Shown: positions 1 to 64,000 of the stretch, piece by piece
Layout of the letters: every line of letters starts with the position of its first letter
Position numbering within the stretch: the stretch's first letter is position 1
Source of the DNA: Geodermatophilus obscurus DSM 43160
GTDB taxonomy: Bacteria > Actinomycetota > Actinomycetes > Mycobacteriales > Geodermatophilaceae
DNA length: 64,000 bases
NCBI RefSeq assembly: GCF_000025345.1
Contig: NC_013757.1
Coordinates: 2,046,001-2,110,000, forward strand
Direction: 5' to 3'
Program-made: the position numbers and the translations under genes
The notes under the pieces: generated by a model
What the model saw: the letters and a program-made list of their open reading frames with translations, nothing else
What the model was told of the DNA's origin: nothing
Database searches by the model: none

Positions 1-44
1 CGACGTGGTCGGGGCCGGACTCCGGTCCGGGGCCGACCACGTCG
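1..44. terminator. Long hairpin, probable terminator of an upstream gene
   Basis: Positions 1-12 (CGACGTGGTCGG) pair perfectly with 33-44, and an inner stem pairs 15-20 with 25-30 around the loop TCCG. The two stems are separated only by a GG/GG mismatch. There is no clear T-tract, which is common for actinobacterial terminators. It probably ends transcription of a gene lying left of the window. Confidence 0.55.
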
Positions 45-87
45 CCGGGCGGGATTCCGGTGAGCGCGCCCGGGTACCCGATGCTCC

Positions 88-1029
88 GTGCAACTTCTCC
101 TCACCGGCGCGTCCGGGTTCGTGGGCGGCCGGCTCGCGCCGGCCCTGGTGAAGGCGGGCTACGACGTGCGCGCCATGACCCGCCGTCCGGACGACTACGA
201 CGGCGCCGGCACGCCGGTGGCCGGTGACGTCACCGACGAAGCCTCGCTGCGGCGGGCGCTGCGCGGCTGTGATGCCGCCTACTACCTGGTGCACTCACTC
301 GGTGATGCCGAGTTCCAGCGCAAGGACGCCGAGGCCGCGCGGACCTTCGCCTGCGCCGCCGCCGACGCCGGGGTCGAGCGGGTCGTGTACCTCGGTGGCC
401 TGGGCCGCGACGGCGACGAGCTCTCCCCGCACCTGCGCAGCCGCCGTCAGGTGGAGCGGCTGCTCGCCTCGACCGGCGTCCCGGTCACGACCTTGCGCGC
501 GGGCATCGTCGTCGGGCACGGCGGCGTCTCCTGGGAGATCACCCGCCAGCTCGTGGCGCACCTGCCGGCGATGGTCACCCCGCGCTGGGTGCACACCCGC
601 ACGCAGCCGATCGCCGTCGCAGACGTCGTCCGCTACCTGGTCGGCGTCCTCGAGGCGCCCGACGCCGGGGGCCGGGTGTTCGAGGTCGGTGGCCCGGAGG
701 TGCTCACCTACCTCCAGATGCTCAGCCGGGTCGCCGACATCCAGGGCAGGCACCTGTTCGTCGTCCCCGTGCCGCTGCTGACGCCGAGCCTGTCTTCGCG
801 CTGGCTGGCGCTGGTCACCGACGTCGACGTGACCACCGGTCGTTCACTGGTCGACTCGATGATCAACGAGGTGGTCGTCGCCGACGACGCGATCCGCACG
901 ATGGTGCCCTTCGAGCCGATGGGTTACGACGAGATGGTGCTGGTGGCACTGGGCGAGCGGGCGGCCGACCGCCGCCGCGCGGCCCGCGTCCGCCGCGCGG
1001 GCCTGCTCGCCCGCGGCGCCCGCTCGTGA
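88..1029 (+). CDS. NAD(P)H-binding SDR/epimerase-like protein
   Basis: 313 aa beginning with a Rossmann fold: the glycine motif TGASGFVGGRL lies at residues 6-16, followed by the acidic GDVTD patch after beta-3. It belongs to the atypical extended SDR group (YbjT/NmrA-like), whose members bind NAD(P)(H) and often act on ubiquinone-like or small carbonyl substrates. The usual YxxxK dyad is not evident, so catalysis is uncertain. The GTG start follows the hairpin at 1-44 and has no obvious Shine-Dalgarno. The stop overlaps the next gene's GTG by 4 bp, so the two are probably translated together. The substrate cannot be deduced. Confidence 0.8.
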   Translation: MQLLLTGASGFVGGRLAPALVKAGYDVRAMTRRPDDYDGAGTPVAGDVTDEASLRRALRGCDAAYYLVHSLGDAEFQRKDAEAARTFACAAADAGVERVVYLGGLGRDGDELSPHLRSRRQVERLLASTGVPVTTLRAGIVVGHGGVSWEITRQLVAHLPAMVTPRWVHTRTQPIAVADVVRYLVGVLEAPDAGGRVFEVGGPEVLTYLQMLSRVADIQGRHLFVVPVPLLTPSLSSRWLALVTDVDVTTGRSLVDSMINEVVVADDAIRTMVPFEPMGYDEMVLVALGERAADRRRAARVRRAGLLARGARS

Positions 1030-1790
1030 GCCGACGGCGCAGCGGCCTGCTGACACGAGCGGCCGACCAGCTGCCGGACTGGTTGGTAGCGCCGGTCCCG
1101 CGCAACCACCGCGAGACCGACGGGGCCTTCCGCCGTCGTCGGAGGGTGACCGCGGGGGTGGCAGTGGGGGGTGCGGGGCTGCTCGGGGTCTCGCTGTCGA
1201 CGAGGCCCGGCTCGCCGACCTTCTACGGTCTCACGATGGCTGTTGCCGGCACCTGGGTCGCCGGTGGCCTGGCCTCGGGTCCGCTGCACCTGGGCTGGAT
1301 GCTCACCCCCGACCACCAGCTGCGCCGCCCCGTGGTGACGCCGGTGATCACCGGGGTCGGCGCCTTCTACGCCTTCTACGGCGCGGCCCTGGTGGCCCGC
1401 CGGATCCCCGTCCTCGACCGGGCGGTCACCCGGGTGCTGCGCTACGCGCAGCAGGGCTCGACCCCCCTGGTGGCGACGACGGCGCTGGCCAACGGCGTGG
1501 CCGAGGAGGTCTTCTTCCGCGGCGCGCTGTACGCCGCCATCGGCGTCGACCGTCCGGTGATCGTCTCGACCGCGGTCTACGGTCTGGCCACCGCGGCCAC
1601 CCGCAACCCTGCTCTGCTGCTCGCCTCACTGGTCATGGGGGCGCTCTTCGGGATGCAGCGGCGGGTCACCGGCGGCATCCAGGCCTCGGTGCTCACCCAC
1701 GTCACCTGGTCGGCGCTGATGCTGCGTTTCCTGCCGCCGCTGTTCGCCGACCGCGCCGACGTGCACGACCCGCGCTCCGTGGCCGCCTGA
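1026..1790 (+). CDS. CPBP-family intramembrane glutamic endopeptidase
   Basis: 254 aa multi-pass membrane protein. The diagnostic CPBP/Abi motif EExxxR is present as AEEVFFRG in the middle of the protein, in a membrane segment. Later segments carry the usual conserved small/His residues (LTHVTW near the C-terminus). Family members are Rce1-like glutamate proteases of the membrane, used in protein maturation, bacteriocin self-immunity or signalling. It starts at GTG inside the end of the upstream epimerase gene (GTGA overlap), which suggests an operon of two. The natural substrate is unknown. Confidence 0.8.
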   Translation: MSRRRSGLLTRAADQLPDWLVAPVPRNHRETDGAFRRRRRVTAGVAVGGAGLLGVSLSTRPGSPTFYGLTMAVAGTWVAGGLASGPLHLGWMLTPDHQLRRPVVTPVITGVGAFYAFYGAALVARRIPVLDRAVTRVLRYAQQGSTPLVATTALANGVAEEVFFRGALYAAIGVDRPVIVSTAVYGLATAATRNPALLLASLVMGALFGMQRRVTGGIQASVLTHVTWSALMLRFLPPLFADRADVHDPRSVAA

Positions 1791-1805
1791 GGCTGCCCGG
1801 ACCGC

Positions 1806-2264
1806 TCAGCTCGTCGCTGTACCCCGGATGGCTCGTCCTCGTCGGAGGACCACCGCGATGCCGAACAGCAGGGCGCCGGCCAGCGCAGTCTCGACGGAGC
1901 GCGCCCGGCCGCTGGCCCGCAGGATGCCGAGCGTGTCGGGCTGGGCCTGCCGGGTGCCGAGCAGCAAGCCACCGAGCGCGGAGTCGACCCCCGCGCCGAC
2001 GGTGACAACATGCTGCGACGGCGAGGCCAACCGGGCGGTGAGCCCTGCGCCGGCCAGGGCCCCGGCCAGCTCGCCGACGTCCGCCCGGCCGGGCCGGGTG
2101 CCGTTCCGGGCGGTCGCCGCCGCCCGCAGGCCGCGCATGAAGCCGCGCACGTCGGCGGCGACCACGCGCAGGTCCCCGCCCTCGGCGGTGACCCGCACGG
2201 GCGCGCCGTCGACCTCGATGGACAGGTCGGCGGTCACGTCGAAGCGGGCACCGTCCGAGCTCAT
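1806..2264 (-). CDS. Conserved hypothetical protein (152 aa), second gene of a coupled pair
   Basis: The start is ATG at 2264, which overlaps the stop of the upstream gene (ATGA), so I reject the longer upstream reading in this frame. The protein begins MSSDGARFDVTADLSIEVDG, has an N-terminal beta-rich region, and ends in a hydrophobic helix followed by basic residues (about residues 125-145). That fits a C-terminal membrane anchor. I do not recognise the family. Together with the 82-aa partner it forms a two-gene unit on the opposite strand to the flanking genes. Confidence 0.6.
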   Translation of the reverse strand: MSSDGARFDVTADLSIEVDGAPVRVTAEGGDLRVVAADVRGFMRGLRAAATARNGTRPGRADVGELAGALAGAGLTARLASPSQHVVTVGAGVDSALGGLLLGTRQAQPDTLGILRASGRARSVETALAGALLFGIAVVLRRGRAIRGTATS

Positions 2265-2509
2265 CCCTGGTCGGCGTTCTCCGTCGTGGTGATCCGCAGC
2301 GTGCCGTGTAGCCGCCAGGTCGCCCGAGGAGCGTCGGAGCCGGTCTCCCGCGGCACCTCGACGATCATGTCGACGAACTGGTAGTTGATCGCCGCACCCT
2401 TGCCGGTCAGGTAGGTCCACATCTCCTTGCCGAGGTCGGCGAAGCTGGTGGTCTCGTGGGACTTGATGTCCCGGCCGGCGGTCGCGGCGTCGTTGCTCGT
2501 CATGGTCAT
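2261..2509 (-). CDS. Conserved hypothetical small protein (82 aa)
   Basis: Begins MTMTSNDAATAGRDIKSHET. The start is set by a strong Shine-Dalgarno (GAGGAG, complement of 2516-2521) seven bases upstream of ATG 2509. The protein contains a well-formed mixed alpha/beta stretch (TSFADLGKEMWTYLTG, then INYQFVDMIVEVPRE) without cysteines or membrane segments. The stop overlaps the start of the 152-aa gene, so the two products are probably made in similar amounts. No function is recognised. Confidence 0.6.
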   Translation of the reverse strand: MTMTSNDAATAGRDIKSHETTSFADLGKEMWTYLTGKGAAINYQFVDMIVEVPRETGSDAPRATWRLHGTLRITTTENADQG

Positions 2510-2730
2510 GGCGCTCTCCTCGGGTGGGTGGTGGTGAGGGCGGTGTCGACCAGGTAGCCCGCACCGGACGGCGACGCCGTCGCACTCGGCGCCGGTCATC
2601 TGTTGGGCACTACCCGGTCGGGCGCAGGCGAATCGGAGCGAGCCGCCGGGTGCGCTCCGGCCGAGTCTCGAGGCCTGCGCGGTCGCGTACGCGGCCGCAC
2701 GACCTCGTCACCCGACGAGCCGTCGTCGGG

Positions 2731-2916
2731 TCACCAGCCGCGGGCGCGCCACTCCACGAGGTGCGGGCGCTCGGCGCCCAGCGTCGTGTCCCTGCCGTGG
2801 CCGGGGTAGACCCAGGTGTCGTCGGGCAGCTTGGCGAACAGCCGCTCCTGGACGTCGTCGACCAGGCTGGTGAAGTCCTCCGGCGACCAGGTCTTGCCCA
2901 CCCCTCCGGGGAAGCC
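2731..2916 (-). pseudogene. 3' fragment of an MBL-fold metallo-hydrolase, cut by the serine-recombinase element
   Basis: About 60 residues match the C-terminal part of glyoxalase-II-like metallo-beta-lactamase hydrolases: FPGGVGKTW, then a helix FTSLVDDVQERLFAKLPDD, then WVYPGHGRDTTLGAERPHL with the last metal-binding His (PGHG). The usual N-terminus with the HxHxDH motif is absent. Coding similarity ends at about 2916, immediately beside the serine recombinase gene, and the upstream sequence in this frame is unrelated. The recombinase element most likely integrated here. The missing 5' half was not found in the window. Confidence 0.75.
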
Positions 2917-2965
2917 GGGAGGTGCTAGGGTTTGAACACCCAGTAGGGCACCCCGGGAGCATCCA
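2917..2965. other. Probable attachment-site junction (attL) of the serine-recombinase element
   Basis: This is the short segment between the truncated hydrolase and the recombinase start. Hydrolase coding stops near the FPGG codons and the element begins within a few tens of bases. Large serine integrases use very short crossover cores inside roughly 40-50 bp att sites, so the exact core cannot be fixed from one end. A ribosome binding site (GGGAG, 2955-2959) precedes the recombinase ATG. Confidence 0.5.
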
Positions 2966-4477
2966 ATGACCACTTCCCGCCTCCCCGACGTCCGCAGGGC
3001 CGCAGCCTACGGACGCATCAGCGAGGACGACCAGGACCGCCGCGAAGGTGTAGACGACCAGCTCACTCGCGCTGAGGCCCACATCGAGCGCCGGGGCTGG
3101 GACCTCATGGGTTCGTTTCGGGACGATGACCTGTCCGCCTACTCCGGCAAGCCCCGGCCCGGGTACGACGCCCTGATGGCCGAGGTGGTCGCCGGACGGG
3201 TGGACACCATCGTCGTCCGCCACGTCGACCGGCTCTGGCGCGACGACCTGGAGGCCGCCCGCGGCCGGGCCCTGCTCCGTCAGCACCGCGTCCTCGTCGC
3301 CGAGTACGGCGGCATGGAGTACCCGGCCTGGACCGCGCACGGGCAGCACATGATGCGCACCATGAGCGGCAACGGCACCTTCGAGTCCGACATCAAGTCC
3401 GAGCGGGTGCGGGAGGCCGCCGAGCGCCGCGCCGAGCAGGGCCGCATGAACGGGCCGTGTCCGTACGGGTGGCGCCGCGAGTACGTCCGCACCAGCACCG
3501 GCCGCGTGGTCGAGTCCAGGGAGGTCGAGGACCCCGAGGCCGCCGAGGTGGTCCGGGAGATCACCCGCCGGCTGCTGGACGGGGATTCGCTGCTAGCTAT
3601 CACGAAGAGCCTGAACGAGCGGAAGGTGCCACCGCCCGGGGCCGCGTTCACCTTCCGCCACAAGCGCCGCGCCGCCGACAACCCCGACGGCTCTCGGTGG
3701 AACAAGACGAGCGTCAAGAAGCTGGCGCTGCGGGAGAGTAACGCCGGGCTGCGCATCTTCCACAGAGGAGAGCCCGACGAACGGGAGATTGAGGGCAACT
3801 GGCCGCGCCTGGTCGACCGGGAGGACTGGCGCCGGGTCGTATCCCTGCTGTCGGTCGACGACCGCGACAAGCGGGTGAAGCGGCCGGCGAACCGGCAGCA
3901 CCTCCTGACGTGGGGAGTCGGGGAGTGCGGCGCCTGCGGCGGACTCCTGCGGGTCGCCGGCAAGGGCGCCGCCGGCAAGCCGAAGGTGCCGTACTACGTC
4001 TGCGTCTCGACGACCTGCGGGCTCGGCCGTCGTGAGGACTACCTGGACCGGTTCGTCGGTGACGTCGTTGTCGCTCGCCTGTCCGAGCCGGACGCCCTGG
4101 CCTGGCTCACCCCGGACGGCAAGGAGCTGGCCGACGCCACTGGGCGCGCCGCGGAGGCCCGGGAGCTGCTGGCCACGGCCGGGGCGAAGTTGGCCACCGG
4201 TGAGTGGACGGTGGGCACGGTGGACGCCGTGACGAAGGCGACGAAGCCGAAGCTGGAGCGGGCCGAGGCGGACATTCGCCGCCTCCGGGCCGGCTCGGAC
4301 CGTGGTTTGCTCGCTGATATCGCGGGCCCGGAGGCCCGGCAGCGGTGGGACGCCGCCTCCCTGGGGCTGCGGCGGGCGATTCTGGACGCCCTAGGGCTGC
4401 GCGTGGTCATCAAGCGGACCACTAAGCACGGCCCCGGCTTCGACCCTGACAGCGTGGAGATCGTCTGGCCTCAGTAG
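2966..4477 (+). CDS. Large serine recombinase (site-specific integrase)
   Basis: 503 aa. The N-terminal resolvase domain (about 10-155) has the catalytic motif YGRISED with nucleophile Ser19 and the downstream VVRHVDRLWRD active-site helix. A recombinase domain follows (about 170-270). A zinc ribbon comes next (CGACGG ... YYVCVSTTCG, about 318-350), then a helical, charged C-terminus. This is the normal architecture and length for integrases of the phiC31/Bxb1 class, which recombine attP and attB without cofactors. The gene abuts the cut hydrolase gene, as expected for an integrase next to its own att site, and ends in a strong terminator. Confidence 0.93.
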   Translation: MTTSRLPDVRRAAAYGRISEDDQDRREGVDDQLTRAEAHIERRGWDLMGSFRDDDLSAYSGKPRPGYDALMAEVVAGRVDTIVVRHVDRLWRDDLEAARGRALLRQHRVLVAEYGGMEYPAWTAHGQHMMRTMSGNGTFESDIKSERVREAAERRAEQGRMNGPCPYGWRREYVRTSTGRVVESREVEDPEAAEVVREITRRLLDGDSLLAITKSLNERKVPPPGAAFTFRHKRRAADNPDGSRWNKTSVKKLALRESNAGLRIFHRGEPDEREIEGNWPRLVDREDWRRVVSLLSVDDRDKRVKRPANRQHLLTWGVGECGACGGLLRVAGKGAAGKPKVPYYVCVSTTCGLGRREDYLDRFVGDVVVARLSEPDALAWLTPDGKELADATGRAAEARELLATAGAKLATGEWTVGTVDAVTKATKPKLERAEADIRRLRAGSDRGLLADIAGPEARQRWDAASLGLRRAILDALGLRVVIKRTTKHGPGFDPDSVEIVWPQ

Positions 4478-4497
4478 GCCACCTTGAACCCCCGACA

Positions 4498-4531
4498 AGA
4501 GCCCCGGTGCCACTACTGGCACCGGGGCTCT
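4498..4531 (+). terminator. Terminator after the serine recombinase
   Basis: A perfect 15-bp stem (4498-4512 with 4517-4531) around the 4-base loop CTAC lies 21 bases after the recombinase stop. No genes cross it. Confidence 0.8.
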
Positions 4532-4751
4532 ATCGCGTCCGGAGGTCTAGCACTAGACGACCGCCCCGGCTAGCTCTCCGATGCAGTCGTTACCAACTTG
4601 TGACCTTAAATCGGGTGATTTCGGTCGTTTCACCCCTTCCCGCTTGCAACAGTGGAGGTCCGCGCGCGTCACCCACCCACGAGCAGCACACGACCAGCCA
4701 GCCGCCGGGCCCCCCACGGTCCCGGCGACACCCAGGGAAGGTGACCCCGCC
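4532..4751. other. Leader region before the small-gene operon; no gene seen
   Basis: This stretch contains less GC-rich sequence (around 4590-4650, with TTACCAACTTGTGACCTTAA) than its surroundings. It probably holds the promoter of the downstream operon. No ORF with coding character was found. Confidence 0.3.
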
Positions 4752-4940
4752 GTGCCCACTCCTAAGGGAGTCGTCCCCTCGTCGCTGCCGAAGGCCCAGG
4801 CCCGCCACCGGCGGAACATCGCAGTACGCCGCCTCTGCCACTGGCTCGACTCCGACCCATCGCCCGAGGATCGCCGGTACGTCGCCACGATCCTGCTCGA
4901 CGGCATCGAGGACACCGACACCGCCGGGGCGACCCGGTGA
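4752..4940 (+). CDS. Small protein of unknown function (62 aa)
   Basis: The GTG start at 4752 lies downstream of a purine-rich AGGGAAGG. The product begins with Pro/Thr/Lys, then a basic stretch QARHRRNIAVRRLCHW and an acidic C-terminal helix (ATILLDGIEDTD). The basic-then-amphipathic pattern would suit a small DNA- or RNA-binding accessory protein, but no family is recognised. The stop overlaps the next start by GTGA. It opens the operon that ends with the primase. Confidence 0.5.
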   Translation: MPTPKGVVPSSLPKAQARHRRNIAVRRLCHWLDSDPSPEDRRYVATILLDGIEDTDTAGATR

Positions 4941-5104
4941 CCGCGGACCCGAACCGGACAGCCGGCCAGCAGGCCGACGCGTACGCCGCCGCGGTGCGCC
5001 GGGCAATCGAGAACGCCCCGAGGCTCACCGACAAGCAACTCGCCCGGCTGCGACAGCTCATCGGCCCCAGCACCAGCACCACCCCCGACGAGGGGGCTGC
5101 CTGA
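4937..5104 (+). CDS. Small protein of unknown function (55 aa)
   Basis: It starts at GTG 4937, overlapping the previous stop, and its stop TGA shares a base with the next ATG (TGATG). It is an Ala-rich helical peptide with RRAIENAPRLTDKQLARLRQL in the centre, which looks like one helical hairpin. Codons end mostly in G or C, supporting real coding. The function is unknown. Coupling to the neighbours on both sides is the best evidence for the gene. Confidence 0.5.
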   Translation: MTADPNRTAGQQADAYAAAVRRAIENAPRLTDKQLARLRQLIGPSTSTTPDEGAA

Positions 5105-5469
5105 TGGGACCACCCGACGAAGGGAACGGCCCGGCCCCTCTCGACAAGAGGGCCGGGCCGAACGAAGAAGCCGCCGCCGCCAAGCTGCCGCTCTCCGCCA
5201 ATGAGGTTACCGGCCCCCACCGACAGGACCAACGGGAGCCGCGCGGGCCGCTGGCCGACCTCGGCCACGCCGTGACCGACGGGGACGGCCCGGCCGGAGA
5301 CCGGCTGCGGGCCGCCGCTGACACCGCCGCCGCGATGGTCGCCGCCGGGCAGATCGACTGCACCGATGCCGTCGCCGCCGTGTGGATCGCTGCCCAGGCG
5401 GCCGGCATCGGTGGCGGGCAGGCGCTGGCCGCCATCTCCGCAGCCTTCTGCAGGGCGGGCACGCCATGA
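5104..5469 (+). CDS. Hypothetical protein of the element (121 aa)
   Basis: The start ATG 5104 was chosen from the TGATG junction; the frame is open much further upstream but overlaps real genes there. The N-terminal half is charged and looks disordered. The C-terminal half is Ala-rich and helical (DRLRAAADTAAAMVAAGQID, then VAAVWIAAQAAGIGGG). The stop overlaps the primase start (ATGA), so it is probably translated together with the primase. No family is recognised. Confidence 0.55.
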   Translation: MGPPDEGNGPAPLDKRAGPNEEAAAAKLPLSANEVTGPHRQDQREPRGPLADLGHAVTDGDGPAGDRLRAAADTAAAMVAAGQIDCTDAVAAVWIAAQAAGIGGGQALAAISAAFCRAGTP

Positions 5470-7622
5470 GCGCGCTCGATCGCATCCTCGACGCCCTCGA
5501 TGACCGCGACCGCGGACCCCGGCAGTCCGGCGGGAGCTGGTTGGCCCGCTGCCCCGCCCATGACGACCGGAAGCCGTCGCTGAGCGTGCGGCAGGTCGAA
5601 GGCCACGCCTTGATCTTCTGCCAGGCCGGGTGCGCCGCCGCCGAAGTGATGACCGCGCTCGACCTCACCTTGCGCGACCTGTACGACGACCCCCGCGGCG
5701 CCACCTACACCTACCCCGACGGCCGCATCGTTCACCGTAGCCCCGACAAGCGCTTCTACCAGTCGGGCAACACCAACGGCACCGCCCTGTACCGGCTCGA
5801 CAAGGTCACCGCCGCCGTCGCCGCTGAGCAGACCATCTACATCTGCGAGGGTGAGAAGGACGTACATGCCCTCGAGGCCATCGGCCTGACCGCCACGACG
5901 TCCCCGATGGGCGCCGGCAAGTGGGCCAAGATCGACCCCACCCCGCTGGCCGGGGGCACCGTCGTTATCGTCGCCGACGACGACGACCCCGGCCGGCGGC
6001 ACGCCGCCGAGGTCCGCGACTCCCTCATCGGGCTCGGCGCCACCGTCAACACCGTCTCCGCCAAGGCCGGCAAGGACGCCGCCGACCACGTCGCCGCCGG
6101 CTACGACGCCGCCGACTTCGTACCGCTGCAGCTGCTGGTCGACGACTTCGCCGAACCTCCGCTGCCGCTGACCCCCACCTCCTGTGCGACACGCTTTCCC
6201 ACCGAGGTGCTCCCCGGCTGGGCCCGGGCCATGGTGGAGGCCGAAGCCGAGGCCACCCAGACCGACGCGGGGATGGCCGCCAGCGTCCTGCTCGGGGCGC
6301 TCGCCGCTGCCGCCGGCGGACACGCCCGGGTCTGGATCCGCGCCGGCTGGTCAGAGCCGGTGAACATCTTCACCGTCTCCGTCGCCGAGCCCGGCTCCCG
6401 CAAGACCGCCGTGTTCGGTGCCATGACCGATCCACTCGGCGACGCCGAGAAGGAACTGGTTGCCAGCGACGCCGCGGCCCGCTGGGAGACCGACGTGGCG
6501 CTCAAGGTCGCCCTGCAGGCCGCGGAGAAGCTGCAGCGGGATGCGGCCACCGCCGCCGCCGCCAAGGACAAGGCGGCCGACGAGAAGCTTGCCGACGCGA
6601 TGAACGCGCGGGCCGCCGCCGAGGCCATCACCGTTCCGATCGACCCCCGACTCCTGGCCGACGACGTCACCCCGGAGGCGTTGGTGAGCCTGCTCGCCGA
6701 CAACGGAGGCCGGATCGCGGTGCTCAGCGCCGAGGGTGGGATCTTCGACGTGTTGGCCGGCCGGTACAGCAAGACCCCCAACCTGGACCCGATCCTCAAG
6801 GGTCACGCCGGGGACCGAATCCGGGTGGACCGCAAGGGGCGATCCTCGGAGTACATCGACCATCCCGCGCTGACCATGTGCCTGACGGTGCAGCCACGCG
6901 TCATCGAGGAGATCGGCCGCAACGGCGTCTTCGTCGGTCGCGGCCTGCTGGCCCGGTTCCTCTTCTCGATTCCGCCCAACCGGGTCGGCTACCGCAAGGT
7001 CGGTGCGGCACCGGTCCCGCCGGACGTTGCCGCCAAGTACGCGGCGCGGATTCAGGCGCTGGTCGCTGCCCTGCACGAGTGGGGCGAGATGCCGATGCTG
7101 CTGCAGTTGTCCGCCGACGCGGCGGAGGTGTTCCTGAACGCGGAGCGCACCCTGGAGCCCCGGCTGGCCGGCGACCTGCGGCCGGTGCAGGAGTGGGCGA
7201 GCAAGCTGATGGGGGCCACCGCCCGGATCGGCGGTCTGTTGCACCTGGCGAGCTTCGACGCCGCCGACACCGCCATGCGTCGCCCGATCAGCGCCGAGAC
7301 GATGATCGGCGCTCTGAAGATCGCGGCCTACTACACCGACCACGCGATGGTCGCCTTCGGACTCATGGGTGCAGACCGAACCCTCGGTGCCGCACAGGAG
7401 CTCCTGACCCACGTCCACGCCCGCAAGATCGAGGAGTCGAGCATCCGTGACCTGTTCACCGACCTGTCTCGCAGCCGGTTCCCGAGGACCGAGGACGTGC
7501 TCGACGCGCTCGCCGTCCTGGTCTCCCACGGCTGGGCGGCACCGCTGCCGCCTCCGAAGACCTCCGGGCCGGGCCGCAAACCGTCACCCCGCTACCGCTT
7601 CCGCCCAGCCCCCATCGCGTAG
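5466..7622 (+). CDS. Primase-like replication protein (zinc finger, TOPRIM, DUF3987)
   Basis: 718 aa. Residues 1-60 hold a CHC2-like zinc finger (CPAHDDRKPSLSV ... FCQAGC). A TOPRIM domain follows (YICEGEKDVHALEAIG, then VVIVADDDDPGRRHA, about 125-210), with the acidic residues that hold catalytic metal. The remaining ~450 residues match the DUF3987 region of element-encoded primase/helicase proteins (NIFTVSVAEPGSRKTAVF, a degenerate P-loop). Such proteins prime replication of excised integrative elements or satellite phages. The start at ATG 5466 overlaps the previous stop. The last codons lie inside a long inverted repeat. Confidence 0.85.
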   Translation: MSALDRILDALDDRDRGPRQSGGSWLARCPAHDDRKPSLSVRQVEGHALIFCQAGCAAAEVMTALDLTLRDLYDDPRGATYTYPDGRIVHRSPDKRFYQSGNTNGTALYRLDKVTAAVAAEQTIYICEGEKDVHALEAIGLTATTSPMGAGKWAKIDPTPLAGGTVVIVADDDDPGRRHAAEVRDSLIGLGATVNTVSAKAGKDAADHVAAGYDAADFVPLQLLVDDFAEPPLPLTPTSCATRFPTEVLPGWARAMVEAEAEATQTDAGMAASVLLGALAAAAGGHARVWIRAGWSEPVNIFTVSVAEPGSRKTAVFGAMTDPLGDAEKELVASDAAARWETDVALKVALQAAEKLQRDAATAAAAKDKAADEKLADAMNARAAAEAITVPIDPRLLADDVTPEALVSLLADNGGRIAVLSAEGGIFDVLAGRYSKTPNLDPILKGHAGDRIRVDRKGRSSEYIDHPALTMCLTVQPRVIEEIGRNGVFVGRGLLARFLFSIPPNRVGYRKVGAAPVPPDVAAKYAARIQALVAALHEWGEMPMLLQLSADAAEVFLNAERTLEPRLAGDLRPVQEWASKLMGATARIGGLLHLASFDAADTAMRRPISAETMIGALKIAAYYTDHAMVAFGLMGADRTLGAAQELLTHVHARKIEESSIRDLFTDLSRSRFPRTEDVLDALAVLVSHGWAAPLPPPKTSGPGRKPSPRYRFRPAPIA

Positions 7623-7696
7623 TCGCAGAAACCGCACAATCCGCAGAATCCCGGCCGGATCCCCTTTCTGCGGATTGTGCGGTTTCTGCGACTACG
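7618..7696. repeat. Perfect 31-bp inverted repeat after the primase; terminator or replication site
   Basis: Left arm 7618-7648 and right arm 7666-7696 are exact reverse complements separated by 17 bases. The left arm includes the primase stop codon. Each arm is built from three related 9-mers (CGCAGAAAC, CGCACAATC, CGCAGAATC), resembling iterons. The stem is far longer than needed for termination, so binding by the adjacent primase, or a single-strand origin, are alternatives. It would in any case block read-through on both strands. Confidence 0.85.
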
Positions 7697-7728
7697 TGCA
7701 GGCCCGTACGGCATTCCACAGCAGGAGC

Positions 7729-7836
7729 ATGATCAAAATGACCGCTTCAGCTTCGCACGGGGCGACTGTTCTGCGCGGACTGTCGGACGACCCCCGTCTC
7801 CTGGCGCCGCGCCCGGTCCGAGGGCGGCCGTTGTGA
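7729..7836 (+). CDS. Tiny ORF (35 aa), unknown
   Basis: ATG 7729 is preceded by GCAGGAG at a good distance. The product begins MIKMTASASHGATVLRGL and ends in a basic tail. The stop overlaps a GTG (GTGA at 7833-7836), the same coupling style as elsewhere in the element. It is too short for domain assignment; the RBS and overlap are the only support. Confidence 0.35.
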   Translation: MIKMTASASHGATVLRGLSDDPRLLAPRPVRGRPL

Positions 7837-7928
7837 GCTGCACCGGCGAGCTCGCCGCCGGGCCCCGTGACCGCCGCTGCCGGCAGGACGCCATCGAGGC
7901 CATGTTCCTCAGCGAGCCGACCCAGTGA
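7833..7928 (+). CDS. Tiny ORF (31 aa), unknown
   Basis: It begins at GTG 7833 overlapping the previous stop and ends with a TGA that overlaps another GTG at 7925. The peptide VSCTGELAAGPRDRRCRQDA continues with a short helix. It resembles the tiny DNA-binding or regulatory peptides common in actinobacterial integrated elements only in size and charge, so this is a weak call. Confidence 0.3.
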   Translation: MSCTGELAAGPRDRRCRQDAIEAMFLSEPTQ

Positions 7929-8002
7929 CCGGGCCCGATTGGTCGCCCCGCCACCAAGACGCCCCCCGCCGGGGGAGCACCACCTACACCGCGGAGAACA
8001 CC

Positions 8003-8272
8003 ATGACCACCCAGCCCAGCACCCGGTACGCCCCGCCCGTCGTCCGCGAGTGGACGACGTTCCTGACCTCGGACGCCGGCGTCACTTTCTTCGGCGACTC
8101 CGAGCTGGTGATCCGCGCCGTCCACTACTGCAAGGGCGACCGTGCCGTCTGCGACGCCCAGCCCACCGAGTGCGGCCACCCGCCCCACGTCCGCACGACC
8201 GACGGCAGATGCGGTGCCTTTGTTGGTGCGCTGGGCGCGGTTGCGGCCCAAGCGCCGACGAGCAGCAGCTGA
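8003..8272 (+). CDS. Cysteine-containing small protein (89 aa), unknown
   Basis: ATG 8003 has GGAG six bases upstream (7993-7996). A longer form from GTG 7925 (115 aa, coupled to the previous ORF) is possible. Codon third positions are strongly G/C through about residue 75. The middle has spaced Cys and His residues (YCKGDRAVCDAQPTECGHPPH) that could bind a metal ion. After about 8215 the composition changes and the C-terminal residues look non-native, so the 3' end may be a junction. Confidence 0.5.
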   Translation: MTTQPSTRYAPPVVREWTTFLTSDAGVTFFGDSELVIRAVHYCKGDRAVCDAQPTECGHPPHVRTTDGRCGAFVGALGAVAAQAPTSSS

Positions 8273-8284
8273 TGGACCCAACGA

Positions 8285-8872
8285 ATGGCCGATGTGAGGG
8301 AAGGGCCAGGCGACCATGACGAAATCACCGCGCGCCGAGCGCAGCGCGAACAGCGACGCCACAGCAGCCACATCACGACGATGCCGCGCACCTGCAGCAG
8401 GGATGACAGCGGACTGGCGAGCACCACAGCGGCGAGCCAGACCGTCGCCGACCCCGCGGCTTCCTGGTCCTACCCGGAGTGCTACACCCCGACCCACCGA
8501 GCGCCCCGCCTCGGCACCGACGCCCCCCGCGAGCCATGCCGCTCAACGCTCGGCACCGAACGACGCCGCAAGCGCGTGCCATTCACCGAGGCGCCGATGC
8601 CGAAGTGGATGTGGTCCGAGGGAGGCGACGTGCCTCCGGCCGCGCCGGACTGCGGCGCCTGCTCGCCGGATCCCCAATCGCCAGCACAGGGGGAGGGGGC
8701 TTCCGATCCCGCCCACCGCACCAAGATCGACTCCCGGCCGGTAGTCCCGTCTCTCCCCGGTCCCTCCAGTCCCGGGACTGTCCCGCCAAGATCGTTGATT
8801 CTGGAAGGGCAAGATCAACACCCGGCCAAGATCAAGGAGGCTCGTCATGGAACGCCGCTGCAACGTCTGTAA
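8285..8872 (+). CDS. Possible hypothetical protein (195 aa), weakly supported
   Basis: No homology is recognised. Of the frames open here, this one has the best G/C bias at codon third positions, especially 8400-8690. It is rich in Pro, Arg and Cys and lacks clear secondary structure. It overlaps the following zinc-ribbon gene by 26 bases, which is longer than other overlaps in the element. It may be a decayed gene. If it is not coding, 8273-8846 is empty of genes. Confidence 0.25.
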   Translation: MADVREGPGDHDEITARRAQREQRRHSSHITTMPRTCSRDDSGLASTTAASQTVADPAASWSYPECYTPTHRAPRLGTDAPREPCRSTLGTERRRKRVPFTEAPMPKWMWSEGGDVPPAAPDCGACSPDPQSPAQGEGASDPAHRTKIDSRPVVPSLPGPSSPGTVPPRSLILEGQDQHPAKIKEARHGTPLQRL

Positions 8873-9287
8873 GATCACCTACACCGCGAAGCGTGCGTCG
8901 TCGCGGTACTGCTCGGAGCGGTGCAAGAAGCGCGCCCAGCGCGCCCCAGCCACCCAGCGGTCGGGCAAGCGCCGCCAGGCCCGGCCGAACGCCGCTGTCG
9001 TTCCGCTACCGCAGCCCGACGTGACCGCTGGCGTGGCCGAGTCGACCCGCCGGAAGCTCGACGAGATGGGCCAGTTGGACACTCCGCTCGGGCAGGCGAC
9101 GATGGTGCTGGCCCGCCGTCTGGACAGCCCGAGTGGGGACACCGGCGCCGGGCTGGCCTCGCTGGCGAAGCAACTCGCGGCGACGCTGGCGGCCGCCAGC
9201 GCGGACGTGCCCCCGGCCGGCGACCTGCTAACCGACCTCCGAGCCCGGCGCGACCGGAAGCTCGGCCACCCGGGAGGGCGGTCGTGA
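8847..9287 (+). CDS. Zinc-ribbon protein of phage/integrated elements (146 aa)
   Basis: It begins MERRCNVCKITYTAKRASSR and continues YCSERCKKRAQR: two CxxC-type pairs forming a treble-clef/zinc ribbon at residues 5-30. A basic linker follows, then a helical C-terminal half (LDEMGQLDTPLGQATMVLAR ... LLTDLRARRDRK). Proteins of this layout are common near integration or packaging modules of actinobacterial phages and integrated elements, and some resemble small terminase subunits. That assignment is tentative. A strong AAGGAGG sits before the ATG. Confidence 0.6.
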   Translation: MERRCNVCKITYTAKRASSRYCSERCKKRAQRAPATQRSGKRRQARPNAAVVPLPQPDVTAGVAESTRRKLDEMGQLDTPLGQATMVLARRLDSPSGDTGAGLASLAKQLAATLAAASADVPPAGDLLTDLRARRDRKLGHPGGRS

Positions 9288-9505
9288 TCCTTGCAGCCTG
9301 TCGCCATGTCGACTCTCCGTCGGTCCCGACATCCCCGCTCCCGACCCATTCCCTCGCGGACAGCTCCGACGTACGCAGACACCGCACTCATGGCCCGGGC
9401 AGAACGGCCTCGAGCACACAGGTGGCTGGAGGCCACGCCGCGTCGGGCGCGTACACGGGACGCTGCACCGATCCCCCGGCCTTCCGGAGGTCAACGCTCC
9501 CGGTG

Positions 9506-9665
9506 TCATGCGAGGCCGGCCTCGTGCACGCAGATCGCGATCTGGACGCGGTTCGCCCCCCATCTTGGCGAAGATGTGCGAGACGTGGGCCTTGACCGTC
9601 GCAAGTCCAACGCAGAGATCGCCGGCGATCTCTGCGTTGGACTTGCCCTGTCCGACCGCGACGGC
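9506..9665 (-). pseudogene. Remnant of a NarL-type response regulator (C-terminal HTH)
   Basis: The reverse strand encodes AVAVGQGKSNAEIAGDL and TVKAHVSHIFAKM, nearly identical to the LuxR-type HTH of the intact regulator at 12325-13005. A 2-base deletion follows. The matching tail (NRVQIAICVHEAGLA, then stop) continues in another frame. The receiver domain is missing. It is therefore a duplicated, truncated and frameshifted copy. A 46-bp perfect palindrome sits inside it. Confidence 0.8.
9601..9646. repeat. 46-bp perfect palindrome inside the regulator remnant
   Basis: The 23 bases 9601-9623 are followed directly by their exact reverse complement 9624-9646, with no loop. The intact paralogue has only the first half of this sequence and a partly matching second half, so the palindrome was made perfect in this copy. 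Confidence 0.9.
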
Positions 9666-9767
9666 GCCTGCCCTCCGCATCCCCACAGGTCCTTGCCAGG
9701 GGCAGGCGGGATGCGGTGGGAGACGAGGGCGCGGTCCGCGCTGGGGTGAGGTCGTGGAGCAAGCTGG

Positions 9768-10178
9768 TCAGCGCCGGATTCGCAGCACGATCAACGCGAT
9801 GACGTACCCGACGCCAGCGATCGCTCCCAGCGCGGCGTAAGGCTGTCCGTCCTGACCCCGCGCAATCTCGACAACAAAGGCGATGAGCACGGCGCAGACC
9901 AGGGTCATGCCCGCGAAGAGGGACGCGTCGCTGTCGATCTGGTTGATGCGTTCGTCGTTGCGGTTGATCAGGCCGGCGACGGTCTCACTCAGCCGGCCCA
10001 GGACGAGGAACGCCGCCACGAACACGAGCATGATCGTGAGTCCTCCGAAGGCGAACGCGCGGTCGCCTCCCAGCCACCCGGCGGCGAAGTACACGACGCC
10101 GCCCAGCACGGCGGTAGCGGGAATGGTCCAGCGTTTCCACGACCGCGTTGCAGGGGTCGGGCTCTCACTCAGCGACAT
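9768..10178 (-). CDS. Four-helix membrane protein (136 aa), partner of XRE regulator
   Basis: After a short polar N-terminus, hydrophobic segments lie at about residues 20-38, 42-62, 86-106 and 113-132, with a polar loop GRLSETVAGLINRNDERINQ between helices 2 and 3. The gene overlaps the end of the XRE regulator gene by 14 bp, the common pairing of small HTH regulators with DUF2178-like membrane proteins. The regulator may respond to or control this protein. Its function is unknown. Confidence 0.7.
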   Translation of the reverse strand: MSLSESPTPATRSWKRWTIPATAVLGGVVYFAAGWLGGDRAFAFGGLTIMLVFVAAFLVLGRLSETVAGLINRNDERINQIDSDASLFAGMTLVCAVLIAFVVEIARGQDGQPYAALGAIAGVGYVIALIVLRIRR

Positions 10179-10359
10179 CGAAGACCTCCTCCACCGTCGT
10201 CTTGAAGAAGCGCGCCAACCCGATCGCGAGCGGTAAGGACGGTAGGTACCGTCCGGTCTCGATCGAGTTGATGGTCTGGCGCGAGACGCCCATCACCACC
10301 GCCAGGTCCCCCTGCGACAGTCCACGCTGCATCCGCAGCGCCCGCACCGCATTGCGCAC
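10165..10359 (-). CDS. XRE-family HTH regulator (64 aa)
   Basis: Nearly the whole protein is one Cro/XRE helix-turn-helix: ALRMQRGLSQGDLAVVMGVS, then RQTINSIETGRYLPSLPLAI and an acidic C-terminus (VEEVFDVAE). It is a typical YozG-type single-domain regulator. The start is GTG 10359; an in-frame stop lies just upstream. There is no classical RBS, and a TTGACA element and a CAAGCATGCTTG palindrome lie immediately upstream, so the transcript may be nearly leaderless and autoregulated. It overlaps the membrane-protein gene. Confidence 0.85.
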   Translation of the reverse strand: MRNAVRALRMQRGLSQGDLAVVMGVSRQTINSIETGRYLPSLPLAIGLARFFKTTVEEVFDVAE

Positions 10360-10363
10360 ATGT

Positions 10364-10375
10364 CAAGCATGCTTG
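10364..10375. promoter_or_regulatory. Candidate operator of the XRE regulator
   Basis: The 12-bp perfect palindrome CAAGCATGCTTG lies 5 bases upstream of the regulator's start. The 9-mer TGTCAAGCA occurs here (10361) and again at about 10390 as a direct repeat. The position suits autorepression, but this is inference. Confidence 0.4.
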
Positions 10376-10520
10376 CCACCTCCTCGAGCTGTCAAGCACC
10401 CTTAACACCACCGGGTAGAGCCCTGCTGACCTGCACTCCTGAGTCGGCAAACTGTCGATGGTGTCTGCCGCAGCGATGCTCGCGACACAGCCGAACGGAG
10501 GGCTCCAGCTCTAATCGACG

Positions 10521-10982
10521 TCAGCGCCACCGGTCCCCACGCGCCTGCACGTACTGCGCGAACACGTAGCGCCACGGGATGACCGCCAGGACGATCAGGA
10601 CCACGAGGCAGGAATAGAAGACCTCTGCAGTGGCCGGATCCAGCTGGTCGCTGGTCCACAGCGGTAGCGCGACGACGGCCACCCAGATGACCTTCCAGGC
10701 CAGTTCGAACAGCAGCACGGGGAGCATCTTCACCGGGTAGCGGAGCCCGACGAACGCCAGGACCGACAACGCCACCAGCATGCACGTCACGACTCCCTCC
10801 ATCAGCGGCCATGGCCTGGAGCCGTCGACGAGCAACGGCCACTTGGTGACGGCCAGTCCGACGGCCATGACGAGATAGCCGAGTCTCATCAAGTAGAGGC
10901 GGGGCAGCGAGACCTCGGCCGTTGCCGGGGTGCCCGTCCGGCCGGTTCGGTCCTGCCTGGTGTCCGTGCTGAGGCTGGTCAT
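10521..10982 (-). CDS. Four-helix membrane protein (153 aa), unknown
   Basis: A polar 25-residue N-terminus is followed by hydrophobic segments at about 30-48, 62-80, 90-110 and 122-140. ATG 10982 has GAAGGAGAG upstream. It is divergently oriented from the histidine kinase gene at 11159, so the 10983-11158 gap probably holds both promoters. No conserved catalytic residues are recognised. Confidence 0.7.
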   Translation of the reverse strand: MTSLSTDTRQDRTGRTGTPATAEVSLPRLYLMRLGYLVMAVGLAVTKWPLLVDGSRPWPLMEGVVTCMLVALSVLAFVGLRYPVKMLPVLLFELAWKVIWVAVVALPLWTSDQLDPATAEVFYSCLVVLIVLAVIPWRYVFAQYVQARGDRWR

Positions 10983-11158
10983 GGCAGCTCTCCTTCAACT
11001 CGTGGTGATGACATCGGTTCGACCGCCGGCGTCATGTGGCCAGACTGCTGCCGTGACGGAGCCGGCACATCCGGCTGCGGTCGGTCCGGGCTCGACCGAA
11101 GTCGACTTCCCAGCGACTTTGGTCGGTCGCACACGCCGCGCCGCTCTACGCTCCGACC

Positions 11159-12328
11159 GTGGGCTTCGCCGGCGAGGCTGAACGGCCGGAGATGGCTGGG
11201 CGCGGCAGGTGGCGAGGCACACTGTTCGCGGTCGCCGTTGGCGCGCTCTGGCTGATTGTCGCCCGGGACGAGTGGGGTTCGGCCGGGGCGCTGTTGTGGA
11301 TCGACGTCGCCCTCGGCGTCGCCTCTGTCGCGGCCATGCAGTTCCGCCGTCGCCGGCCGCTGGCCGTCACGGTCCTGACCGTGGCTGCGACCGCGGTCTC
11401 GGCCAGCGCCATCGGCGCGTGGGTCGTCTGCCAGGTGTCGCTGTCGGCCCGCCGGCGTTGGCCCGAGGTCCTGCCGACCGCGGTGCTGTCCGTCGCGACC
11501 GGCCAGATCCTCTACGCCGTGCAGCCGGACCAGGCGCTGCCCTGGTACGTGAACCTCATCTTCACGGCTCTCGCCACGGGCGTCGTCGTCGCCGTGGGCA
11601 TGTACGTCGGTGCGCGTCGCGAGCTCGTCACCTCGCTGCGTGACCGGGCCGAGCGCGCCGAGCGCGAGCAGAGGCTGCGGGTCGCCGCTGCCCAGGCGGG
11701 TGAGCGGGCGCGCATCGCCCGCGAGATGCACGACGTGCTGGCACACCGCATGTCGCTGGTGGCGCTGCACGCCGGGGCGCTGGTCTACCGCACCGATCTC
11801 AGCGCGGCCGAGACCCAGGGGACGGCGGGCATCATCCAGGCCAACTCTCAGGCCGCCCTCGCCGACCTGCGGGAAATCCTGGGTCTGCTGCGGGACACCG
11901 AACGGGGCGAAGACCCGACCGGCCACCGGCCGCAGCCCACCCTGGGCGATCTGGACACCCTGCTCGACGAGGAGCGCGCCGCCGGCGCACACATCACGGT
12001 GCACTCCGACCTCGAGGACCGCGACGCGCTTCCGGTGTCCACAGGCCGCAGCGCCTACCGGATCCTGGAGGAGGGCCTGACAAACGCCCGCAAGCACGCC
12101 CCGCATGCCGCCGTCACCGTCGAACTGACGGGTCGTCCGGGGGACGGGGTCGACCTCATCGTCCAGAACCCGGTCCGTGTGGACGACAACCACCACGGCA
12201 ACGACGCCACCGGCTTCGGCCTCGTCGGACTGGCCGAGCGGGCCGCGGCCAGCCACGGCCACTGCCAGCACGGCGTCATGGCTGACGGCGACTTCGTCCT
12301 CCGGGCCTGGCTTCCGTGGGACCGATGA
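11159..12328 (+). CDS. NarL-type sensor histidine kinase
   Basis: 389 aa from GTG 11159 (ATG 11192 is an alternative start). Four or five N-terminal membrane helices lie within residues 20-150. A coiled coil follows (about 155-180), then a HisKA_3 dimerization domain with REMHDVLAHRMS, phospho-acceptor His191. The ATP-binding domain has an N box (LEEGLTNARKHA) and G box (GFGLVGLAERA). The stop overlaps the response regulator start (ATGA), so this is a classic coupled kinase/regulator pair. The signal is unknown. Downstream genes include MFS and ABC exporters. Confidence 0.9.
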   Translation: MGFAGEAERPEMAGRGRWRGTLFAVAVGALWLIVARDEWGSAGALLWIDVALGVASVAAMQFRRRRPLAVTVLTVAATAVSASAIGAWVVCQVSLSARRRWPEVLPTAVLSVATGQILYAVQPDQALPWYVNLIFTALATGVVVAVGMYVGARRELVTSLRDRAERAEREQRLRVAAAQAGERARIAREMHDVLAHRMSLVALHAGALVYRTDLSAAETQGTAGIIQANSQAALADLREILGLLRDTERGEDPTGHRPQPTLGDLDTLLDEERAAGAHITVHSDLEDRDALPVSTGRSAYRILEEGLTNARKHAPHAAVTVELTGRPGDGVDLIVQNPVRVDDNHHGNDATGFGLVGLAERAAASHGHCQHGVMADGDFVLRAWLPWDR

Positions 12329-13005
12329 GCGCCGGGCCGATCCGCGTCGTCCTCGTCGACGACGACCCCTGGGTCCGCGCCGGACTCGGCCTCGTGCTGC
12401 GCGGCGCGCTGCAGCTGGAGATCGTCGGCGAGGCCGGCGACGGCGGCGAGGGCCTCGAGGTGATCACCCGGACCCACCCCGACGTCGTGCTGATGGACAT
12501 CCGCATGCCACGCATGGACGGGCTGACCGCCACCCAGCGCCTCTCCGAGCAACCCGACCCGCCCAAGGTCATCGTGCTCACCACCTTCGACGCCGACGAC
12601 CACGTCGTCCGGGCACTGGCCCAGGGCGCGAGCGGGTTCCTCCTCAAGGACACCTCTGCCGCGATGATCGTCGAGGCGATCCAGAAGGTCGCCGCGGGGG
12701 AGCCGATGCTGTCGCCCAGCGTGACCGCGCAGCTGATCCGGAGGGTCGTCGACGCGCAATCGACCGGCGTCAACGCCGAACGAGCGCGCACCGCGGCCGC
12801 CCGCCTCGGGCAGCTCAGCGATCGTGAGCGAGACGTCGCAGTCGCGGTCGGACAGGGCAAGTCCAACGCTGAGATCGCCGGCGACCTCTTCATGAGCCTG
12901 CCCACCGTCAAGGCCCACGTCTCCCACATCTTCGTCAAGCTGGACGTGACGAACCGGGTCCAGATCGCGATCTGCGTCCACGAGGCCGGCCTCGCATGGT
13001 CATGA
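12325..13005 (+). CDS. NarL/FixJ-type response regulator
   Basis: 226 aa starting at the ATG that overlaps the kinase stop. The receiver domain has the acidic pair VDDD near the N-terminus, phospho-acceptor Asp58 (VVLMDIRMP), the conserved Thr (VIVLTTF) and Lys (LLKDTS). The C-terminal LuxR HTH (about 150-215) includes LSDRERDVAVAVGQGKSNAE. The stop overlaps the next LuxR gene's ATG 13002, so three regulators form one operon. A broken copy of its HTH lies at 9506-9665. Confidence 0.93.
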   Translation: MSAGPIRVVLVDDDPWVRAGLGLVLRGALQLEIVGEAGDGGEGLEVITRTHPDVVLMDIRMPRMDGLTATQRLSEQPDPPKVIVLTTFDADDHVVRALAQGASGFLLKDTSAAMIVEAIQKVAAGEPMLSPSVTAQLIRRVVDAQSTGVNAERARTAAARLGQLSDRERDVAVAVGQGKSNAEIAGDLFMSLPTVKAHVSHIFVKLDVTNRVQIAICVHEAGLAWS

Positions 13006-15758
13006 CCGGCCCTCTCCTCGCGACGAAGCTCTACGTCCCCCGGCGGCGACTCGGTGTGATCCGGCGTCCGGAGTTGAACGGGCGGCTGAGCCGGGGAGCG
13101 GAGTCGGCGCTGACGCTCGTGTCGGCTCCGGCCGGCTTCGGCAAGACGACGCTGATCACGGACTGGCTGGCCGCAGCTCCGGCCGGTGGGCGGTCCGTGG
13201 CGTGGCTGTCCCTCGACCAGCGCGACAACGACCCGGTGTTGTTCTGGACGTACCTCGCCGCCGCGTTCGAGAAGGCGGCGCCGGGGGCCGGCTCCGGTGC
13301 GCTCTCGCTCCTGCAGGCGCCGCAGCCGTCGACCGACGCGGTCCTTGCCACGTTGCTCAACGACCTGAGCGCCGTCCCGGACGACGTCGTGTTGGTGCTC
13401 GACGACTACCACGTCATCGAGGCGCGCGAGGTGCAGGACAGCATGGCCTTCCTGCTGGAACACCAGCCCCCGCAGCTTGCACCTGGTGGTCGCCAGCCGC
13501 GCCGATCCCGCGCTGCCACTGCCGCGGCTCCGAGCGCGCGGCGAGCTGCTCGAGCTGCGCGCCGCGGACCTGCGCTTCACGTCCGACGAGGCGGCCGAGT
13601 ACCTCAACCGCTCGATGGGGCTCACGCTGACGGCACCGGACGTCGCAGCGTTGGAGGAACGCACCGAAGGCTGGATCGCCGCGCTCCAGCTGGCGGCGCT
13701 GTCGCTGCAGGGGCGGGACGACGTCGCGGGCTTCATCGCGGCCTTCGCCGGAGACGACCGCTACATCGTCGACTACCTCGCCGAAGAGGTCCTGCAGCGC
13801 CAGCCCGACCACGTCCGGGACTTCCTGCTGCGGACCTCCGTCCTGAGCAGGCTGACCGGGTCGCTCTGCGACGCCGTGACGGGCCAGGACGGCGGCCGGG
13901 CCGCGCTCGAGGCCCTCGACCGCGGGAACCTTTCCTGATCCCGCTGGACGACCAGCGCCGGTGGTACCGGTACCACCACCTCTTCGCCGACGTGCTCCGG
14001 GCGCGCGTGCTGGACGAGCAGCCCGGCCGGATCCCGGAGCTGCACCGGCGGGCCAGTGACTGGTACGAGGACAACGGGGAACGGTCGGAGGCGATCGACC
14101 ACGCGCTGGCCGCCGGCGACGTCGCGCGAGCGGCGGATCTGGTCGAGCTGGCGATCCCAGCACTGCGCCAGGGGCGGCAGGAGGCCACCCTGCGTCGCTG
14201 GCTCGAGGCGCTTCCCGACGAGCTGTTGCACGTGCGGCCCGTGCTGAGCGTCGGGTACGTCGGGGCGCTCATGACCTTCGGCGAGCTTGAGGGCGTCGAG
14301 GCGCGGCTCCGGGACGCCGAGCGGTTGCTGGCCACGGGGACAGGTGACCAGACGGTTTCCCGGACCGCCGCGGCGGAGATGGTCGTCGTGGACGAGGCGG
14401 AGTTCCGCCGCCTACCGAGTGCGATCGCCGTCTACCGTGCCGGCCAGGCCCGGATCCTCGACGACGTGGCCGGCACCATGAGCCACGCCCGGCGGGCGCT
14501 CGACCTGGTCGGCGAGGACGACCCCTCCCGGCGGGGAGCCGCTGCAGCCCTCCTGGGTCTCGCGTACTGGACGACCGGGGACCTCGGTGCAGCGCACCGC
14601 TGGTATGCCGACGGCATGGCGAGTCTGGAGCGGGCCGGATACCTCTCCGACGTGGTCGGCGGTGCCGTCACCCTGGCGGACATCCGGATTGCTCAGGGCC
14701 GTCTCCGCCAGGCGATGAGCACCTACGAGCGGGGACTGCAGCGAGCCGAACAGGCGACTCCCGTGCTCCGGGGAGCGGCGGACATGCACGTGGGTCTGAG
14801 CGACCTGTTCCGTGAGCGCAATGACCTCGAGGCCGCCGTGCAGCACCTACAGCGGAGCAGAGAACTGGGCGAGCACAACGGTCTGCCCAAGAACCCTTAC
14901 CGCTGGCGCGTCGGGATGGCCCGGGTTCGCCAGGCCGGCGGAGATCTCGGCGCCGCAGTCGACTTGCTGGACGAGGCCGAGCGCCTGTACACCGGTGACT
15001 TCTCTCCCGACGCGCGGCCGGTCGCGGCGCTGAGGGCCCGGGTGTGGATCGCGCAGGGGGAGTGGGCGAGGGCGCTCGACTGGGCGCACGAGCGAGGTCT
15101 GTCCGTCGACGACGAGCTCAGCTACCTGCGCGAGTTCGAGCACATCACGCTCGCCCGGGCGCTTTTGGCCCAGCCCACGGCGACGCGCTCCACCGACGCG
15201 GTGACCTCGTTCGTGCAGCGCCTCCTTCGGGCGGCGGACGAGGGGGAGAGGACCGGGACCGCCATCGAGGTCCTGGTGCTGCAGGCTCTGGCCCACCAGG
15301 CGCACGGCGACCTCCCGGCTGCGCTGGCGAGCCTGCGGCGGGCGGTGACGCTGGCCGAGCCGGAGGGCTACGTCCGGGTCTTCGCGGACGAGGGCCCGCC
15401 CCTGGCCCCCCTGCTCCGAGCGCTCGCGAGGAAGGGGACCGCTCCCGGCTACGTCCGTCGGCTCCTGGCCGCCCTGCAGAGCACCGCGGGCAGCCCGCCC
15501 GTCGACCAGGGGGTGATCGAACCATTGAGCGAACGCGAGCTGGAGGTGCTGCGGCTGCTGGGGAGCGACCTGGACGGCCCGGCCATCGCTCGCGAACTCG
15601 TCGTGTCCCTGCACACGGTCCGGACCCACACCAACCACATCTACGCCAAGCTCGGGGTCAACAGCCGTCGGGCAGCGGTGCGCCGGGCAGGGGAGCTCGC
15701 CCTGCTGTCGCGGGCCCGCGGTCACCGCCCGGGCGGCGCCGTCCTCGACGACCGGTAG
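13002..15758 (+). CDS. MalT-like (LAL) LuxR transcriptional activator with two compensating frameshifts
   Basis: About 918 aa. The order is a P-loop ATPase (SAPAGFGKTTLI, about 45; Walker B VVLVLDDYH), a winged-helix region, TPR-like repeats, and a C-terminal LuxR HTH (LSERELEVLRLLGSDLDG, then VSLHTVRTHTNHIYAKLGV). One extra T at 13477-13478 shifts the frame, and one missing T in the run at 13931-13933 restores it. Between them the correct protein is read in the +1 frame (LVVASRADPALPLPRLRARG...). Without correction the protein would stop or be scrambled at ~160-310. The errors may be in the assembly. The start ATGA overlaps the regulator stop. Confidence 0.8.
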   Translation: MTGPLLATKLYVPRRRLGVIRRPELNGRLSRGAESALTLVSAPAGFGKTTLITDWLAAAPAGGRSVAWLSLDQRDNDPVLFWTYLAAAFEKAAPGAGSGALSLLQAPQPSTDAVLATLLNDLSAVPDDVVLVLDDYHVIEAREVQDSMAFLLEHQPPQLAPGGRQPRRSRAATAAAPSARRAARAARRGPALHVRRGGRVPQPLDGAHADGTGRRSVGGTHRRLDRRAPAGGAVAAGAGRRRGLHRGLRRRRPLHRRLPRRRGPAAPARPRPGLPAADLRPEQADRVALRRRDGPGRRPGRARGPRPREPFLIPLDDQRRWYRYHHLFADVLRARVLDEQPGRIPELHRRASDWYEDNGERSEAIDHALAAGDVARAADLVELAIPALRQGRQEATLRRWLEALPDELLHVRPVLSVGYVGALMTFGELEGVEARLRDAERLLATGTGDQTVSRTAAAEMVVVDEAEFRRLPSAIAVYRAGQARILDDVAGTMSHARRALDLVGEDDPSRRGAAAALLGLAYWTTGDLGAAHRWYADGMASLERAGYLSDVVGGAVTLADIRIAQGRLRQAMSTYERGLQRAEQATPVLRGAADMHVGLSDLFRERNDLEAAVQHLQRSRELGEHNGLPKNPYRWRVGMARVRQAGGDLGAAVDLLDEAERLYTGDFSPDARPVAALRARVWIAQGEWARALDWAHERGLSVDDELSYLREFEHITLARALLAQPTATRSTDAVTSFVQRLLRAADEGERTGTAIEVLVLQALAHQAHGDLPAALASLRRAVTLAEPEGYVRVFADEGPPLAPLLRALARKGTAPGYVRRLLAALQSTAGSPPVDQGVIEPLSERELEVLRLLGSDLDGPAIARELVVSLHTVRTHTNHIYAKLGVNSRRAAVRRAGELALLSRARGHRPGGAVLDDR

Positions 15759-15773
15759 GGCCCCGGTCCGCGC

Positions 15774-17021
15774 TCATCGGACGCGTTTCACGGGGAGGAC
15801 GGCGACCGCCGCCGTGAGGGCGCAGACCCCGGCGACGGCGTACAGCACGCCGTAGCTGCCGCCGCCGACCGCGAGGACGGCCGGCGCGATGGCCGGCGCA
15901 ACGGAGAAGGGAAGCGCGTTGGCGATGTTGAAGACCCCGAGGTCCCTGGCGTTGTCCTCGTCGGGCAGCACATCGGTGACGAGCGCGAGGTCGACGGCCA
16001 CGTAGATGCCGAAACCGAGACCGCTGATGGCCATGCCGACCAGGAAGCCGTTGAAGTCGCTGGTGACGGCGACCAGGAACAGGGCGAGGCCGTACACGAC
16101 GGAGGCGGAGAGGACGAAGATCTTGCGTCGTCCCGTCCGGTCGGACAGCCGGCCACCGACCAGGGAAGCGAGGACGACGACGGCGGACTGGACGAGTGTG
16201 CCGAGGAAGATCTGGTGCGGCACGTCGGCCTCGGCGCTCCCGAGCTCGTCCAGCAGGAAGTAGGCCTGGTACGTGGTCAGGATGGCGTAGGCCAGTACGA
16301 ACAGGAAGCGGCTGGCGAACGCCCACGCGAAGTCCGGGTTCCGCCGCGGGCTCACGTAGAAGGTGCCGGCCAGTTCCCGCAGTGACCAATCCGGTCTGTC
16401 CACCCTGGCCAGCCGGCGGTCCTCCAGCGTGACCGCGAAGAGCAGGACGAACGAACCGCCGATCGCGCATGGGGCCAGGAACATGGCGAGCTGGTTGCCG
16501 CTGAACAGCTGGACCAGGAAGGTGCCGCTCACCGCTGCGATGGGCAGACACACACCCAGGACGCCGGAGACCAGGCCGCGCTGAGCCGCCGGGACCTGAT
16601 CGGGCAGCACCGCCACCTGGACGGCGAGCAGTGCGTTGAAGAACAGCTGCGCGATGCACCATCCGACCAGGACGACCGGGATGGTGGGTGCCGCGGCGAC
16701 GACGAGGATGCCGAGGGCACCGCCCGTCAGACCGATGATCATCCACGGCCGTCGCATGCCCCAGGGCGATGACGTGCGGTCGCTCAGCTTGCCGAAGAAC
16801 GGATTGGCGACCATCGCCAGCAGGGAGCCGGTGCCGGTGACGAGCGCCAGGCTGTTCGGCGCCTGCTCGCTCCCCACCAGCGAGTTGATCTTCAACGCCA
16901 GGGTGACTAGCACGGGCGCGAGCAGCTGCAGGGTGGCCCCCATGTACGCCAACGTGTAGAGCGAGATGAAGCCCCATCCGACCCCGTCTGCCGCGGGCGA
17001 CTGAGGCTTCCGCGCAGGCAC
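15774..17021 (-). CDS. MFS transporter
   Basis: 415 aa with about 12 membrane helices. The MFS loop 2-3 motif appears as GKLSDRTSSPWGMRRPW and again in the second half as GGRLSDRTGRRK. It resembles sugar/H+ symporter or drug-efflux MFS proteins of actinobacteria. I set the start at GTG 17021 because GGAAAGG lies 8 bases upstream; the frame is open to 17156 but the extra N-terminus is Pro/Gly-rich and unlike the family. It converges on the LuxR activator gene with only 15 bases between stops. Confidence 0.85.
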   Translation of the reverse strand: MPARKPQSPAADGVGWGFISLYTLAYMGATLQLLAPVLVTLALKINSLVGSEQAPNSLALVTGTGSLLAMVANPFFGKLSDRTSSPWGMRRPWMIIGLTGGALGILVVAAAPTIPVVLVGWCIAQLFFNALLAVQVAVLPDQVPAAQRGLVSGVLGVCLPIAAVSGTFLVQLFSGNQLAMFLAPCAIGGSFVLLFAVTLEDRRLARVDRPDWSLRELAGTFYVSPRRNPDFAWAFASRFLFVLAYAILTTYQAYFLLDELGSAEADVPHQIFLGTLVQSAVVVLASLVGGRLSDRTGRRKIFVLSASVVYGLALFLVAVTSDFNGFLVGMAISGLGFGIYVAVDLALVTDVLPDEDNARDLGVFNIANALPFSVAPAIAPAVLAVGGGSYGVLYAVAGVCALTAAVAVLPVKRVR

Positions 17022-17157
17022 GACGCCCACCTTTCCGTGGGCGGGACCCACGACCAGGTCCAGAGCGGGCGGACCCGCCGGCCACGCTCGGTCGACCGGT
17101 ACCTCCGGGCAGGCCGCCGGTCCGGATCGGCCGGGATCGCCACGTCGAATCAACACA

Positions 17158-17180
17158 TGTGGTGATCCGCCCTCATCACA
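17158..17180. promoter_or_regulatory. Imperfect palindrome between divergent genes, possible operator
   Basis: TGTGGTGA (17158-17165) faces TCATCACA (17173-17180) across 7 bases with one mismatch. It lies in the gap between the MFS gene and the divergent small gene at 17267. No regulator can be assigned. Confidence 0.3.
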
Positions 17181-17266
17181 TCTCCTCCTACATTCCGACC
17201 GAACCCAGCAGGACGCCAGGACAGCCGGTCGAGATCCATCCGGACGAGCAACGCGGAAAGGGGTCG

Positions 17267-17566
17267 ATGAGTGAGATGTCGACCGACCGTTCTCCGGAGC
17301 TCGGCCAGTACGAGATTCGCCTCGAGGGGCGCCTGCATTCCCGATGGGCCGCCTGGTTCGACGGGATGAGCCTCACCAACGAGAGCGACGGCACCACCGT
17401 CCTCAGTGGCCCGGTGGTCGACCAGGCCGCGCTCCACGGCCTGCTCCAGAAGGTCCGGGACGCCGGCCTGCCACTGATCTCGGTCGCCCAGGTCGACCCT
17501 CCCCGCCCGATGTGCCCTGCACCCAGCCTCGCTGACCCATCAACCCACACAGGGAGATCGACATGA
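17267..17566 (+). CDS. Conserved small actinobacterial protein (99 aa)
   Basis: ATG 17267 is preceded by GGAAAGGGG; the frame upstream of it is not coding-like. The core GQYEIRLEGRLHSRWAAWFD and VVDQAALHGLLQKVRDAGLPL form a compact alpha/beta domain. Small proteins with this pattern are frequent in actinobacterial genomes, often beside DUF4386 membrane proteins, as here. The function is unknown. Its stop overlaps the ATG of the DUF4386 gene by 4 bp, so the two form an operon. Confidence 0.65.
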   Translation: MSEMSTDRSPELGQYEIRLEGRLHSRWAAWFDGMSLTNESDGTTVLSGPVVDQAALHGLLQKVRDAGLPLISVAQVDPPRPMCPAPSLADPSTHTGRST

Positions 17567-18342
17567 CGACCACCGTCCGAACCACCCGGACCTCGGGAAC
17601 GCGAGGACCGTCGACCGACAAGCTGCGGAGGACCGCGTTCATCGCGGGCGGGCTCTACGTGCTCACTTTCGCCGCCTCGATCCCCGCGCTCCTCCTCATC
17701 ACGCCCGTGCTGGACGATCCGGCGGGCTACATCATGAGTTCCGGCGCCGATGACATGCGCGCGCTCTGGGGCAGTTTCCTCGATGTGGTCAATGCCCTCG
17801 CCTGCGTCGGCACTGCCGTCGCGCTGTTCTCGGTGCTGAAGCGGCAGAACGAGGGCGTCGCCCTCGCCTTCGTCACCTCTCGCGTCCTCGAAGCCGCCAT
17901 CATCATCGGCGGTGTCGTCAGCTTTCTCTCCCTCGTGACCCTGCGGCAGGCCGGATCTGCTGCCGGAGCAGATGCCGCCATGACCACCACCGGCCAGTCG
18001 CTCGCCGCGATGCGGGAGTGGACACAGCTGTTCGGTCCCAACCTGCTGGCCGGCGTGAACGGGCTGCTCCTGGGCTACCTGCTGTACCGGTCCGGGCTCG
18101 TGCCACGGATCATCCCGATGATCGGCCTCATCGGCGGCCCGCTGCTCATCGCCTCCACGGTGGCCGTGCTGTTCGGCTTCCACAGCATGGGCTCGGCCTC
18201 CTTCCTGCTCACCATGCCTCCCATCTTCGTCTGGGAGTTGTCCCTGGGCGTCTGGCTGGTCGTCAAGGGCTTCAGGCCCTCGCCTGTCACCGCCGGGATG
18301 GTCGCCGGCTCCGCGCCTGCGTACCGCGGCGTCGACGCCTGA
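17563..18342 (+). CDS. DUF4386-family membrane protein
   Basis: 259 aa with six or seven hydrophobic helices. The family pattern is clear: RTAFIAGGLYVLTFAASIPA at the first helix, a helix with VNALACVGTAVALFSVLKRQ, then SRVLEAAIIIGGVVSF and a C-terminal WELSLGVWLVVKGF. DUF4386 proteins are common in actinobacteria and firmicutes and have no known biochemical role. Two further members lie at 21368-22120 and 30235-30930 in this window. It is coupled to the 99-aa gene upstream and followed by a terminator hairpin. Confidence 0.85.
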   Translation: MTTTVRTTRTSGTRGPSTDKLRRTAFIAGGLYVLTFAASIPALLLITPVLDDPAGYIMSSGADDMRALWGSFLDVVNALACVGTAVALFSVLKRQNEGVALAFVTSRVLEAAIIIGGVVSFLSLVTLRQAGSAAGADAAMTTTGQSLAAMREWTQLFGPNLLAGVNGLLLGYLLYRSGLVPRIIPMIGLIGGPLLIASTVAVLFGFHSMGSASFLLTMPPIFVWELSLGVWLVVKGFRPSPVTAGMVAGSAPAYRGVDA

Positions 18343-18355
18343 CCGTCGGAGGGCA

Positions 18356-18381
18356 CGGCCGGGCCGATCGCGGCCCGGCCG
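18356..18381 (+). terminator. Terminator hairpin after the DUF4386 gene
   Basis: A perfect 11-bp stem, CGGCCGGGCCG (18356-18366) with 18371-18381, has the loop ATCG. It separates this operon from the ABC transporter genes that follow. Confidence 0.7.
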
Positions 18382-18442
18382 CTGCCCCTGCCCACTTCTG
18401 GCCGCTCCGGACGCGGTCGACCGAACCGGAAGGACGAGCACC

Positions 18443-19335
18443 ATGATCGAGCTTGGCACCTCACGAAGACCTACGGCGACAAGACCGCCGTCGACGACCT
18501 GACCTTCACGGTCCGGCCGGGCATCATCACCGGTTTCCTGGGGCCCAACGGCGCCGGCAAGTCGACGACGATGCGAATGATCCTCGGCCTCGACGCACCG
18601 ACCAGCGGCACGGTCACGGTCGGTGGCAAGCGCTACCGGGAGCACGCCAAGCCACTGCAGGTGGTGGGTGCCCTGCTCGAGGCGCGCGCCGTCCACACCT
18701 CCCGGTCGGCCTACCACCACCTGCTGGCACTCGCGGCGACCCACGGGATCGCGAGAGGCCGCGTCCTCGACGTCATCGACATGGTCGGTCTCCAGGACGT
18801 TGCCCACCGGCGGGTCGGAGGCTTCTCGCTCGGGATGGGACAGCGTCTCGGCATCGCGTCCGCGCTGCTGGCCAATCCCGAGACGCTCGTCCTGGACGAG
18901 CCGGTGAACGGCCTGGACCCGGAGGGCATCCGCTGGATCCGGGACCTGCTCAAGAGCCTCGCCGCCGAGGGGCACACGGTCTTCGTCTCCAGCCACCTGA
19001 TGAGCGAGATGGCCGTCACGGCCGACCACGTCATCGTCGTGGGCCGGGGTCGGCTGATGGCGGACATGCCCATGTCCGAGCTCATCGCGCAGGCCTCAAG
19101 CAGTGCGGTCCTCGTCCGCTCCCCGCAGGCCGCGGCGCTGGCCGCGGCACTCGCCGGCCCGGACGTCGCCACCTCGTTCACCACGCCCCAGACGCTGGAG
19201 GTCACCGGCCTCACCGCCGCGCAGGTGGGCGACCGCGCCCGTGACCTCGGGATCGGTCTGCACGGACTGGCACCGAAGCAGGCCTCCCTGGAGGAGGCCT
19301 TCATGGAGATGACCCGCGACGAGGTCGAGTACTAG
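18443..19335 (+). CDS. ABC-2 exporter ATP-binding protein, frameshifted at its 5' end
   Basis: About 297 aa with Walker A (GPNGAGKSTTMRMILGLD), the signature FSLGMGQRLGIASALL, Walker B (TLVLDEPVNGLDP) and the H-loop (VFVSSHLMSE). It is a close paralogue of the ATPase at 43722. After ATG 18443 one base is missing between 18454 and 18455: MIEL should continue with HLTKTYGDKTAV, which lies in the other frame. Read literally, the first in-frame start is ATG 18571, inside the nucleotide-binding domain after Walker A. An assembly error or real inactivation are both possible. The stop TAG coincides with the end of the downstream IS. Confidence 0.8.
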
Positions 19336-20334
19336 ACGAGTAAGTCCGAATGCCCGGCCCTGCAGCGGGCGGCTCGCCTGCCCCTGAGAGGGGCGGAGGG
19401 TGTTCAGGCTCGGGTTGTGAGGACCGACCTGAACACCCTCCTGACCGCACTCTATGTCTGGATCGATGACTATCTGGGCCCCCGCCGTCGCCCCGGTCGC
19501 CCGCCCCGGCTGACCGACGCCGAGCTGCTCACCCTGGCCGTGGCCCAGGCGCTGCTCGACGTCCGCTCCGAGGCGCGCTGGCTGCGGCTGATCCCCCAGC
19601 GGCTGCCCGGGGCGTTTCCCTCTCTGCCCGAACAATCGGGCTACAACAAGCGGCTGCGCGGCGCGGTGCCGCTGCTGCGCCGGGTGATCCGGGACCTGGC
19701 CGCTGCCACCGACCTGTGGACTGATCCGGTCTGGCTGGTCGACTCCACCCCGGTGGAGTGCGCCCGCTCCCGCCCCGCGGCCCGGCGCTCGGAGCTGGCC
19801 GGCGCCGCCGGCTACGGCTACTGCGCCTCCCACTCTCGCTACTTCTGGGGACTGCGGCTGCACCTGATCTGCACCCCAGCCGGGCTGCCGATCACCTGGG
19901 CGCTGGCCCATCCCAAGCTCGACGAACGCCAGGTGCTGATGGCCGTGCTCGACCACGACGCCCATCTGCTCACCGCCCGGCCGGGGCTGCTGATCATCGC
20001 CGACAAGGGCTATGCCTCCGCCGAACTCGACGACTACCTGCACGCCCGCGGCGTCGAGCTGCTCCGCCCGGCCTACCGCAACCGCGCGACCCGTCCCGGC
20101 CAGGCGCTGCTGGCCCCGATCCGCCAGCTCATCGAGTCGGTCAACGACACACTCAAAGGCCAACTCGATCTCGAGCTGCACGGCGGCCGCAGCCTGGCCG
20201 GGGTCACCGCCCGCGTCGCGCAACGGCTGCTCGCCCTGACCGCCGCCATCTGGCACAACCGCGCCACCGGCCAGCCCGTCACAAGATCCCTGATCGCCTA
20301 CGACCACTGATCCGGTTCGGACTCACTCGTCTAG
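19332..20334. mobile_element. IS982-family insertion sequence between ABC ATPase and permease genes
   Basis: Terminal inverted repeats are CTAGACGAGTAAGTCCGAA (19332-19350) and its complement at 20316-20334, with one mismatch. The outermost CTAG is present at both ends and may be a target duplication rather than part of the repeat. The element is about 1.0 kb with a single transposase gene. It splits an ATPase/permease pair that is contiguous in the paralogous copy at 43722-45592, and supplies the last bases of the ATPase stop codon. Confidence 0.85.
19417..20310 (+). CDS. IS982-family transposase
   Basis: 297 aa, full length. The N-terminus DLNTLLTALYVWIDDYLGP and SGYNKRLRGAVPLLRRVIRD are typical of the family. 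The DDE catalytic residues appear as VDSTPVECARS, IIADKGYAS and ESVNDTLKG. The start is GTG 19417, 67 bases inside the left repeat. No frameshift was seen, so the element may still be active. Confidence 0.9.
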   Translation: MRTDLNTLLTALYVWIDDYLGPRRRPGRPPRLTDAELLTLAVAQALLDVRSEARWLRLIPQRLPGAFPSLPEQSGYNKRLRGAVPLLRRVIRDLAAATDLWTDPVWLVDSTPVECARSRPAARRSELAGAAGYGYCASHSRYFWGLRLHLICTPAGLPITWALAHPKLDERQVLMAVLDHDAHLLTARPGLLIIADKGYASAELDDYLHARGVELLRPAYRNRATRPGQALLAPIRQLIESVNDTLKGQLDLELHGGRSLAGVTARVAQRLLALTAAIWHNRATGQPVTRSLIAYDH

Positions 20335-20372
20335 GCCACGACCCCGACCGGCCACACCCTCAGGAGCGCAGC

Positions 20373-21202
20373 ATGAGCACCATCCTCACGGCAGAGCCCA
20401 CGAGCCCGACCGCCGTCCGGGTCCCGGTCCGCGTCCGGCCCGTCACGCCGGCCCGGGTCCTGAACAGCGAGTGGATCAAGATGCGGTCGCTGCGCTCGAC
20501 GACACTGACCCTGATCGCGGCGGTCGTGACGATGGTCGCGGCCGGGTGGGTCTTCGGCTGGGCCGCGACCCGGCAGTGGTCCACGATGCCACCGGAGGCG
20601 CTGGCCTCCTTCAGCCCGATCGACACCACCCTTGCCGGGTACAACCTGGCGCAGCTCGCCGTGGGCGTGCTCGGTGTCCTGCTGGTCACCGGGGAGTACG
20701 CCACCGGCATGGTCCGGGCGACGTTCGGCGCGGTGCCCCGACGGCTGCCCGTGCTGTGGGCCAAGGCCACCCTCTACGCAGGCGTGACCTTCGCGCTGAT
20801 GCTGGCTGCCGGGTTCGCCGCCTTCCTTGGCGGCCAGCTCCTGGGCACGCACGGGACGGACCTGTTGGCTCCCGGCGCCCTGCGGGCCCTCGTCGGCGTG
20901 GCGGGCTACCTCACCCTGATCAGGGTGTTCGCCGTGGCGCTCGGCTTTCTCGTCCGCAGCCCGCAGGCGGCATCGCGGCGCTGTTCGGGCTGCTGCTCGT
21001 GCTGCCCGGGCTGGGGTTGCTGCTCCCCTCGAGTTGGCAGGACCTCCTGCCGTACCTACCCAGCAACGCCGGCGCCTCGATGGTCAGCACGCACATCGCC
21101 GATGGCAACCTGTCGGCCTCGGCAGGCCTCCTGGTGCTGCTGGCCTGGGTCGCCGGGGCGCTGGCCGGCGCCGGCCTGCTCCTCCGGCGGCGCGACGCCT
21201 AA
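20373..21202 (+). CDS. ABC-2 exporter permease, frameshifted
   Basis: About 277 aa with six membrane helices: RVLNSEWIKMRSLRSTTLTL at the start, VLGVLLVTGEYATGMVRATF in the centre and GAGLLLRRRDA at the end. One base is missing at about 20960/20961: the sequence should encode VRSTAGGIAALFG, as in the paralogue at 44660 (LRSTAGAISALL), but reads VRSPQAASRR. The C-terminal two helices continue in another frame to the stop at 21202. The IS982 element separates it from its ATPase. The exported substrate is unknown. Confidence 0.8.
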
Positions 21203-21294
21203 TCGTCGGTGCCGCAACCCCGCCGCCGTCGTCGCGCTCACCTCGACCGACCGGAACTCCGAGCCGTCGCCGGCCTGAGCGCGCACGTCCGTCC

Positions 21295-21336
21295 CAGGAC
21301 CCGGCCGCCCCGCAATCGCGGGACGGCCGGGTCCTG
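21295..21336. terminator. Bidirectional terminator between convergent genes
   Basis: A 13-bp perfect stem pairs CAGGACCCGGCCG (21295-21307) with 21324-21336. An inner stem CCCGC/GCGGG continues toward the loop. It lies between the permease and the convergent DUF4386 gene. Confidence 0.75.
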
Positions 21337-21367
21337 CGTCGTAGCGGTCCTGGATGATCGGCCGGGG

Positions 21368-22120
21368 TCAGATCGCGGCCGGGGGGCGGTCGGCCGGCAG
21401 GGGCGGGTCGGCGGGGGAGGGGGACCTGACGCCCTTGAGCAGCAGCCAGACGACGAGCGCGATCTCACCCGGGCCGGTGAACGCGGCGATGTTGATCGGG
21501 TAGTCCGACAGCAGGAGAGTGCCGAACCGATCGATCAGGTAGCCCGCACCGACGACCAGGTACACGACGCCGAGGACCCTGGGCACGGTCACCGATCGGA
21601 ACGCCAGGTAGCCGATCGCCATCAGATGGGCGCCGAACAGGATCAAGGCGGCGTTCCAGATGTCGTAAAAGGCGTCGATGCCCTCCATCGCCTGGTCCGG
21701 GTCACCCGACAGGGGGAGGACGCCGGCGAGCGTGCCGATCCCGACCAGGAACACCGAGGCGTAGGCCACCCGCAGCCAGGCGGCGAACATCGAGGCCACG
21801 CGGTCGACCGGCGCGAAGAGATGGAAGAGCGCGGCGGCGACGACGATGTCGAGCACGGCCACCACGGCGAGGCTGGCGACGGCCGAGCGGAACAGACCTT
21901 CGGAACCCGCGAGGTCCTGCACCGTCGCGGCGGCATCGCCTGGGGTGACGAGACCGTCGAGGACGACGAAGCGCGCGTACGGGGTCAGGATCGCCATGGC
22001 GAGGAGTCCGATCCCCGCGACGAGGCTCGCGGTGCGGATGGATAGACCAGGGACGTCCGGGCGGGGCTGGTCCGGAACGCGGCGGCCGACGCTGAAGGTG
22101 GGGCTCTGCACTGTGGTCAT
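21368..22120 (-). CDS. DUF4386-family membrane protein
   Basis: 250 aa with seven predicted hydrophobic segments. Family features include RTASLVAGIGLLAMAILTPY, then VVAVLDIVVAAALFHLF and GEIALVVWLLLKGV at the C-terminus, equivalent to the ends of the other two copies in this window. It is divergent from the SARP regulator at 22280 with a 159-base gap, so that regulator could control it. No biochemical function is known for the family. Confidence 0.85.
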   Translation of the reverse strand: MTTVQSPTFSVGRRVPDQPRPDVPGLSIRTASLVAGIGLLAMAILTPYARFVVLDGLVTPGDAAATVQDLAGSEGLFRSAVASLAVVAVLDIVVAAALFHLFAPVDRVASMFAAWLRVAYASVFLVGIGTLAGVLPLSGDPDQAMEGIDAFYDIWNAALILFGAHLMAIGYLAFRSVTVPRVLGVVYLVVGAGYLIDRFGTLLLSDYPINIAAFTGPGEIALVVWLLLKGVRSPSPADPPLPADRPPAAI

Positions 22121-22279
22121 GACGGGACCGTGACACCCGTGGGTGGAGCACCGGTCGGGGACCGGTGGAGCCCGGGTCGGACGCCGTCACCCCACCGCCG
22201 CAGGCACGAGAGGGACGCCGCGTGCCCCGGGCGGGCGACGAGCGTGGGAGGGTGAGGGCCCGAGGGCGGGAGCAGCCCG

Positions 22280-25200
22280 GTGGTGCAGATCCAGCTCTTG
22301 GGTGGCGTCGGTGTCACCGCCGATAACGGAACGCCGGTGGACGTCGGCCCGGCGAAGTGCCAGACCGTGCTGGCGGCGCTCGCCCTATCCGCGGGGGCGC
22401 TCCTCCCGGTGAGCCGGCTGGTCGAGTTGGTGTGGGCGTCGGAACCCCCTCGGACGGCGGCCAAGACCCTGCAGTCCTACGTCGTCCGTCTCCGTCAGGG
22501 ACTCGGTCCGGGAGCCATCGTCCGGATCGGCGCGGCCTACGGACTGTCGGTGGCCGCGGACGCGGTCGACGTGACGCGTTTCCGGCGACAGCTCGGCCTC
22601 GGGAACATCGAGGCCGCGCTGGCGGAGTGGACGGGACGTCCCCTGGCCGGGCTGGCGGCGCCGGCTCTGGACCCCATGGTGGACGGGCTCGTGGAGTTGT
22701 GGCTAGGCGCGGTGGAGACCGACCTCGAGCGGCGCCTCGAGACAGATCCGCAGGCCACGATCGGCCCGCTGACCGAACTCACCGCGGACCATCCCTTCCG
22801 CGAGGGCCTCTGGTCGGTGTTGATGACGGCCCTCTACCGGGTCGGCCGACAGGCAGATGCGCTGGCGGCGTTCCAGGCGGCACGTCGGCACCTCGTCGAG
22901 GGCCTCGGAGTGGAACCCGGCCAGCGCCTGCGCGACCTCGAGTCCAGGGTCCTGGAACAGGACGAACACCTGCGCGGACCGGTCCCGTCGGGCTCGGGGT
23001 CAGGTCGTCCCACGGGGACGGTGACGTTCGGCTTCTGCGATGTCGAGGGCTCGTCGCAGTTGTGGGGAACATATCGGGCGAAGATGGCCGCGGCGATGGC
23101 CCGCCTCGACACGGTGGTGCGGGAATCGGTGCACCACCAGGGCGGACACGTGTTCACCAGCGGCGGCGAGTCCTACGGAGCGGCGTTCCACCGCGCCGAC
23201 GACGCCGTCGCCTGGGCCACGGAGCTGCAGGTGGAGGTGAGCACCGAGCCGTGGCCGGGAGGTGTCGAGCCGCGGTTGCGGATCGGGTTGCACACCGGCG
23301 AGGCCGATGAACGGGCCGACAGCTACTTCGGCCCGGCCGTCAACGCGGCGGCGCGCCTGGCCGCCGCCGGTTCCGGTGGTCAGACCCTGATCTCCGGGAC
23401 GACCTCGGACCTCCTCGACTGCAGCGACCTCCACCACCTGGGCACCTATCGTCTCGAGGGCGACGCAACCGGACGACGCATTCTCCAGCTGGGCGAGGGC
23501 GAGCACCCGCCGTTGCACGCCGACGACTTCCGCCGAGGCAATCTCCCTCGTCGACCGGGCCGGCTCTTCGGCCGGGAGAGCGACCTCAATGGCATCGCCG
23601 ACGCCCTTGCGTGGTCGCCGGTCGTGACGTTGCTGGGTCCGGGCGGGATCGGCAAGACACGGTTGGCACTGGCCGCGGCGCGGCGGCGGGACGCCCATCT
23701 CGGCGGTGCAGCGTGGCTCGTGGAACTGGCTACCGTCAGCTCGTCGGGCGATATTCCCCGTGTAGTTGCCGACGCGTTGGAGGTGTGGGAGACCGCGGGG
23801 TGCACGCTGACCCAGTCGATCGTCGCGTTCCTGCAGGGCGCTGCTCCACTCGTGGTTCTGGACAACTGCGAGCACGTCCTGGACGGTGCCGCCGCGCTCG
23901 CCTCCGCCATCGCCGAGGGATGCTCGGGCGCGCGGGTGCTGGCCACGTCCCGGGAGGCCCTGGGCATCGCCGACGAACAGCTCATACCAGTGCCACCTCT
24001 GGACCCAGCCGGGCCGGGCGCCGAGCTGTTCACCGAGCGCGCCCGGGCCGTGTCGTCGACGTTCGACCCGCACGCGCACCGAGGCGAGATCGAGGAGATC
24101 TGCCGTCGCGTCGATGGACTCCCGCTTGCCATCGAGCTGGCCGCCGCCCGCACCCGGACCCTGACCCCGCCCGATCTGGTGGAGCGACTCGGCAGCCGCC
24201 TCCGGCTCCTGACCGGCGGCCGCCGGACCGGCGCGGAGCGCCACCGGACCCTGCGGGCGACCATCGCCTGGTCCCACGACCTGCTCACGCGCGACCAACG
24301 GGCGGCCCTCCAGCGGCTCTCGGTCTTCGCCGGCCCGTTCGACCTCGACGCTGCCGAACAGGTGGCCGGTGATGACGAGCTGGACTCAGCCGATGTCGAC
24401 GACCTGCTGCAGGATCTGGTCGAGCGGTCGATGCTCGCGGTCGAGTCCGCCCCGTTCGGCCGACGTTTCCGGATGCTCGAGACCGTCCGGGAGTTCGCCG
24501 CCGAGCAGCTCCGACACGGCCCCTCGTCCCGGGTGGTAGCTGACCGGCACGCGCACTGGTGCCTCGGCCAGATCGCCCACGTCCACCAGCTTCTCGTCGG
24601 CCCGGGCGAGAACGAGGGGTCGCCCGGCTCGGCCAGCTCTGGCCTGACCTCCGCGCCGCGGTCGACAGGGCCGTGCGCGCCGGCGACCGGGAGCTGGCCG
24701 GCGCACTCGTCCGCCCCGTCGCCACCGAGGTCAACCTCCGGAGGCAGACCGAGATCAGCGAGTGGGCCGAGCGGATCCTGGCGATCACCCCCCGGACCGA
24801 CGCCGACCAGGTCCTCTACTGGCTGGCCTGCGCCGCCTACCGCTACATGCAGGTCGGCGATCACGCCGGCTACGAGGCGCTGGTCCACCGCTACGGGCAG
24901 CCCGACCACGCGCTGATCCGTTTCACCCGCGCCTACTTCCACGACGACGGACAACAGCTCCTGGACTGTTCACCCGAGGCAGTGGCCTGGCTCCGCCGGC
25001 GAGGCGAGGAGCACGCGGCCGCCCTGACCGAGATCGCCGGCGTCGGGGCAGGACTGTTGAGCACCGGGCAGTTCAATCAGCTCGACGGCTTCGTCTCCGC
25101 TCTGGCCGAGCGGTACCGCATCCACGGGCCGCCGACCCTGCGCTACGTGACCCTGTCGATGCTCGGCCACTCCGCCTCGTTCCAGGGTCGGCTCGACCAA

Positions 25201-25623
25201 GCCGACCAGCTGTTCGAGGAGGCGGCCCGTGTCGACGTCCCGGACCGGACCAGCTCCGTCAATCCTCCCGTCGAGGCACGAGCGGCGTTCCGGCGCGGGC
25301 AGCGGTCACGAGCCTTCCGGATCCTGCGTGCCCATGTCGCCGACCTGCTGGCCACCGGCTACACGGACAACGTCAGGCTCGCCGCCGCCGAGTTCGTTAC
25401 GATGATGGCGGCGATGGACCGGCTGCCTGATGCCGCACGCGTCCTCGGCTACCTGTCGAGAGCGGGCGACCTGGGAACCCGGGCTGTCCAGACCCTGGTG
25501 CCCGATGAGGCCGGCACGCCAGAGCCCCACTCAGCCGGCCGACAACTCGATGCCCGCGAAGCACTCGAGTGCATGCGCGACATCTTGAGGGAGCTCACGG
25601 AGGATCAGCTGATCGCGGACTGA
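22280..25623 (+). CDS. SARP-type regulator with cyclase-like and NB-ARC domains, one frameshift
   Basis: About 1114 aa. Residues 1-90 form an OmpR-like winged helix and ~95-240 the BTAD domain (FREGLWSVLMTALYRVGRQA). A class III cyclase-like domain follows (VTFGFCDVEGSSQLW ... FGPAVNAAARLAAAG); its first metal Asp is kept, but the second position reads GGES rather than GD, so activity is doubtful. The NB-ARC/AfsR ATPase has GPGGIGKTRLAL, VVLDNCEH and GLPLAIELAAAR, and TPR-like helices follow. A G is missing from the run at 24616-24619: NEGVARLGQLWPDL resumes in the next frame. The start is GTG 22280. The 3' end overlaps the convergent paralogue. Confidence 0.85.
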
Positions 25624-28600
25624 TCCGTACCCGCGCCGGGACCCGTGGCAGCCCACCGTTCCGCGTCCATGCTCCCGAGGAGCTCGTCGAGCACGTCCCG
25701 CATAAACGTCAGGGCCCCGCGGGCGTCCGGGTCTCCGCGGAGGTGGTCGACCAGGGCCGGGTCGGCTTCCATCCGGCGCACTGCGTCAGCGATGAGGCTC
25801 TCCCGCGCGAGGAGGGCGAACCTGCCGGTCGTGTCGAGGTAGGGCAGCACGTGGGCCGCATCGGCGAGGCGGTCCGTGGCCGCCATCATGGTGATGAACT
25901 CGACGGCGATCATGCGCGTCACGTCCGTGTGGTCGCTGTCGAGGAGCGTGTGGATGTTGTCGCGCAGGAGCCGGTACGCCCGCGGGTGGTCACCGGCGGC
26001 GAAGGCGAGCCGCGCCTGCGCCGTCTGCAGGATCCGGTAGGTCCCGGCCGGGAGCTCCAGCTGCTCGGCCTGCGAGAACAACCGGGCCGCGTCGTCGTGC
26101 CGGCCCTGGTACTGGGCGGCGTAGCCGCGCAGGCCGAGGGCAAAGTACCGGAGGGTGGCCGGGCCGTGGAGGCGGTGTCGCTCCGCCATGCCCGCGGCCA
26201 CGGCGTCGAGTTCATCGAAGCGCTGCAACACGATGAGGGACGCCGCGACACCGGACACGTCCAGGATGTCCGCCGTGCGGTGCTCGCCGTGCTCGCGCAA
26301 CCACGCGACCGCGTCCGTCGAGGCGGCGTGGGCGTCCACGTCCACGTCCGACAGGTAGGTGTGGTTGAACCGGATCACGGGATGATCCCGGTGGCCATGG
26401 CGTCGCACGAGTCCGTCGAGTGCCTCGCGGTCTCCGGCCTGCGCATGCCGGTGCCCGGCCCACAGCAGCCAGTAGACCCGGCGGAAGTCGTCGTCGGGTG
26501 GCGTCAGCTCGAGGATCCGTTCGGCCCAGTCGCCGATCTGGACCCGCCGCCGGAGGCTGACCTCGGGGGCGACGGGGCGCACCAGGGCGTCGGCCAGGCC
26601 GAGGTCCCCGGTGGTGGCGGCCCAGCCGAACGCCGCGCGCAGGTCGGGCCACAGCTCGGCGAGCCGGGCGACGCCCTCGACCTCGTCCTGCCCGGTCAGC
26701 AGCCGGCCGATGTCCGCCGTCCGTTCGCGGCACCACTCGGCGTGGCGCGCGGCGACCGTCTCCCGGTCGCCATGTGCGGTGAGTCGGTCGAGCGCGAACT
26801 CCCGCAGGGTCTCCAGCAGGCGGAATTGCCGGCCGAAGGGGCCAGGGCCGACAGTGACGATCGAGCGCTGCACGAGGTCGCCGAGCAGCCGGTCGGTCTC
26901 CACGGCGTCCAGCTCCTCGCGCCCTCCGACCGTCTCCGCAGCGGACAGGTCGAAGGGACCGGCGAACACCGCCAGCCGTTCGAACAGCAGCTGCTGGGGG
27001 TGTGACAGCAGGTCGTAGGACCACTGCACGGTGGCCTGCAGGGTCCGGTGACGCTCCGCGCTGCCCCGGCTGTTGCCGGCCAGGAGCCGGAAGCGGTCGT
27101 CGAGCCGATCGAGCAGCTGGGCCGGTGTCAGGTGGACCGTGCGTGCGGCGGCGAGCTCGATCGCCAGCGGCAGACCGTCCAGGCGACGGCAGATCTCCTC
27201 GACCTCCGTCCGCACGTCGTGCAGGTCGAACGTCGCGTCCACGGCGCGGGCCCGCTCTGCGAAGAGCTCCACCGCGGGGCCGGTCACGTCCAGCGGCTCC
27301 ACCCGCAGCAGCTGTTCGCCGGGGATGGCCAGCGGTTCGCGGGAGGTGGCCAGGACCAGCGTGTCCCCGCCGGCGGCCGCGATCGCCCGGGCCAGCGCTG
27401 CCGCGCCGGCCACGACGTGTTCGCAGTTGTCCAGGACGAGCAGAGTCGGACGCGTGCGCAGCGTCGCCACGATCGAATCGCTCAGGGTCCGGCCGGCGCC
27501 GCCGATGACGCCGAGGGTCTCCGCGATCGTGGCGGGCACGTCGGCGTCGTTCGAGATCTCGCCCAGCTCGGCGAGCCAGACCCGCCAGGGGCCCTGGGTC
27601 CGAGCGTGCCGAGCGGCTGCCAGTGCGAGCGTGGTCTTGCCGACCCCACCGGGGCCGACCAGGGTGACGACCGTCGATGCCTCCAGTGCGTCGGCGATGG
27701 CCGCGAGGTCTCGCTCGCGGCCGAGGAGCCGAGGGGTACGGCCGGGGAGGTCGCCCCGCCCCGTAGAGGCGGTCCGCGGCATCGGGTGGTCGCCGTCATC
27801 CAGCTGGAGCACGGTGCGTTCCCCGGCCATGCCGTCGAGCCGGTAGGCGCCGAGGTCTCGGAGGTCGTCGCGTTCCAGCAGCGCGGCCGTCACCGCTGAC
27901 AGGAGGACCTGCCCACCGTGGGCGGCGGCCGCCAGCCGCAAGGCGGTGTGCACCGCCAGCCCGAAGTAGCCGCCGCCGTGTTCCGCGGTCTCGCCGGTGT
28001 GCAGCGCCACCTGGAGGCGCAGCTCGATCCCGCCGGGCCAGGACTCCGAGTCGACCGCGAGCTGCAGGTCGGTCGCCCACGTGGCCGCATCGTCGGCCCG
28101 GTGGAACGCCACGCCGATCGACTCGCCGGCGGCGACGACGCTGGTACCGCCGTGCCGCTCGGTGACGTCGCGGACGACGGTGTCCAGTCGGGTGATCGCC
28201 TGAGCCATCTTGCGACCCTGCTGGGCCCACAGCAGCGTGGCATCGGCGACCTCGGCGAAGCCGAACGTCACGGTCCCGGTCGGTCCGGGCCCGGGCGCTG
28301 GCCCCGGTGGGCCCGCCGCCGCGGCGCTGCCCTCGAGCTGCTGGTCGTGGGCGAGAATCTGCGCCTCGACCCCCCGCAGGCGTGGGCCCGGTTCGACGCC
28401 GAGCTCGTCGATCAGGTGCTCCCGGGCGCGCTGGAACGCGGACAGCGCATCGGCCTGTCGTCCCGCTCGGTACAGCGCAATCATCAGCAGGGCCCACAGC
28501 TCCTCGCGGAACGGGTGAGCCGCGGTCTGCTCGGTCAGGGCAGCGATGACGGCCGCCGGGTCGGTGGACAGCCGCCGGCGCAGCCGGTCCTCCGTCGCGT

Positions 28601-29030
28601 CCATCCACTGGTCCACCAGTGCGTCTGCCGCGGCCTGGAGTCCGGGTGCCTCCAGGCCGGCCAGCGGGGTGCCGCCCCAGGCGTCCAGCGCGCCGTCGAC
28701 GTCCCCGGCGCTCAGCAGCCGACGGAACCGGGCCACGTCGACCTGGTCGGGGTCCAGCGCGAGTCGATAGGTCCCGCCGCTCCGGGTGATCGCCGCCGCC
28801 CCAAGCCCGCGGCGCAGCTGCGCGACGTACCCCTGCAGTGTCTTGTCCGCGGTGCGGGGCGGGTCGTCGGGCCACACCACGTCGATCAGGCGTGAGGCCG
28901 GCACCGGTTCGCCCGCCGACAGCGCCAGCGCGGCCAGCAGGACACGGCACTTCGGCGACCCCACGTCCAGCGGGGTCCCCTCGCCGTCGATGGCCGTCAC
29001 ACCGCCGAGGAGCCGGACCTCCACCACCAC
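25605..29030 (-). CDS. SARP-type regulator with degenerate cyclase-like and NB-ARC domains
   Basis: 1141 aa, intact, same domain order as the regulator at 22280: winged helix (VEVRLLGGVTAIDGEGTPLD), BTAD, cyclase-like, NB-ARC (GPGGVGKTTLAL; LLVLDNCEH) and helical repeats. In the cyclase-like domain both metal positions are lost (FGFAEVADATLLW and AAGESIGVAF), so it is probably a regulatory relic. The start is one of three consecutive GTG codons; 29030 is favoured because GGAAGGG lies upstream. An MDR oxidoreductase and a DUF4386 gene are divergent from it and may be targets. The 19-base 3' overlap with its paralogue is unusual. Confidence 0.88.
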   Translation of the reverse strand: MVVEVRLLGGVTAIDGEGTPLDVGSPKCRVLLAALALSAGEPVPASRLIDVVWPDDPPRTADKTLQGYVAQLRRGLGAAAITRSGGTYRLALDPDQVDVARFRRLLSAGDVDGALDAWGGTPLAGLEAPGLQAAADALVDQWMDATEDRLRRRLSTDPAAVIAALTEQTAAHPFREELWALLMIALYRAGRQADALSAFQRAREHLIDELGVEPGPRLRGVEAQILAHDQQLEGSAAAAGPPGPAPGPGPTGTVTFGFAEVADATLLWAQQGRKMAQAITRLDTVVRDVTERHGGTSVVAAGESIGVAFHRADDAATWATDLQLAVDSESWPGGIELRLQVALHTGETAEHGGGYFGLAVHTALRLAAAAHGGQVLLSAVTAALLERDDLRDLGAYRLDGMAGERTVLQLDDGDHPMPRTASTGRGDLPGRTPRLLGRERDLAAIADALEASTVVTLVGPGGVGKTTLALAAARHARTQGPWRVWLAELGEISNDADVPATIAETLGVIGGAGRTLSDSIVATLRTRPTLLVLDNCEHVVAGAAALARAIAAAGGDTLVLATSREPLAIPGEQLLRVEPLDVTGPAVELFAERARAVDATFDLHDVRTEVEEICRRLDGLPLAIELAAARTVHLTPAQLLDRLDDRFRLLAGNSRGSAERHRTLQATVQWSYDLLSHPQQLLFERLAVFAGPFDLSAAETVGGREELDAVETDRLLGDLVQRSIVTVGPGPFGRQFRLLETLREFALDRLTAHGDRETVAARHAEWCRERTADIGRLLTGQDEVEGVARLAELWPDLRAAFGWAATTGDLGLADALVRPVAPEVSLRRRVQIGDWAERILELTPPDDDFRRVYWLLWAGHRHAQAGDREALDGLVRRHGHRDHPVIRFNHTYLSDVDVDAHAASTDAVAWLREHGEHRTADILDVSGVAASLIVLQRFDELDAVAAGMAERHRLHGPATLRYFALGLRGYAAQYQGRHDDAARLFSQAEQLELPAGTYRILQTAQARLAFAAGDHPRAYRLLRDNIHTLLDSDHTDVTRMIAVEFITMMAATDRLADAAHVLPYLDTTGRFALLARESLIADAVRRMEADPALVDHLRGDPDARGALTFMRDVLDELLGSMDAERWAATGPGAGTDQSAIS

Positions 29031-29170
29031 GCCAGCCCTTCCGCTGCTGTACCTCCGCACCGTCCCCGGGTCTGCACCCGGTTCCCACCGGACTCCCACC
29101 GCAGCTCCACCGGCGCCTGCCACCGTCGGTCTACCAGCTCGAGGCGCACCACCGACGACAGGTTGCTGCC

Positions 29171-30196
29171 ATGCCCACCATGACCACCTCCCGAGCCGCC
29201 CGCATGCAAGCGGTTGTGCAGGACCGGTACGGGACCCCGGAGGTCCTGCAGGTCCGGCACGTCCCGCGTCCGGCCATCGCAGAGGACGAGGTCCTCGTCC
29301 GCGCTCACGCCGCCGGTGTGGACCGGGGTGTCTGGCACCTCATGACTGGGCTGCCCTACGCCGTACGCCTCGCGGGTTACGGAATCCGGGCACCGAAGGG
29401 CCCCGTCCTCGGCGGGGACGTCGCCGGCGTCGTCGAAGCCGTCGGTGCCGCGGTGACCCGCTTCCGCCCCGGTGACGCCGTCCTCGGCATCGGCACCGGC
29501 GCGTTCGCCGAGTACGTGCGGGCCCGCGAGGACAAGCTCGTGCCCAAGCCGGCCGAGCTCACCTTCGTCCAGGCCGCCGCGCTCCCCGTCTCCGGCCTGA
29601 CGGCCCTGCAGGCGGTGCGCGACCACGCCAACGTCCAGCCCGGCCAGCAGGTCCTCGTCCTCGGCGCATCGGGCGGCGTCGGGACCTACGCCGTGCAGCT
29701 GGCCAAGGCCCGGGGTGCCACCGTCATCGGGGTCTGCCGCACCGCGAAGGTCGACCTCGTGCGGGCTCTCGGCGCCGACCAGGTCGTCGACTACACCCGC
29801 ACGGACCCGACAGATGGCAGCCGTCGCTACGACCGGATCCTCGACATCGGGGGCAGCACCCCGCTGTCCAGCCTGCGGCGTGCCCTCACGCCGGCGGGAC
29901 GGCTGACGATCATCGGTGGCGAGACCGAGGGGCGGTGGCTCGGCGGCTACGACCGCACGCTCCGGGCGCCACTGCTGTCGATGTTCGTCCGCCAGGACCT
30001 CGGCAGGCCCTGGGTCTGCTCCGAGAACCACGTCGACCTGGCCGTGCTGGTCGAGCACGTGGCCGCAGGTGAGGTCACCCCGCTAGTCGACCGGACCTTC
30101 CTGCTCTCCGAGGCCGCCGCCGCGATCCGGCACCTGATCGACGGACGGGCCGGCGGAAAGGTCGTCATCACCGTCGACGCCACCACCCACCGCTGA
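29171..30196 (+). CDS. NAD(P)-dependent MDR oxidoreductase (zinc-less quinone reductase type)
   Basis: 341 aa. The N-terminal GroES-like domain (MQAVVQDRYGTPEVLQVRHV; PVLGGDVAGVVEAVG) lacks the structural zinc Cys cluster. The Rossmann domain has LVLGASGGVGTYAVQLAKAR at about 150-170. The C-terminus GRAGGKVVITVD is typical of quinone oxidoreductase/zeta-crystallin proteins. Three in-frame ATGs (29171, 29180, 29204) are possible starts. The gene is divergent from the SARP regulator and followed after 38 bases by a DUF4386 gene, which suggests a two-gene operon. Confidence 0.85.
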   Translation: MPTMTTSRAARMQAVVQDRYGTPEVLQVRHVPRPAIAEDEVLVRAHAAGVDRGVWHLMTGLPYAVRLAGYGIRAPKGPVLGGDVAGVVEAVGAAVTRFRPGDAVLGIGTGAFAEYVRAREDKLVPKPAELTFVQAAALPVSGLTALQAVRDHANVQPGQQVLVLGASGGVGTYAVQLAKARGATVIGVCRTAKVDLVRALGADQVVDYTRTDPTDGSRRYDRILDIGGSTPLSSLRRALTPAGRLTIIGGETEGRWLGGYDRTLRAPLLSMFVRQDLGRPWVCSENHVDLAVLVEHVAAGEVTPLVDRTFLLSEAAAAIRHLIDGRAGGKVVITVDATTHR

Positions 30197-30234
30197 CCAG
30201 TCCACCCATTTAGCCACGAGAACCGGAGACCGCC

Positions 30235-30930
30235 ATGACCACCCAGGTCGACACCACGACCCGATCCCGCAATGCCAGGAACATGACCGCCGCGTCCGAC
30301 GGTGCCTACGACCCCACGACCCGGAAGGCTGCCATTACCGCGGGACTGCTGTTCCTCACCGCCACGGGAACGTTCCTGCTCGGTGACTCGCTCGTCCTCG
30401 GCTACTTCTCGACGCCGACCACCGGCAGGAGCAGCCTGACCTCCGGCGTCGCGCTGCAGGCCGTGTGCGCGCTGGCGAACGCCGGCATCGGTCTCGCCCT
30501 GCTCGGGGTGCTGAGCCGCCACGGCAAGGGACTCGCCAGGGGCTACCTGTTGGTCCGCTGCCTGGAGGCTGTCACCATCCTCGCCATCGGTGTCTACATC
30601 CTGGCAACCACCAGCCTGGTGGCCAACTACGAGGTCATCATCTACGGCTTCACGGGCACCGCCGGCCTCATGCTCTCGTACGTCTTGCTCAGGGGCCGAC
30701 TGGTCCCCACCTGGCTCTCGTGGCTCGGGCTGGTGGGCTATGTCGCGATCCTGCTCGCCATCCCGAGCACGCTGCTCAACATCGCCACCCTCGACTCGGG
30801 TCCCGGCATGCTCCTCTACGTGCCCGGCGCGCTGTTCGAACTGCTCCTGCCGATACTCCTGATCACGCGCGGGTTCCGCCGTACCAGCAGGCACGCGCCG
30901 ACGGTCCGGTCCACCGTGCTCACGGCGTAG
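30235..30930 (+). CDS. DUF4386-family membrane protein
   Basis: 231 aa. A polar N-terminus of about 30 residues precedes RKAAITAGLLFLTATGTFLL and five or six more hydrophobic helices. The central LVRCLEAVTILAIGVYIL and the C-terminal LFELLLPILLITRGF match the other DUF4386 copies. It lies just after the MDR oxidoreductase, probably cotranscribed. An IS5-type transposase gene starts about 110 bases downstream on the other strand. Confidence 0.85.
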   Translation: MTTQVDTTTRSRNARNMTAASDGAYDPTTRKAAITAGLLFLTATGTFLLGDSLVLGYFSTPTTGRSSLTSGVALQAVCALANAGIGLALLGVLSRHGKGLARGYLLVRCLEAVTILAIGVYILATTSLVANYEVIIYGFTGTAGLMLSYVLLRGRLVPTWLSWLGLVGYVAILLAIPSTLLNIATLDSGPGMLLYVPGALFELLLPILLITRGFRRTSRHAPTVRSTVLTA

Positions 30931-31041
30931 GGCTTGGGCTGGTCATTGCCGCAGCAACGCCGTCGCGGGGAGCCGAGGGTGCTCAGGGCTGACCCAGGAT
31001 GCCGATCAGGACCGTCCGATGCCTGTTCAGGGCGGGTTTGC

Positions 31042-32040
31042 TCACGCGGCGGTGCCGGCCGGAAGAGCCTTCGGTGGGCGGTGGAGCTGGCCCGGTCGTG
31101 GGGTTCGTTCCTGGCTGGAGACCAGTCCGGCGACCGCGGGCAGCATCGTGTCCAGGTGCTCGCGGCGGCCGAGGTGACGTGACAGGGCCCGCCAGTTCTT
31201 CAGGTGGCCGATGCCGTGCTCCACGCGGATCCGCTTGGCCGAGTGAGCCCGGCGTTCGGCCTCGTGCGCCACAGCAACGGCGGGGAAGACCGGGATCTGG
31301 TTCTTCCGCCGGGCCGGCCGCGGAGTGAGGACCGCGCCGGCGGTCTGGGTGCTCAGGCCCTGATACCCGGCGTCGGCGAGCAGGGTCACGCTCGGGGTGC
31401 GGGCCAGCAACTCGACCAGGCCGGCCTGGCGCACCTGGGTCAGATCGTGAATGGCGCCCGGACGGGTCTGCCCGCAGAACAGCAGCCGCCCAGCGGCATC
31501 GGTGATCACTAGCGCCTTGACCGTGTTGGCGCGGGCCTTGCCCGAGACGAACCGAGCCCGGCCGGCCCGGTGGGCCGCCGGGCGGCGCACCCGGACCTCG
31601 GTGGCATCCAGCAGGCCGACCCGCCCGCTGGCGCCCAGATGAGCGACCACGTCGGCCAGGGTGCGCAGCCGGACCCCGCCGTCGACGGTGCAGCCGCGTT
31701 CGGCCAGCAGCGGGCGGACCTCTCCGACCGCGCGGGTGATGGTGGAACGGGACACCCCAAACCAGCAGGCCAGCACGTCATGGGTGACTCCGTGGCGCAG
31801 GTGCACCAGGGTGGCCAGCAGCCGGTCGAGGAACACCAGCCGGTACCGGGCACCGGCTCCGACCGCCCGCCGCCGGGGCCGATCGGCCAGCCGCGCGTCC
31901 TGGCGCGCCTGCCAGCGCGGGCCCAGCTCGGCGACCAGCTCGGCCAGCACCTCTCGAGACAGTCCGGTCACCCGGCGATCGGCGACAGCGGCGGCGCGGG
32001 GAAGAGTGCTCGACACATCACGACCCTGCTCGTCCTGCAC
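31042..32040 (-). CDS. IS5-family transposase (DDE_Tnp_4 type)
   Basis: 332 aa, apparently intact. An N-terminal helical HTH region (THDVLACWFGVSRSTITRAV) is followed by the DDE core: GLLDATEVRVRRP (D), VTLLADAGYQGL (D) and VEHGIGHLKNWRALS (E). This belongs to the HARBI1-like/IS5 (ISL2-type) transposases. I could not identify convincing terminal repeats, so the limits of the IS are not given. It interrupts the spacing between the DUF4386 gene and the MarR-regulated genes. Confidence 0.85.
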   Translation of the reverse strand: MQDEQGRDVSSTLPRAAAVADRRVTGLSREVLAELVAELGPRWQARQDARLADRPRRRAVGAGARYRLVFLDRLLATLVHLRHGVTHDVLACWFGVSRSTITRAVGEVRPLLAERGCTVDGGVRLRTLADVVAHLGASGRVGLLDATEVRVRRPAAHRAGRARFVSGKARANTVKALVITDAAGRLLFCGQTRPGAIHDLTQVRQAGLVELLARTPSVTLLADAGYQGLSTQTAGAVLTPRPARRKNQIPVFPAVAVAHEAERRAHSAKRIRVEHGIGHLKNWRALSRHLGRREHLDTMLPAVAGLVSSQERTPRPGQLHRPPKALPAGTAA

Positions 32041-32126
32041 ACAGCACGGTCAAGTCGTCGGGCTAACCATGCACGAGGTTGTAAGTCCTCGCGGAGCACG
32101 GTGTCGTCGGCTCCTTCTCTTGACGC

Positions 32127-32174
32127 GGTCCCTAGTCGACACGGTCCCTCGTCGACACGGTCCCTCGTCGACAC
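32127..32174. repeat. Three tandem 16-bp repeats
   Basis: The unit GGTCCCTCGTCGACAC occurs at 32127-32142 (one A for C change), 32143-32158 and 32159-32174. Each contains a GTCGAC palindrome. They lie between the IS5 transposase start and the operator-promoter of the GtrA-like gene. Confidence 0.9.
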
Positions 32175-32211
32175 GGTTTAAGGCAGGCGGGCGTAGCACC
32201 GATCTGTAGTT

Positions 32212-32260
32212 GCTTGACACAGCAAGTAATTTCCCTGTACATTCACTTGCGCAATCAAGT
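32212..32260 (+). promoter_or_regulatory. Promoter with two MarR-type operators, upstream of the GtrA-like gene
   Basis: Operator 1 is GCTTG-N6-CAAGT (32212-32227) and operator 2 ACTTG-N6-CAAGT (32245-32260), starts exactly 33 bases apart. A sigma70-like promoter fits: TTGACA 32214-32219, 18-base spacer, TACATT 32238-32243. Operator 1 therefore covers the -35 and operator 2 lies just after the -10, an arrangement suited to repression. The same layout recurs at 34971 and 45688. Confidence 0.75.
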
Positions 32261-32281
32261 CACCGCTCGAGGAGTCCTTCG

Positions 32282-32743
32282 ATGAACGTCGTCAGCAGGA
32301 GCCGATCGCTCGTGGACCGGCTGCGCAGCGACGAGGGGCCGGCCCAGTTCGCCCGGTTCGTCGTCGTCGGTGGCCTCTCGAGCGCGGTGTACGCCCTCCT
32401 CTTCCTGGCCCTGGCCGGGTTCGGCGACCAGGCGGCCATGGTCGCGGGATCGGTCGCCTCCTCCGTGCTGGCCAACGAGTTGCACCGCCGGCTGACCTTC
32501 CACGCCGGCGAGCGGGTGACCTGGCAGGCCGCGCAGGCGGAGGGCGGGGCGCTCGTCGTCGCCGGGATGGTCCTGACCGGCCTCGCGCTGTACGGGTGGG
32601 ACGCCGTGGCTGGCCCGGGCAGTGCGCTCACCGACCTGGCGGTCATCGCCACCGTCACCGCGACGATCGGGCTCGTCCGGTTCGCCGCACTGCGCTGGCT
32701 GTTCCGGCCGCCCGCCCACGCCCCCGCCCTGGCCCTGGCCTGA
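32282..32743 (+). CDS. GtrA-like small membrane protein
   Basis: 153 aa with four hydrophobic helices: FARFVVVGGLSSAVYALLFL, then VAGSVASSVLANELHRRLTF, the GtrA-typical segment in which Asn and Arg follow the second helix, then two C-terminal helices. GtrA/DPMS-like proteins move lipid-linked sugars or form part of membrane glycosylation systems. Their role under stress regulators is unclear. The start ATG 32282 has GAGGAG upstream, 21 bases after operator 2. A DUF6069 gene follows after 78 bases. Confidence 0.75.
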   Translation: MNVVSRSRSLVDRLRSDEGPAQFARFVVVGGLSSAVYALLFLALAGFGDQAAMVAGSVASSVLANELHRRLTFHAGERVTWQAAQAEGGALVVAGMVLTGLALYGWDAVAGPGSALTDLAVIATVTATIGLVRFAALRWLFRPPAHAPALALA

Positions 32744-32821
32744 GTCCGCGGCCCTCCCGGCCCCATTGCCGGACGCGATGCCGCTGTCCGGATCCGCCCA
32801 TCCCTGTTCAAGGAGCACATC

Positions 32822-33280
32822 ATGACCAGCCGCCCCGCCGTCGCCACGCCCAGCGCCCCGGAGTCGACCGCACCCTCCGGAGCTCGTCACCCGCTCGCCG
32901 CCGCGATCGGGGTGGCCACCGTCTGCTCCGCAGTCGTCAACTCCGTGATCGCCGCCATCGCCCGCGGCCCGCTTGACGCCTCGCCGGACTTCCAGCCGCT
33001 CACCGCGCCGGTCTTCCTGATGTGGACGGTCGTCGGCACCGTCGTCGGGGCGCTGGGGTGGCGGCTCATCACGCGGCGCAGCGCCCGCCCCGCGCGCCTG
33101 CTGCGCTGGCTGGTCCCCACAGTGGTCGTGGTCTCCCTCGTCCCGGACCTCCTGCTGCTCGCCGCCGACTCGATGCCCGGCACCAGCGTTCCCGCCGTGC
33201 TCGCCCTCATGGCCATGCACGTCGCCACCGCAGCGGTCGCCGTCCCCGCCTACCAGCGGTTCCTGCCCGCCACCGACTGA
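32822..33280 (+). CDS. DUF6069-family membrane protein
   Basis: 152 aa with four membrane helices. Family landmarks are FQPLTAPVFLMWTVVGTVVG, then LRWLVPTVVVVSLVPDLLLL and the C-terminal LMAMHVATAAVAVPAYQRFL. A second member at 45893 shares the same landmarks and is also downstream of a dual MarR-type operator. The function is unknown. Probably cotranscribed with the GtrA-like gene. Confidence 0.8.
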   Translation: MTSRPAVATPSAPESTAPSGARHPLAAAIGVATVCSAVVNSVIAAIARGPLDASPDFQPLTAPVFLMWTVVGTVVGALGWRLITRRSARPARLLRWLVPTVVVVSLVPDLLLLAADSMPGTSVPAVLALMAMHVATAAVAVPAYQRFLPATD

Positions 33281-33419
33281 TCCGACGCGGGCGGGCCGGG
33301 TGGTCGGGCAGGCCCGCCCGCAGCCGCAGTCGACTCCGAAGCAGCCAGTGCTCGATCATGCTCGTGGGCGGTCGTCGACCGCACCGCCGGATCCGTGGCC
33401 GAGAGATCTGCGCCGTCGC

Positions 33420-33557
33420 GTGAGAAGAGGTGCCATCGAAGCGGTCGAGGAGCCGCGGTGGTTGACCGCGGAGGAGCAGCAGACCTGGCTGGAGCTGATC
33501 GGGGTACTCACCTGGCTGCCCGACGCCATCGACGCCCAGCCGCAGCGCGCACCCTCC
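33420..33557 (+). pseudogene. Fragment of a MarR regulator gene (N-terminal 45 codons)
   Basis: EAVEEPRWLTAEEQQTWLEL and IGVLTWLPDAIDAQPQR are nearly identical to residues ~1-45 of the intact MarR at 34420-34923, but on the opposite strand. The start codon is lost and the DNA-binding part is absent. It is a partial inverted duplication about 0.9 kb from the intact gene. Confidence 0.85.
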
Positions 33558-33783
33558 ACAACAGACCGGCGGGCAGGTCGACTGGCCGCACAACCCACCG
33601 GACACGACGTGACCTCGACCGGACACGGGAACCGGGTGAGCGACCGGTACCGACCGGGCGTCCGTGGACGGGCGTGCACGTGGAGCCACGAGCAGCGATC
33701 CTGGCGGGGGTCGGGGAGTGGCTGCCGCGGCCAGGAGGAGGGTCTGACGTGTGGGGTCGCCGATCGGTCACCGGGCCGGCCAG

Positions 33784-34323
33784 GTGAGCAGACTCAGGTT
33801 GCCGCGGCGCGCCGGCCGGGCAGGTGGACCGGACGACCTGCCCCGCGAGGACGTCGCGAGCCGCGTGTCCGCCTACGTGTACGGCAACGTCCTGGTGATG
33901 GCGGCGTTGATCGCACTGCACCCGGACGAGCTGCGGGGACCCACGGGCGTGCTCTACCTGCTGGGGGTGGGGGTCTCGACCTTCGTCGCGCACACGGTGG
34001 GTGAGGCGGTCGGGCTGCGGGTCCGCGAGGGCCGATCGCTGGACACGACTGCTGTCCGGCGGGAGATCCGGAATGCACTGCCCATCGTGACGACCGCCGG
34101 CGCACCCATCGCGATGCTGCTGCTGGCGTGGACCGACCTGGTGGACGCCGACGTGGTGCTCGTCCTGGCGCTTGGGCTGGTCGACGTCAGGCTGGCCCTG
34201 TTGGGCTCGGTGGTGGCGTGGGTGTCCGGGGAGCGCAGTTCGACCCGGGTGTTCCTGGCGGGCTTCGTCCTGGCGGTCGTCGCCGCTGCCACGGCCGTGC
34301 TCAAGTGGCAGCTGACGCACTGA
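33784..34323 (+). CDS. Four- to five-helix membrane protein (179 aa), unknown
   Basis: A basic N-terminus is followed by hydrophobic segments about YGNVLVMAALIALH, VLYLLGVGVSTFVAHTVGEA, IVTTAGAPIAMLLLAW, VVLVLALGLVDVRLALLGS and VFLAGFVLAVVAAATAVL. GTG 33784 was chosen as start; a longer form from 33751 is possible. No family is recognised. It lies between the MarR remnant and the convergent intact MarR gene. Confidence 0.6.
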   Translation: MSRLRLPRRAGRAGGPDDLPREDVASRVSAYVYGNVLVMAALIALHPDELRGPTGVLYLLGVGVSTFVAHTVGEAVGLRVREGRSLDTTAVRREIRNALPIVTTAGAPIAMLLLAWTDLVDADVVLVLALGLVDVRLALLGSVVAWVSGERSSTRVFLAGFVLAVVAAATAVLKWQLTH

Positions 34324-34419
34324 GCAGCGGTGACCGGGACTGCGGACCGGTGGCCACCGATGGCGGAATGACGGCGGCGCAGACGGTGGCGCCCTACCGG
34401 GACGTCGGCACTCGGGGAA

Positions 34420-34923
34420 TCAGGGGGTGTCCGGCGTCGCCAGGGTCGGGAGGCATCCGCCTGGGCTGACGACCTGCCGGATCCGGGTGGCGATCTCGTG
34501 CAGCTGGCGGACCTGGGTCCTGGTCAGCGGGTCGAGGACCAGGCGGCGGACCTCGGCGACGTGGCCGGGGGCGGTGGTGACGACCTTGTTCCAGCCGGCG
34601 TCGGTGAGCACGGCCAGGGTGGCGCGGCCGTCCTCGGGATCGGGCCGGCGGATCACCCAGCCACGCTTGTCCAGCCGGTCGACGGTCCGGGACAGCCGGG
34701 TCAGCGACCCGTTGGCCAGCGCGGCGACCTCGCTCATCCGTCGGGTGCGCTGCGGGGCCATGGACAGCATCGCCATCACCTGGTACTCGAAGTGGCTGAC
34801 GCCGGCGTCGCGCTGCAGCTGGGCGTCGATGGCGTCGGGCAGCCAGGTGAGCACCCCGATCAGCTCCAGCCAGGTCTGCTGCTCCTCCGCGGTCAACCAC
34901 CGCGGCTCCTCGACCGCTTCCAC
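34420..34923 (-). CDS. MarR-family winged-helix regulator, likely local quinone/aromatic-stress repressor
   Basis: 167 aa. The N-terminal dimerization helices (LTAEEQQTWLELIGVLTWLP) are followed by the winged helix about residues 50-120: VMAMLSMAPQRTRRMSEVAA, LTRLSRTVDRLDKRGWV (recognition helix), and the wing DPEDGRATLAVLTDAG. No Cys lies in the core sensor helix. The start GTG 34923 is set by AGGAGAGG just upstream. The divergent DoxX promoter carries two copies of the palindrome found at five promoters here, so this protein is the obvious candidate to bind them, including its own region. Confidence 0.88.
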   Translation of the reverse strand: MEAVEEPRWLTAEEQQTWLELIGVLTWLPDAIDAQLQRDAGVSHFEYQVMAMLSMAPQRTRRMSEVAALANGSLTRLSRTVDRLDKRGWVIRRPDPEDGRATLAVLTDAGWNKVVTTAPGHVAEVRRLVLDPLTRTQVRQLHEIATRIRQVVSPGGCLPTLATPDTP

Positions 34924-34970
34924 GACACCTCTCCTCGCTTGATCGAGCAATGCGACACACCGACACAGTT

Positions 34971-35019
34971 ACTTGACGGTGCAAGTACCGAGCGACTACT
35001 GTCGCTTGCGTCGTCAAGT
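34971..35019 (+). promoter_or_regulatory. Promoter with two MarR-type operators (MarR/DoxX intergenic region)
   Basis: Operators ACTTG-N6-CAAGT (34971-34986) and GCTTG-N6-CAAGT (35004-35019) start 33 bases apart. Toward DoxX: -35 TTGACG 34973-34978, 18-base spacer, -10 TACTGT 34997-35002. The marR gene diverges from the left side, so both directions could be controlled. Confidence 0.75.
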
Positions 35020-35041
35020 AAAGCACGTGAGGAGTCAGAAC

Positions 35042-35416
35042 GTGAACGTCGTCTTGTGGATCGTGGCCGGGCTGCTGGCCGTCGCCTTCCTCGCCGCCGG
35101 GCTGATGAAGCTCACCCAGCCGAAGAAGAAGCTCGCCGACTCCGGCATGGGCTGGACCGAGGACTTCAGCGACGGCGCGGTCAAGGGCATCGGCGCCCTG
35201 GAGGTGCTCGGCGCCGCGGGCCTGATCCTGCCCGCCGCGCTGGACATCGTCCCGGTGCTGGTGCCGATCGCCGCCACCGGCCTGGCCCTGCTCATGCTGG
35301 GCGCCGCGGTGACCCACGCCCGCCGCAAGGAGTCGACGAACATCGTCGTCAACATCGTGCTGCTCGCCCTGGCCGCGTTCGTGGCCTGGGGCCGGTTCGG
35401 CCCGTACGCCTTCTGA
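35042..35416 (+). CDS. DoxX-family membrane protein
   Basis: 124 aa from GTG 35042 (GAGGAG upstream). Four membrane helices with the DoxX pattern: WIVAGLLAVAFLAAGLMKLT, then IGALEVLGAAGLILPAAL, VPIAATGLALLMLGAAVTHA and a C-terminal helix ending in WGRFGPYAF. DoxX-like proteins join membrane oxidoreductase complexes in oxidative or thiol stress. It is the first gene of a probable operon with the quinone reductase, ring-cleavage dioxygenase remnant, DUF2218 and VOC genes. Confidence 0.85.
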   Translation: MNVVLWIVAGLLAVAFLAAGLMKLTQPKKKLADSGMGWTEDFSDGAVKGIGALEVLGAAGLILPAALDIVPVLVPIAATGLALLMLGAAVTHARRKESTNIVVNIVLLALAAFVAWGRFGPYAF

Positions 35417-35528
35417 CCCCATCGGCGGCCGACCTCACCGGGTGACCGCCGAGCGCCACCTCCACTCGTTCCGGCCTCCCGTGGCCGGAGTGCACCCCAT
35501 CGCAACCACCTGACCTGGAGTCCCCGTC

Positions 35529-36481
35529 ATGCGCGCACTGCACGTCCCCACCGCCGGTGAGCAGCCCCAGCTCGGCGAGCTGCCCACCCCCGAGCCCACC
35601 GAGGGCACGGTCCTCTGATCCGGGTCAAGGCCGCTGGCCTGAACCCCATCGACAACGCCGTCGCCACCGGTTTCCTCGCCCAGATGGGCCTGCCGCACGA
35701 GTACCCGCTCGTGATCGGCCGCGACGCCGCCGGCGTCGTGGAGGCCGTCGGCGCCGGTGTCGACCACGTCGCCGTCGGCGACGAGGTGCTCGGCCACGTG
35801 CTGCTGGCCCCGCCGATCTCGGCCGGCACCCTCGCCGAGCACGCCGTCCTGCCGGCCGCCACGGTCACGCCCAAGCCCGCCGGCCTGGACTTCACCACCG
35901 CCGCCGCCCTCCCGCTGGCCGGCGCAGCCGCCGTGCAGTCCATCGACGCGATCGACCCCCAGCCCGGGCAGACCGTGCTGGTCAACGGCGCCTCCGGCGG
36001 CGTCGGCTCCTTCGCCGTGCAGCTGCTGGCCGCCCGGGGTGTCACCGTCGTGGCCACCGGCACGCCCGCCGACGCCGACCGGCTCACCGCCCTCGGCGCC
36101 GCCCGGGTCATCGACCACACCGCCGGCCCGGTCGCCGAGCAGGTCCGCGCCGCCTACCCCGACGGCGTCGACGCCCTGGTCAGCCTCTACGGCATGGACC
36201 CCGCCGGCACCCCCATCTCCGCCGTGCGCACTGGTGGCAAGGTCGCCGGCGTCGCGGCGGTGCCCGACGAGGCCACCCTCGCCGCCGCCGGGCTCACCGG
36301 CACCTCCGTCATGGCCACCCCCACCCGGGAGGTCCTCGCCCCGCTCGCCCAACAGGCCGCGGCCGGGGACCTGAAGGTCACCGTCGCCGACGTCCTGCCC
36401 CTCGAGCAGGCCACCGAGGGCCTGGGCCGGCTCGCCACCGGCGGCGCCGGCGGCAAGCTCGTCGTCACCGTCGAGGGCTGA
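35529..36481 (+). CDS. Zinc-less MDR quinone oxidoreductase, frameshifted near its start
   Basis: About 317 aa. MRALHVPTAGEQPQLGELPT begins at ATG 35529, then a frameshift at about 35616 creates an early TGA. The protein resumes as IRVKAAGLNPIDNAVATGFL in another frame and continues intact: YPLVIGRDAAGVVEAVGAGV, NGASGGVGSFAVQLLAARGV (NAD(P)-binding) and GGKLVVTVEG at the end. Quinone oxidoreductases of this kind reduce quinones or enones with NADPH. If the frameshift is real the protein could start only at ATG 35684. It lies in the DoxX operon. Confidence 0.8.
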
Positions 36482-36599
36482 CACCACCGTCGCCGGCCGG
36501 GGTCGACGCAAGAGCGCCGACTCCGCCCGGCGGCGGGCACATCCCCTCCGGCCCGTCATCGGCCGCCCACCCGCGCGACCGGCCTGGCACGGCGCATCG

Positions 36600-37090
36600 C
36601 CGCGACGCTGAGCGACTCCACTCCGCTGCACCAGCACGTCGACCGCGGTCTGGACCACGCCGCCTTCATCCCGATGGTGGCCATGTAACCGGCCGTCGAG
36701 GTGCCTGCCGTCCAGCTGAGCACGCCGAGCCTGGATCCCGAGGCCCTGTTGAGGCTGGGGGAGCGGCTCCACACCCTGCGTGAGGGCATCCTGGTCATCG
36801 GCTCGGGGACCATGACCCGCAGCTTCACCGTCTTCCGCCGGCCTGAGCCGGCGGGCCACACCGCCGCCTTCGACGAGTGGGCCACCGACGCCATCGCGCG
36901 CAGCGACGTCGACGCCCTGCTCGACTACCGCGCCAAGGGACCGAGCGCGGACATCGCCCACCCGACCGCCGACCACTTCGTGCCCCTGCTGCTCACCCTC
37001 GGTGCAGGCACCACGCCCGGCCAGTCGGTGACGACCGCCTTCGACGGCATGTGGATGGGCAACTCGATCCGCTCCTTCCAGGCGGCCTGA
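36600..37090 (+). pseudogene. C-terminal remnant of a class III ring-cleavage (LigB-type) dioxygenase
   Basis: HQHVDRGLDHAAFIPMVAM, stop, then VPAVQLSTPSLDPEALLRLG through SIRSFQAA matches the second half of the intact dioxygenase at 39836-40738. The first ~140 residues with the metal-binding His motifs are missing. A TAA stands where the paralogue has a Tyr codon ([12 protein letters not shown]). The remnant from ATG 36701 (129 aa) could still be translated but cannot be an active dioxygenase. It sits inside the DoxX operon. Confidence 0.8.
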
Positions 37091-37130
37091 CCGGACCCCC
37101 CGACCGCCGAACCCGATCAGGAGAAAACCG

Positions 37131-37430
37131 ATGACCATCCTCTCCTCGCGCGCCGACGTGCCCACCGACGCCCCGGCCCGCTACGCCAAGCAGCTGGTCT
37201 CGCACCTGGGCCGCAAGGCCCCGTTCACCGAGGACGCCGACGGCGCCTGGACGATCACCGTCGGGGAGGCCCGCGGCCGGATCCTCGTCGGCGACGGCGT
37301 GCTGACGTTGCACGTCGAGGCGTCCGACGTCGAGACCCTCGACCGCCTCGAGCACGCTCTGGGCAGCCACCTCGAGCGCTTCGGTGCCCGTGCCGGCCTG
37401 ACGGTCGCCTGGCGACGCGACGCCGACTGA
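37131..37430 (+). CDS. DUF2218-domain protein
   Basis: 99 aa, essentially one DUF2218 domain: [20 protein letters not shown], then [20 protein letters not shown] and [12 protein letters not shown]. Family members are small alpha/beta proteins found with siderophore or redox genes, with no settled role. AGGAGAAAA precedes the ATG. It is the fourth gene of the operon that begins at DoxX. Confidence 0.85.
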
Positions 37431-37524
37431 CCGGCACTCCCCGGCCACGGGGTCCACAGAGCCAGGCGCGCCCACGGCCGCGCTCGGAAGCAACACAACC
37501 ACCCACCGAGAAGAGGACACCGCC

Positions 37525-37905
37525 TTGAACGTCAACGCCATCACCTGGCACTCCATCACCGTCGAGCCCGAGCAGCTCGACGCCCAGAAGAAGTTCCTCA
37601 CCGAGACCCTCGGTCTGACCCTGGCGATGGAGATGTACGGCGTCTTCGTGTACGCGCTCCCGGACGGGGGGATGCTGGAGCTCTACACGCCGCAGACCGC
37701 CCCGGACTTCGGCTACAACGGCTCCATCGCCTTCGGCTTCCGGGTCGACGACGTCGAGGCGGCCAGCGCCGAGATCGCCGCGGCGGGCGGCGAGCTGCTC
37801 GGGGAGATCAACCGGGTGCCCGACCTGGACTACGCCTACCGCCACTTCCGCGGCGTGGACGGCCGCGTCTACGGCCTCAACGAGAGCAAGCCGCAGCCCC
37901 GCTGA
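37525..37905 (+). CDS. VOC-family (glyoxalase/extradiol dioxygenase fold) protein
   Basis: 126 aa from TTG 37525, with AGAGGA upstream. One VOC domain: [20 protein letters not shown], then [12 protein letters not shown] and the second half [19 protein letters not shown]. Metal ligands are plausible at His9 and the Glu of MLELY. Single-domain VOC proteins act as glyoxalases, dioxygenases or binding proteins. Next to quinone reductases and a ring-cleavage dioxygenase, a role with aromatic or electrophile substrates is likely but inferred. It converges on the GH15 gene. Confidence 0.85.
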
Positions 37906-37984
37906 CGCACAGCCCTGCCGGTCCGCCGCGACCGCGGTGGACCGGCGGGCCGACGGGCCTGCTCCAGGCCGGCGCCATCCCAGG

Positions 37985-39630
37985 GCCCGATCGAGGTTCA
38001 CGGCGGCGCTGATGAGCGCCAGGTGGGTGAAGGCCTGGGGGAAGTTGCCCTGCTGATCTCCGGCGACGCCGATCTGCTCGGCGTAGAGGCTGAGGGCATC
38101 CAGGGTGGCGAGCCACTTGGGATCGGTCGGCGCGACGAATTTCGCCAGCGGCATCATCAGGACGGCGGCGTCCAGGACGTCGTCATCCTCGTGCTGCACG
38201 AACGCCTGACGTCGTGCCGACCAGCCCCGCTTCATGATCCGCCGGTAGATGTCGTCGCGGGTGCGCTCCCACCTGGCCCGGTCGGCGGGCAGGCCGCGAC
38301 GGTTGGCCATGCGGATGGCGCGCTCGACGGCCACCCAGCACATCAGCCGCGAGTACAGGAACTTCTTGCGCCCGCCGCGGGTCTCCCAGATGCCCTCGTC
38401 GGGCTGGTCCCAGTGGTCGCAGACCCAGTCGACGAGACCGCAGAGGCCCTCCCACGCATCACTGGAGATGGGCTCCGCCCACTCGTCGTACAGGTACACG
38501 GAGTCGATCAGCTCGCCGTAGATGTCCAGTTGGAGCTGCTCGGCCGCGCCGTTGCCGATCCGGACGGGGGACGCGCCCTCGTACCCCTCCAGGTGCGGGA
38601 GCTCCTCCTCGGCCAGGTCGGTGCGGCCGTCTGTGCCGTACATGATCTGCAGGGGGCCAGAGGGGTGGTCGTCTGCCGGTGGGATGTGCTGCGCGAGGAA
38701 GTTCATGAACGCGGCTGCCTCGCTGGTGAAGCCCAGCCGCAGGAGCGCGTAGACGCAGAAGGCAGCGTCGCGAATCCACACGAAGCGGTAGTCCCAGTTC
38801 CGCTCGCCACCGGGTTGTTCGGGCAGGCTGGTCGTGGGCGCGGCGACGATGGCGCCCGTCGGTGCATAGGTCAGCAGCTTCAGCGTCAGCGCCGACCGGT
38901 GGACCATCTCGCGCCAGCGGCCGCGGTAGCGCGACGCCGACAGCCAGCGCCGCCAGTACGTGACCGTGGCGTCGAAGAGCTCCTCCGCCTCGGTGCCGGA
39001 GCGACCGCGCGGCGCGGTATCCCCGTCGACGCGGTCGAGGGCGAACACCGCCGAGTCGCCCTCGACCAGGGTGAACTCCGCTTCGACATCGCGCCCGTCG
39101 CAGCGGAGGGGGGAACCGTGGCGGTCAGCGACAGCGACAGGTCCGTCGAGCCGAAGAGGACGCCACCGTCGCGCTCGTCGACGGTGTGCGTCCGGCGGCC
39201 GTAGTCGAAGCGGGGGGACACCCGCACGCGGAACGTCATGGTCCCGCGGACGCAGAGCACCCGCCGGACCAACCGGTGGTCAGCCGTCTCCGTGGCCGGG
39301 CCGACGGGCATGAAGTCCTGGGCCTCGCCCACGGCGTCGCCGGTGTAGAAGCGGGTCAGCTGGACGTTGGTGTGCGGGACGTAGAACTGCCGGGGTGCGC
39401 GCCGGCGAGGCGGTGGCCAGCTCGAAGGAGCCTCCGCGGTCGGCGTCGAGGATCGCCCCGAACACGCTCGGCGAGTCGAATGACGGGTAGCAGTACCAGT
39501 CGATGGTGCCGTTGGTGCCGACCAGCGCCACGGTGTGCAGATCGCCGATCAGTCCGTGCTCGGCGACGGGGAGGTACCGCGGCTGGGGGCCGGGCTCCGC
39601 TCGATCGTCCTCAGCCGGGTCGCTGGTCAC
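37985..39630 (-). CDS. GH15 glucoamylase/trehalase-like protein with two frameshifts
   Basis: About 550-590 aa. N-terminus from GTG 39630 (GGAGG upstream): [20 protein letters not shown], then [19 protein letters not shown]. The catalytic (alpha/alpha)6 barrel has [18 protein letters not shown], the general acid/base region [20 protein letters not shown] with IWETRGG, and [20 protein letters not shown] at the end. Frameshifts lie near 39400 and in the G run at about 39110. No stop appears at the expected end; the frame stays open under the VOC gene, so the 3' end is uncertain. The family hydrolyses alpha-glucosides or trehalose in the cytoplasm. Confidence 0.75.
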
Positions 39631-39770
39631 GAGTGCCCTCCGTGTCGGTCTGGCCGGGGTGGTACGCGAGCTGACGTGAGGGCGAGAACTATCGCAGGGT
39701 CGTGCTCGACCGGCCCGGTGGCGGTCGTCGGCGACGCGTGGAGTGGAGGCGCTCACATGTTCGGCGAAAT

Positions 39771-39820
39771 ACTTGCTGCAGCAAGTGAGTTGCGGCAGAG
39801 TGTCAGTTGCCTCGACAACC
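39771..39820 (+). promoter_or_regulatory. Two MarR-type operators upstream of the ring-cleavage dioxygenase
   Basis: ACTTG-N6-CAAGT (39771-39786) and the variant AGTTG-N6-CAACC (39805-39820) start 34 bases apart. The -35-like TTGCTG (39773) overlaps the first as at the sister promoters, but the -10 is poor. The second ends 15 bases before the ATG. The divergent GH15 gene starts at 39630. Confidence 0.65.
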
Positions 39821-39835
39821 AACTGGGAGTCCACC

Positions 39836-40738
39836 ATGACCACGCTCGGTCCCGCTACGACCGCCGCTGCGGACGCCCGCATCCCGGCCGACCACCTCTT
39901 TGCCCAGCACCTGCGCCGCGTCGCCGCGCTGGACCCACACCGGGCGTGGACGCCGGAGGACGGGGCGCTGCCGAGCCTCTACCTGTCCCACGGTGGTGGT
40001 CCGATGCCGTTCTGGCGGCCCGAGTGGCTGAACCCGTTGCACGACTGGGCCCGCGCGCTGCCCAAGCCGAAGGCGATCCTGGTGGTCTCCGCGCACTGGG
40101 AGTCCGCGCCGCTGTCGATCAGCGCTCCCCGGCCCACCGAGCTGGTCTACGACTTCGGCGGCTTCGACCCGCTCTACTACACGTTCCGCTACGACACCCC
40201 CGACGCGGGCGAGCTCGCCCGCGACGTGGTCCGCCTCATGCCCGACACCGAGCACGTGCACCAGCACGCCAGCCGCGGCCTGGACCACGGCTCCTGGGTG
40301 CCGCTGAAGATCATGTACCCGGAGGCCGACGTCCCGGTGCTGCAGCTCTCCCTGCCCACCGAGGACCCCGACCGGCTGCTGGCCATCGGTGAGCGGCTGC
40401 GTCCGCTGCGCGAGGAGGGCGTGCTGGTGGTCGGCTCGGGGCACATGACCCACGGCCTGCCGTTCATCACCCGGGGGATGCTCGAGGGGACCGAGGTGCC
40501 GGCCTGGTCGACCGACTTCGACGGCTGGGCCGCCGACGCGCTGGCCCGTGGCGACGTCGCCGAGCTGTCCCGGTATCGCAGCGCCGCGCCGGGCCTGCCC
40601 TACGCCCACCCGACCGTGGAGCACTTCACCCCGCTGTTCGTCGCCCTCGGCGCGGCCACCGACCCCACCGCCCCGGTGATCACCACCCTGGACGGCTACA
40701 GCTTCGGCCTCTCCCGGCGCTCTTTCCAGGCCGCCTGA
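39836..40738 (+). CDS. Class III extradiol ring-cleavage dioxygenase (DODA/LigB type)
   Basis: 300 aa. Metal ligands are visible: His52 in [13 protein letters not shown], His87 in LVVSAHWES, later GSGHMTHG and [11 protein letters not shown], plus [16 protein letters not shown] in the centre. LigB-type DODA proteins open catechol-type rings with Fe(II) or bind Zn; bacterial YgiD acts on DOPA. Such genes are often controlled by MarR repressors that sense quinones or catechols. The start ATG 39836 lies directly after the operators. The QorB-like gene follows after 41 bases. A dead paralogue is at 36600. Confidence 0.88.
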
Positions 40739-40779
40739 GCCTGCAACCCGGACCCACCTCACCAAGGAGAACCACCCGC

Positions 40780-41637
40780 ATGTCCATCGTCGTCACCGGC
40801 GCCACCGGCCACCTCGGCCGACTGGTCGTCGAAGCCCTCCTCGCCCGCGGCGTGCCCGCCGACCAGATTGTCGCCACCGGCCGCCGCGTCGAGGCGCTCG
40901 CCGACCTGCAGGACCGCGGCGTCACCGTCCGCCGCGCCGACTACACCGACCCCGACTCCCTGCGCGCCGCGTTCGCCGGCGCCGAGAAGGTGCTGCTCGT
41001 CTCGAGCAGCGAGGTCGGCCAGCGGCTGCCGCAGCACCGCAACGTGATTTCGGCGGCGAAGGACGCGGGTGTGCGCCTGATCGCATACACCAGCTTCCCC
41101 CACGCCGACACCTCGACCCTTCCTCTGGCAGCCGAGCACCTCGCCACCGAGCAGGTCCTGGTCGAGTCCGGGGTGCCGCACGTCGTCCTGCGCAACGGTT
41201 GGTACATCGAGAACTACACGGGCCAGCTGGCCACCTACCTCGAGCACGGCATCGTCGGCTCCGCCGGCACCGGCAAGGTCAGCGCGGCTCCCCGCGCCGA
41301 CTTCGCGGAGGCGGCCGCCGCCGTCCTGACCCAGGACGGTCACGACGGCGCGGTGTACGAGCTCGGCGGCGAGGCGTTCACCATGCCCGAGTTGGCCGCG
41401 ACCGTCTCCGCGGTCACGGGCCGGCACGTCGCCTACACCGATGTGCCGGTCGAGCAGTACGCCCAGATCCTCGTCGGTGCCGGGCTACCCGAGCCGGCCG
41501 CGGCACTGTTCGCGGACTTCGACCGGGCCGTGGCCGACGGGGAACACCACGTCGGCGACGACCTGGCCACGCTCATCGGCCGGGCGCCGACCCCGCTCGC
41601 CGACGCCGTCGCCGCGGCAGCCGCTCGCCAGCAGTGA
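40780..41637 (+). CDS. QorB-like NAD(P)H:quinone oxidoreductase (atypical SDR)
   Basis: 285 aa. The Rossmann motif VVTGATGHLGRLVVEALLAR is at residues 4-23, DYTDPDSL follows, then SSSEVGQRLPQHRNVISAAK and the QorB-typical RNGWYIENYTGQL. QorB reduces quinones with NAD(P)H without flavin. Coupled to the ring-cleavage dioxygenase, it suits detoxification of quinones by reduction and ring opening. AAGGAGAA precedes the ATG and a terminator follows the stop. Confidence 0.87.
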   Translation: MSIVVTGATGHLGRLVVEALLARGVPADQIVATGRRVEALADLQDRGVTVRRADYTDPDSLRAAFAGAEKVLLVSSSEVGQRLPQHRNVISAAKDAGVRLIAYTSFPHADTSTLPLAAEHLATEQVLVESGVPHVVLRNGWYIENYTGQLATYLEHGIVGSAGTGKVSAAPRADFAEAAAAVLTQDGHDGAVYELGGEAFTMPELAATVSAVTGRHVAYTDVPVEQYAQILVGAGLPEPAAALFADFDRAVADGEHHVGDDLATLIGRAPTPLADAVAAAAARQQ

Positions 41638-41643
41638 CCACGG

Positions 41644-41672
41644 GCCCTCACCTCCTTCGGGGAGGTGAGGGC
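41644..41672 (+). terminator. Terminator after the dioxygenase-quinone reductase operon
   Basis: Stem GCCCTCACCTCC (41644-41655) pairs with 41661-41672 around TTCGG. It lies 6 bases after the stop codon. Confidence 0.85.
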
Positions 41673-41729
41673 TCGTCCGTCCGGCGCACGTCCGCGCCTG
41701 CCATCGCTGGGTCGACCGGAGGAGGAGCC

Positions 41730-42893
41730 GTGGCAGGGGGACGGCTCTGGTCGGCGGCGCACCCGCGGCTCGCGGATGCGTGTCTGGCGGCGCTGCTGGT
41801 CCTCCTCGTCCTCCCGACCCTCGTCATCCGGAATCCCGAGTTCCCGGGAAGCCCGGACGGCTGGTCCCTGGCCGTGTTCGCCCTCGCCGCGGCAGCTCTG
41901 GTCTTCCGGCGGGAGCAGCCGCTGCGGGTCTGGGCGTTCGCGACGGTGGCGGGGGTCGCCGGCGTGCTGCAGAGCGACGGGAGCATCGTCCTGGCTGCCA
42001 CCACCTGCGTCGCGCTCTACACGGTCGGCAGCCGACTACCCCTGCGCAGCGTGGTCCTAGCGAGCGTCGTCTCGGGTGTCGCCTACACCCTCGCCTCGGT
42101 CGTGGCCGAGGGCGACTGGCTCGACGACCGCGGGGTCCCTGGCCTGCAGACCTTCGCGTGGTCGGCCGCCGCCTCGGCGGTCGGGGTCGCAGTGCGCAGT
42201 CACCGGGCCACGCTGGCGGCGGCGGAGGCCCGCGCCCTGCAGGCCGAGCTGACGCGGGAGGACGAGGCCGAGCGCCGGGTCAGCGACGAGCGGCTGCGCA
42301 TCGCCCGCGAGCTCCACGACGTCGTGGCCCACCACATCTCGATCGTCAACGTGCAGGCTGGGGTCGCGCGCCATCTCCTGGACGCCGACCCCGACCAGGC
42401 GCGAGCGGCGCTCGACCTGGTGCGTGACGCCAGCAAGACCGTGCTGTCGGAGATGTCCACGGTCGTGGGTCTGCTGCGCACCGCGGGGGAGGAGGCGCCG
42501 ACCGATCCGACGCCGGGCATGGCCCGGGTCGGCGAGCTGGCCGACTCCATCCGCCAGGCCGGGCTGGACCTGACCTGGACCGTCAGCGGCGAGCTCGCGG
42601 GGCTCCCCGCGATCCACGACCTGACCGCGTACCGGGTCGTCCAGGAGACGCTGACCAACGCCCTGAGGTACGGCACCGGCGCGGCCACGATGGTCGTGGA
42701 CAGCCGACCGGAGGGTGTGAGCATCGAGGTGCGCAACGAGGTTGGCAGGAACGGACGGCACCGGTCCGGGGGCGGTCACGGTCTGATCGGCATGCGGGAA
42801 CGCGTCGACGCCGTCCGCGGGCGGCTGGCGGCCGGACCGGAGCCGGACGGCGCCTATCGGGTGTCGGTCCTCATCCCGCGGGACCCGGCATGA
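41730..42893 (+). CDS. NarL-type sensor histidine kinase
   Basis: 387 aa from GTG 41730, with GGAGGAG upstream. Five or so membrane helices lie in residues 15-155, followed by a coiled coil, then HisKA_3 with RIARELHDVVAHHIS (His196). The ATP-binding domain has VVQETLTNALRYG and a G box GHGLIGMRERV. It is the closer to family standard of the two kinases in the window. The ATGA overlap with the response regulator shows coupling. The ABC-2 exporter genes follow, a usual target of such pairs. Confidence 0.92.
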   Translation: MAGGRLWSAAHPRLADACLAALLVLLVLPTLVIRNPEFPGSPDGWSLAVFALAAAALVFRREQPLRVWAFATVAGVAGVLQSDGSIVLAATTCVALYTVGSRLPLRSVVLASVVSGVAYTLASVVAEGDWLDDRGVPGLQTFAWSAAASAVGVAVRSHRATLAAAEARALQAELTREDEAERRVSDERLRIARELHDVVAHHISIVNVQAGVARHLLDADPDQARAALDLVRDASKTVLSEMSTVVGLLRTAGEEAPTDPTPGMARVGELADSIRQAGLDLTWTVSGELAGLPAIHDLTAYRVVQETLTNALRYGTGAATMVVDSRPEGVSIEVRNEVGRNGRHRSGGGHGLIGMRERVDAVRGRLAAGPEPDGAYRVSVLIPRDPA

Positions 42894-43588
42894 CCGTCCG
42901 CGTGCTGCTCGCCGACGACCAGGTCCTCATCCGATCGGGGTTCGCGGCGCTCGTCAACAGTGCCGACGACCTCAAGGTGGTCGGTGAGGCAGGTGACGGC
43001 GCCGAGGCCGTCCGCCAGGCCGGCGCGCTGCGACCGGACGTCGTCCTGATGGACATCCGCATGCCCGGTGTGGACGGACTGACGGCGGCTCGGCAGATCG
43101 CCGCGTCACCCGACCTCTCCGAGGTCCGCATCATCGTGCTGACCACCTTCGAGGCCGACGAGTACGTCGTCGAGGCCCTGCGGTCGGGGGCGAGCGGGTT
43201 CCTGGGCAAGAGCGTCGAGCCGGACGAGTTGCTCGACGCCATCCGGGTGGTCGCGCGCGGTGACGCGCTGCTGTCCCCGCGGGCCACCCGGAGCCTGATC
43301 GCCCGCTTCCTGGCCCAGCCCGGCCGGTCCGGGCCGGACCCCGACGGGCCTGCTCCCGTCGACGCGGCGCTCGACGTCCTCACGGAGCGGGAACGCGAGA
43401 TGGTCGCGCTGGTGGCGCACGGGCTGAGCAACGAGGACATCGCGGCGCGCCTGCACCTCTCGCCGCTCACGGTCAAGACGCACGTCAACCGGGCCATGAG
43501 CAAGCTCCGCGCGCGGGACCGGGCCCAGCTGGTGGTCCTCGCCTACCAGACCGGGCTCGTCCGGGCGGGCGACACGTATCCGCGCTGA
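42890..43588 (+). CDS. NarL/FixJ-type response regulator
   Basis: 232 aa. Receiver domain with LLADDQ at 6-11, phospho-acceptor Asp55 (VVLMDIRMPG), Thr in VLTTFEAD and Lys in FLGKSVEP. The LuxR HTH follows: LTEREREMVALVAHGLSNED, then LHLSPLTVKTHVNRAMSKL. It overlaps the kinase gene by 4 bp. The downstream ABC exporter has its own MarR-type operator, so it may receive two inputs. Confidence 0.93.
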   Translation: MTVRVLLADDQVLIRSGFAALVNSADDLKVVGEAGDGAEAVRQAGALRPDVVLMDIRMPGVDGLTAARQIAASPDLSEVRIIVLTTFEADEYVVEALRSGASGFLGKSVEPDELLDAIRVVARGDALLSPRATRSLIARFLAQPGRSGPDPDGPAPVDAALDVLTEREREMVALVAHGLSNEDIAARLHLSPLTVKTHVNRAMSKLRARDRAQLVVLAYQTGLVRAGDTYPR

Positions 43589-43686
43589 CGCGTGTGCCGG
43601 CCTCGCCTCTACTGCGCTGGCAGTAGGCGGAGGCCGCCGCAAGAGCCTGCGTACGGATGACGACGGGGACCGCTTGCCCGATGGAT

Positions 43687-43702
43687 AGTTGCCTCGTCAA
43701 CC
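43687..43702 (+). promoter_or_regulatory. Single MarR-type operator upstream of the ABC exporter
   Basis: AGTTG-CCTCGT-CAACC is almost identical to the second dioxygenase operator (AGTTG-CCTCGA-CAACC at 39805). It lies 19 bases before the ATPase start. No second copy was found 33 bases upstream. Confidence 0.55.
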
Positions 43703-43721
43703 AATAGCCGGGGAGCGACTG

Positions 43722-44663
43722 ATGCTGGAACTGCAGAACCTGACCAAGCGCTACGGGGACGTCGTCGCCGTCGACGACCTCACCTTCGACGTCCGTCCCG
43801 GTGTCGTCACCGGGTTCCTCGGGCCGAACGGGGCGGGCAAGTCCACCACCATGCGGATGATCCTCGGCCTGGACCGGCCGACCTCCGGATCGGTCACCGT
43901 CAACGGGCGGGACTACCGGACGTCGACGGCGCCGCTGCACGAGATCGGCGCCCTGCTCGACGGCAAGGCGGTGGACAAGGGGCGCTCGGCCCGCAACCAC
44001 CTGCTGGCCCTGGGGGCCACGGTGGGTGTCGGAGCCCGCCGCGTGGACGAGCTGCTGGACGCGGTCGGTCTGGCCGAGGTCGCGCGCAAGCCGGCGGGTT
44101 CCTTCTCCCTGGGCATGGGGCAGCGGCTGGGCATCGCCTCGGCGCTGCTGGCCGACCCGTCCATCGTGATGCTCGACGAGCCGGTGAACGGGCTGGACCC
44201 CGACGGCATCCTGTGGGTGCGCAGCTTCCTGCGGTCCTTGGCCGAGGAGGGGCGAACGGTGTTCCTGTCCTCGCACCTGATGAGCGAGATGGAGCTGACC
44301 GCCGACCACCTGATCGTCGTCGGCCGGGGCCGGCTGATCCGGGACGTGTCGATGGCGGAGTTCATCGCCTCGGCGTGGAGCGACAAGGTCAGGGTCGTCT
44401 CGCCGGACGCCACGGCACTGGCCGGCCTGCTGGCCGCGCCCGGGGTCACCGTGACGTCGTCCTCGCCGACGGAGCTGGAGATCGAGGGCGTGCCCGCCTC
44501 GGAGATCGGTGACCTCGCCGCGCGCCACGGTCTGCCGCTCCACGAGCTCGTCCCGCTGCACCCCTCCCTAGAGGAGGCCTTCATGGAACTCACGAAGGAG
44601 TCCGTGCAGTACCACGGCCGCACCGACGGCGCGCTCCCCACCACCGCGGCGGCAGCCCGGTGA
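43722..44663 (+). CDS. ABC-2 exporter ATP-binding protein
   Basis: 313 aa, intact. Walker A GPNGAGKSTTMRMILGLD, signature FSLGMGQRLGIASALL, Walker B SIVMLDEPVNGLDPDG, H-loop VFLSSHLMSEME, and a C-terminal extension. The start ATG 43722 has GGGGAG upstream; the frame is open to 43689 but crosses the operator. Its stop overlaps the permease GTG. It is a paralogue of the frameshifted ATPase at 18443. Exporters of this group move antibiotics, peptides or lipids; the substrate is unknown. Confidence 0.92.
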   Translation: MLELQNLTKRYGDVVAVDDLTFDVRPGVVTGFLGPNGAGKSTTMRMILGLDRPTSGSVTVNGRDYRTSTAPLHEIGALLDGKAVDKGRSARNHLLALGATVGVGARRVDELLDAVGLAEVARKPAGSFSLGMGQRLGIASALLADPSIVMLDEPVNGLDPDGILWVRSFLRSLAEEGRTVFLSSHLMSEMELTADHLIVVGRGRLIRDVSMAEFIASAWSDKVRVVSPDATALAGLLAAPGVTVTSSSPTELEIEGVPASEIGDLAARHGLPLHELVPLHPSLEEAFMELTKESVQYHGRTDGALPTTAAAAR

Positions 44664-45592
44664 CCGCCACGCTGCCCGACGGCACCCCTCCCACCACGAC
44701 CCGCGAGAAGGCGGACCCCACGATGACCACCTCCACCTCACCGGACACGACCACCGCTCACACCGCGTCCTCGGCCCACCGGCACCGCGCGACCACGGCG
44801 CCCGCGTACCGGATCACCCTGGCGCGCGTCATCCGCGCCGAGTGGATCAAGCTGCGCACCCTGCGCTCGACCTGGGCCATGCTGACCGCGGTGCTGCTGA
44901 CCATCGTCGGGATCGGCGCCATCGCCGCCGCGAGCGCGACCGGCGCCGTCGAGGGCCCGCGCGACGGCGGCGGACCGGGCGGCGGCGATCCGCTCTCCAC
45001 CGTGCTCAGCGGCTCGATGCTCGCCGTCGTCCTCGTCGGCGTCCTCGGTGTCCTGTTCGGCGCCCGGGAGTACTCCTCCGGCCTCATCCGCAGCTATCTC
45101 GCCGCGGTACCCGCGCGCCTGCCCGTGCTCGGGGCCAAGGTGGTCGCCTTTCTGCTGGCCGTCGTCCCGGTCGTCCTCGCGGGCGTCTTCGTGGCCTTCG
45201 CGGTGGGCATGGCCGTGCTCGACGCGGGCGGCGTCGCCACCGTCTCGTGGAGCGATCCGGGGACCGCGCGGGTCGTGCTGGGCACGGCCGGCTACGTCGT
45301 GGGCATGGGCCTGATCGGCCTGGCTCTCGGCGTGCTCCTGCGGAGCACCGCAGGAGCCATCAGTGCCCTGCTCGCCGGAATCCTGGTCTTGCCGACGCTC
45401 GCCGGCGCACTCCTGCCCGAGGCCTGGGACGGGTTGCTGAAGTATCTGCCGTCCAACGCCGCGTCGGCGTTCACGTCCACCGTTCCGACCGAGTCGCTGC
45501 TCGGCGCCGGCACGGGGGTACTGGTCTTCGCCGGCTGGATCGTCGTGGCCGTCGCCGGGGCCGCCGTCGCCTTGTCGCGCCGCGACGCCTGA
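44660..45592 (+). CDS. ABC-2 exporter permease
   Basis: 310 aa. A long polar Thr/Ser-rich N-terminus precedes RVIRAEWIKLRTLRSTWAML and six membrane helices, including SGSMLAVVLVGVLGVLFGAR and LGVLLRSTAGAISALLAGIL, ending VALSRRDA. GTG 44660 overlaps the ATPase stop; the internal ATG 44723 is an alternative start that would remove the polar leader. With the ATPase it forms an exporter. The paralogous permease at 20373 is frameshifted. Confidence 0.9.
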   Translation: MTATLPDGTPPTTTREKADPTMTTSTSPDTTTAHTASSAHRHRATTAPAYRITLARVIRAEWIKLRTLRSTWAMLTAVLLTIVGIGAIAAASATGAVEGPRDGGGPGGGDPLSTVLSGSMLAVVLVGVLGVLFGAREYSSGLIRSYLAAVPARLPVLGAKVVAFLLAVVPVVLAGVFVAFAVGMAVLDAGGVATVSWSDPGTARVVLGTAGYVVGMGLIGLALGVLLRSTAGAISALLAGILVLPTLAGALLPEAWDGLLKYLPSNAASAFTSTVPTESLLGAGTGVLVFAGWIVVAVAGAAVALSRRDA

Positions 45593-45600
45593 CCCGTTCC

Positions 45601-45640
45601 CGGTCGGTGTCGCTCCGTCATCACCGGGCGACACCGACCG
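45601..45640 (+). terminator. Hairpin after the ABC exporter genes
   Basis: CGGTCGGTGTCGC (45601-45613) pairs with 45628-45640 across a 14-base loop, starting 8 bases after the permease stop. Confidence 0.65.
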
Positions 45641-45687
45641 GTCGTCATCGAGCCCACCATCAGGAATTTCCGGAGATCTCTCCGGGC

Positions 45688-45736
45688 GCTTGACGCGGCA
45701 AGCTTCGGTCGGCTACCTTCACTTGCACGGGCAAGT
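45688..45736 (+). promoter_or_regulatory. Promoter with two MarR-type operators upstream of a DUF6069 gene
   Basis: Operators GCTTG-N6-CAAGC (45688-45703) and ACTTG-N6-CAAGT (45721-45736) start 33 bases apart. -35 TTGACG 45690-45695, 18-base spacer, -10 TACCTT 45714-45719. The geometry is identical to 32212 and 34971. The coding start is 156 bases further on, so the leader is long. Confidence 0.72.
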
Positions 45737-45892
45737 AATCGCCTGCGTCACCAAGGCGATGGCTGGGGTCGCTGGCGCACTCGGACGCCTGACGACTGAC
45801 CGGGTCCCGACGCAGTTCCCGCCCGTCCCGTGATCACCGGGGCGACACCGGCCGCCCGCCACCTGATCCACCACCCGACCTGGAGAACTGCC

Positions 45893-46327
45893 ATGACCAC
45901 CACCTCGGCCCGGGACACCCGCGCGGTGTCCTGGAAGTCCACCGCCGTCGCCGCCGCCATCGGCGCCGTCGGGGGGCTCGTCATCAACAGCCTGATAGCC
46001 CTGCTCGCGAAGGCTCTCTTCGACATCCCGGACGAGTTCCAGCCGCTCACCCTGCCGGTGTACGGGTTCCTGACCGTCGTCGGCGCGATCGTCGGCGCCA
46101 TCGCCTGGCACCTCGTCGTCTCGCGCAGCCGCAACGCCTCGCGGGTGCTGCGTGTGCTCGTTCCCACGGTGCTCGTGCTCTCGCTGATCCCGGACGTCAT
46201 GCTGCTCGTCAACGAGTCGCAGCCCGGGACCACGACTGCCGGCGTGGTTGCGCTGATGCTCATGCACGTCGGTGTCGCCGCGGCGGCCGTGCCGGCCTTC
46301 CGCCGGTTCATCCCGCCCCAGTCCTGA
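45893..46327 (+). CDS. DUF6069-family membrane protein
   Basis: 144 aa with four helices: STAVAAAIGAVGGLVINSLI, FQPLTLPVYGFLTVVGAIVG, LRVLVPTVLVLSLIPDVMLL and LMLMHVGVAAAAVPAFRRFI. It is a clear paralogue of the gene at 32822, and both follow dual MarR-type operators. The start is ATG 45893; an in-frame upstream start would lack an RBS. Function unknown. Confidence 0.8.
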   Translation: MTTTSARDTRAVSWKSTAVAAAIGAVGGLVINSLIALLAKALFDIPDEFQPLTLPVYGFLTVVGAIVGAIAWHLVVSRSRNASRVLRVLVPTVLVLSLIPDVMLLVNESQPGTTTAGVVALMLMHVGVAAAAVPAFRRFIPPQS

Positions 46328-46390
46328 CGCACTCCAGCCCAGCGCTCGTCCGCTCAGCCTGGGCTGACCGGCGCCCCGGTCACGCACCGC

Positions 46391-47371
46391 GTGGGGCCGG
46401 GGCGCCCGTCGTCCCCTGACGCGGCCGTGCCCCTCCGGCGGTGGGTGCGAGGCTCGGCGCCCTACACCGAGCGCGACCGCGAGCTGGTGAGCGCGCTGAT
46501 GACCCGCGCCGGCCTGGTGGTCGAGGCCGCGCGGGCATCGTTCCTCGACCGCACGGTGTCCGAGACGATGCAGCGGGCGCTGCTGCCCACGCTGCTGCCG
46601 CAGCCCGACCACCTGCAGCTGGCCTCCCGCTACCAGCTGGCCGAGAACACGCAGCTGGTCGGCGGGGACTGGTACGACGCCTACCTCGACGCCACCGGCA
46701 CCACCAGCCTGGTCGTCGGCGACGTGGCCGGCCACGACATCGCAGCGGCGGTCACGATGGGCCAGCTGCGCACCGAGCTGCGCATGGCCGGCCTCGACGG
46801 GACCGCCGGCCCGGCGAGAGTGCTCACCACCGTCGACGTCGCCTGCGACACCTTCGGCCAGCACGTGTTCGCCACCGCCCTGGTCGCCCGCGTGGAACGC
46901 TTCCCCCCGGACCGGCCCGCGCGGGACCGCGCCCTGACCTGGAGTTCGGCCGGGCACCCCCCACCGGTGCTGCTGCACGCCGACGGCACCGTCGCCGTCC
47001 TCACCGACCGGGTCGGGCTCCCGCTCGGCGTCGATCCCTCCCGGCCCCGTCCCGAGCACCGCCACGTGCTGCCGGTGAACTCCACCCTGCTGCTCTACAC
47101 CGACGGGCTCCTCGAGCAGCTCGACGTCCCGGTCGCCGCCACCGGGCGGCCCGGCGGCTCCGGCACGCGCGACCTGGACACGGGCCTGGCGCGCCTGACC
47201 GACCTGCTGGCCGGCAGCGCCGGCCTCGACCTCGAGGACCTCTGCGACCTGGTCATGACCACGCTGCTCCCACCGGCGGGAGCCGCCGACGACGTCGCCC
47301 TGCTCGCCATCCGCCCGTACGCCGAGGACCAGCCGCGCCCGCCGCAGGCCGGCCCCAACGTCGTGCCTTGA
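46391..47371 (+). CDS. SpoIIE-type PP2C serine phosphatase, probably N-terminally truncated
   Basis: 326 aa from GTG 46391. Residues ~20-55 (YTERDRELVSALMTRAGLVV) are only the last helix of a GAF/PAS-type sensor. The SpoIIE domain follows in full: QRALLPTLLPQPDHLQLASR, GGDWYDAY (metal Asp), VVGDVAGHD and LLLYTDGLLEQ. Relatives regulate anti-sigma/anti-anti-sigma switches and usually have complete N-terminal sensor domains. Here the gene begins abruptly after non-coding sequence, suggesting loss of the 5' part. It lies just outside the left tRNA-Lys repeat. Confidence 0.78.
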   Translation: MGPGRPSSPDAAVPLRRWVRGSAPYTERDRELVSALMTRAGLVVEAARASFLDRTVSETMQRALLPTLLPQPDHLQLASRYQLAENTQLVGGDWYDAYLDATGTTSLVVGDVAGHDIAAAVTMGQLRTELRMAGLDGTAGPARVLTTVDVACDTFGQHVFATALVARVERFPPDRPARDRALTWSSAGHPPPVLLHADGTVAVLTDRVGLPLGVDPSRPRPEHRHVLPVNSTLLLYTDGLLEQLDVPVAATGRPGGSGTRDLDTGLARLTDLLAGSAGLDLEDLCDLVMTTLLPPAGAADDVALLAIRPYAEDQPRPPQAGPNVVP

Positions 47372-47542
47372 CCACCACGCGTCCCCCGGCTACAGCGACA
47401 GGTGAGGGTGATGCTGTGTGCCAGCGTGTGTGCCACCGCGGGGCGTTCACAGGTGTCCGCAGCCATACGCGGATGACCGCATCAACCGTCGGACCTGGGT
47501 ATCCGTACGACGGCGCACGTCCACGAACCCCACCCCGGGGAA

Positions 47543-47586
47543 CTTTAATCCGCGGGTTGTGGGTTCGATTCCCCACGGGGCCCACC
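47543..47586 (+). other. attL: tRNA-Lys(TTT) 3'-end fragment
   Basis: The sequence matches the tRNA 3' part from the anticodon loop (CTTTAATCCGC) through the T arm (GTGGGTTCGATT) to the acceptor end GGGGCCCACC. It repeats almost exactly at 63684-63727. One T is missing in the anticodon loop and one T is extra in the T loop compared with the right copy. No 5' half of a tRNA lies upstream, so this is a fragment, not a working tRNA. Confidence 0.8.
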
Positions 47587-48739
47587 GCCTTGACCAGCGC
47601 ATTTACCGTTCGGCGGAGTATCGGCTGGCGGTCGCGCCCACACGGCGCCCACACGCGCCTCCGCGGCTGCCCGCGCGGCAGCGTCCATCCGGTCGGCCAG
47701 CGCGGCGAGGTCGTCGTCGACGAGGCCGGAGTAGACGTCCAGGGTCATGGCCGCCGAGGCGTGGCCGAGCATGCGCTGGACGGCCTTGACTGTGGCGCCG
47801 CTTGAGACGGCGAGCGACGCGGCGGTGTGGCGTAGGTCGTGCGGAGTGACGTCGCTCAGGCCGGCCGCTCGTACCGCCGGATCGAAGACGACGCGACGCC
47901 AGTTGCGGAGGCGAAGCACCGTGCCGCTGGCCGTGGTCACCAACAGGTCGTCGCCCTGCTTGCCCTCGCAGCGGCGGGCCAGCGGCTCGGCGAGGGTTGC
48001 GGGCAGGGGCACGGTCCGCTGCTGATGGGTCTTGGGCGTACCGAACTCGAGCCGCCCGCCGACCTCGGTGACGGCCTCGGCGATGGTGAGCCGGCGCCGG
48101 AGGAAGTCGACGCGACGGACGCGCAGGGCGGCCATCTCACCGAAGCGCAGTCCGGTGTACGCCAGCAGCCGGATGACGTCACCCTCGGCGCCTGCTGCGT
48201 CCGCGAGCCGCTCAACCTCGTCGTGGGTGAGGAACCTCGGCTCGCTCCGGATCACGCGAGGCAGTGGCACTCGCTCGGCCGGGTTGCGCGGGATGCGCCC
48301 GTCGCGGACGGCGAGGCCGAGCAACAGCGAGAACACCCGGTGGGCCTGACGTACGGTGCCCGCGGCGGACCCCTGGCCCAGCAACTTGGCGACCCAGACG
48401 GCGACATCGGCGTGCGTGACATCGGCGAGCTGGTGCTTCCCCCAGGTCGGCAGCACGTGGGTCCGCAGCAGGTTGCCGTAGCGGTAGAGCGTGCTCGGCT
48501 TCACACCGGTCTGCGAGGCCAGCCACCGATCGGCCCAGTCGGCGACGGTGACCCGGCCGCGCGCCGGCGCCGTCCATGTCTGCGTGACGAGGGCCGAGGT
48601 GGCCTCGTCGAGCCAGCGCTGGGCGTCGACCTTTCCGCACGAAGCGCCGCTCGTGCTGACGACCGCCAGGGTCTCGATACCGGGCGCGATAGCGGGCGGA
48701 ACCGTCGCTGAGCGTGATGCGGGTGATGGAGCCGGCCAT
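47545..48739 (-). CDS. Tyrosine site-specific integrase, one frameshift near the N-terminus
   Basis: About 397 aa. It begins MAGSITRITLSDGSARYRAR at 48739. An extra base in the run at 48631-48636 shifts the frame, then VDAQRWLDEATSALV continues. The core-binding domain (VTVADWADRWLASQTGVKPS) precedes the catalytic domain with Arg (YTGLRFGEMAALR), His-x-x-Arg (TPHDLRHTAAS), His and the Tyr nucleophile (LGHASAAMTLDVYSG). The reading frame ends inside the att repeat. Integrases of this kind insert at tRNA 3' ends. Confidence 0.88.
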
Positions 48740-48883
48740 GTCGATGACCTCCGTGGCGGTGGCAAGCGATGCGAGCGTGCCCGATGTGTCCGACAGCTGA
48801 CTGCCGTCGCACGTGGAGGCGCACTCCCCAGGCCGTTCGGCTGCCTCGGGTCGGGGGAGTGACGGGTGAGCGATCCGGGGGCG

Positions 48884-49117
48884 TCATGGCGCCGGAGGTG
48901 TGCGGTGGTCGCGACGGGCGTCGATCCAGGCGTGGAGGTCGTCGCGGCGGTAGAGGACGCGGCGGCCGAGGCGGAAGCTGGTCGGGCCGGTGCCCAGGTG
49001 CCGCCAGTAGCGGAGCGTCGCGACGGGGGCCCGCAGCAGTTCGGCGGCTTCGGTGATAGAGAGCAGCGCAGGTGCGGGGTCGGCGGTGTGATCGCGGCCG
49101 GGTGTCTCGTTGGGCAT
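48884..49117 (-). CDS. Excisionase-like HTH protein (Xis/AlpA type)
   Basis: 77 aa from ATG 49117. A winged-helix MerR/Xis fold: LLSITEAAELLRAPVATLRY, then HLGTGPTSFRLGRRVLYRRD and DLHAWIDARR. It lies 144 bases upstream of the integrase on the same strand, the standard integrase-excisionase order. It should direct the integrase toward excision of the element. Confidence 0.88.
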   Translation of the reverse strand: MPNETPGRDHTADPAPALLSITEAAELLRAPVATLRYWRHLGTGPTSFRLGRRVLYRRDDLHAWIDARRDHRTPPAP

Positions 49118-49269
49118 GGCTGGCTCCGGATCGGAACGGGTGTGGTCGGGCGTGCACGTGCAGAAGGCGCCACTTCGCGGCCATCGGTGACAGCCCACAG
49201 CCAACTTCTCCGGTTCTCCTCCAGTCCCGCTCCCCCGCCCGGCGGCAGGGGAGCAGGGCAAGCCCGACA

Positions 49270-52200
49270 TCATCGCCCGATGCCGTGATCAGCACCGGGT
49301 GAAGACGTCCGGTGAGGGACCGGCTCCGGTGGTCGCAGGCTGCCGGTCGGTCCCGGCGAGGACGCCGCTGCGGCTGCCGCTCGGCGGGCGGCCCGTTCGG
49401 CGTCGCGACGGACGCGCCAGACCGCACGCTCCCGAACCAACAAGTCGGCCGGCTGGGCCAGGATGGCCGGCTCGGCGCTCAGTTGCCCGACGCGCGCCTG
49501 CGCGGCGCTCAACTCATCCTTCGTGGTGGCGATGTCGCGCCCGGCGTCGGCTAGCCGCTGCTCAGGATCGGGGGTCCAGGCCAGGGCTCCGAAGCGGGTG
49601 AGCCGCTCGCCGTGCTGGCGGCGAGCCTCGGCCAGCACCTGCCAGGCCTGCTCGCGGGCGTGCCGGGCAGCGTCGGCGGCCGCGCGCAGCGCAGCGTGCT
49701 CGGGATGGGCGCGTTCGGCGGTGCGGTGAGCGGAGGCGTCCAGCGCGGACCACAACGCGGGTTGGTCGTGGATCCGGCCGGCGACCCGGGCCAGCGCGCC
49801 CGGGTCGGTGGGCAGCTGCGGGAGGTGGGAGCGCCAGCGGTCGGCCCAGTCGGCGAGCTGCTCGCCGGCCCGGACGACGGCGCCCCGCCGGAGCCCGAGC
49901 CGGCCGGGCCCGTCGAGCACCACTCGCGCCGCCGCCTGGACGGCGGCACGCTCGCCGTCCAGGCGGCGGCAGGACGTCACGTAGTCGGTCGGCCTCGGCA
50001 GCGACGGACGCGTCGCTGGCCTCGACTCGATGCGTGGCTTGGTCCGCGGCCCAAGCTGCCTGCCGGTGGGTGCCGGTGAGACCGGCCAGCTGCTCGACCG
50101 AGTGCGGCTGGAGCGTGATCAGTTCTCGCAGCTCCTTGCGCATCGGCTCGAGCAAGGAAAGCCGGTCCCGGCAGCGCTGCTCGGCCGTCCACGCCGCGTG
50201 CAACTCGGCAAGGACGGCGTCCAGCGAGCGGGGTGGGACGTAGCGGGCGGCCTCGGTGGCGGCCAGTTCGGCAGAGTGGGCGGGGCCGAGGTCGGCGCGG
50301 TCGCGGTCGAACACCGTGATCCACTGCTTCCGGGCCTCGTCGAGATCATCGGCGACGAGGTGCGCGACGTTGGCCGTGCGGCCGCGGGTCATCCCGACGT
50401 GGGCGGCCGCCGCACCGGTGTGCTCACCGACGACCACGTGGGCGGCGGCGACGGTATCGCCCTGCACGCCGTGCGCGGTCGAGGCGTAGGCCAGCTCGAC
50501 ATGGGAGACGACGTAGTCCGCAGGCAGTACTCGCTCCCCTGACCCGGCAGGGGTGACGCCGGTCGGGGTGACGTTGGAAGCATCAGCGCGCGCTGGGGTG
50601 ACGGCGAGGTTCCCGTGCGGGCTGACCGCGGTGACGGTCCAGAGGTCGCGGTTGGCCACCCCCAATGCCCGGTCGTTGCGGCGCGTGGCGATGCGGTCGC
50701 CGGCACTGATCCGCTGCCCGGCCCGGGTGGCGACCGCCTGGCCGTCGTCGACCCGTCCCTCGGCGACCAGCCGGTCCCGGATGGCGGCGTTGAGCTCGGC
50801 GGCCTGCTCGCGGGTATCCACCACCACGGCGACCGCCTCCTCATGCACACAGGAGGCGGCGAGTGCGGCCAGCGTCTCGAGCCGGGCGGCGGTGTCCGGG
50901 TGGAGGCGGACCTGGCCGCGGGCGTGCAGCGCGTCGAACACCGCCCCCGCGTCCTGGCCGCGGCGCATGGCCAGGGTCAGCTCGGCGTAGTCGGTGTCGG
51001 GGATCGTGCGTCCGGCATCGTCCCTGTGTATGAACCTGTGCACCGTGTCGAGGGTCGGGCGGGCGGCCGGGTCGGCGGCGCGGACGGTGAGGTCGAGGAC
51101 GCCGCCGCGGCCGACCGCCGCGAGCTGGTGGCGGTCACCGAGCAGCGCGACGCGGACCTCGTACTCGTCAGCGATGGTGAGCAGGGCGCGGGCGGTGTCC
51201 TGGTCGAGCATGCCCGCTTCATCAACCACGAGGAGATCCCCGGGGAGCAGCCGCGCTTCCTCGGCCGGCCCGGCGTAGACGGCGCCGGTGGCCGGGTCGG
51301 CCTGCCCGGCGACCAGCCGGGTCCAGGCGCCGTCGTCGTTCCAGCGCCAGCCGTGCTGGAAGGCCAGCCAGGCCGCCGACCCGGCCGCGGTGCCGACCTC
51401 GGCGGAGGCGACCCGGGCCGCCTTGAGCGTCGGGGTGACCACCAGCAGCCCGCGCCCCTGCCGAGCAAGAAGGCGGCGGGCGGCGGCCAGGGTGGTGGTC
51501 TTGCCGGCGCCGGCCGCGCCCTCCACCACGACCAGCGGCCGGCTCCCGGCGAGCGCCTCGGCGGTGGCGGCCTGCCCACCATCCAGCCGCTCCAGGCCGG
51601 CCACTAGGGCCGGTCCGACGGCGACATCTCGACCGTGGTGGGTACTGCGGGCGGCGAGCCGGGCGACCAGGTCGGCCTCGACCTCGAGCACCGCCGGCGA
51701 GGTCCAGGCCCGGACGTGCTCGGGCACCCCCTCACGCTGCAGAAGCGGGACACATTCTCCTAGGGCACGGGCGGTGAGTTCCTCGGCCAGCTCGACACGT
51801 ACCGCAGTGTCGACCACGATGCCCTGACCGGCGATGAGCCGCTCGGCCTCGCCACGGATGTCGGCGGGGTTCCAGGCCGAGCGACCGGCGGCCAACCGGG
51901 TGAGGATCTGGGCGACGGCGCGGTCGCGGTCCAGCGCGCCGACCGGGGTCGGTGGGAGATCGACCGGCCGGTCCGGGTCGCGGAAGCCGAGGGCGGCTAG
52001 TTCGGCTCGCCAACGCGAGATCAGGTCGGTGCCCGAGCGCGGCGTGACCTTGTCCGGGCGGCCGTCAGCCCACGCCCGGGTGTCCCACGCCCGCCGCAGA
52101 GCCGGGCCTGGCTGCTCGCCGGGGTGCGCCTTGGTCCACTGGCGTTCGTAGCGATCCAGATTTCGCCCGATCTGCGCCGCCCGGGCGCTGAACGGTCCGA

Positions 52201-52900
52201 TGTACTCGGCAAGCTCCAGTATTTCTCCAGTCGCGTCGAGCGTGTAGCCGTGGGCGGCCAGCACGGCCCGGAATTGTGGGTCACAGGCGACCGCGGCGTG
52301 CCCGATTCCGTTGATGGCAGTCAGGAAGTCCCGCACGCCGCCGGTGTGCAGTCCGCGCCACTTCCCGGCGGCGAACACCCGGGCGCCGATCTGCAGGTGC
52401 AGATGCCGGTGCGGATCCCCAGCCCGGGAGGTGTGGTGCCGCACCGTCACCGCCTCCAGCACCTCGATGGGCACCTGCACCTGCCCGCCGCGCGGACCCA
52501 CCCGGGTGGTCGCGTGCCCGGCGAGCCAGCCGACGATCTCGGCGGCGGCGCGGTCCTGCGCCGCGTCGTAGGCCGCGGCGATGTCCGGGTGCACCGCGGC
52601 TGCCAGTGACCAGGACTTCGGGCCGTTCACCACGACCTCGACGAACCGCACCGCACGGTCATCGGTGCGCAGCCGCCCCCGCGGTGTGCCGGTGTAGGGA
52701 TCCCGGCCGGCCACCCACGCCTCGTAGGTCTCCCCGATCAGCGCCGCACATTCCTGCACCCGCCCGTCGCGGGCGGTGAAGCGGCGGGCCAGACCGGTGC
52801 CCTCGGCCAGGTAGTAGTCATCGGCCCGGCCGCGGTCGGCCTCCAGGTACTGCCGAGCGGCGGCCGGCGGACCGGCGTAGACCTTCATTCCGCCGTGCAT
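49270..52900 (-). CDS. MobF-family relaxase-helicase (TraA/TrwC-like), one frameshift near the C-terminus
   Basis: About 1210 aa. N-terminal relaxase domain: early Tyr pair (DDYYLAEG), VVNGPKSWSLAAAVHPD and the metal-binding histidines in RHHTSRAGDPHRHLHLQI. The helicase domain has Walker A (VEGAAGAGKTTTLAA, about 480), Walker B (LLVVDEAGMLDQ), GDRHQLAAVGRGG and the C-terminal UvrD-like STAHGVQGDTV. The C-terminal coiled region shifts frame near 49985 and continues to the stop at 49270. Relaxases nick oriT and lead transfer of single-stranded DNA. The start is uncertain (TTG 52906, ATG 52900 or 52888). Confidence 0.88.
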
Positions 52901-52906
52901 TGTCAA

Positions 52907-53187
52907 CGCCGTCCAACAATGGTCAACACGTCACCCCTAGAGACGGCGATGGGCCCCGCGAAGCGGGGCCCGAACTACCGATATGGGTAGCATGCGTGCC
53001 GCAATCGAGTAAATACTTGGGCGATAAGGGTAGGCGCTGGCTGTTACGTAGTATTCGAGGGGCCGTGGACGAGTTACTGACTGACGATGAAAACTATTGG
53101 TAACTCTTGGCCGACTTGGCGGCGGGCGGGTTGGGGACAGCGCGCAAACCAGCACTCACCAGGAGCGGGGGCGCTGGCCCTGTCGCC
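52907..53187. other. AT-richer intergenic region with hairpin; candidate oriT
   Basis: A perfect stem GGGCCCCGC/GCGGGGCCC (52951-52971, loop GAA) is followed by noticeably AT-richer DNA (about 52975-53100), the least GC-rich part of the element. It lies directly upstream of the relaxase, where MobF-type oriT sites are usual. A small ORF (52996-53103, 35 aa ending DELLTDDENYW) has no RBS and is doubtful. Confidence 0.4.
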
Positions 53188-53814
53188 TCAAGCGCGCCGG
53201 AGGGCCGCGACCTGCTCGGGCGTCAGCGGCCGCGTCCGCCGTCCGTACAGGAGCAGGTGGATGCGGGCGGTCTCCTCGAGTTCCTCGACGGCATCGGCGG
53301 CCGACGCGAGGTCGGCGGCAGAGACGACCGGCCCGTGGTTGGCCAGCAGCATGGCGTGCGACGTGCGGGCCGTCCGTTCCGCCAGCTCCTCGAGCGAGCG
53401 GTCGCCCGGAGCGTGGTACGGCAACAGCGGCAGCCGGCCCACTCGCATGACGTAGTAGGCCGTCAGGGCCGGCAGCACGTCGTGCGGGTCCACGTCGGCC
53501 AGGCAGGACACGGCGGCCGCGTGGGTGCTGTGGGTGTGCACCACCGCGGAGTCCTGCGGCCGGGCCCGGTAGACGGCTGCGTGCAGGAACGCCTCCTTGG
53601 AGGGCCGTGGCCCGTCGAGGTGGTCCCCCTGCAGGTCGACGAGGCTGAGCTGGTCGGTCGACAGCTGCCCGAGACTCGCCCCGGTCGGGGTCACCAGGAA
53701 CCCGCCGGGTACGCGGACGCTCAGGTTGCCCGTGCGCCCGGCCGTGAGTCCGCGGGCGAACAGCGACGCGCCCAGCGCGACCACCTGCCCGCGCAGCTCC
53801 GGATGGTCCGCCAC
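53188..53814 (-). CDS. Class II aldolase/adducin-family protein (sugar-phosphate aldolase or decarboxylase)
   Basis: 208 aa. N-terminal TAGRTGNLSVRVPGGFLVTP and Zn-binding VVHTHSTHAAAVSCL with a later HG motif (LLANHGPVVSA) place it with fuculose-1-phosphate aldolase and OtnC-type 3-oxo-tetronate-4-phosphate decarboxylases. Those act on phosphorylated keto-acid sugars, fitting the DUF1537 kinase in the cluster. It is transcribed away from the permease operon together with the GntR gene (20-base gap). An OtnC-like enzyme and a RuBisCO-like protein in the same small cluster is unusual. Confidence 0.85.
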   Translation of the reverse strand: MADHPELRGQVVALGASLFARGLTAGRTGNLSVRVPGGFLVTPTGASLGQLSTDQLSLVDLQGDHLDGPRPSKEAFLHAAVYRARPQDSAVVHTHSTHAAAVSCLADVDPHDVLPALTAYYVMRVGRLPLLPYHAPGDRSLEELAERTARTSHAMLLANHGPVVSAADLASAADAVEELEETARIHLLLYGRRTRPLTPEQVAALRRA

Positions 53815-53833
53815 GTGCTCGCCCCTCGTCTCC

Positions 53834-54706
53834 TCAGGCCTGCGGGGACTGCGTACCGAGCAGCAGGGCCAGCTCCTGCACCAGTTCGCGCACCCGTCCG
53901 AGCTCCTCGCCGCCGCCCGCCCCGGGCGAACGGGGCCGGACGTGGGCGTCCACGTCGAACACGGTGTCCGGCCGGTGCCAGGCGGTGAACCACTCGAGCC
54001 CGCGCCCGTACTCGTCCCGGGTCACCCCCTGCAGCAGCAGGACCGGCACACCGACGCCCAGGTCCAGGTGGGCAGCCACGGCCTCGTCCGCGGGCACCGC
54101 CTGCAACTGGCGCGGGCCGCCCTGCGGCTCGACGCCGCGCGCCCGCATCCAGTCGTGCAGGGAGCCGCCGTCGAGGTCCTCGGCCGACAGGTGCGGGAAG
54201 AGTTCCCTCGGCAACCACGTGCGCATGAACACCAGCGGCTCGTCCTCGACCCGCCGGATCCGCTCGAGGCGCCAGGTGTCGGTCACCCCGAGCGCGGCGG
54301 CGGCAGCGGACGGCGCCTCGTCGACCGCCAGCTCGACGATCTCGGTGCGGAGGTGGTGGCCACTGGCCTCGACCTGCTGGCGGAGGCCGCCGGCTCGGTC
54401 CGCGCGCCGCCGGTGCTCGGGGCGTGGTGCCACGACGCTGCCGCGGCCGCGTTGACGGACGATCAGTCCGAGGTCGGCGAGGTCGCCCAGCGCCTGCCGG
54501 ACCACGCTCCGCGAGACGCCGTAGCGCGCCTGCAGGGCCTCCTCGGTCGGCAGCGGTGCTCCGGGCGGCAGCGAGTGGCTGTCGATCTGGTGCCGGAGCG
54601 CATCGCGGATCTGCGCGTACAGGGGCGCACCGGCGGCGCGGCCGAGCTCCAGCGGCGGCGGGACGTCGTCTGTGACCTCGGACGCCATGGACCCCTCGAC
54701 GGACAT
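53834..54706 (-). CDS. GntR/HutC-family regulator of the acid-sugar cluster
   Basis: 290 aa from ATG 54706 (GGGAGGAGG upstream). The GntR winged helix is at about 25-95: PLYAQIRDALRHQIDSHSLP, PTEEALQARYGVSRSVVRQA and LGLIVRQRGRGSVV. The UTRA effector domain follows, with WRLERIRRVEDEPLVFMRTW and a C-terminal VTRDEYGRGLEWFTAWHR. HutC-type proteins bind a pathway metabolite through UTRA. Two palindromic sites lie in the promoter of the divergent permease operon 110-150 bases away, which it probably represses. Confidence 0.9.
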   Translation of the reverse strand: MSVEGSMASEVTDDVPPPLELGRAAGAPLYAQIRDALRHQIDSHSLPPGAPLPTEEALQARYGVSRSVVRQALGDLADLGLIVRQRGRGSVVAPRPEHRRRADRAGGLRQQVEASGHHLRTEIVELAVDEAPSAAAAALGVTDTWRLERIRRVEDEPLVFMRTWLPRELFPHLSAEDLDGGSLHDWMRARGVEPQGGPRQLQAVPADEAVAAHLDLGVGVPVLLLQGVTRDEYGRGLEWFTAWHRPDTVFDVDAHVRPRSPGAGGGEELGRVRELVQELALLLGTQSPQA

Positions 54707-54787
54707 CCCGCCCTCCTCCCGTTGAGCGCCGCGGCGACGCACCGGCCGCCGTCCCTCCCAGCATCGTGCCCTGTCCGACACAGGGGG

Positions 54788-54849
54788 TTGACGACGTGGC
54801 GCGCATCACCTTACCTTCGTACGGACAAATTGTACGGACAGATTGTCCG
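54788..54849 (+). promoter_or_regulatory. Promoter and GntR-type operators of the acid-sugar operon
   Basis: -35 TTGACG (54788-54793), 18-base spacer, -10 TACCTT (54812-54817). Immediately downstream are TACGGACAAATTGTAC (54820-54835) and the perfect palindrome CGGACAGATTGTCCG (54835-54849), sharing GGACA-N-ATTGT. Their position over the transcription start suits repression by the divergent GntR regulator. Confidence 0.7.
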
Positions 54850-54865
54850 GTCGATGGAGGTCACC

Positions 54866-55888
54866 GTGAGCGATGTCCTGAGGACGAGCCCATCCAAGTT
54901 CCCCATGTTCGAGGCGATGCGCCGGGTCCCGGGCGGCCTGATGCTCATCCCGCTGACGCTCGGCGTTCTCATGAACACCTTCGCGCCGGACGCACTCGGG
55001 ATCGGGGGCTTCACCACCGCCCTGTTCAAGGAGGGCGCCCTCGCCCTCATCGCCTTGCTGGTCCTGGCCACCGGGGCGTCCATCACCGGCACGCACAACG
55101 GCAAGGGCGCCGCCGGGACGACGCTGGTCGTCCTCCTCGCCAAGACCCTCATCCCCATCACGCTGTGCGTGGTCCTCGGACTCACGGTCGGTGTCGACGG
55201 GATCCTCGGCGTCTCGATCCTCGGGCTGATCGCCATCTTCGGGAACAGCAACGGCGCCATGTGGCTCGCCTTCGCCGGCGAGTACGGGGACGAACGGGAC
55301 CGCGGCGCCTACGTCGCCAGCGCCTTCGACGACGGCCCCTTCCTCGCCCTCGTGTTCCTGGGCGCCTCGGGCCTGGCCGACATCCCCCTCCTGGCGCTGG
55401 TCGCCGCGCTGGTGCCCTTCCTCATCGGCCTGTTCATCGGCGCGGTGGACCGCGAGTGGACCAAGGTCCTGGACGCCGTGCCGAACGTGGTCATCCCGTT
55501 CATGTCCTTCGCGGTGGGCACCGGCATCGACCTGCGGACCGTCCTCACCGGGGGTGCCGCCGGTGCCGTCCTGGGTGTCGGCGTCGTCGTCCTCACCGGC
55601 GGGCTCACCTACCTCGGCTACCGGTTCCTGCTCCGCCGGGGCCGCGAGAGCGGCATCGGCTTCGCGGCCGGCACCACGGCCGGCAACGCGGTGGCCGTTC
55701 CCGCCGCCGTCGCCGCCGCGGACCCCAACTTCGCGCCCTTCGTCGCCTCCGCGTCCGCCCAGGCCGCCACGGCCGTCCTCGTCACGGCCCTGCTGGCTCC
55801 CACCGTCGCGGCCTGGATCATGAAGCGGGCGGGGGCACTCGAGCCCGTGCCCCTGCCCGTGGTCCCGCCGAAACCCCACCACGCGTGA
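54866..55888 (+). CDS. kdgT: 2-keto-3-deoxygluconate permease family transporter
   Basis: 340 aa with about ten membrane helices. The KdgT signature is clear: RRVPGGLMLIPLTLGVLMNT, then FAPDALGIGGFTTALFKEGA, FGNSNGAMWLAFAGEYGD and TTAGNAVAVPAAVAAADPNF. KdgT imports 2-keto-3-deoxygluconate with protons; relatives carry other sugar acids. The start GTG 54866 follows GGAGG by 5 bases; an in-frame ATG 54854 would place the RBS inside the gene. It heads the operon with the RuBisCO-like protein, kinase and dehydrogenase, so it should import their substrate. Confidence 0.9.
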   Translation: MSDVLRTSPSKFPMFEAMRRVPGGLMLIPLTLGVLMNTFAPDALGIGGFTTALFKEGALALIALLVLATGASITGTHNGKGAAGTTLVVLLAKTLIPITLCVVLGLTVGVDGILGVSILGLIAIFGNSNGAMWLAFAGEYGDERDRGAYVASAFDDGPFLALVFLGASGLADIPLLALVAALVPFLIGLFIGAVDREWTKVLDAVPNVVIPFMSFAVGTGIDLRTVLTGGAAGAVLGVGVVVLTGGLTYLGYRFLLRRGRESGIGFAAGTTAGNAVAVPAAVAAADPNFAPFVASASAQAATAVLVTALLAPTVAAWIMKRAGALEPVPLPVVPPKPHHA

Positions 55889-55927
55889 CCGCGCCATCCC
55901 CGCCCGCACCGACCCGAGGACCCCGAC

Positions 55928-57190
55928 ATGCGTGACCCCCGCCGTATCCGCTGCACCTACTACATCGAGGCCGTCGACGTCGCACGGGCCGCGGCCGCCC
56001 TCGCCGGCGAGCAGTCCAGCGGGACCTTCATCGCCGTCCCCGGAGAGTCCGACCGGATCCGCGAGCGCCATGCGGCCGAGGTCGTGGCGATCCGCGAGCT
56101 CGGCGAGTGCGCGCCCTCCCTGCCGTCGAGGCGCCGGCCGGAGCGGGTGACCGCGGCCGAGGTCGTCGTCGAGTTCCCGATGGTGAACATCGGTACCGAC
56201 ATCGCGACCCTGCTCACCGCGGTCGCCGGCAACCTCTTCGAGCTCGTCGAGCTGTACGCCTGCCGGCTGCAGTCGATCGGGCTGCCCGACGAGTTCGTCG
56301 CGGCCCACCCAGGCCCCGCCTTCGGCGTGGCGGGCACCCGCAAGCTCATGGGCGTGCCGGACGGCGTGCTGATCGGCACGATCGTCAAGCCGAACGTCGG
56401 CCTGGTGGAGGAGGAGTTCCGCGGCGTGGTGCGCGAACTGGCCCGCGCCTCGATCGACCTCATCAAGGACGACGAGCTGATGACCGATCCGGCGTACCTC
56501 CCCCTGGAGACCCGCGTCCGTGTCGCGCTGGAGGAGATCGCCGACGCCGAGCAGGTCACCGGGCACCGGACGATGTACGCCTTCAACATCACCGGGGACC
56601 TCGCCGGCCTCCAGCGCCGTCATGACCTGGTGGTCGAGGCGGGCGGGAACTGCGTGATGCTCAACGTCCCGGTCATGGGCCTGCCGGCGCTCGCGTGGCT
56701 GCGCGGGTTCGCCCAGGTGCCCATCCACGGCCACCGGGCCGGACTGGCCGCCTCGATGCGCTCCCCCGCCCTGGGGGTGGACTTCACGGTCTGGCAGCAG
56801 CTGGCCCGCCTGGCCGGCGCCGACCACGTCCACGCCAGCGGGCTGGGCAGCAAGTTCTACGAGCGGGACGAGCAGGTCGCGGCGAACATCCGCAGCCTGC
56901 AGGCGCCGCTGGGGACCACGACCGCCCCGCTCCCGACGCTGTCGTCCGGGCAGAACGTGCACACGCCGGGTCCGACGTTCGCGGCGGTGGGGTCGACCGA
57001 CCTGCTCATGCTGGCCGGCGGTGGGATTGCCGCCCACCCGGACGGGCCGGCCGCCGGTGTCCGCAGCCTGCGCCAGGCGTGGATCGCGGCGGTGAGTGGG
57101 AGCCCGTTGGCGGACGCGGCCGCGGAGCACGCGGCTCGTGGCGACTCCGCCCTGGCACACGCGCTGCAGACGTTCCCGGCAGGTGCCTGA
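55928..57190 (+). CDS. RuBisCO-like protein (form IV) of acid-sugar catabolism
   Basis: 420 aa, about 50 shorter than plant-type large subunits. Catalytic positions are present: Lys154 (GTIVKPNVGL), the carbamylated Lys180 with Asp/Glu (LIKDDELMTDPAY), HGHRAG at 267-272, and loop 6 as SGLGSKF (Lys309) instead of GKLEG. It does not match methionine-salvage RLPs by context. Neighbouring DUF1537 kinase and dehydrogenase point to the OiaX-like group acting on 3-oxo-isoapionate-4-phosphate-type compounds. The reaction here is inferred only. TGATG overlap with the kinase. Confidence 0.85.
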   Translation: MRDPRRIRCTYYIEAVDVARAAAALAGEQSSGTFIAVPGESDRIRERHAAEVVAIRELGECAPSLPSRRRPERVTAAEVVVEFPMVNIGTDIATLLTAVAGNLFELVELYACRLQSIGLPDEFVAAHPGPAFGVAGTRKLMGVPDGVLIGTIVKPNVGLVEEEFRGVVRELARASIDLIKDDELMTDPAYLPLETRVRVALEEIADAEQVTGHRTMYAFNITGDLAGLQRRHDLVVEAGGNCVMLNVPVMGLPALAWLRGFAQVPIHGHRAGLAASMRSPALGVDFTVWQQLARLAGADHVHASGLGSKFYERDEQVAANIRSLQAPLGTTTAPLPTLSSGQNVHTPGPTFAAVGSTDLLMLAGGGIAAHPDGPAAGVRSLRQAWIAAVSGSPLADAAAEHAARGDSALAHALQTFPAGA

Positions 57191-58476
57191 TGGCCGACAT
57201 CGGGTTCCTCGCCGACGACCTGACCGGCGCCAGCGACGTCCTCGCGCAGGCGCACGCCCAGGGGCTCGACGCCATGCTGGTCCTCGACCCCGGACGGTCG
57301 ACGCCGGACGACGCCGACGTCGTGGGCATCGCCGGACCGGCCCGCTCGCTGGCCGGCGACGCACTCGACGAGGCGGTGCGGTCCGGCCTCGCCCCGCTGG
57401 CGTCCCTGGACCTGTCCGTGCTGCTCTACAAGGTCTGCTCCACGTTCGACTCCTCGCCCACCGTCGGCAGCATCGGGCGGGGGATCGAGCTCCTGCACGA
57501 GCGGTTCCCCGGACACGGACCGGTGCCCGTCGTCCCCGCGCAGCCCGGCTTCGGTCGCTACACCGCCTTCAGCCAGCACTTCGGCGCCTACGCAGGCGAG
57601 GTGTACCGGCTGGACCGGCACCCCGTGATGGCCCGCCACCCGTCCACGCCGATGCACGAGGCCGACCTGCGGCTGGTCCTGGCCGAACAGCTCGCGAGCC
57701 GGCGCCCCGTCCCGGGCCTGCAGCTGCCGGCCCACGCCGACGGCACCTTCGACGACCGGTGGGCGCAACTGCGCGAGGCGGCCGACACCGAGGCCTTCGT
57801 CGTGGACGCCGTGGACGAGGCGCAGATGGACACCGTCGCCAAGGCCCTGCTCCGGGACCCGCGTCCCGCCGGACCGGCGCTCGTCGTCGGTTCCGGAGGC
57901 ATCATGGCCGCGCTGGCCCGCCTCCGTGGCGGCGCCCCCCGCAGGCCGCCGGCTCCCACCGCCTCCCGTGGCCCGACGCTCGTCGTGTCGGCGTCCGCGT
58001 CAACCACGACCGCCGGCCAGATCGCCGACGCGGTCGGGCACGGCTGGGTCGACGTCCCGATCCCGGCCGGGGACTTCGCCGGCGACGTCACTGGGAGGCC
58101 GTGGTCGGCCGCCGTCGAGGCGGCACTCCGGGCCGGCCGGAACGTCGTCGCCCACACCACGCGGGGTCCCGACGACCCCCGGCTGAGCGCCGGCTCCCCC
58201 ACCGCCGCCGCGGTGGGCGGGACCATCGGCCGGCTCGCCGGCGACCTGGCCCGCCGGGGACTGACCCGGGACGTCGTCGTCTGCGGCGGCGACACCTCCA
58301 GCCACGCCCTGCTGGCCATGGGGGTCGGCGAGCTACGGGTCAACGAGCAGTTCGTCACCGCCGGACCCATCTGCACCACCGATGACGCGGCGGCCGTCGC
58401 CGGCTGCCGCGTGCTGCTCAAGGGCGGTCAGGTCGGCACCCCCGACCTGTTCCGCCGCTTCGCCGGCCTCGTCTGA
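57190..58476 (+). CDS. DUF1537 four-carbon acid sugar kinase family protein
   Basis: 428 aa. N-terminal DUF1537 motif GFLADDLTGASDVLAQAHAQ, then LLYKVCSTFDSSPTVGSIGR. The C-terminal nucleotide-binding domain has VVVCGGDTSSHALLAMGVGE and LLKGGQVGTPDLF. Known members are OtnK and DtnK (tetronate and threonate kinases) and OiaK (3-oxo-isoapionate kinase). The RLP partner favours an OiaK-like role, the OtnC-like aldolase an OtnK-like one. The substrate should be a 3-oxo acid sugar phosphorylated at C4. Confidence 0.88.
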   Translation: MADIGFLADDLTGASDVLAQAHAQGLDAMLVLDPGRSTPDDADVVGIAGPARSLAGDALDEAVRSGLAPLASLDLSVLLYKVCSTFDSSPTVGSIGRGIELLHERFPGHGPVPVVPAQPGFGRYTAFSQHFGAYAGEVYRLDRHPVMARHPSTPMHEADLRLVLAEQLASRRPVPGLQLPAHADGTFDDRWAQLREAADTEAFVVDAVDEAQMDTVAKALLRDPRPAGPALVVGSGGIMAALARLRGGAPRRPPAPTASRGPTLVVSASASTTTAGQIADAVGHGWVDVPIPAGDFAGDVTGRPWSAAVEAALRAGRNVVAHTTRGPDDPRLSAGSPTAAAVGGTIGRLAGDLARRGLTRDVVVCGGDTSSHALLAMGVGELRVNEQFVTAGPICTTDDAAAVAGCRVLLKGGQVGTPDLFRRFAGLV

Positions 58477-58515
58477 GCCGCGCGGGACACCCCACCGATC
58501 GATCAGGAGAACACC

Positions 58516-59565
58516 ATGAAGGCCGTCGTCAAGCACGCAGCCGAGCGCGGCATCCAGGTCCGCGAGGACTGGGCCGAGCCCGTCGCCGGCCCGGGGCAGG
58601 TGCTGCTCGAGGTGGCCGCCGCCTCGCTGTGCGGCACCGACCGGGAGCTCTACGAGTGGACGCCCTCGGCGCAGGCGTTCAACCTCACCCCGCCGGTGGT
58701 CCTCGGCCACGAGGGCTCCGGAACGGTGCTCGCCGTGGGCGCGGGCGTCGAGAACGTCACCCCCGGCGACCGGGTCGCGCTGGAGAGCCACCTCATCTGT
58801 GGCCGGTGCTACCCGTGCCGGACCGGCAGCGCGCACACCTGCGAGCGGACCGGCATCCTCGGCATGCACATCGACGGCGTCTTCGCCGAACGCGTCGCCG
58901 TCCCCGCGGGCATCTGCGTGCCGCTGCCCGAATCGGTGTCGCTCGAGACCGGCGCCCTGCTGGAGTCGGCCGGGGTGGCCATGCACGCCATCCAGCGGTC
59001 CGGATACGCCGTGACCGGGCAGTACGTCCTGGTCAACGGCTGCGGACCCGTGGGTCTGGTCATCGCACAGATCGCCCTCGCCCTGGGAGCCGCGGCCGTC
59101 GTCGCCGTGGAACCCAACCCGTTCCGCCGGAAGCAGGCGGAGTCGATCGGCGCCCGGGTGCTCGACCCGTCGGACGACGTCGTCGGCGTGTGCCGCGACC
59201 TGGCCGGCCCGCGCGGCGGCTTCGACGTCGCGTTCGAGGTCTCCGGCGTGCGCGGAGTGCTGCCGCCGCTGCTGGAGGCGCTGCGGCGGGAGGCCACGCT
59301 CGTGACGGTCGGACACCCGAGCGAGCCGGCCGCGATCGACATCGCGGCGTTCGTGAACAAGAAGGGCATCACCCTCCGCGGCATCTTCGGGCGTCGGCTC
59401 TGGGACACCTGGGAGCAGTTGCTGCTCCTGCTGCAGTCGGGTCGCATCGACCTCGACTGGCTGATCACCCACCGCCTGCCCCTCGACGAGGCAGAGGCCG
59501 CGGTCGAGCTGCTCACCGGCGATGCGGGGAAGGTGCTGTTGGTGCCGGGCGCGAGCCGGGGCTGA
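58516..59565 (+). CDS. Zinc-dependent MDR dehydrogenase of the acid-sugar operon
   Basis: 349 aa. Catalytic zinc: Cys38 in SLCGTDRELYEW, GHEGSG; structural zinc: ICGRCYPCRTGSAHTCERTG. Rossmann motif VLVNGCGPVGLVIAQIALAL, about 173-192. It resembles threonine/polyol dehydrogenases. In this operon it would oxidize a hydroxyl of the imported acid sugar to the 3-oxo acid used by the kinase. CAGGAGA precedes the ATG. It ends the operon, with a terminator 8 bases after the stop. Confidence 0.87.
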   Translation: MKAVVKHAAERGIQVREDWAEPVAGPGQVLLEVAAASLCGTDRELYEWTPSAQAFNLTPPVVLGHEGSGTVLAVGAGVENVTPGDRVALESHLICGRCYPCRTGSAHTCERTGILGMHIDGVFAERVAVPAGICVPLPESVSLETGALLESAGVAMHAIQRSGYAVTGQYVLVNGCGPVGLVIAQIALALGAAAVVAVEPNPFRRKQAESIGARVLDPSDDVVGVCRDLAGPRGGFDVAFEVSGVRGVLPPLLEALRREATLVTVGHPSEPAAIDIAAFVNKKGITLRGIFGRRLWDTWEQLLLLLQSGRIDLDWLITHRLPLDEAEAAVELLTGDAGKVLLVPGASRG

Positions 59566-59572
59566 GACGACG

Positions 59573-59601
59573 GGCCGGGCCGGCGTCCTGTCGGCCCGGC
59601 C
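59573..59601 (+). terminator. Terminator of the acid-sugar operon
   Basis: GGCCGGGCCG (59573-59582) pairs with CGGCCCGGCC (59592-59601) around a 9-base loop, right after the dehydrogenase stop. Confidence 0.8.
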
Positions 59602-60164
59602 TCCCAGCGGACGTCCAGGCGGCTGGCAGGGGCGTCCCGGGCGGGACGGGACGGTGGCCCCATGGACGCCGACGGCCGCACCGGACTGGCCGCCGCTCTG
59701 CTGCTCGCCGCCCTCGCGGTGGCGTGGCTGACCTCACCCCGGCCGGCCGCTCCGGCTGGGAGGGGGCGCCTCGCGTTGGACGGGGCAAGGCGTTCCATCC
59801 CACTCCTCCGCTTTCCCCATAACCCGCCCCGCCTCCGGCTGCACCGAGCCGGGGGAAGGGTGGGCCGCAGGCCCATCCCGTAGGGACCAACCTATGAGGT
59901 CGAGGTCAAGTCCGGGGTCGAGGTGGTTCGGGCAGGGTGGGGTGGCTCGGCCGGCGGTCCGGTCGAGCTGATCTTGGTGGGGGTTGTGCGCTGCTGCGGG
60001 CGGTGCCCGGTGCCCGTCTCCGGCCCTACGTAGCGTCAAGCGGGTTGTTCCCGACAGCCTTCATCCGGGCTTGGTGGGAGACGGGCGGGGCTGCCCAGGG
60101 TCCCTTGCGGGATGTGATCCCGACGCGCATGCGGGCTCGCCCCGCCCGTGACCAGCGGGCGTGC
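59602..60164. other. Non-coding stretch between the operon and IS110 copy 1
   Basis: Only one short ORF (59662-59883, 73 aa, one hydrophobic helix then a basic tail) is open, without an RBS or recognisable domain. The rest, including 59880-60160, shows no coding character. Part of it is probably the non-coding end of the IS110 element. Confidence 0.3.
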
Positions 60165-61504
60165 TCAGGCGGCGGAGGCGACCTCCCCTCCGGCGCGGGT
60201 GCTGCCGGCGGCGATCGCCGGATCCCAAGGGGTGCCGGTGGTGATCACTGCGTGCAGCTGGCGCAGCAGGCTGCCGGCGACGGCGACCCGGGCCTGGGCG
60301 TCGGTCAGCTGCCGGTCGGCGCGGCCCACCAGGTGGGCGTGGCGGGCGGCCAGCACCGGGTTGTGGTGCAGCGCGGGGAAGACCGCCCGCCAGGCGGCCA
60401 GGCGCAGCCGGGCGCGGCCGCGGCCGCTGATGGCGGTTTTGCCCTGGTAGCCGCCGGAGGTGTTGTCGCGTGGGCAGAGCCCGGCGTGCTTGACCAGCGC
60501 GCGGGCGGACGAGAACCGGCGTGGGTCGCCGGTCTCGGCCAGGATCGCCGCGGCGCCCACCGCCGACAGCCCGCGGATGCTGGTGACCAGTTCGGTCAGG
60601 CCGAGGGCGTCGAGGACGGCGCGCATCCGGGTCTCCACGGCGGCGAGTTCGGCGCGGGCGTGGGCCAGGTCCTCCAGCGCGAAGCGGACCCGCTCCAGCG
60701 CCCCGGCGCGCTGCTCGGCCACCCCCAGACCGGCCTGGGCAGGGTCGGTGGCGGCGGCGAAGACCGCCCGCACGATCGGCGAGTGCCAGCGCGCGGTGCC
60801 ATGCCGCGGGAGTTCATGGCGGACCGTGGCGGCGAACCGGGACCAACCAGACCGGCGGATCACACCTAGATCGCCGGTGTCGGCCACCCGGTCGAGCACG
60901 ACCGTCATGGCGGCCCGCCAGCTGGCCGACTCCAACGGCTCGACCGCCGCGCCCAAGACCGCCGGCCGCGCCAGCGGCCAGCACCAGGCCGGCGCGGCGG
61001 GCGCCCAGGTGCCGCAGCCGAGCCCAGGCCGGCTCGGCCCGCTCGGGTAGGTAGCAGCGCAGCTCGGTGACCAGCCGGGCGATGATCACCGCGTCGGAGT
61101 CGTCGTTCTTGTTCCGGGTGAAGTCCTCGGCCTCCCGGGCCCGGCCGACCAGCAGCGGCTGCACGCACACCAGCCGCACGCCTGCCTCGGCGGCGAGCTG
61201 GTCCAGCCCCCCGCCAGCGGTGACCGGTCGGCTCACACGCCACCACGACCGAGGCGAAGTCCGCCGCGGCCGCCCGGGCCAGCCCCCAGGCCACCGCCTC
61301 GGACAGCTGCCAGGCCTTCGCGGTGATCGTGCGCCGGGCGATCACCGCCGAGTCCTGGTCGCACAGCGCGCAGACCTGCTTGTCTCCGGCCAGGTCGAAG
61401 GCCAGCACCGCCGACTCCCGGGTGATCACCGCCCGCAGCCGGGTCAGCCTCTCGTTGCGCCGACGATCACCACGCGACAGCCGGCCAGCACTACCGTTGG
61501 ACAC
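60165..61504 (-). CDS. IS110-family transposase, copy 1, frameshifted twice
   Basis: About 440 aa when the frames are joined. DEDD N-terminal domain: VLAFDLAGDKQVCALCDQDS (D), VVACEPTGHRWR (E), FTRNKNDDSDAVIIARLV (DD). C-terminal transposase_20 domain: LTELVTSIRGLSAVGAAAIL, RFSSARALVKHAGLCPRDN, with the conserved Ser of IS110 enzymes expected in this region. An extra G (C run at 61207-61212 on the plus strand) and a second indel near 60965 break the frame. Assembly errors are plausible, otherwise the copy is dead. It shares little sequence with copy 2. Confidence 0.75.
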
Positions 61505-61616
61505 GACATCCTCATGCGGTGGGACACCAAGCCCGTGACCCCATCAGGGGGATGTCCCAGACCTCCACCGCTCAGGTCGTTACTACGCGAAGCGCCCTAT
61601 CTGTGGAGGGACCCCC

Positions 61617-62047
61617 GGTCAATCGCGTCCATGGTCCTGGCCCCGTCCGGCGGCTTGAGATGGTGCCGGACCGCAGCCGCGGTCAAGGTGGAGCGCCCTA
61701 CCGGACGAACGACCTTGACCGCGGCGAGGACCGGCACAGACTGCTCGCCGCGGAGGGGCGGAATGAGCGCGTTCGGTCGATGCGCGGCTCCCGGTCCGGC
61801 GTCGCGCCGGTGGTCGCAGGGGCAGGGGCAGGGGTGCGGTGCGCGGGCGCCCGGCCTTATCTCGGTGCGCGCAGCCAGGGTCGGGGCGGCTGCGGCGACA
61901 TGGTGATCGATGGGGTGTCCCGCGGGACGGGCGGCCGCTCGGTCTTTCAAGGCCGTTCCGTGCGCGAGGCACGGTCGGCAGCGCTTCAGCTGGAGCGGGC
62001 CGCGGGCATCAGTGGATGGGCAGATGCGCGCACCAGAACTGCGGCGA
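61617..62047 (-). ncRNA. Non-coding end of IS copy 2; candidate bridge RNA region
   Basis: No gene is seen between the transposase stop and the IS end. IS1111-type elements encode the bridge RNA that guides target choice in the non-coding end downstream of the transposase gene. The location fits, but RNA boundaries and loops cannot be defined by eye. Confidence 0.3.
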
Positions 62048-63079
62048 TCAGACCGGCGCGAGGGCCTGGTCACCGAGGGCGCGCAGCGTGTGATGCGCCC
62101 GGCGAACCATCTTGCGGGCCACCGACAGGGCGGCCCGATTGCCGCCGACCCGCTCGGCGACCCGCCGGTAGTAGGCGTGGTCGGGAGAGCCGGGGCGGGC
62201 GGCGCACTGGGCGGCCTCGAACAGCGCCCAGCGCAGCAGCGGCGAGCCCTGCCGGGACAGGTGCGCGGCGCTGCGCTTGCCGTCGGAGGAGTGCACGGTG
62301 ATGTCCAGCCCGGTGTGCCGCACCGCCTTGCGGGAGGCGGAGAAGCGGCGGGAATCGCCCAGCTCGGTCCACAGTGCGGTCGCGGTGATCGGCCCGATGC
62401 CGTAGTCGGCCTGCAGCGCCCGGCAGCCGGGCTGGCGGGCGGCGAACGCGGTGATCTGCTTGCGCAGCGGATCGAGCTCGGCATCCAGGGCGTCGAGGAT
62501 CCGCAGCGCGGCGGCCACCGCCTCGCGCCCCGCCGGTGACAGGCCCTCACCGACCTCGAGCCGGCGGCGGTTGTCGGCGCCGAGCAGGCCGCCGGTGACC
62601 GCCGGGACGCCGTGGTGCAGCAGGATGGCGTGGACGCGCTGCACCCAGGCGGTGTGCTGCTCGCGCAGGTCGCGGAACAGCTGCAGCCGGGCGCGCATCT
62701 CCAGCACCTGCGCCGGCGGGATCCACGACTCGGGCAGCCGGCCGTCGGCGAGCAGCTCGCGCAGCAGCCGGGCGTCGGCCCGGTCGGTCTTGGCCCGCCG
62801 TTTCGGCCCGCGCGCGGCGGAGGTGTCGGCCGGCTCGGCCAGATGCGCCTCGACCCCGGCACGCTGCAACTCCTCGACCACGAACCGCCAGCCGGTGCAC
62901 CCCTCCACCGCGAACGCCGCCGGCTTGCCCGCGTCGGCGAGGAGCTTCTGCAGCCAGCCGCGCAGCAGCATCCGGTCGGCCGGGGCGATCCGCCCGTGCC
63001 GGGTCTCGCCGCTGCGCTCGTCGAGATAGTCAAAGGTGATCTGCCGCCGGTGAATGTCCAGCCCGCCTAGGATCCCCAT
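62048..63079 (-). CDS. IS110-family transposase, copy 2, intact
   Basis: 343 aa from ATG 63079, chosen because GAGGAGG lies 5 bases upstream; the frame extends to 63103. DEDD domain: LGGLDIHRRQITFDYLDE (D), FAVEGCTGWRFVVEEL (E), KRRAKTDRADARLLRELL (DD). C-terminal domain: ALQADYGIGPITATALWTEL, RFSASRKAVRHTGLDITVHS and GSPLLRWALFEAAQ with the Ser of the IS110 catalytic pair. No defects are visible. Confidence 0.92.
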   Translation of the reverse strand: MGILGGLDIHRRQITFDYLDERSGETRHGRIAPADRMLLRGWLQKLLADAGKPAAFAVEGCTGWRFVVEELQRAGVEAHLAEPADTSAARGPKRRAKTDRADARLLRELLADGRLPESWIPPAQVLEMRARLQLFRDLREQHTAWVQRVHAILLHHGVPAVTGGLLGADNRRRLEVGEGLSPAGREAVAAALRILDALDAELDPLRKQITAFAARQPGCRALQADYGIGPITATALWTELGDSRRFSASRKAVRHTGLDITVHSSDGKRSAAHLSRQGSPLLRWALFEAAQCAARPGSPDHAYYRRVAERVGGNRAALSVARKMVRRAHHTLRALGDQALAPV

Positions 63080-63145
63080 CGGGGCCTCCTCAAGCTCCAT
63101 CACAGTTGACGCACCCAGGGTGCGCTGAGCTGAGGGGGTCCCTCC

Positions 63146-63683
63146 TCATGTCATCTTTCCGGCGACCGGTGCGGCCGGAGACGATCCAGCGGGGATCCGG
63201 GGGGGCGGTATTCGATCGTCGTCCTGACCGCTGCGCGCCCCCCGCTGGCCGCCCGGCGCGCCGCTACCTGACCCGCCTGTCGCCCCATGGGGCACATGCC
63301 CCTCTGATCGGCCTCGGTTGAGGCTGATTGGCTGTCTTGTATCAGTGCAGCTCAGGGCCGGAGCACCCTATCCGCCCTAATCCTTGACGCCGCTCACCAC
63401 GTACTGGGACGAGACGACACCGCTGTCCTTCTGTGGCTTGCGAGCGGGAGGGGCATCAGTGGCGTTCGGGTCACCGCGCGCGGCGCGGGGCGCATCTGCT
63501 GCCTGGTTGGTTGCGGAGTTGCGGGGGACCGGTCGCGTCTGCCTGGATGCCTATCGCGCCCACAAGACGCCCACAAGAGGACCATCTGAAGCCATCACGA
63601 GCCGATCACTGCAAACGGTATATGCGCTGCTCAGGGCGCGACTGCAACCGAAATCTGCTGATCAGAAGTGTGTGTGGGGGGAG
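63146..63683. other. Non-coding stretch before the right tRNA-Lys repeat; no gene seen
   Basis: No ORF here has coding character or an RBS. The composition becomes less GC-rich toward 63590-63680, as is usual near the attachment site of integrated elements. Confidence 0.4.
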
Positions 63684-63727
63684 CTTTTAATCCGCGGGTT
63701 GTGGGTTCGATCCCCACGGGGCCCACC
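63684..63727 (+). other. attR: tRNA-Lys(TTT) 3'-end fragment
   Basis: It reads CTTTTAATCCGCGGG, then a correct T arm (GTGGG, loop TTCGATC, CCCAC) and acceptor GGGGCCCACC. The anticodon loop CTTTTAA identifies tRNA-Lys(TTT). The bases to its left (GGGGGGAG) cannot pair as the 5' anticodon stem, so it is a 3' fragment left by integration. Confidence 0.8.
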
Positions 63728-63856
63728 TGAACGTGCGGCCACCGGCTGTCGCGGCGGCTTCGTCGAGAGCTCGCTCGTGGAGCACGTCCATCGCGATCCG
63801 CAGCCGGCGTTGTGCGGAGGCCGATGAGATTCGTGGTCGTCGTTGGTCAGGACCAC

Positions 63857-64000
63857 ATGAGAGTCGGGACCCAGGCGATCCGGCTGGACATGACCATGTC
63901 CCTCGACGGTTTCGTCGTCGGGCCGCAGGACAGCGTGGACGCGCCGATGGGCGTCGGGGGGTTCCGGTTGTTCAACTGGTTGGACCACCGCCTGGACCCG
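63857..64000 (+). CDS. Dihydrofolate reductase/RibD C-terminal-like protein, 5' part
   Basis: The frame is open to the window edge (48 codons from ATG 63857; ATG 63824 is also possible). It reads IRLDMTMSLDGFVVGPQD and MGVGGFRLFNWLDHR, the typical first strand and helix of the RibD C-terminal (DHFR-like) reductase family of actinobacteria. Substrates of these small NADPH-dependent enzymes are mostly unknown. It lies just outside the element, beyond attR. Confidence 0.7.
   Translation, partial: MRVGTQAIRLDMTMSLDGFVVGPQDSVDAPMGVGGFRLFNWLDHRLDP

Follow-up and report, generated by a model that had tools for sequence, protein, structure and literature searches.

One question raised by this locus is whether the short palindromes found in pairs at neighbouring promoters form a local regulon, and whether the MarR-type gene lying among them is the regulator. 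A first-pass annotation of the window (the whole 64-kb stretch of DNA analysed) had listed nine such palindromes, and all nine were found again in the window sequence, each in its place. Three pairs start exactly 33 bases apart (32212/32245, 34971/35004 and 45688/45721) and a fourth 34 bases apart (39771/39805), as had been claimed, and 43687 is a single site with no partner. The frame TTG-N6-CAA occurs only 11 times in the window, namely in the nine palindromes, at 30946 and at 34939. The last of these belongs to a palindrome missed earlier, 34937-34952, which was included as the tenth for its closeness to the DoxX pair (34937/34971, 34 bp start to start) and to marR, whose start codon, picked by its ribosome-binding site, follows after 13 bases (Table 1). 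The frame is present in all ten sites, and each has at least one TTGC half.

Table 1. Genes, candidate operators and candidate promoter elements of the cluster (window positions).
Feature	Position	Strand	Remarks
GtrA promoter, operator 1	32212..32227	+	GCTTGACACAGCAAGT; -35 TTGACA (32214-32219) inside
GtrA promoter, operator 2	32245..32260	+	ACTTGCGCAATCAAGT; starts 1 nt past -10 TACATT (32238-32243)
GtrA-like membrane protein, 153 aa	32282..32743	+	PF04138, 4.8e-06
First DUF6069 protein, 152 aa	32822..33280	+	Four hydrophobic segments; after GtrA
marR remnant, 128 bp	33422..33549	+	95% identical to 34809-34936 (marR 5' end)
marR, 167 aa	34420..34923	-	GTG start 34923, GGAGAGG upstream; SCO3205-like; recognition helix ANGSLTRLSRTVDRL
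Tenth site, imperfect	34937..34952	+	GCTTGATCGAGCAATG; 34 bp to next; just upstream of marR start codon
DoxX promoter, operator 1	34971..34986	+	ACTTGACGGTGCAAGT; -35 TTGACG (34973-34978)
DoxX promoter, operator 2	35004..35019	+	GCTTGCGTCGTCAAGT; 1 nt past -10 TACTGT (34997-35002)
DoxX_2 protein, 124 aa	35042..35416	+	6e-29
LigB promoter, operator 1	39771..39786	+	ACTTGCTGCAGCAAGT
LigB promoter, operator 2	39805..39820	+	AGTTGCCTCGACAACC
LigB class III extradiol dioxygenase, 300 aa	39836..40738	+	Best NCBIfam 4,5-DOPA-extradiol-dioxygenase (NF007914, 2.3e-40, below cut-off)
NmrA/QorB-like NAD(P)H-binding protein, 285 aa	40780..41637	+	
Histidine kinase and LuxR-type response regulator	41730..43588	+	Between QorB and ABC
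Single operator ahead of ABC gene	43687..43702	+	AGTTGCCTCGTCAACC
ABC ATPase and ABC-2-type permease	43722..45592	+	Permease match under Pfam's cut-off
Second DUF6069 promoter, operator 1	45688..45703	+	GCTTGACGCGGCAAGC; -35 TTGACG (45690-45695)
Second DUF6069 promoter, operator 2	45721..45736	+	ACTTGCACGGGCAAGT; 1 nt past -10 TACCTT (45714-45719)
Second DUF6069 protein, 144 aa	45893..46327	+	

The TAC-type -10 with an 18-base spacer described in the first-pass annotation was recognised at the GtrA, DoxX and second DUF6069 promoters, but is unclear at the dioxygenase and ABC promoters. Among the three strong promoters the palindrome bases agree at 23-25 of 32 positions and the flanking bases at only 21-31 of 78, and they are therefore not recent copies of one another. 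Site 43687, in contrast, has the look of a copy, 17 of 20 bases being shared with 39805. This resemblance, the duplicated marR fragment and a transposase gene at 31042-32040 could be taken to mean that the palindromes are promoter-associated repeats, spread by transposition or recent promoter copying and served by no dedicated regulator. We regard this as hardly credible, given the unrelated flanks and the fact, documented below, that layout and letters track the adjacent MarR across many genomes.

Inside the window the one-site test was weak against chance (11 matches with up to two mismatches; shuffle mean 5.85, with 11 reached in 4 of 100 shuffles). The genome-wide tests were strong. Across the 5.32 Mb of the genome, RCTTG-N6-CAAGY was found at 10 sites, seven of them in this cluster, against one for the reversed-pattern control. 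Pairs of TTG-N6-CAA 33 bp apart, with at most one mismatch, occurred three times (control 0), and pairs 29-37 bp apart whose first TTG is preceded by C or G five times, at four promoters (reversed-pattern control 0); all of them lie in the cluster. The genome search that had been proposed thus indicates that the paired motif is not scattered. Single sites are not diagnostic, since the looser RSTTG-N6-CAASY gave 21 sites against 11 for its control. In eight relatives, RCTTG-N6-CAAGY was clearly above control only in the nearest species, G001 (15 vs 1), and it fell below control in G021 (5 vs 15) and G039 (6 vs 20); the exact 33-bp pair was present in 10 of 61 genomes and the reversed control in four.

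The product of marR matched MarR_2, MarR and HTH_27 in Pfam. Its nearest solved structure is SCO3205 of Streptomyces coelicolor (PDB 3ZPL, with AbsC and SCO7727 as relatives; PMC3737563), with a phmmer E-value of 5.7e-36 and 69 of 150 aligned residues identical, a relation that holds over most of the protein in pairwise comparison (the tree contains no SCO3205). The backbone contacts R60, R74, S76, R81, R90 and R98 of SCO3205 are kept, whereas R32, Y44 and Q100 are replaced by A, E and T. The salicylate-pocket pair Trp16/His119 corresponds to W18/H121 and is present in 194 of 198 homologues. Further points of likeness are the operator O3204 (TTGAACTCTCAA), which has the same TTG-N6-CAA frame, and a divergent class III extradiol dioxygenase gene. 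However, SCO3205 has one operator per divergent gene (two genes, 119 nt), whereas in the window two operators frame one promoter, repeatedly, and the base-contact residues Arg72, Ser73 and His77 are Leu, Thr and Arg, which indicates a relative with altered specificity and not an orthologue. Orthology was also rejected on the operators, as TTnAA of the published consensus TTnAAnnnTCAA is found in none of the ten window sites. The gene had been described as the only MarR gene; no other was seen in the window, although two further homologues were found in the genome at E<=1e-20 (930796 and 1326382), both of the Ser73/His77 class by their helices (QSH and RSH).

The earlier comparison with MhqR/YodB-type sensors stood as regards regulatory logic, although SCO3205 is the nearest solved relative and has the operator frame seen here. 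YodB, CatR and QsrR (DUF24/HxlR) carry an HxlR domain and a conserved N-terminal Cys. Membership of that family was rejected, as the window MarR gave no HxlR match in Pfam and has no N-terminal Cys. MhqR of Staphylococcus aureus and Bacillus subtilis is a MarR repressor of ring-cleavage dioxygenases and quinone reductases (PMC6798810, PMC12893000), and a similar role is predicted from the genes of the window; its ligand pocket coincides in position with that of AbsC (PMC12893000), and one MhqR His aligns with H121. The MhqR operator, which covers the start site, is built as a repeat of 9-9 bp, TATCTCGAA-aTCGAaATA (PMC6798810); the window sites do not match it, and the protein sequences are distant (5.1e-8 to SaMhqR, 9QDR, vs 5.7e-36 to SCO3205), so that membership of this group was also rejected. 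AcsR of Corynebacterium glutamicum is a MarR-type repressor of an extradiol dioxygenase gene, and catechol releases it (PMC13118786). Its footprint contains ACTTGACACGGAAAGT, which resembles an Arg77-class site; its authors place recognition in AATTTA-N14-TAAATT, a single repeat (PMC13118786), and no match to an AcsR-type site was found in 397 genomes of the order. Among the papers that our literature search listed, none described a regulon of this kind, in agreement with the first-pass annotation. A precedent does exist in SCO3205 and the extradiol dioxygenase gene beside it, to which the authors could assign no physiological role (PMC3737563).

In order to place the pairs in a wider context, the upstream regions of MarR homologues were examined. 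Two TT-N8-AA frames 28-37 bp apart were present in 98 of 198 distinct regions, the spacing being 33 in 45 regions and 34 in 32, while the opening 274 bases of each of these genes, which served as control, contained no such pair. Pairs are missing from about half of the sampled homologues; where residue 72 is Leu or Met, they occur in 87 of 117 regions, compared with 11 of 80 where it is another residue. The QSH group, which includes paralogue 930796, lacks a pair in 45 of 46 regions, and the specificity of that paralogue is therefore a guess. In 91 regions, the best -10 spacer (sought at offsets 14-21) was 17 in 50 and 18 in 25. These figures fit a spacing that follows promoter geometry, the first operator lying over the -35 and the second just past the -10. 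The spacing is hence no evidence for the cooperative dimers that had been proposed from it, since the distance between neighbouring sites varies from 29 to 36 bp (most often 32-35), a range of about 0.7 turn, and promoter geometry alone would fix the distance. E. coli MarR also places two dimers at one promoter, marO, with another sequence, spacing and regulon. That the pairing serves cooperation, with both dimers bound to the same face of the DNA as a tetramer-like unit, is rather unlikely, although the distance is close to three turns, pairs 31-35 bp apart occur in 91 of 198 regions, three sites in a row in 13, and Arg77 site pairs tend to be mirror images (12 vs 6, with 3 ties; sign-flip p 0.016, relatedness ignored); no mirror trend was seen with Ser73/His77 or Asn77 sequences.

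If the pairs are operators of the adjacent MarR, their letters should be read together with its recognition helix. Residues were numbered as in SCO3205 (73 and 77 being 75 and 79 of the 167-aa protein) and each site was counted once per region. At half-site base 3, G accompanies His77 (220/224), Arg77 (85/100) and Lys77 (20/22), C accompanies Asn77 (47/60), and Gln77 is found with either (C 12, G 8 of 22). Base 4 is A with Ser73 and His77 (133/134, with C in 1/134), T with Pro73 and His77 (62/84) and C with Pro73 and Lys77 (20/22), while Arg77 goes with C or A, both beside Thr73 (17 and 12 of 30) and beside Ser73 (29 and 28 of 60). The resulting operator types are TTG for His77, TTC for Asn77, TTGT for Pro73 with His77 and TTG(A/C) for Arg77. 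Ser73 and His77 touch these bases in the SCO3205-DNA crystal (PMC3737563). In a 98-row tree residue 77 gave one independent contrast on well-supported branches and six in the best tree; with so few contrasts among related sequences a sign test cannot become significant. We give about even odds to the view that this mostly Leu72, SCO3205-related group shares a standard two-operator clamp and a readable code, in which residue 77 would set base 3 (G for His, Arg and Lys; C for Asn; either for Gln) and residues 73 and 77 together base 4 (A for Ser+His, T for Pro+His, C for Pro+Lys, A or C for Arg77), the Geodermatophilus regulator having spread over at least four local promoters.

Seven class models were built within this MarR group, trained without rows of this genome (G000) or of G001. 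The Thr/Pro73-Arg77 model, to which the window MarR belongs, came first at seven of the ten window sites, among them 32212 (20.8), 34971 (22.0; Pro73/Gln77 21.9), 39771 (21.8), 45721 (20.5; Pro73/Gln77 20.0) and, with a weak score of 8.5, 34937; the class-model scores of 35004 and 45688 were 20.8 and 17.3. It tied with Pro73/Lys77 at 43687 (both 15.2), and at 32245 Ser73-Arg77 was ahead (24.4 vs 23.0). Eight of the ten sites were first or tied-first in the Arg77 model of this MarR's own or sister class, and one more tied; 39805 did neither, scoring 13.3 with Pro73/His77 and 13.0 with Pro73/Lys77 against 9.6. The window sites are thus unequal in quality: 39805 is off-class, 34937 weak and 43687 single. 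Outside the cluster, genomic site 109698, ahead of a VOC/glyoxalase gene, scored 23.9 with Ser73/His77 vs 19.6 in the window MarR's class; 1229695, with no clear gene, scored 17.0 with Ser73/Arg77 and 15.0 with Thr/Pro73-Arg77; and 789623 has letters identical to 35004 and lies within a long coding ORF, in which an ATPase-like part was named by eye.

The off-class 39805 site raises the possibility of two overlapping circuits, in which the window MarR would run only GtrA, DoxX and the second DUF6069 gene, the LigB and ABC sites being remnants of a lost Pro73/His77-type MarR circuit or belonging to another regulator. Geodermatophilus amargosae bears on this point. A LigB copy on its contig C65 (88% identical) adjoins a Pro73/His77 MarR (helix LPH) and has a site, GGTTGTCGCTACAACA, that scores 22.1 with Pro73/His77 vs -4.3, and none of the three matches that G000 gave at E<=1e-20 is an LPH-type MarR. 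However, the first site of that same copy is Arg77-like, as is 39771 by its score, and the closest LigB (94%, contig C69) has two sites that both rank Thr/Pro73-Arg77 first. Two circuits therefore seem unlikely to us. The homologous G. amargosae genes have the same kind of pairs, some of them kilobases from marR, and the Thr/Pro73-Arg77 model came first at six sites of three promoters 2-10 kb away from it; on C69, QorB and ABC adjoin directly, with no two-component pair between them. The code also has exceptions there: site 5807, beside the C65 Pro73/His77 MarR, scores 26.5 with Ser73/Arg77 vs 3.0 in the class of that MarR, and site 796, next to marR, scores 19.3 with Pro73/His77 vs 18.3.

The confinement of the pairs to the cluster, the pairs in G. 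amargosae and the covariation of residues and operators support the earlier proposal that the divergent MarR is the likely regulator of one local regulon. At a probability of roughly three in four, we favour a regulon under this one SCO3205-related repressor, which, bound to paired operators, seems to hold several adjacent promoters in a clamp from either side. For the GtrA, LigB, ABC and DUF6069 promoters, binding is predicted from the resemblance of their sites. The course of events that we infer, from binding and repression to start sites, effector and gene roles, would be the following. Every palindrome of the TTG(A/C) type would be bound by one MarR dimer; at the promoters of GtrA-DUF6069, DoxX and the second DUF6069 gene, one dimer would sit on the -35 and a second behind the -10, over the start site, and RNA polymerase would thereby be shut out. 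The LigB-QorB promoter would have the same layout in less perfect form, and the ABC gene would be repressed through one such site. Between marR and doxX the middle of the three sites would be used in both directions, and 34937 would possibly serve marR autoregulation. The repressor would be released when an aromatic electrophile enters the conserved Trp/His pocket, the likeliest ligands being a quinone, a catechol or some other phenol, and the ring-cleaving dioxygenase, quinone-type reductase, DoxX, exporter and small membrane proteins would then be made. Thiol oxidation might instead be the signal. OhrR and MosR are MarR proteins that work in this way, and the target enzymes resemble redox enzymes; nevertheless, the sole Cys of the 167-aa protein lies in its C-terminal tail (GGCLPT) and the Trp/His ligand pair is nearly invariant, which makes a redox signal improbable.

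MarR proteins are abundant in actinobacteria, with 42 in S. coelicolor (PMC3737563). If the proposed reading is true, two residues and a fixed paired layout would make the operators and regulons of uncharacterised members of this group predictable from sequence. The divergent neighbours sampled (a ring-cleaving dioxygenase, NmrA-type and short-chain reductases, flavin and F420 enzymes, VOC and YceI proteins) would then point to defence against aromatic electrophiles as a common theme. DUF6069, membrane proteins of unknown function on which the literature search found no paper, would gain a regulatory context.

All nine palindromes listed by the first-pass annotation were found at their positions (see table), together with a tenth, imperfect copy at 34937. 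Pattern searches of the single-contig genome (5,322,497 bases, of which the window represents positions 2046001-2110000) were used for the genome-level site counts. Single palindromes in the window were only mildly unusual against chance, and loose single sites were common genome-wide (21 vs 11 in the control). The genome-wide search for the paired motif, proposed earlier as a check, bore out the local character of the pairs: two TTG-N6-CAA sites spaced by 33 bp occurred 3 times in 5.32 Mb, all in the cluster, and 0 times in the control (1 mismatch allowed). Pairs of TTG-N6-CAA spaced by 29-37 bp, with C or G preceding the first TTG, numbered 5 in the genome, again all in the cluster, with 0 in the control. 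If defined by pairs, the putative regulon is confined to about 13.5 kb. Elsewhere the exact 33-bp pair was a weaker marker, being present in 10 of 61 relatives and, as the reversed control, in 4 of 61.

Putative operators and neighbouring features (window positions unless stated otherwise)
Feature	Position	Strand	Remarks
Operators, GtrA-like gene	32212, 32245		
Operators, DoxX gene	34971, 35004		
Operators, LigB dioxygenase gene	39771, 39805		
Operator, ABC exporter gene	43687		
Operators, second DUF6069 gene	45688, 45721		
Outside site ACTTGAAGTCTCAAGC	genome 109698 (locus L001, 1501-1516)		precedes a VOC/glyoxalase gene; best score as Ser73/His77 type
DDE transposase gene	31042-32040		directly upstream of the GtrA module
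Tandem repeat	32122-32177		16-bp unit GACACGGTCCCTCGTC, 3.5 copies; the first operator follows after 34 bp
marR remnant	33422-33549	opposite to marR	128 bp, 95% identical to the marR 5' end (34936-34809)
Membrane protein	33787-34323		about six hydrophobic segments; no Pfam match
GH15/trehalase-like gene	37255-39882	minus	GH15 part 37255-39048, TREH_N part 39280-39882; between DoxX and LigB
Inverted repeat, 160 bp, 87%	9507-9666 and 12837-12998		
Perfect self-complementary stretch, 46 bp	9601-9646		

At the GtrA, DoxX and second DUF6069 promoters a TTGACA/G hexamer lies within the first palindrome, TACATT, TACTGT or TACCTT follows 18 bases on, and the second palindrome begins 1 base past this TAC-type -10. 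The layout described in the first-pass annotation (-35, 18-base spacer, TAC-type -10) was therefore upheld for these three promoters, but not for that of the dioxygenase, whose 34-bp pair has no clear -10. The ABC gene has one site, which matches the second dioxygenase site at 17 of 20 bases. Outside the palindromes, which agree at 23-25 of 32 bases, the three strong promoters show no relationship (21-31 of 78 flanking bases equal). This argues that the palindromes were likely kept by selection rather than by recent copying.

The upstream regions of MarR homologues were surveyed twice. In the first survey 29 of 97 regions had at least two TTG-N6-CAA sites, with neighbours 29 to 36 bp apart, and the starts of the same genes, used as control, gave 0 pairs and 1 single site. 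In the larger survey, whose loci were a sample of the homologue matches, alignments shorter than 90 residues were not counted, and exclusion of duplicates and of upstream stretches below 120 bases reduced 206 matches to 198 distinct regions. Half-sites were here defined by TT and AA only (TT-N8-AA), so that bases 1 and 2 are invariant by definition. Of the 198 regions, 98 contained a pair with a spacing of 28-37 bp (33 in 45 regions and 34 in 32), and the first 274 bases of the same genes contained none; the other 100 regions, including 45 of the 46 of the QSH helix class, lacked such pairs. Three sites in a row were seen in 13 of 198 regions, an arrangement in which two divergent promoters could share the central one. 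Among the 91 regions with pairs 31-35 bp apart, the best -10 stood 17 (50 regions) or 18 (25 regions) bases past the hexamer of the first site, and TTGAC was the first half-site in 38. This suggests that the promoter sets the pair distance, with one operator on the -35 and another behind the -10. The earlier suggestion that a spacing of three helical turns points to cooperative dimers was rejected as a conclusion, because the spacing varies across the group and promoter geometry is sufficient to account for the distance. Mirror orientation of the paired sites was also considered and not retained, as it amounted to a weak, uncorrected trend in the Arg77 sequences.

The best start of the window marR gene is the GTG at 34923, giving a protein of 167 amino acids. 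Its closest relative among named records belongs to Geodermatophilus amargosae, and the nearest solved relative is SCO3205, for which two operators and a DNA complex have been published (PMC3737563). The core of the SCO3205 operator O3204, TTGAACTCTCAA, shares the TTG-N6-CAA frame with the window sites. The gene divergent from sco3205 likely encodes a class III extradiol dioxygenase, the same kind of protein as the window LigB, and SCO3205 also binds ahead of the YceI-like gene sco5533 (PMC3737563). The window MarR retains the SCO3205 backbone contacts R60, R74, S76, R81, R90 and R98 but not R32, Y44 or Q100, and it has Leu, Thr and Arg in place of the base-contacting Arg72, Ser73 and His77.

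In the crystal, Ser73 and His77 contact bases 3 and 4 of the half-site (PMC3737563). In tallies where every site was entered once per region, residue 77 covaried with base 3 (His with G in 220/224, Arg with G in 85/100, Lys with G in 20/22, Asn with C in 47/60); Gln77 went with C in 12/22 and G in 8/22, the Lys77 and Gln77 classes being small (5 regions each). Base 4 followed residues 73 and 77 together: A in 133/134 for Ser and His, T in 62/84 for Pro and His, and C in 20/22 for Pro and Lys. In the Arg77 classes it was divided between C and A (17 and 12 of 30 with Thr73; 29 and 28 of 60 with Ser73). On a tree of 98 rows, built without the recognition helix, residue 77 and base 3 each changed 9 times, with only 1 independent contrast on starred branches. 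Formal proof of a residue-base code by independent contrasts was not reached with this single contrast, and relatedness of the sequences is a caveat.

Seven class models were trained after removal of every row (nine in total) contributed by the window genome or G. amargosae, and the sites of both were scored with them. The Thr/Pro73-Arg77 model, that of the window MarR, ranked first at 7 window sites and tied with Pro73/Lys77 at 43687; site 32245 was best in the other Arg77 class and site 39805 in Pro73/His77 (13.3, vs 9.6 in Thr/Pro73-Arg77). At the homologous DUF6069, LigB and second DUF6069 promoters of G. amargosae, 2-10 kb from marR, 6 of 6 sites ranked Thr/Pro73-Arg77 first. So did site 828, one of the two sites of marR itself in that species, and the other, 796, was slightly better as Pro73/His77 (19.3 vs 18.3). 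The two other homologues in the window genome have Ser73/His77 helices, a class in which C at base 4 occurs in only 1/134, whereas every window site has a TTGC half. Two further MarR homologues, of helix classes LPH and PSH, stand beside LigB copies on the G. amargosae contigs C65 and C69 (loci L079 and L080). Of the two sites beside the LPH-class (Pro73/His77) protein of C65, 5841 fits its own class (22.1, vs -4.3 in the Thr/Pro73-Arg77 model) and 5807 is Arg77-like, an exception to the code.

Three sites outside the cluster were located. The site at 109698 was discarded as a regulon member; it reaches 19.6 in the class of the window MarR, yet its best-scoring class indicates that it may serve another, Ser73/His77-type MarR of the group. 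That at 789623, although identical in letters to site 35004, was set aside because it lies inside coding sequence. The third is at 1229695.

The resemblance in logic to MhqR-type sensors, suggested previously, is borne out by PMC6798810 and PMC12893000, in which the operator differs from the window sites and the protein is only distantly related. In AcsR, catechol releases the repressor, and the footprint includes a stretch resembling an Arg77-class site (PMC13118786); its published site had no match in 397 genomes. AesR has two side-by-side repeats, of different sequence from the window sites (PMC13413800). In the open-licence literature no paper was found on DUF6069, on the MarR family together with DoxX and catechol, or on MarR recognition helix, operator specificity and covariation combined. 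The statement that the gene set matches no described regulon agreed with the matches listed there, none of which dealt with it in title or beginning of abstract.

The module is patchy, a relative of more than 65% identity being present in 4 of 26 same-genus genomes, including that of the window. Three contig ends of G. amargosae carry almost the same marR-doxX sequence, which may represent copies or a single repeat assembled three times. The fragment at 33422-33549 is the remnant of a second marR copy. In the window, QorB and ABC are separated by a histidine kinase/response regulator pair, which does not lie between them on C69 of G. amargosae. These features and the transposase suggest a cluster that expands through duplication and rearrangement. 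The GH15/trehalase-like gene appears split over two ORFs, possibly by a frameshift. Homologues of the 33787 ORF follow DUF6069 genes in G. amargosae (78-81% identity). No defence-system model matched this ORF, GtrA or either DUF6069 protein, and no Rfam family reached gathering scores in 31500-46500.

The genes at the window sites encode DoxX, the LigB dioxygenase, an NmrA/QorB-like protein, the ABC exporter, the GtrA-like protein and two DUF6069 membrane proteins. High-G+C frames make ORF picking unreliable for naming divergent genes at paired loci, and ten proteins were checked with Pfam: the 109698 neighbour and nine divergent neighbours of other MarRs of the group. The nine comprised GTP cyclohydrolase II, an F420-dependent oxidoreductase, a short-chain dehydrogenase, two RidA-like proteins, a flavodoxin-fold reductase, VOC, YceI and NmrA. 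A Trp/His pair in the ligand pocket is present in 194 of 198 homologues. Given this pair and the gene functions, an aromatic ligand, for instance a quinone or phenol, would be the most economical signal for release of the repressor.
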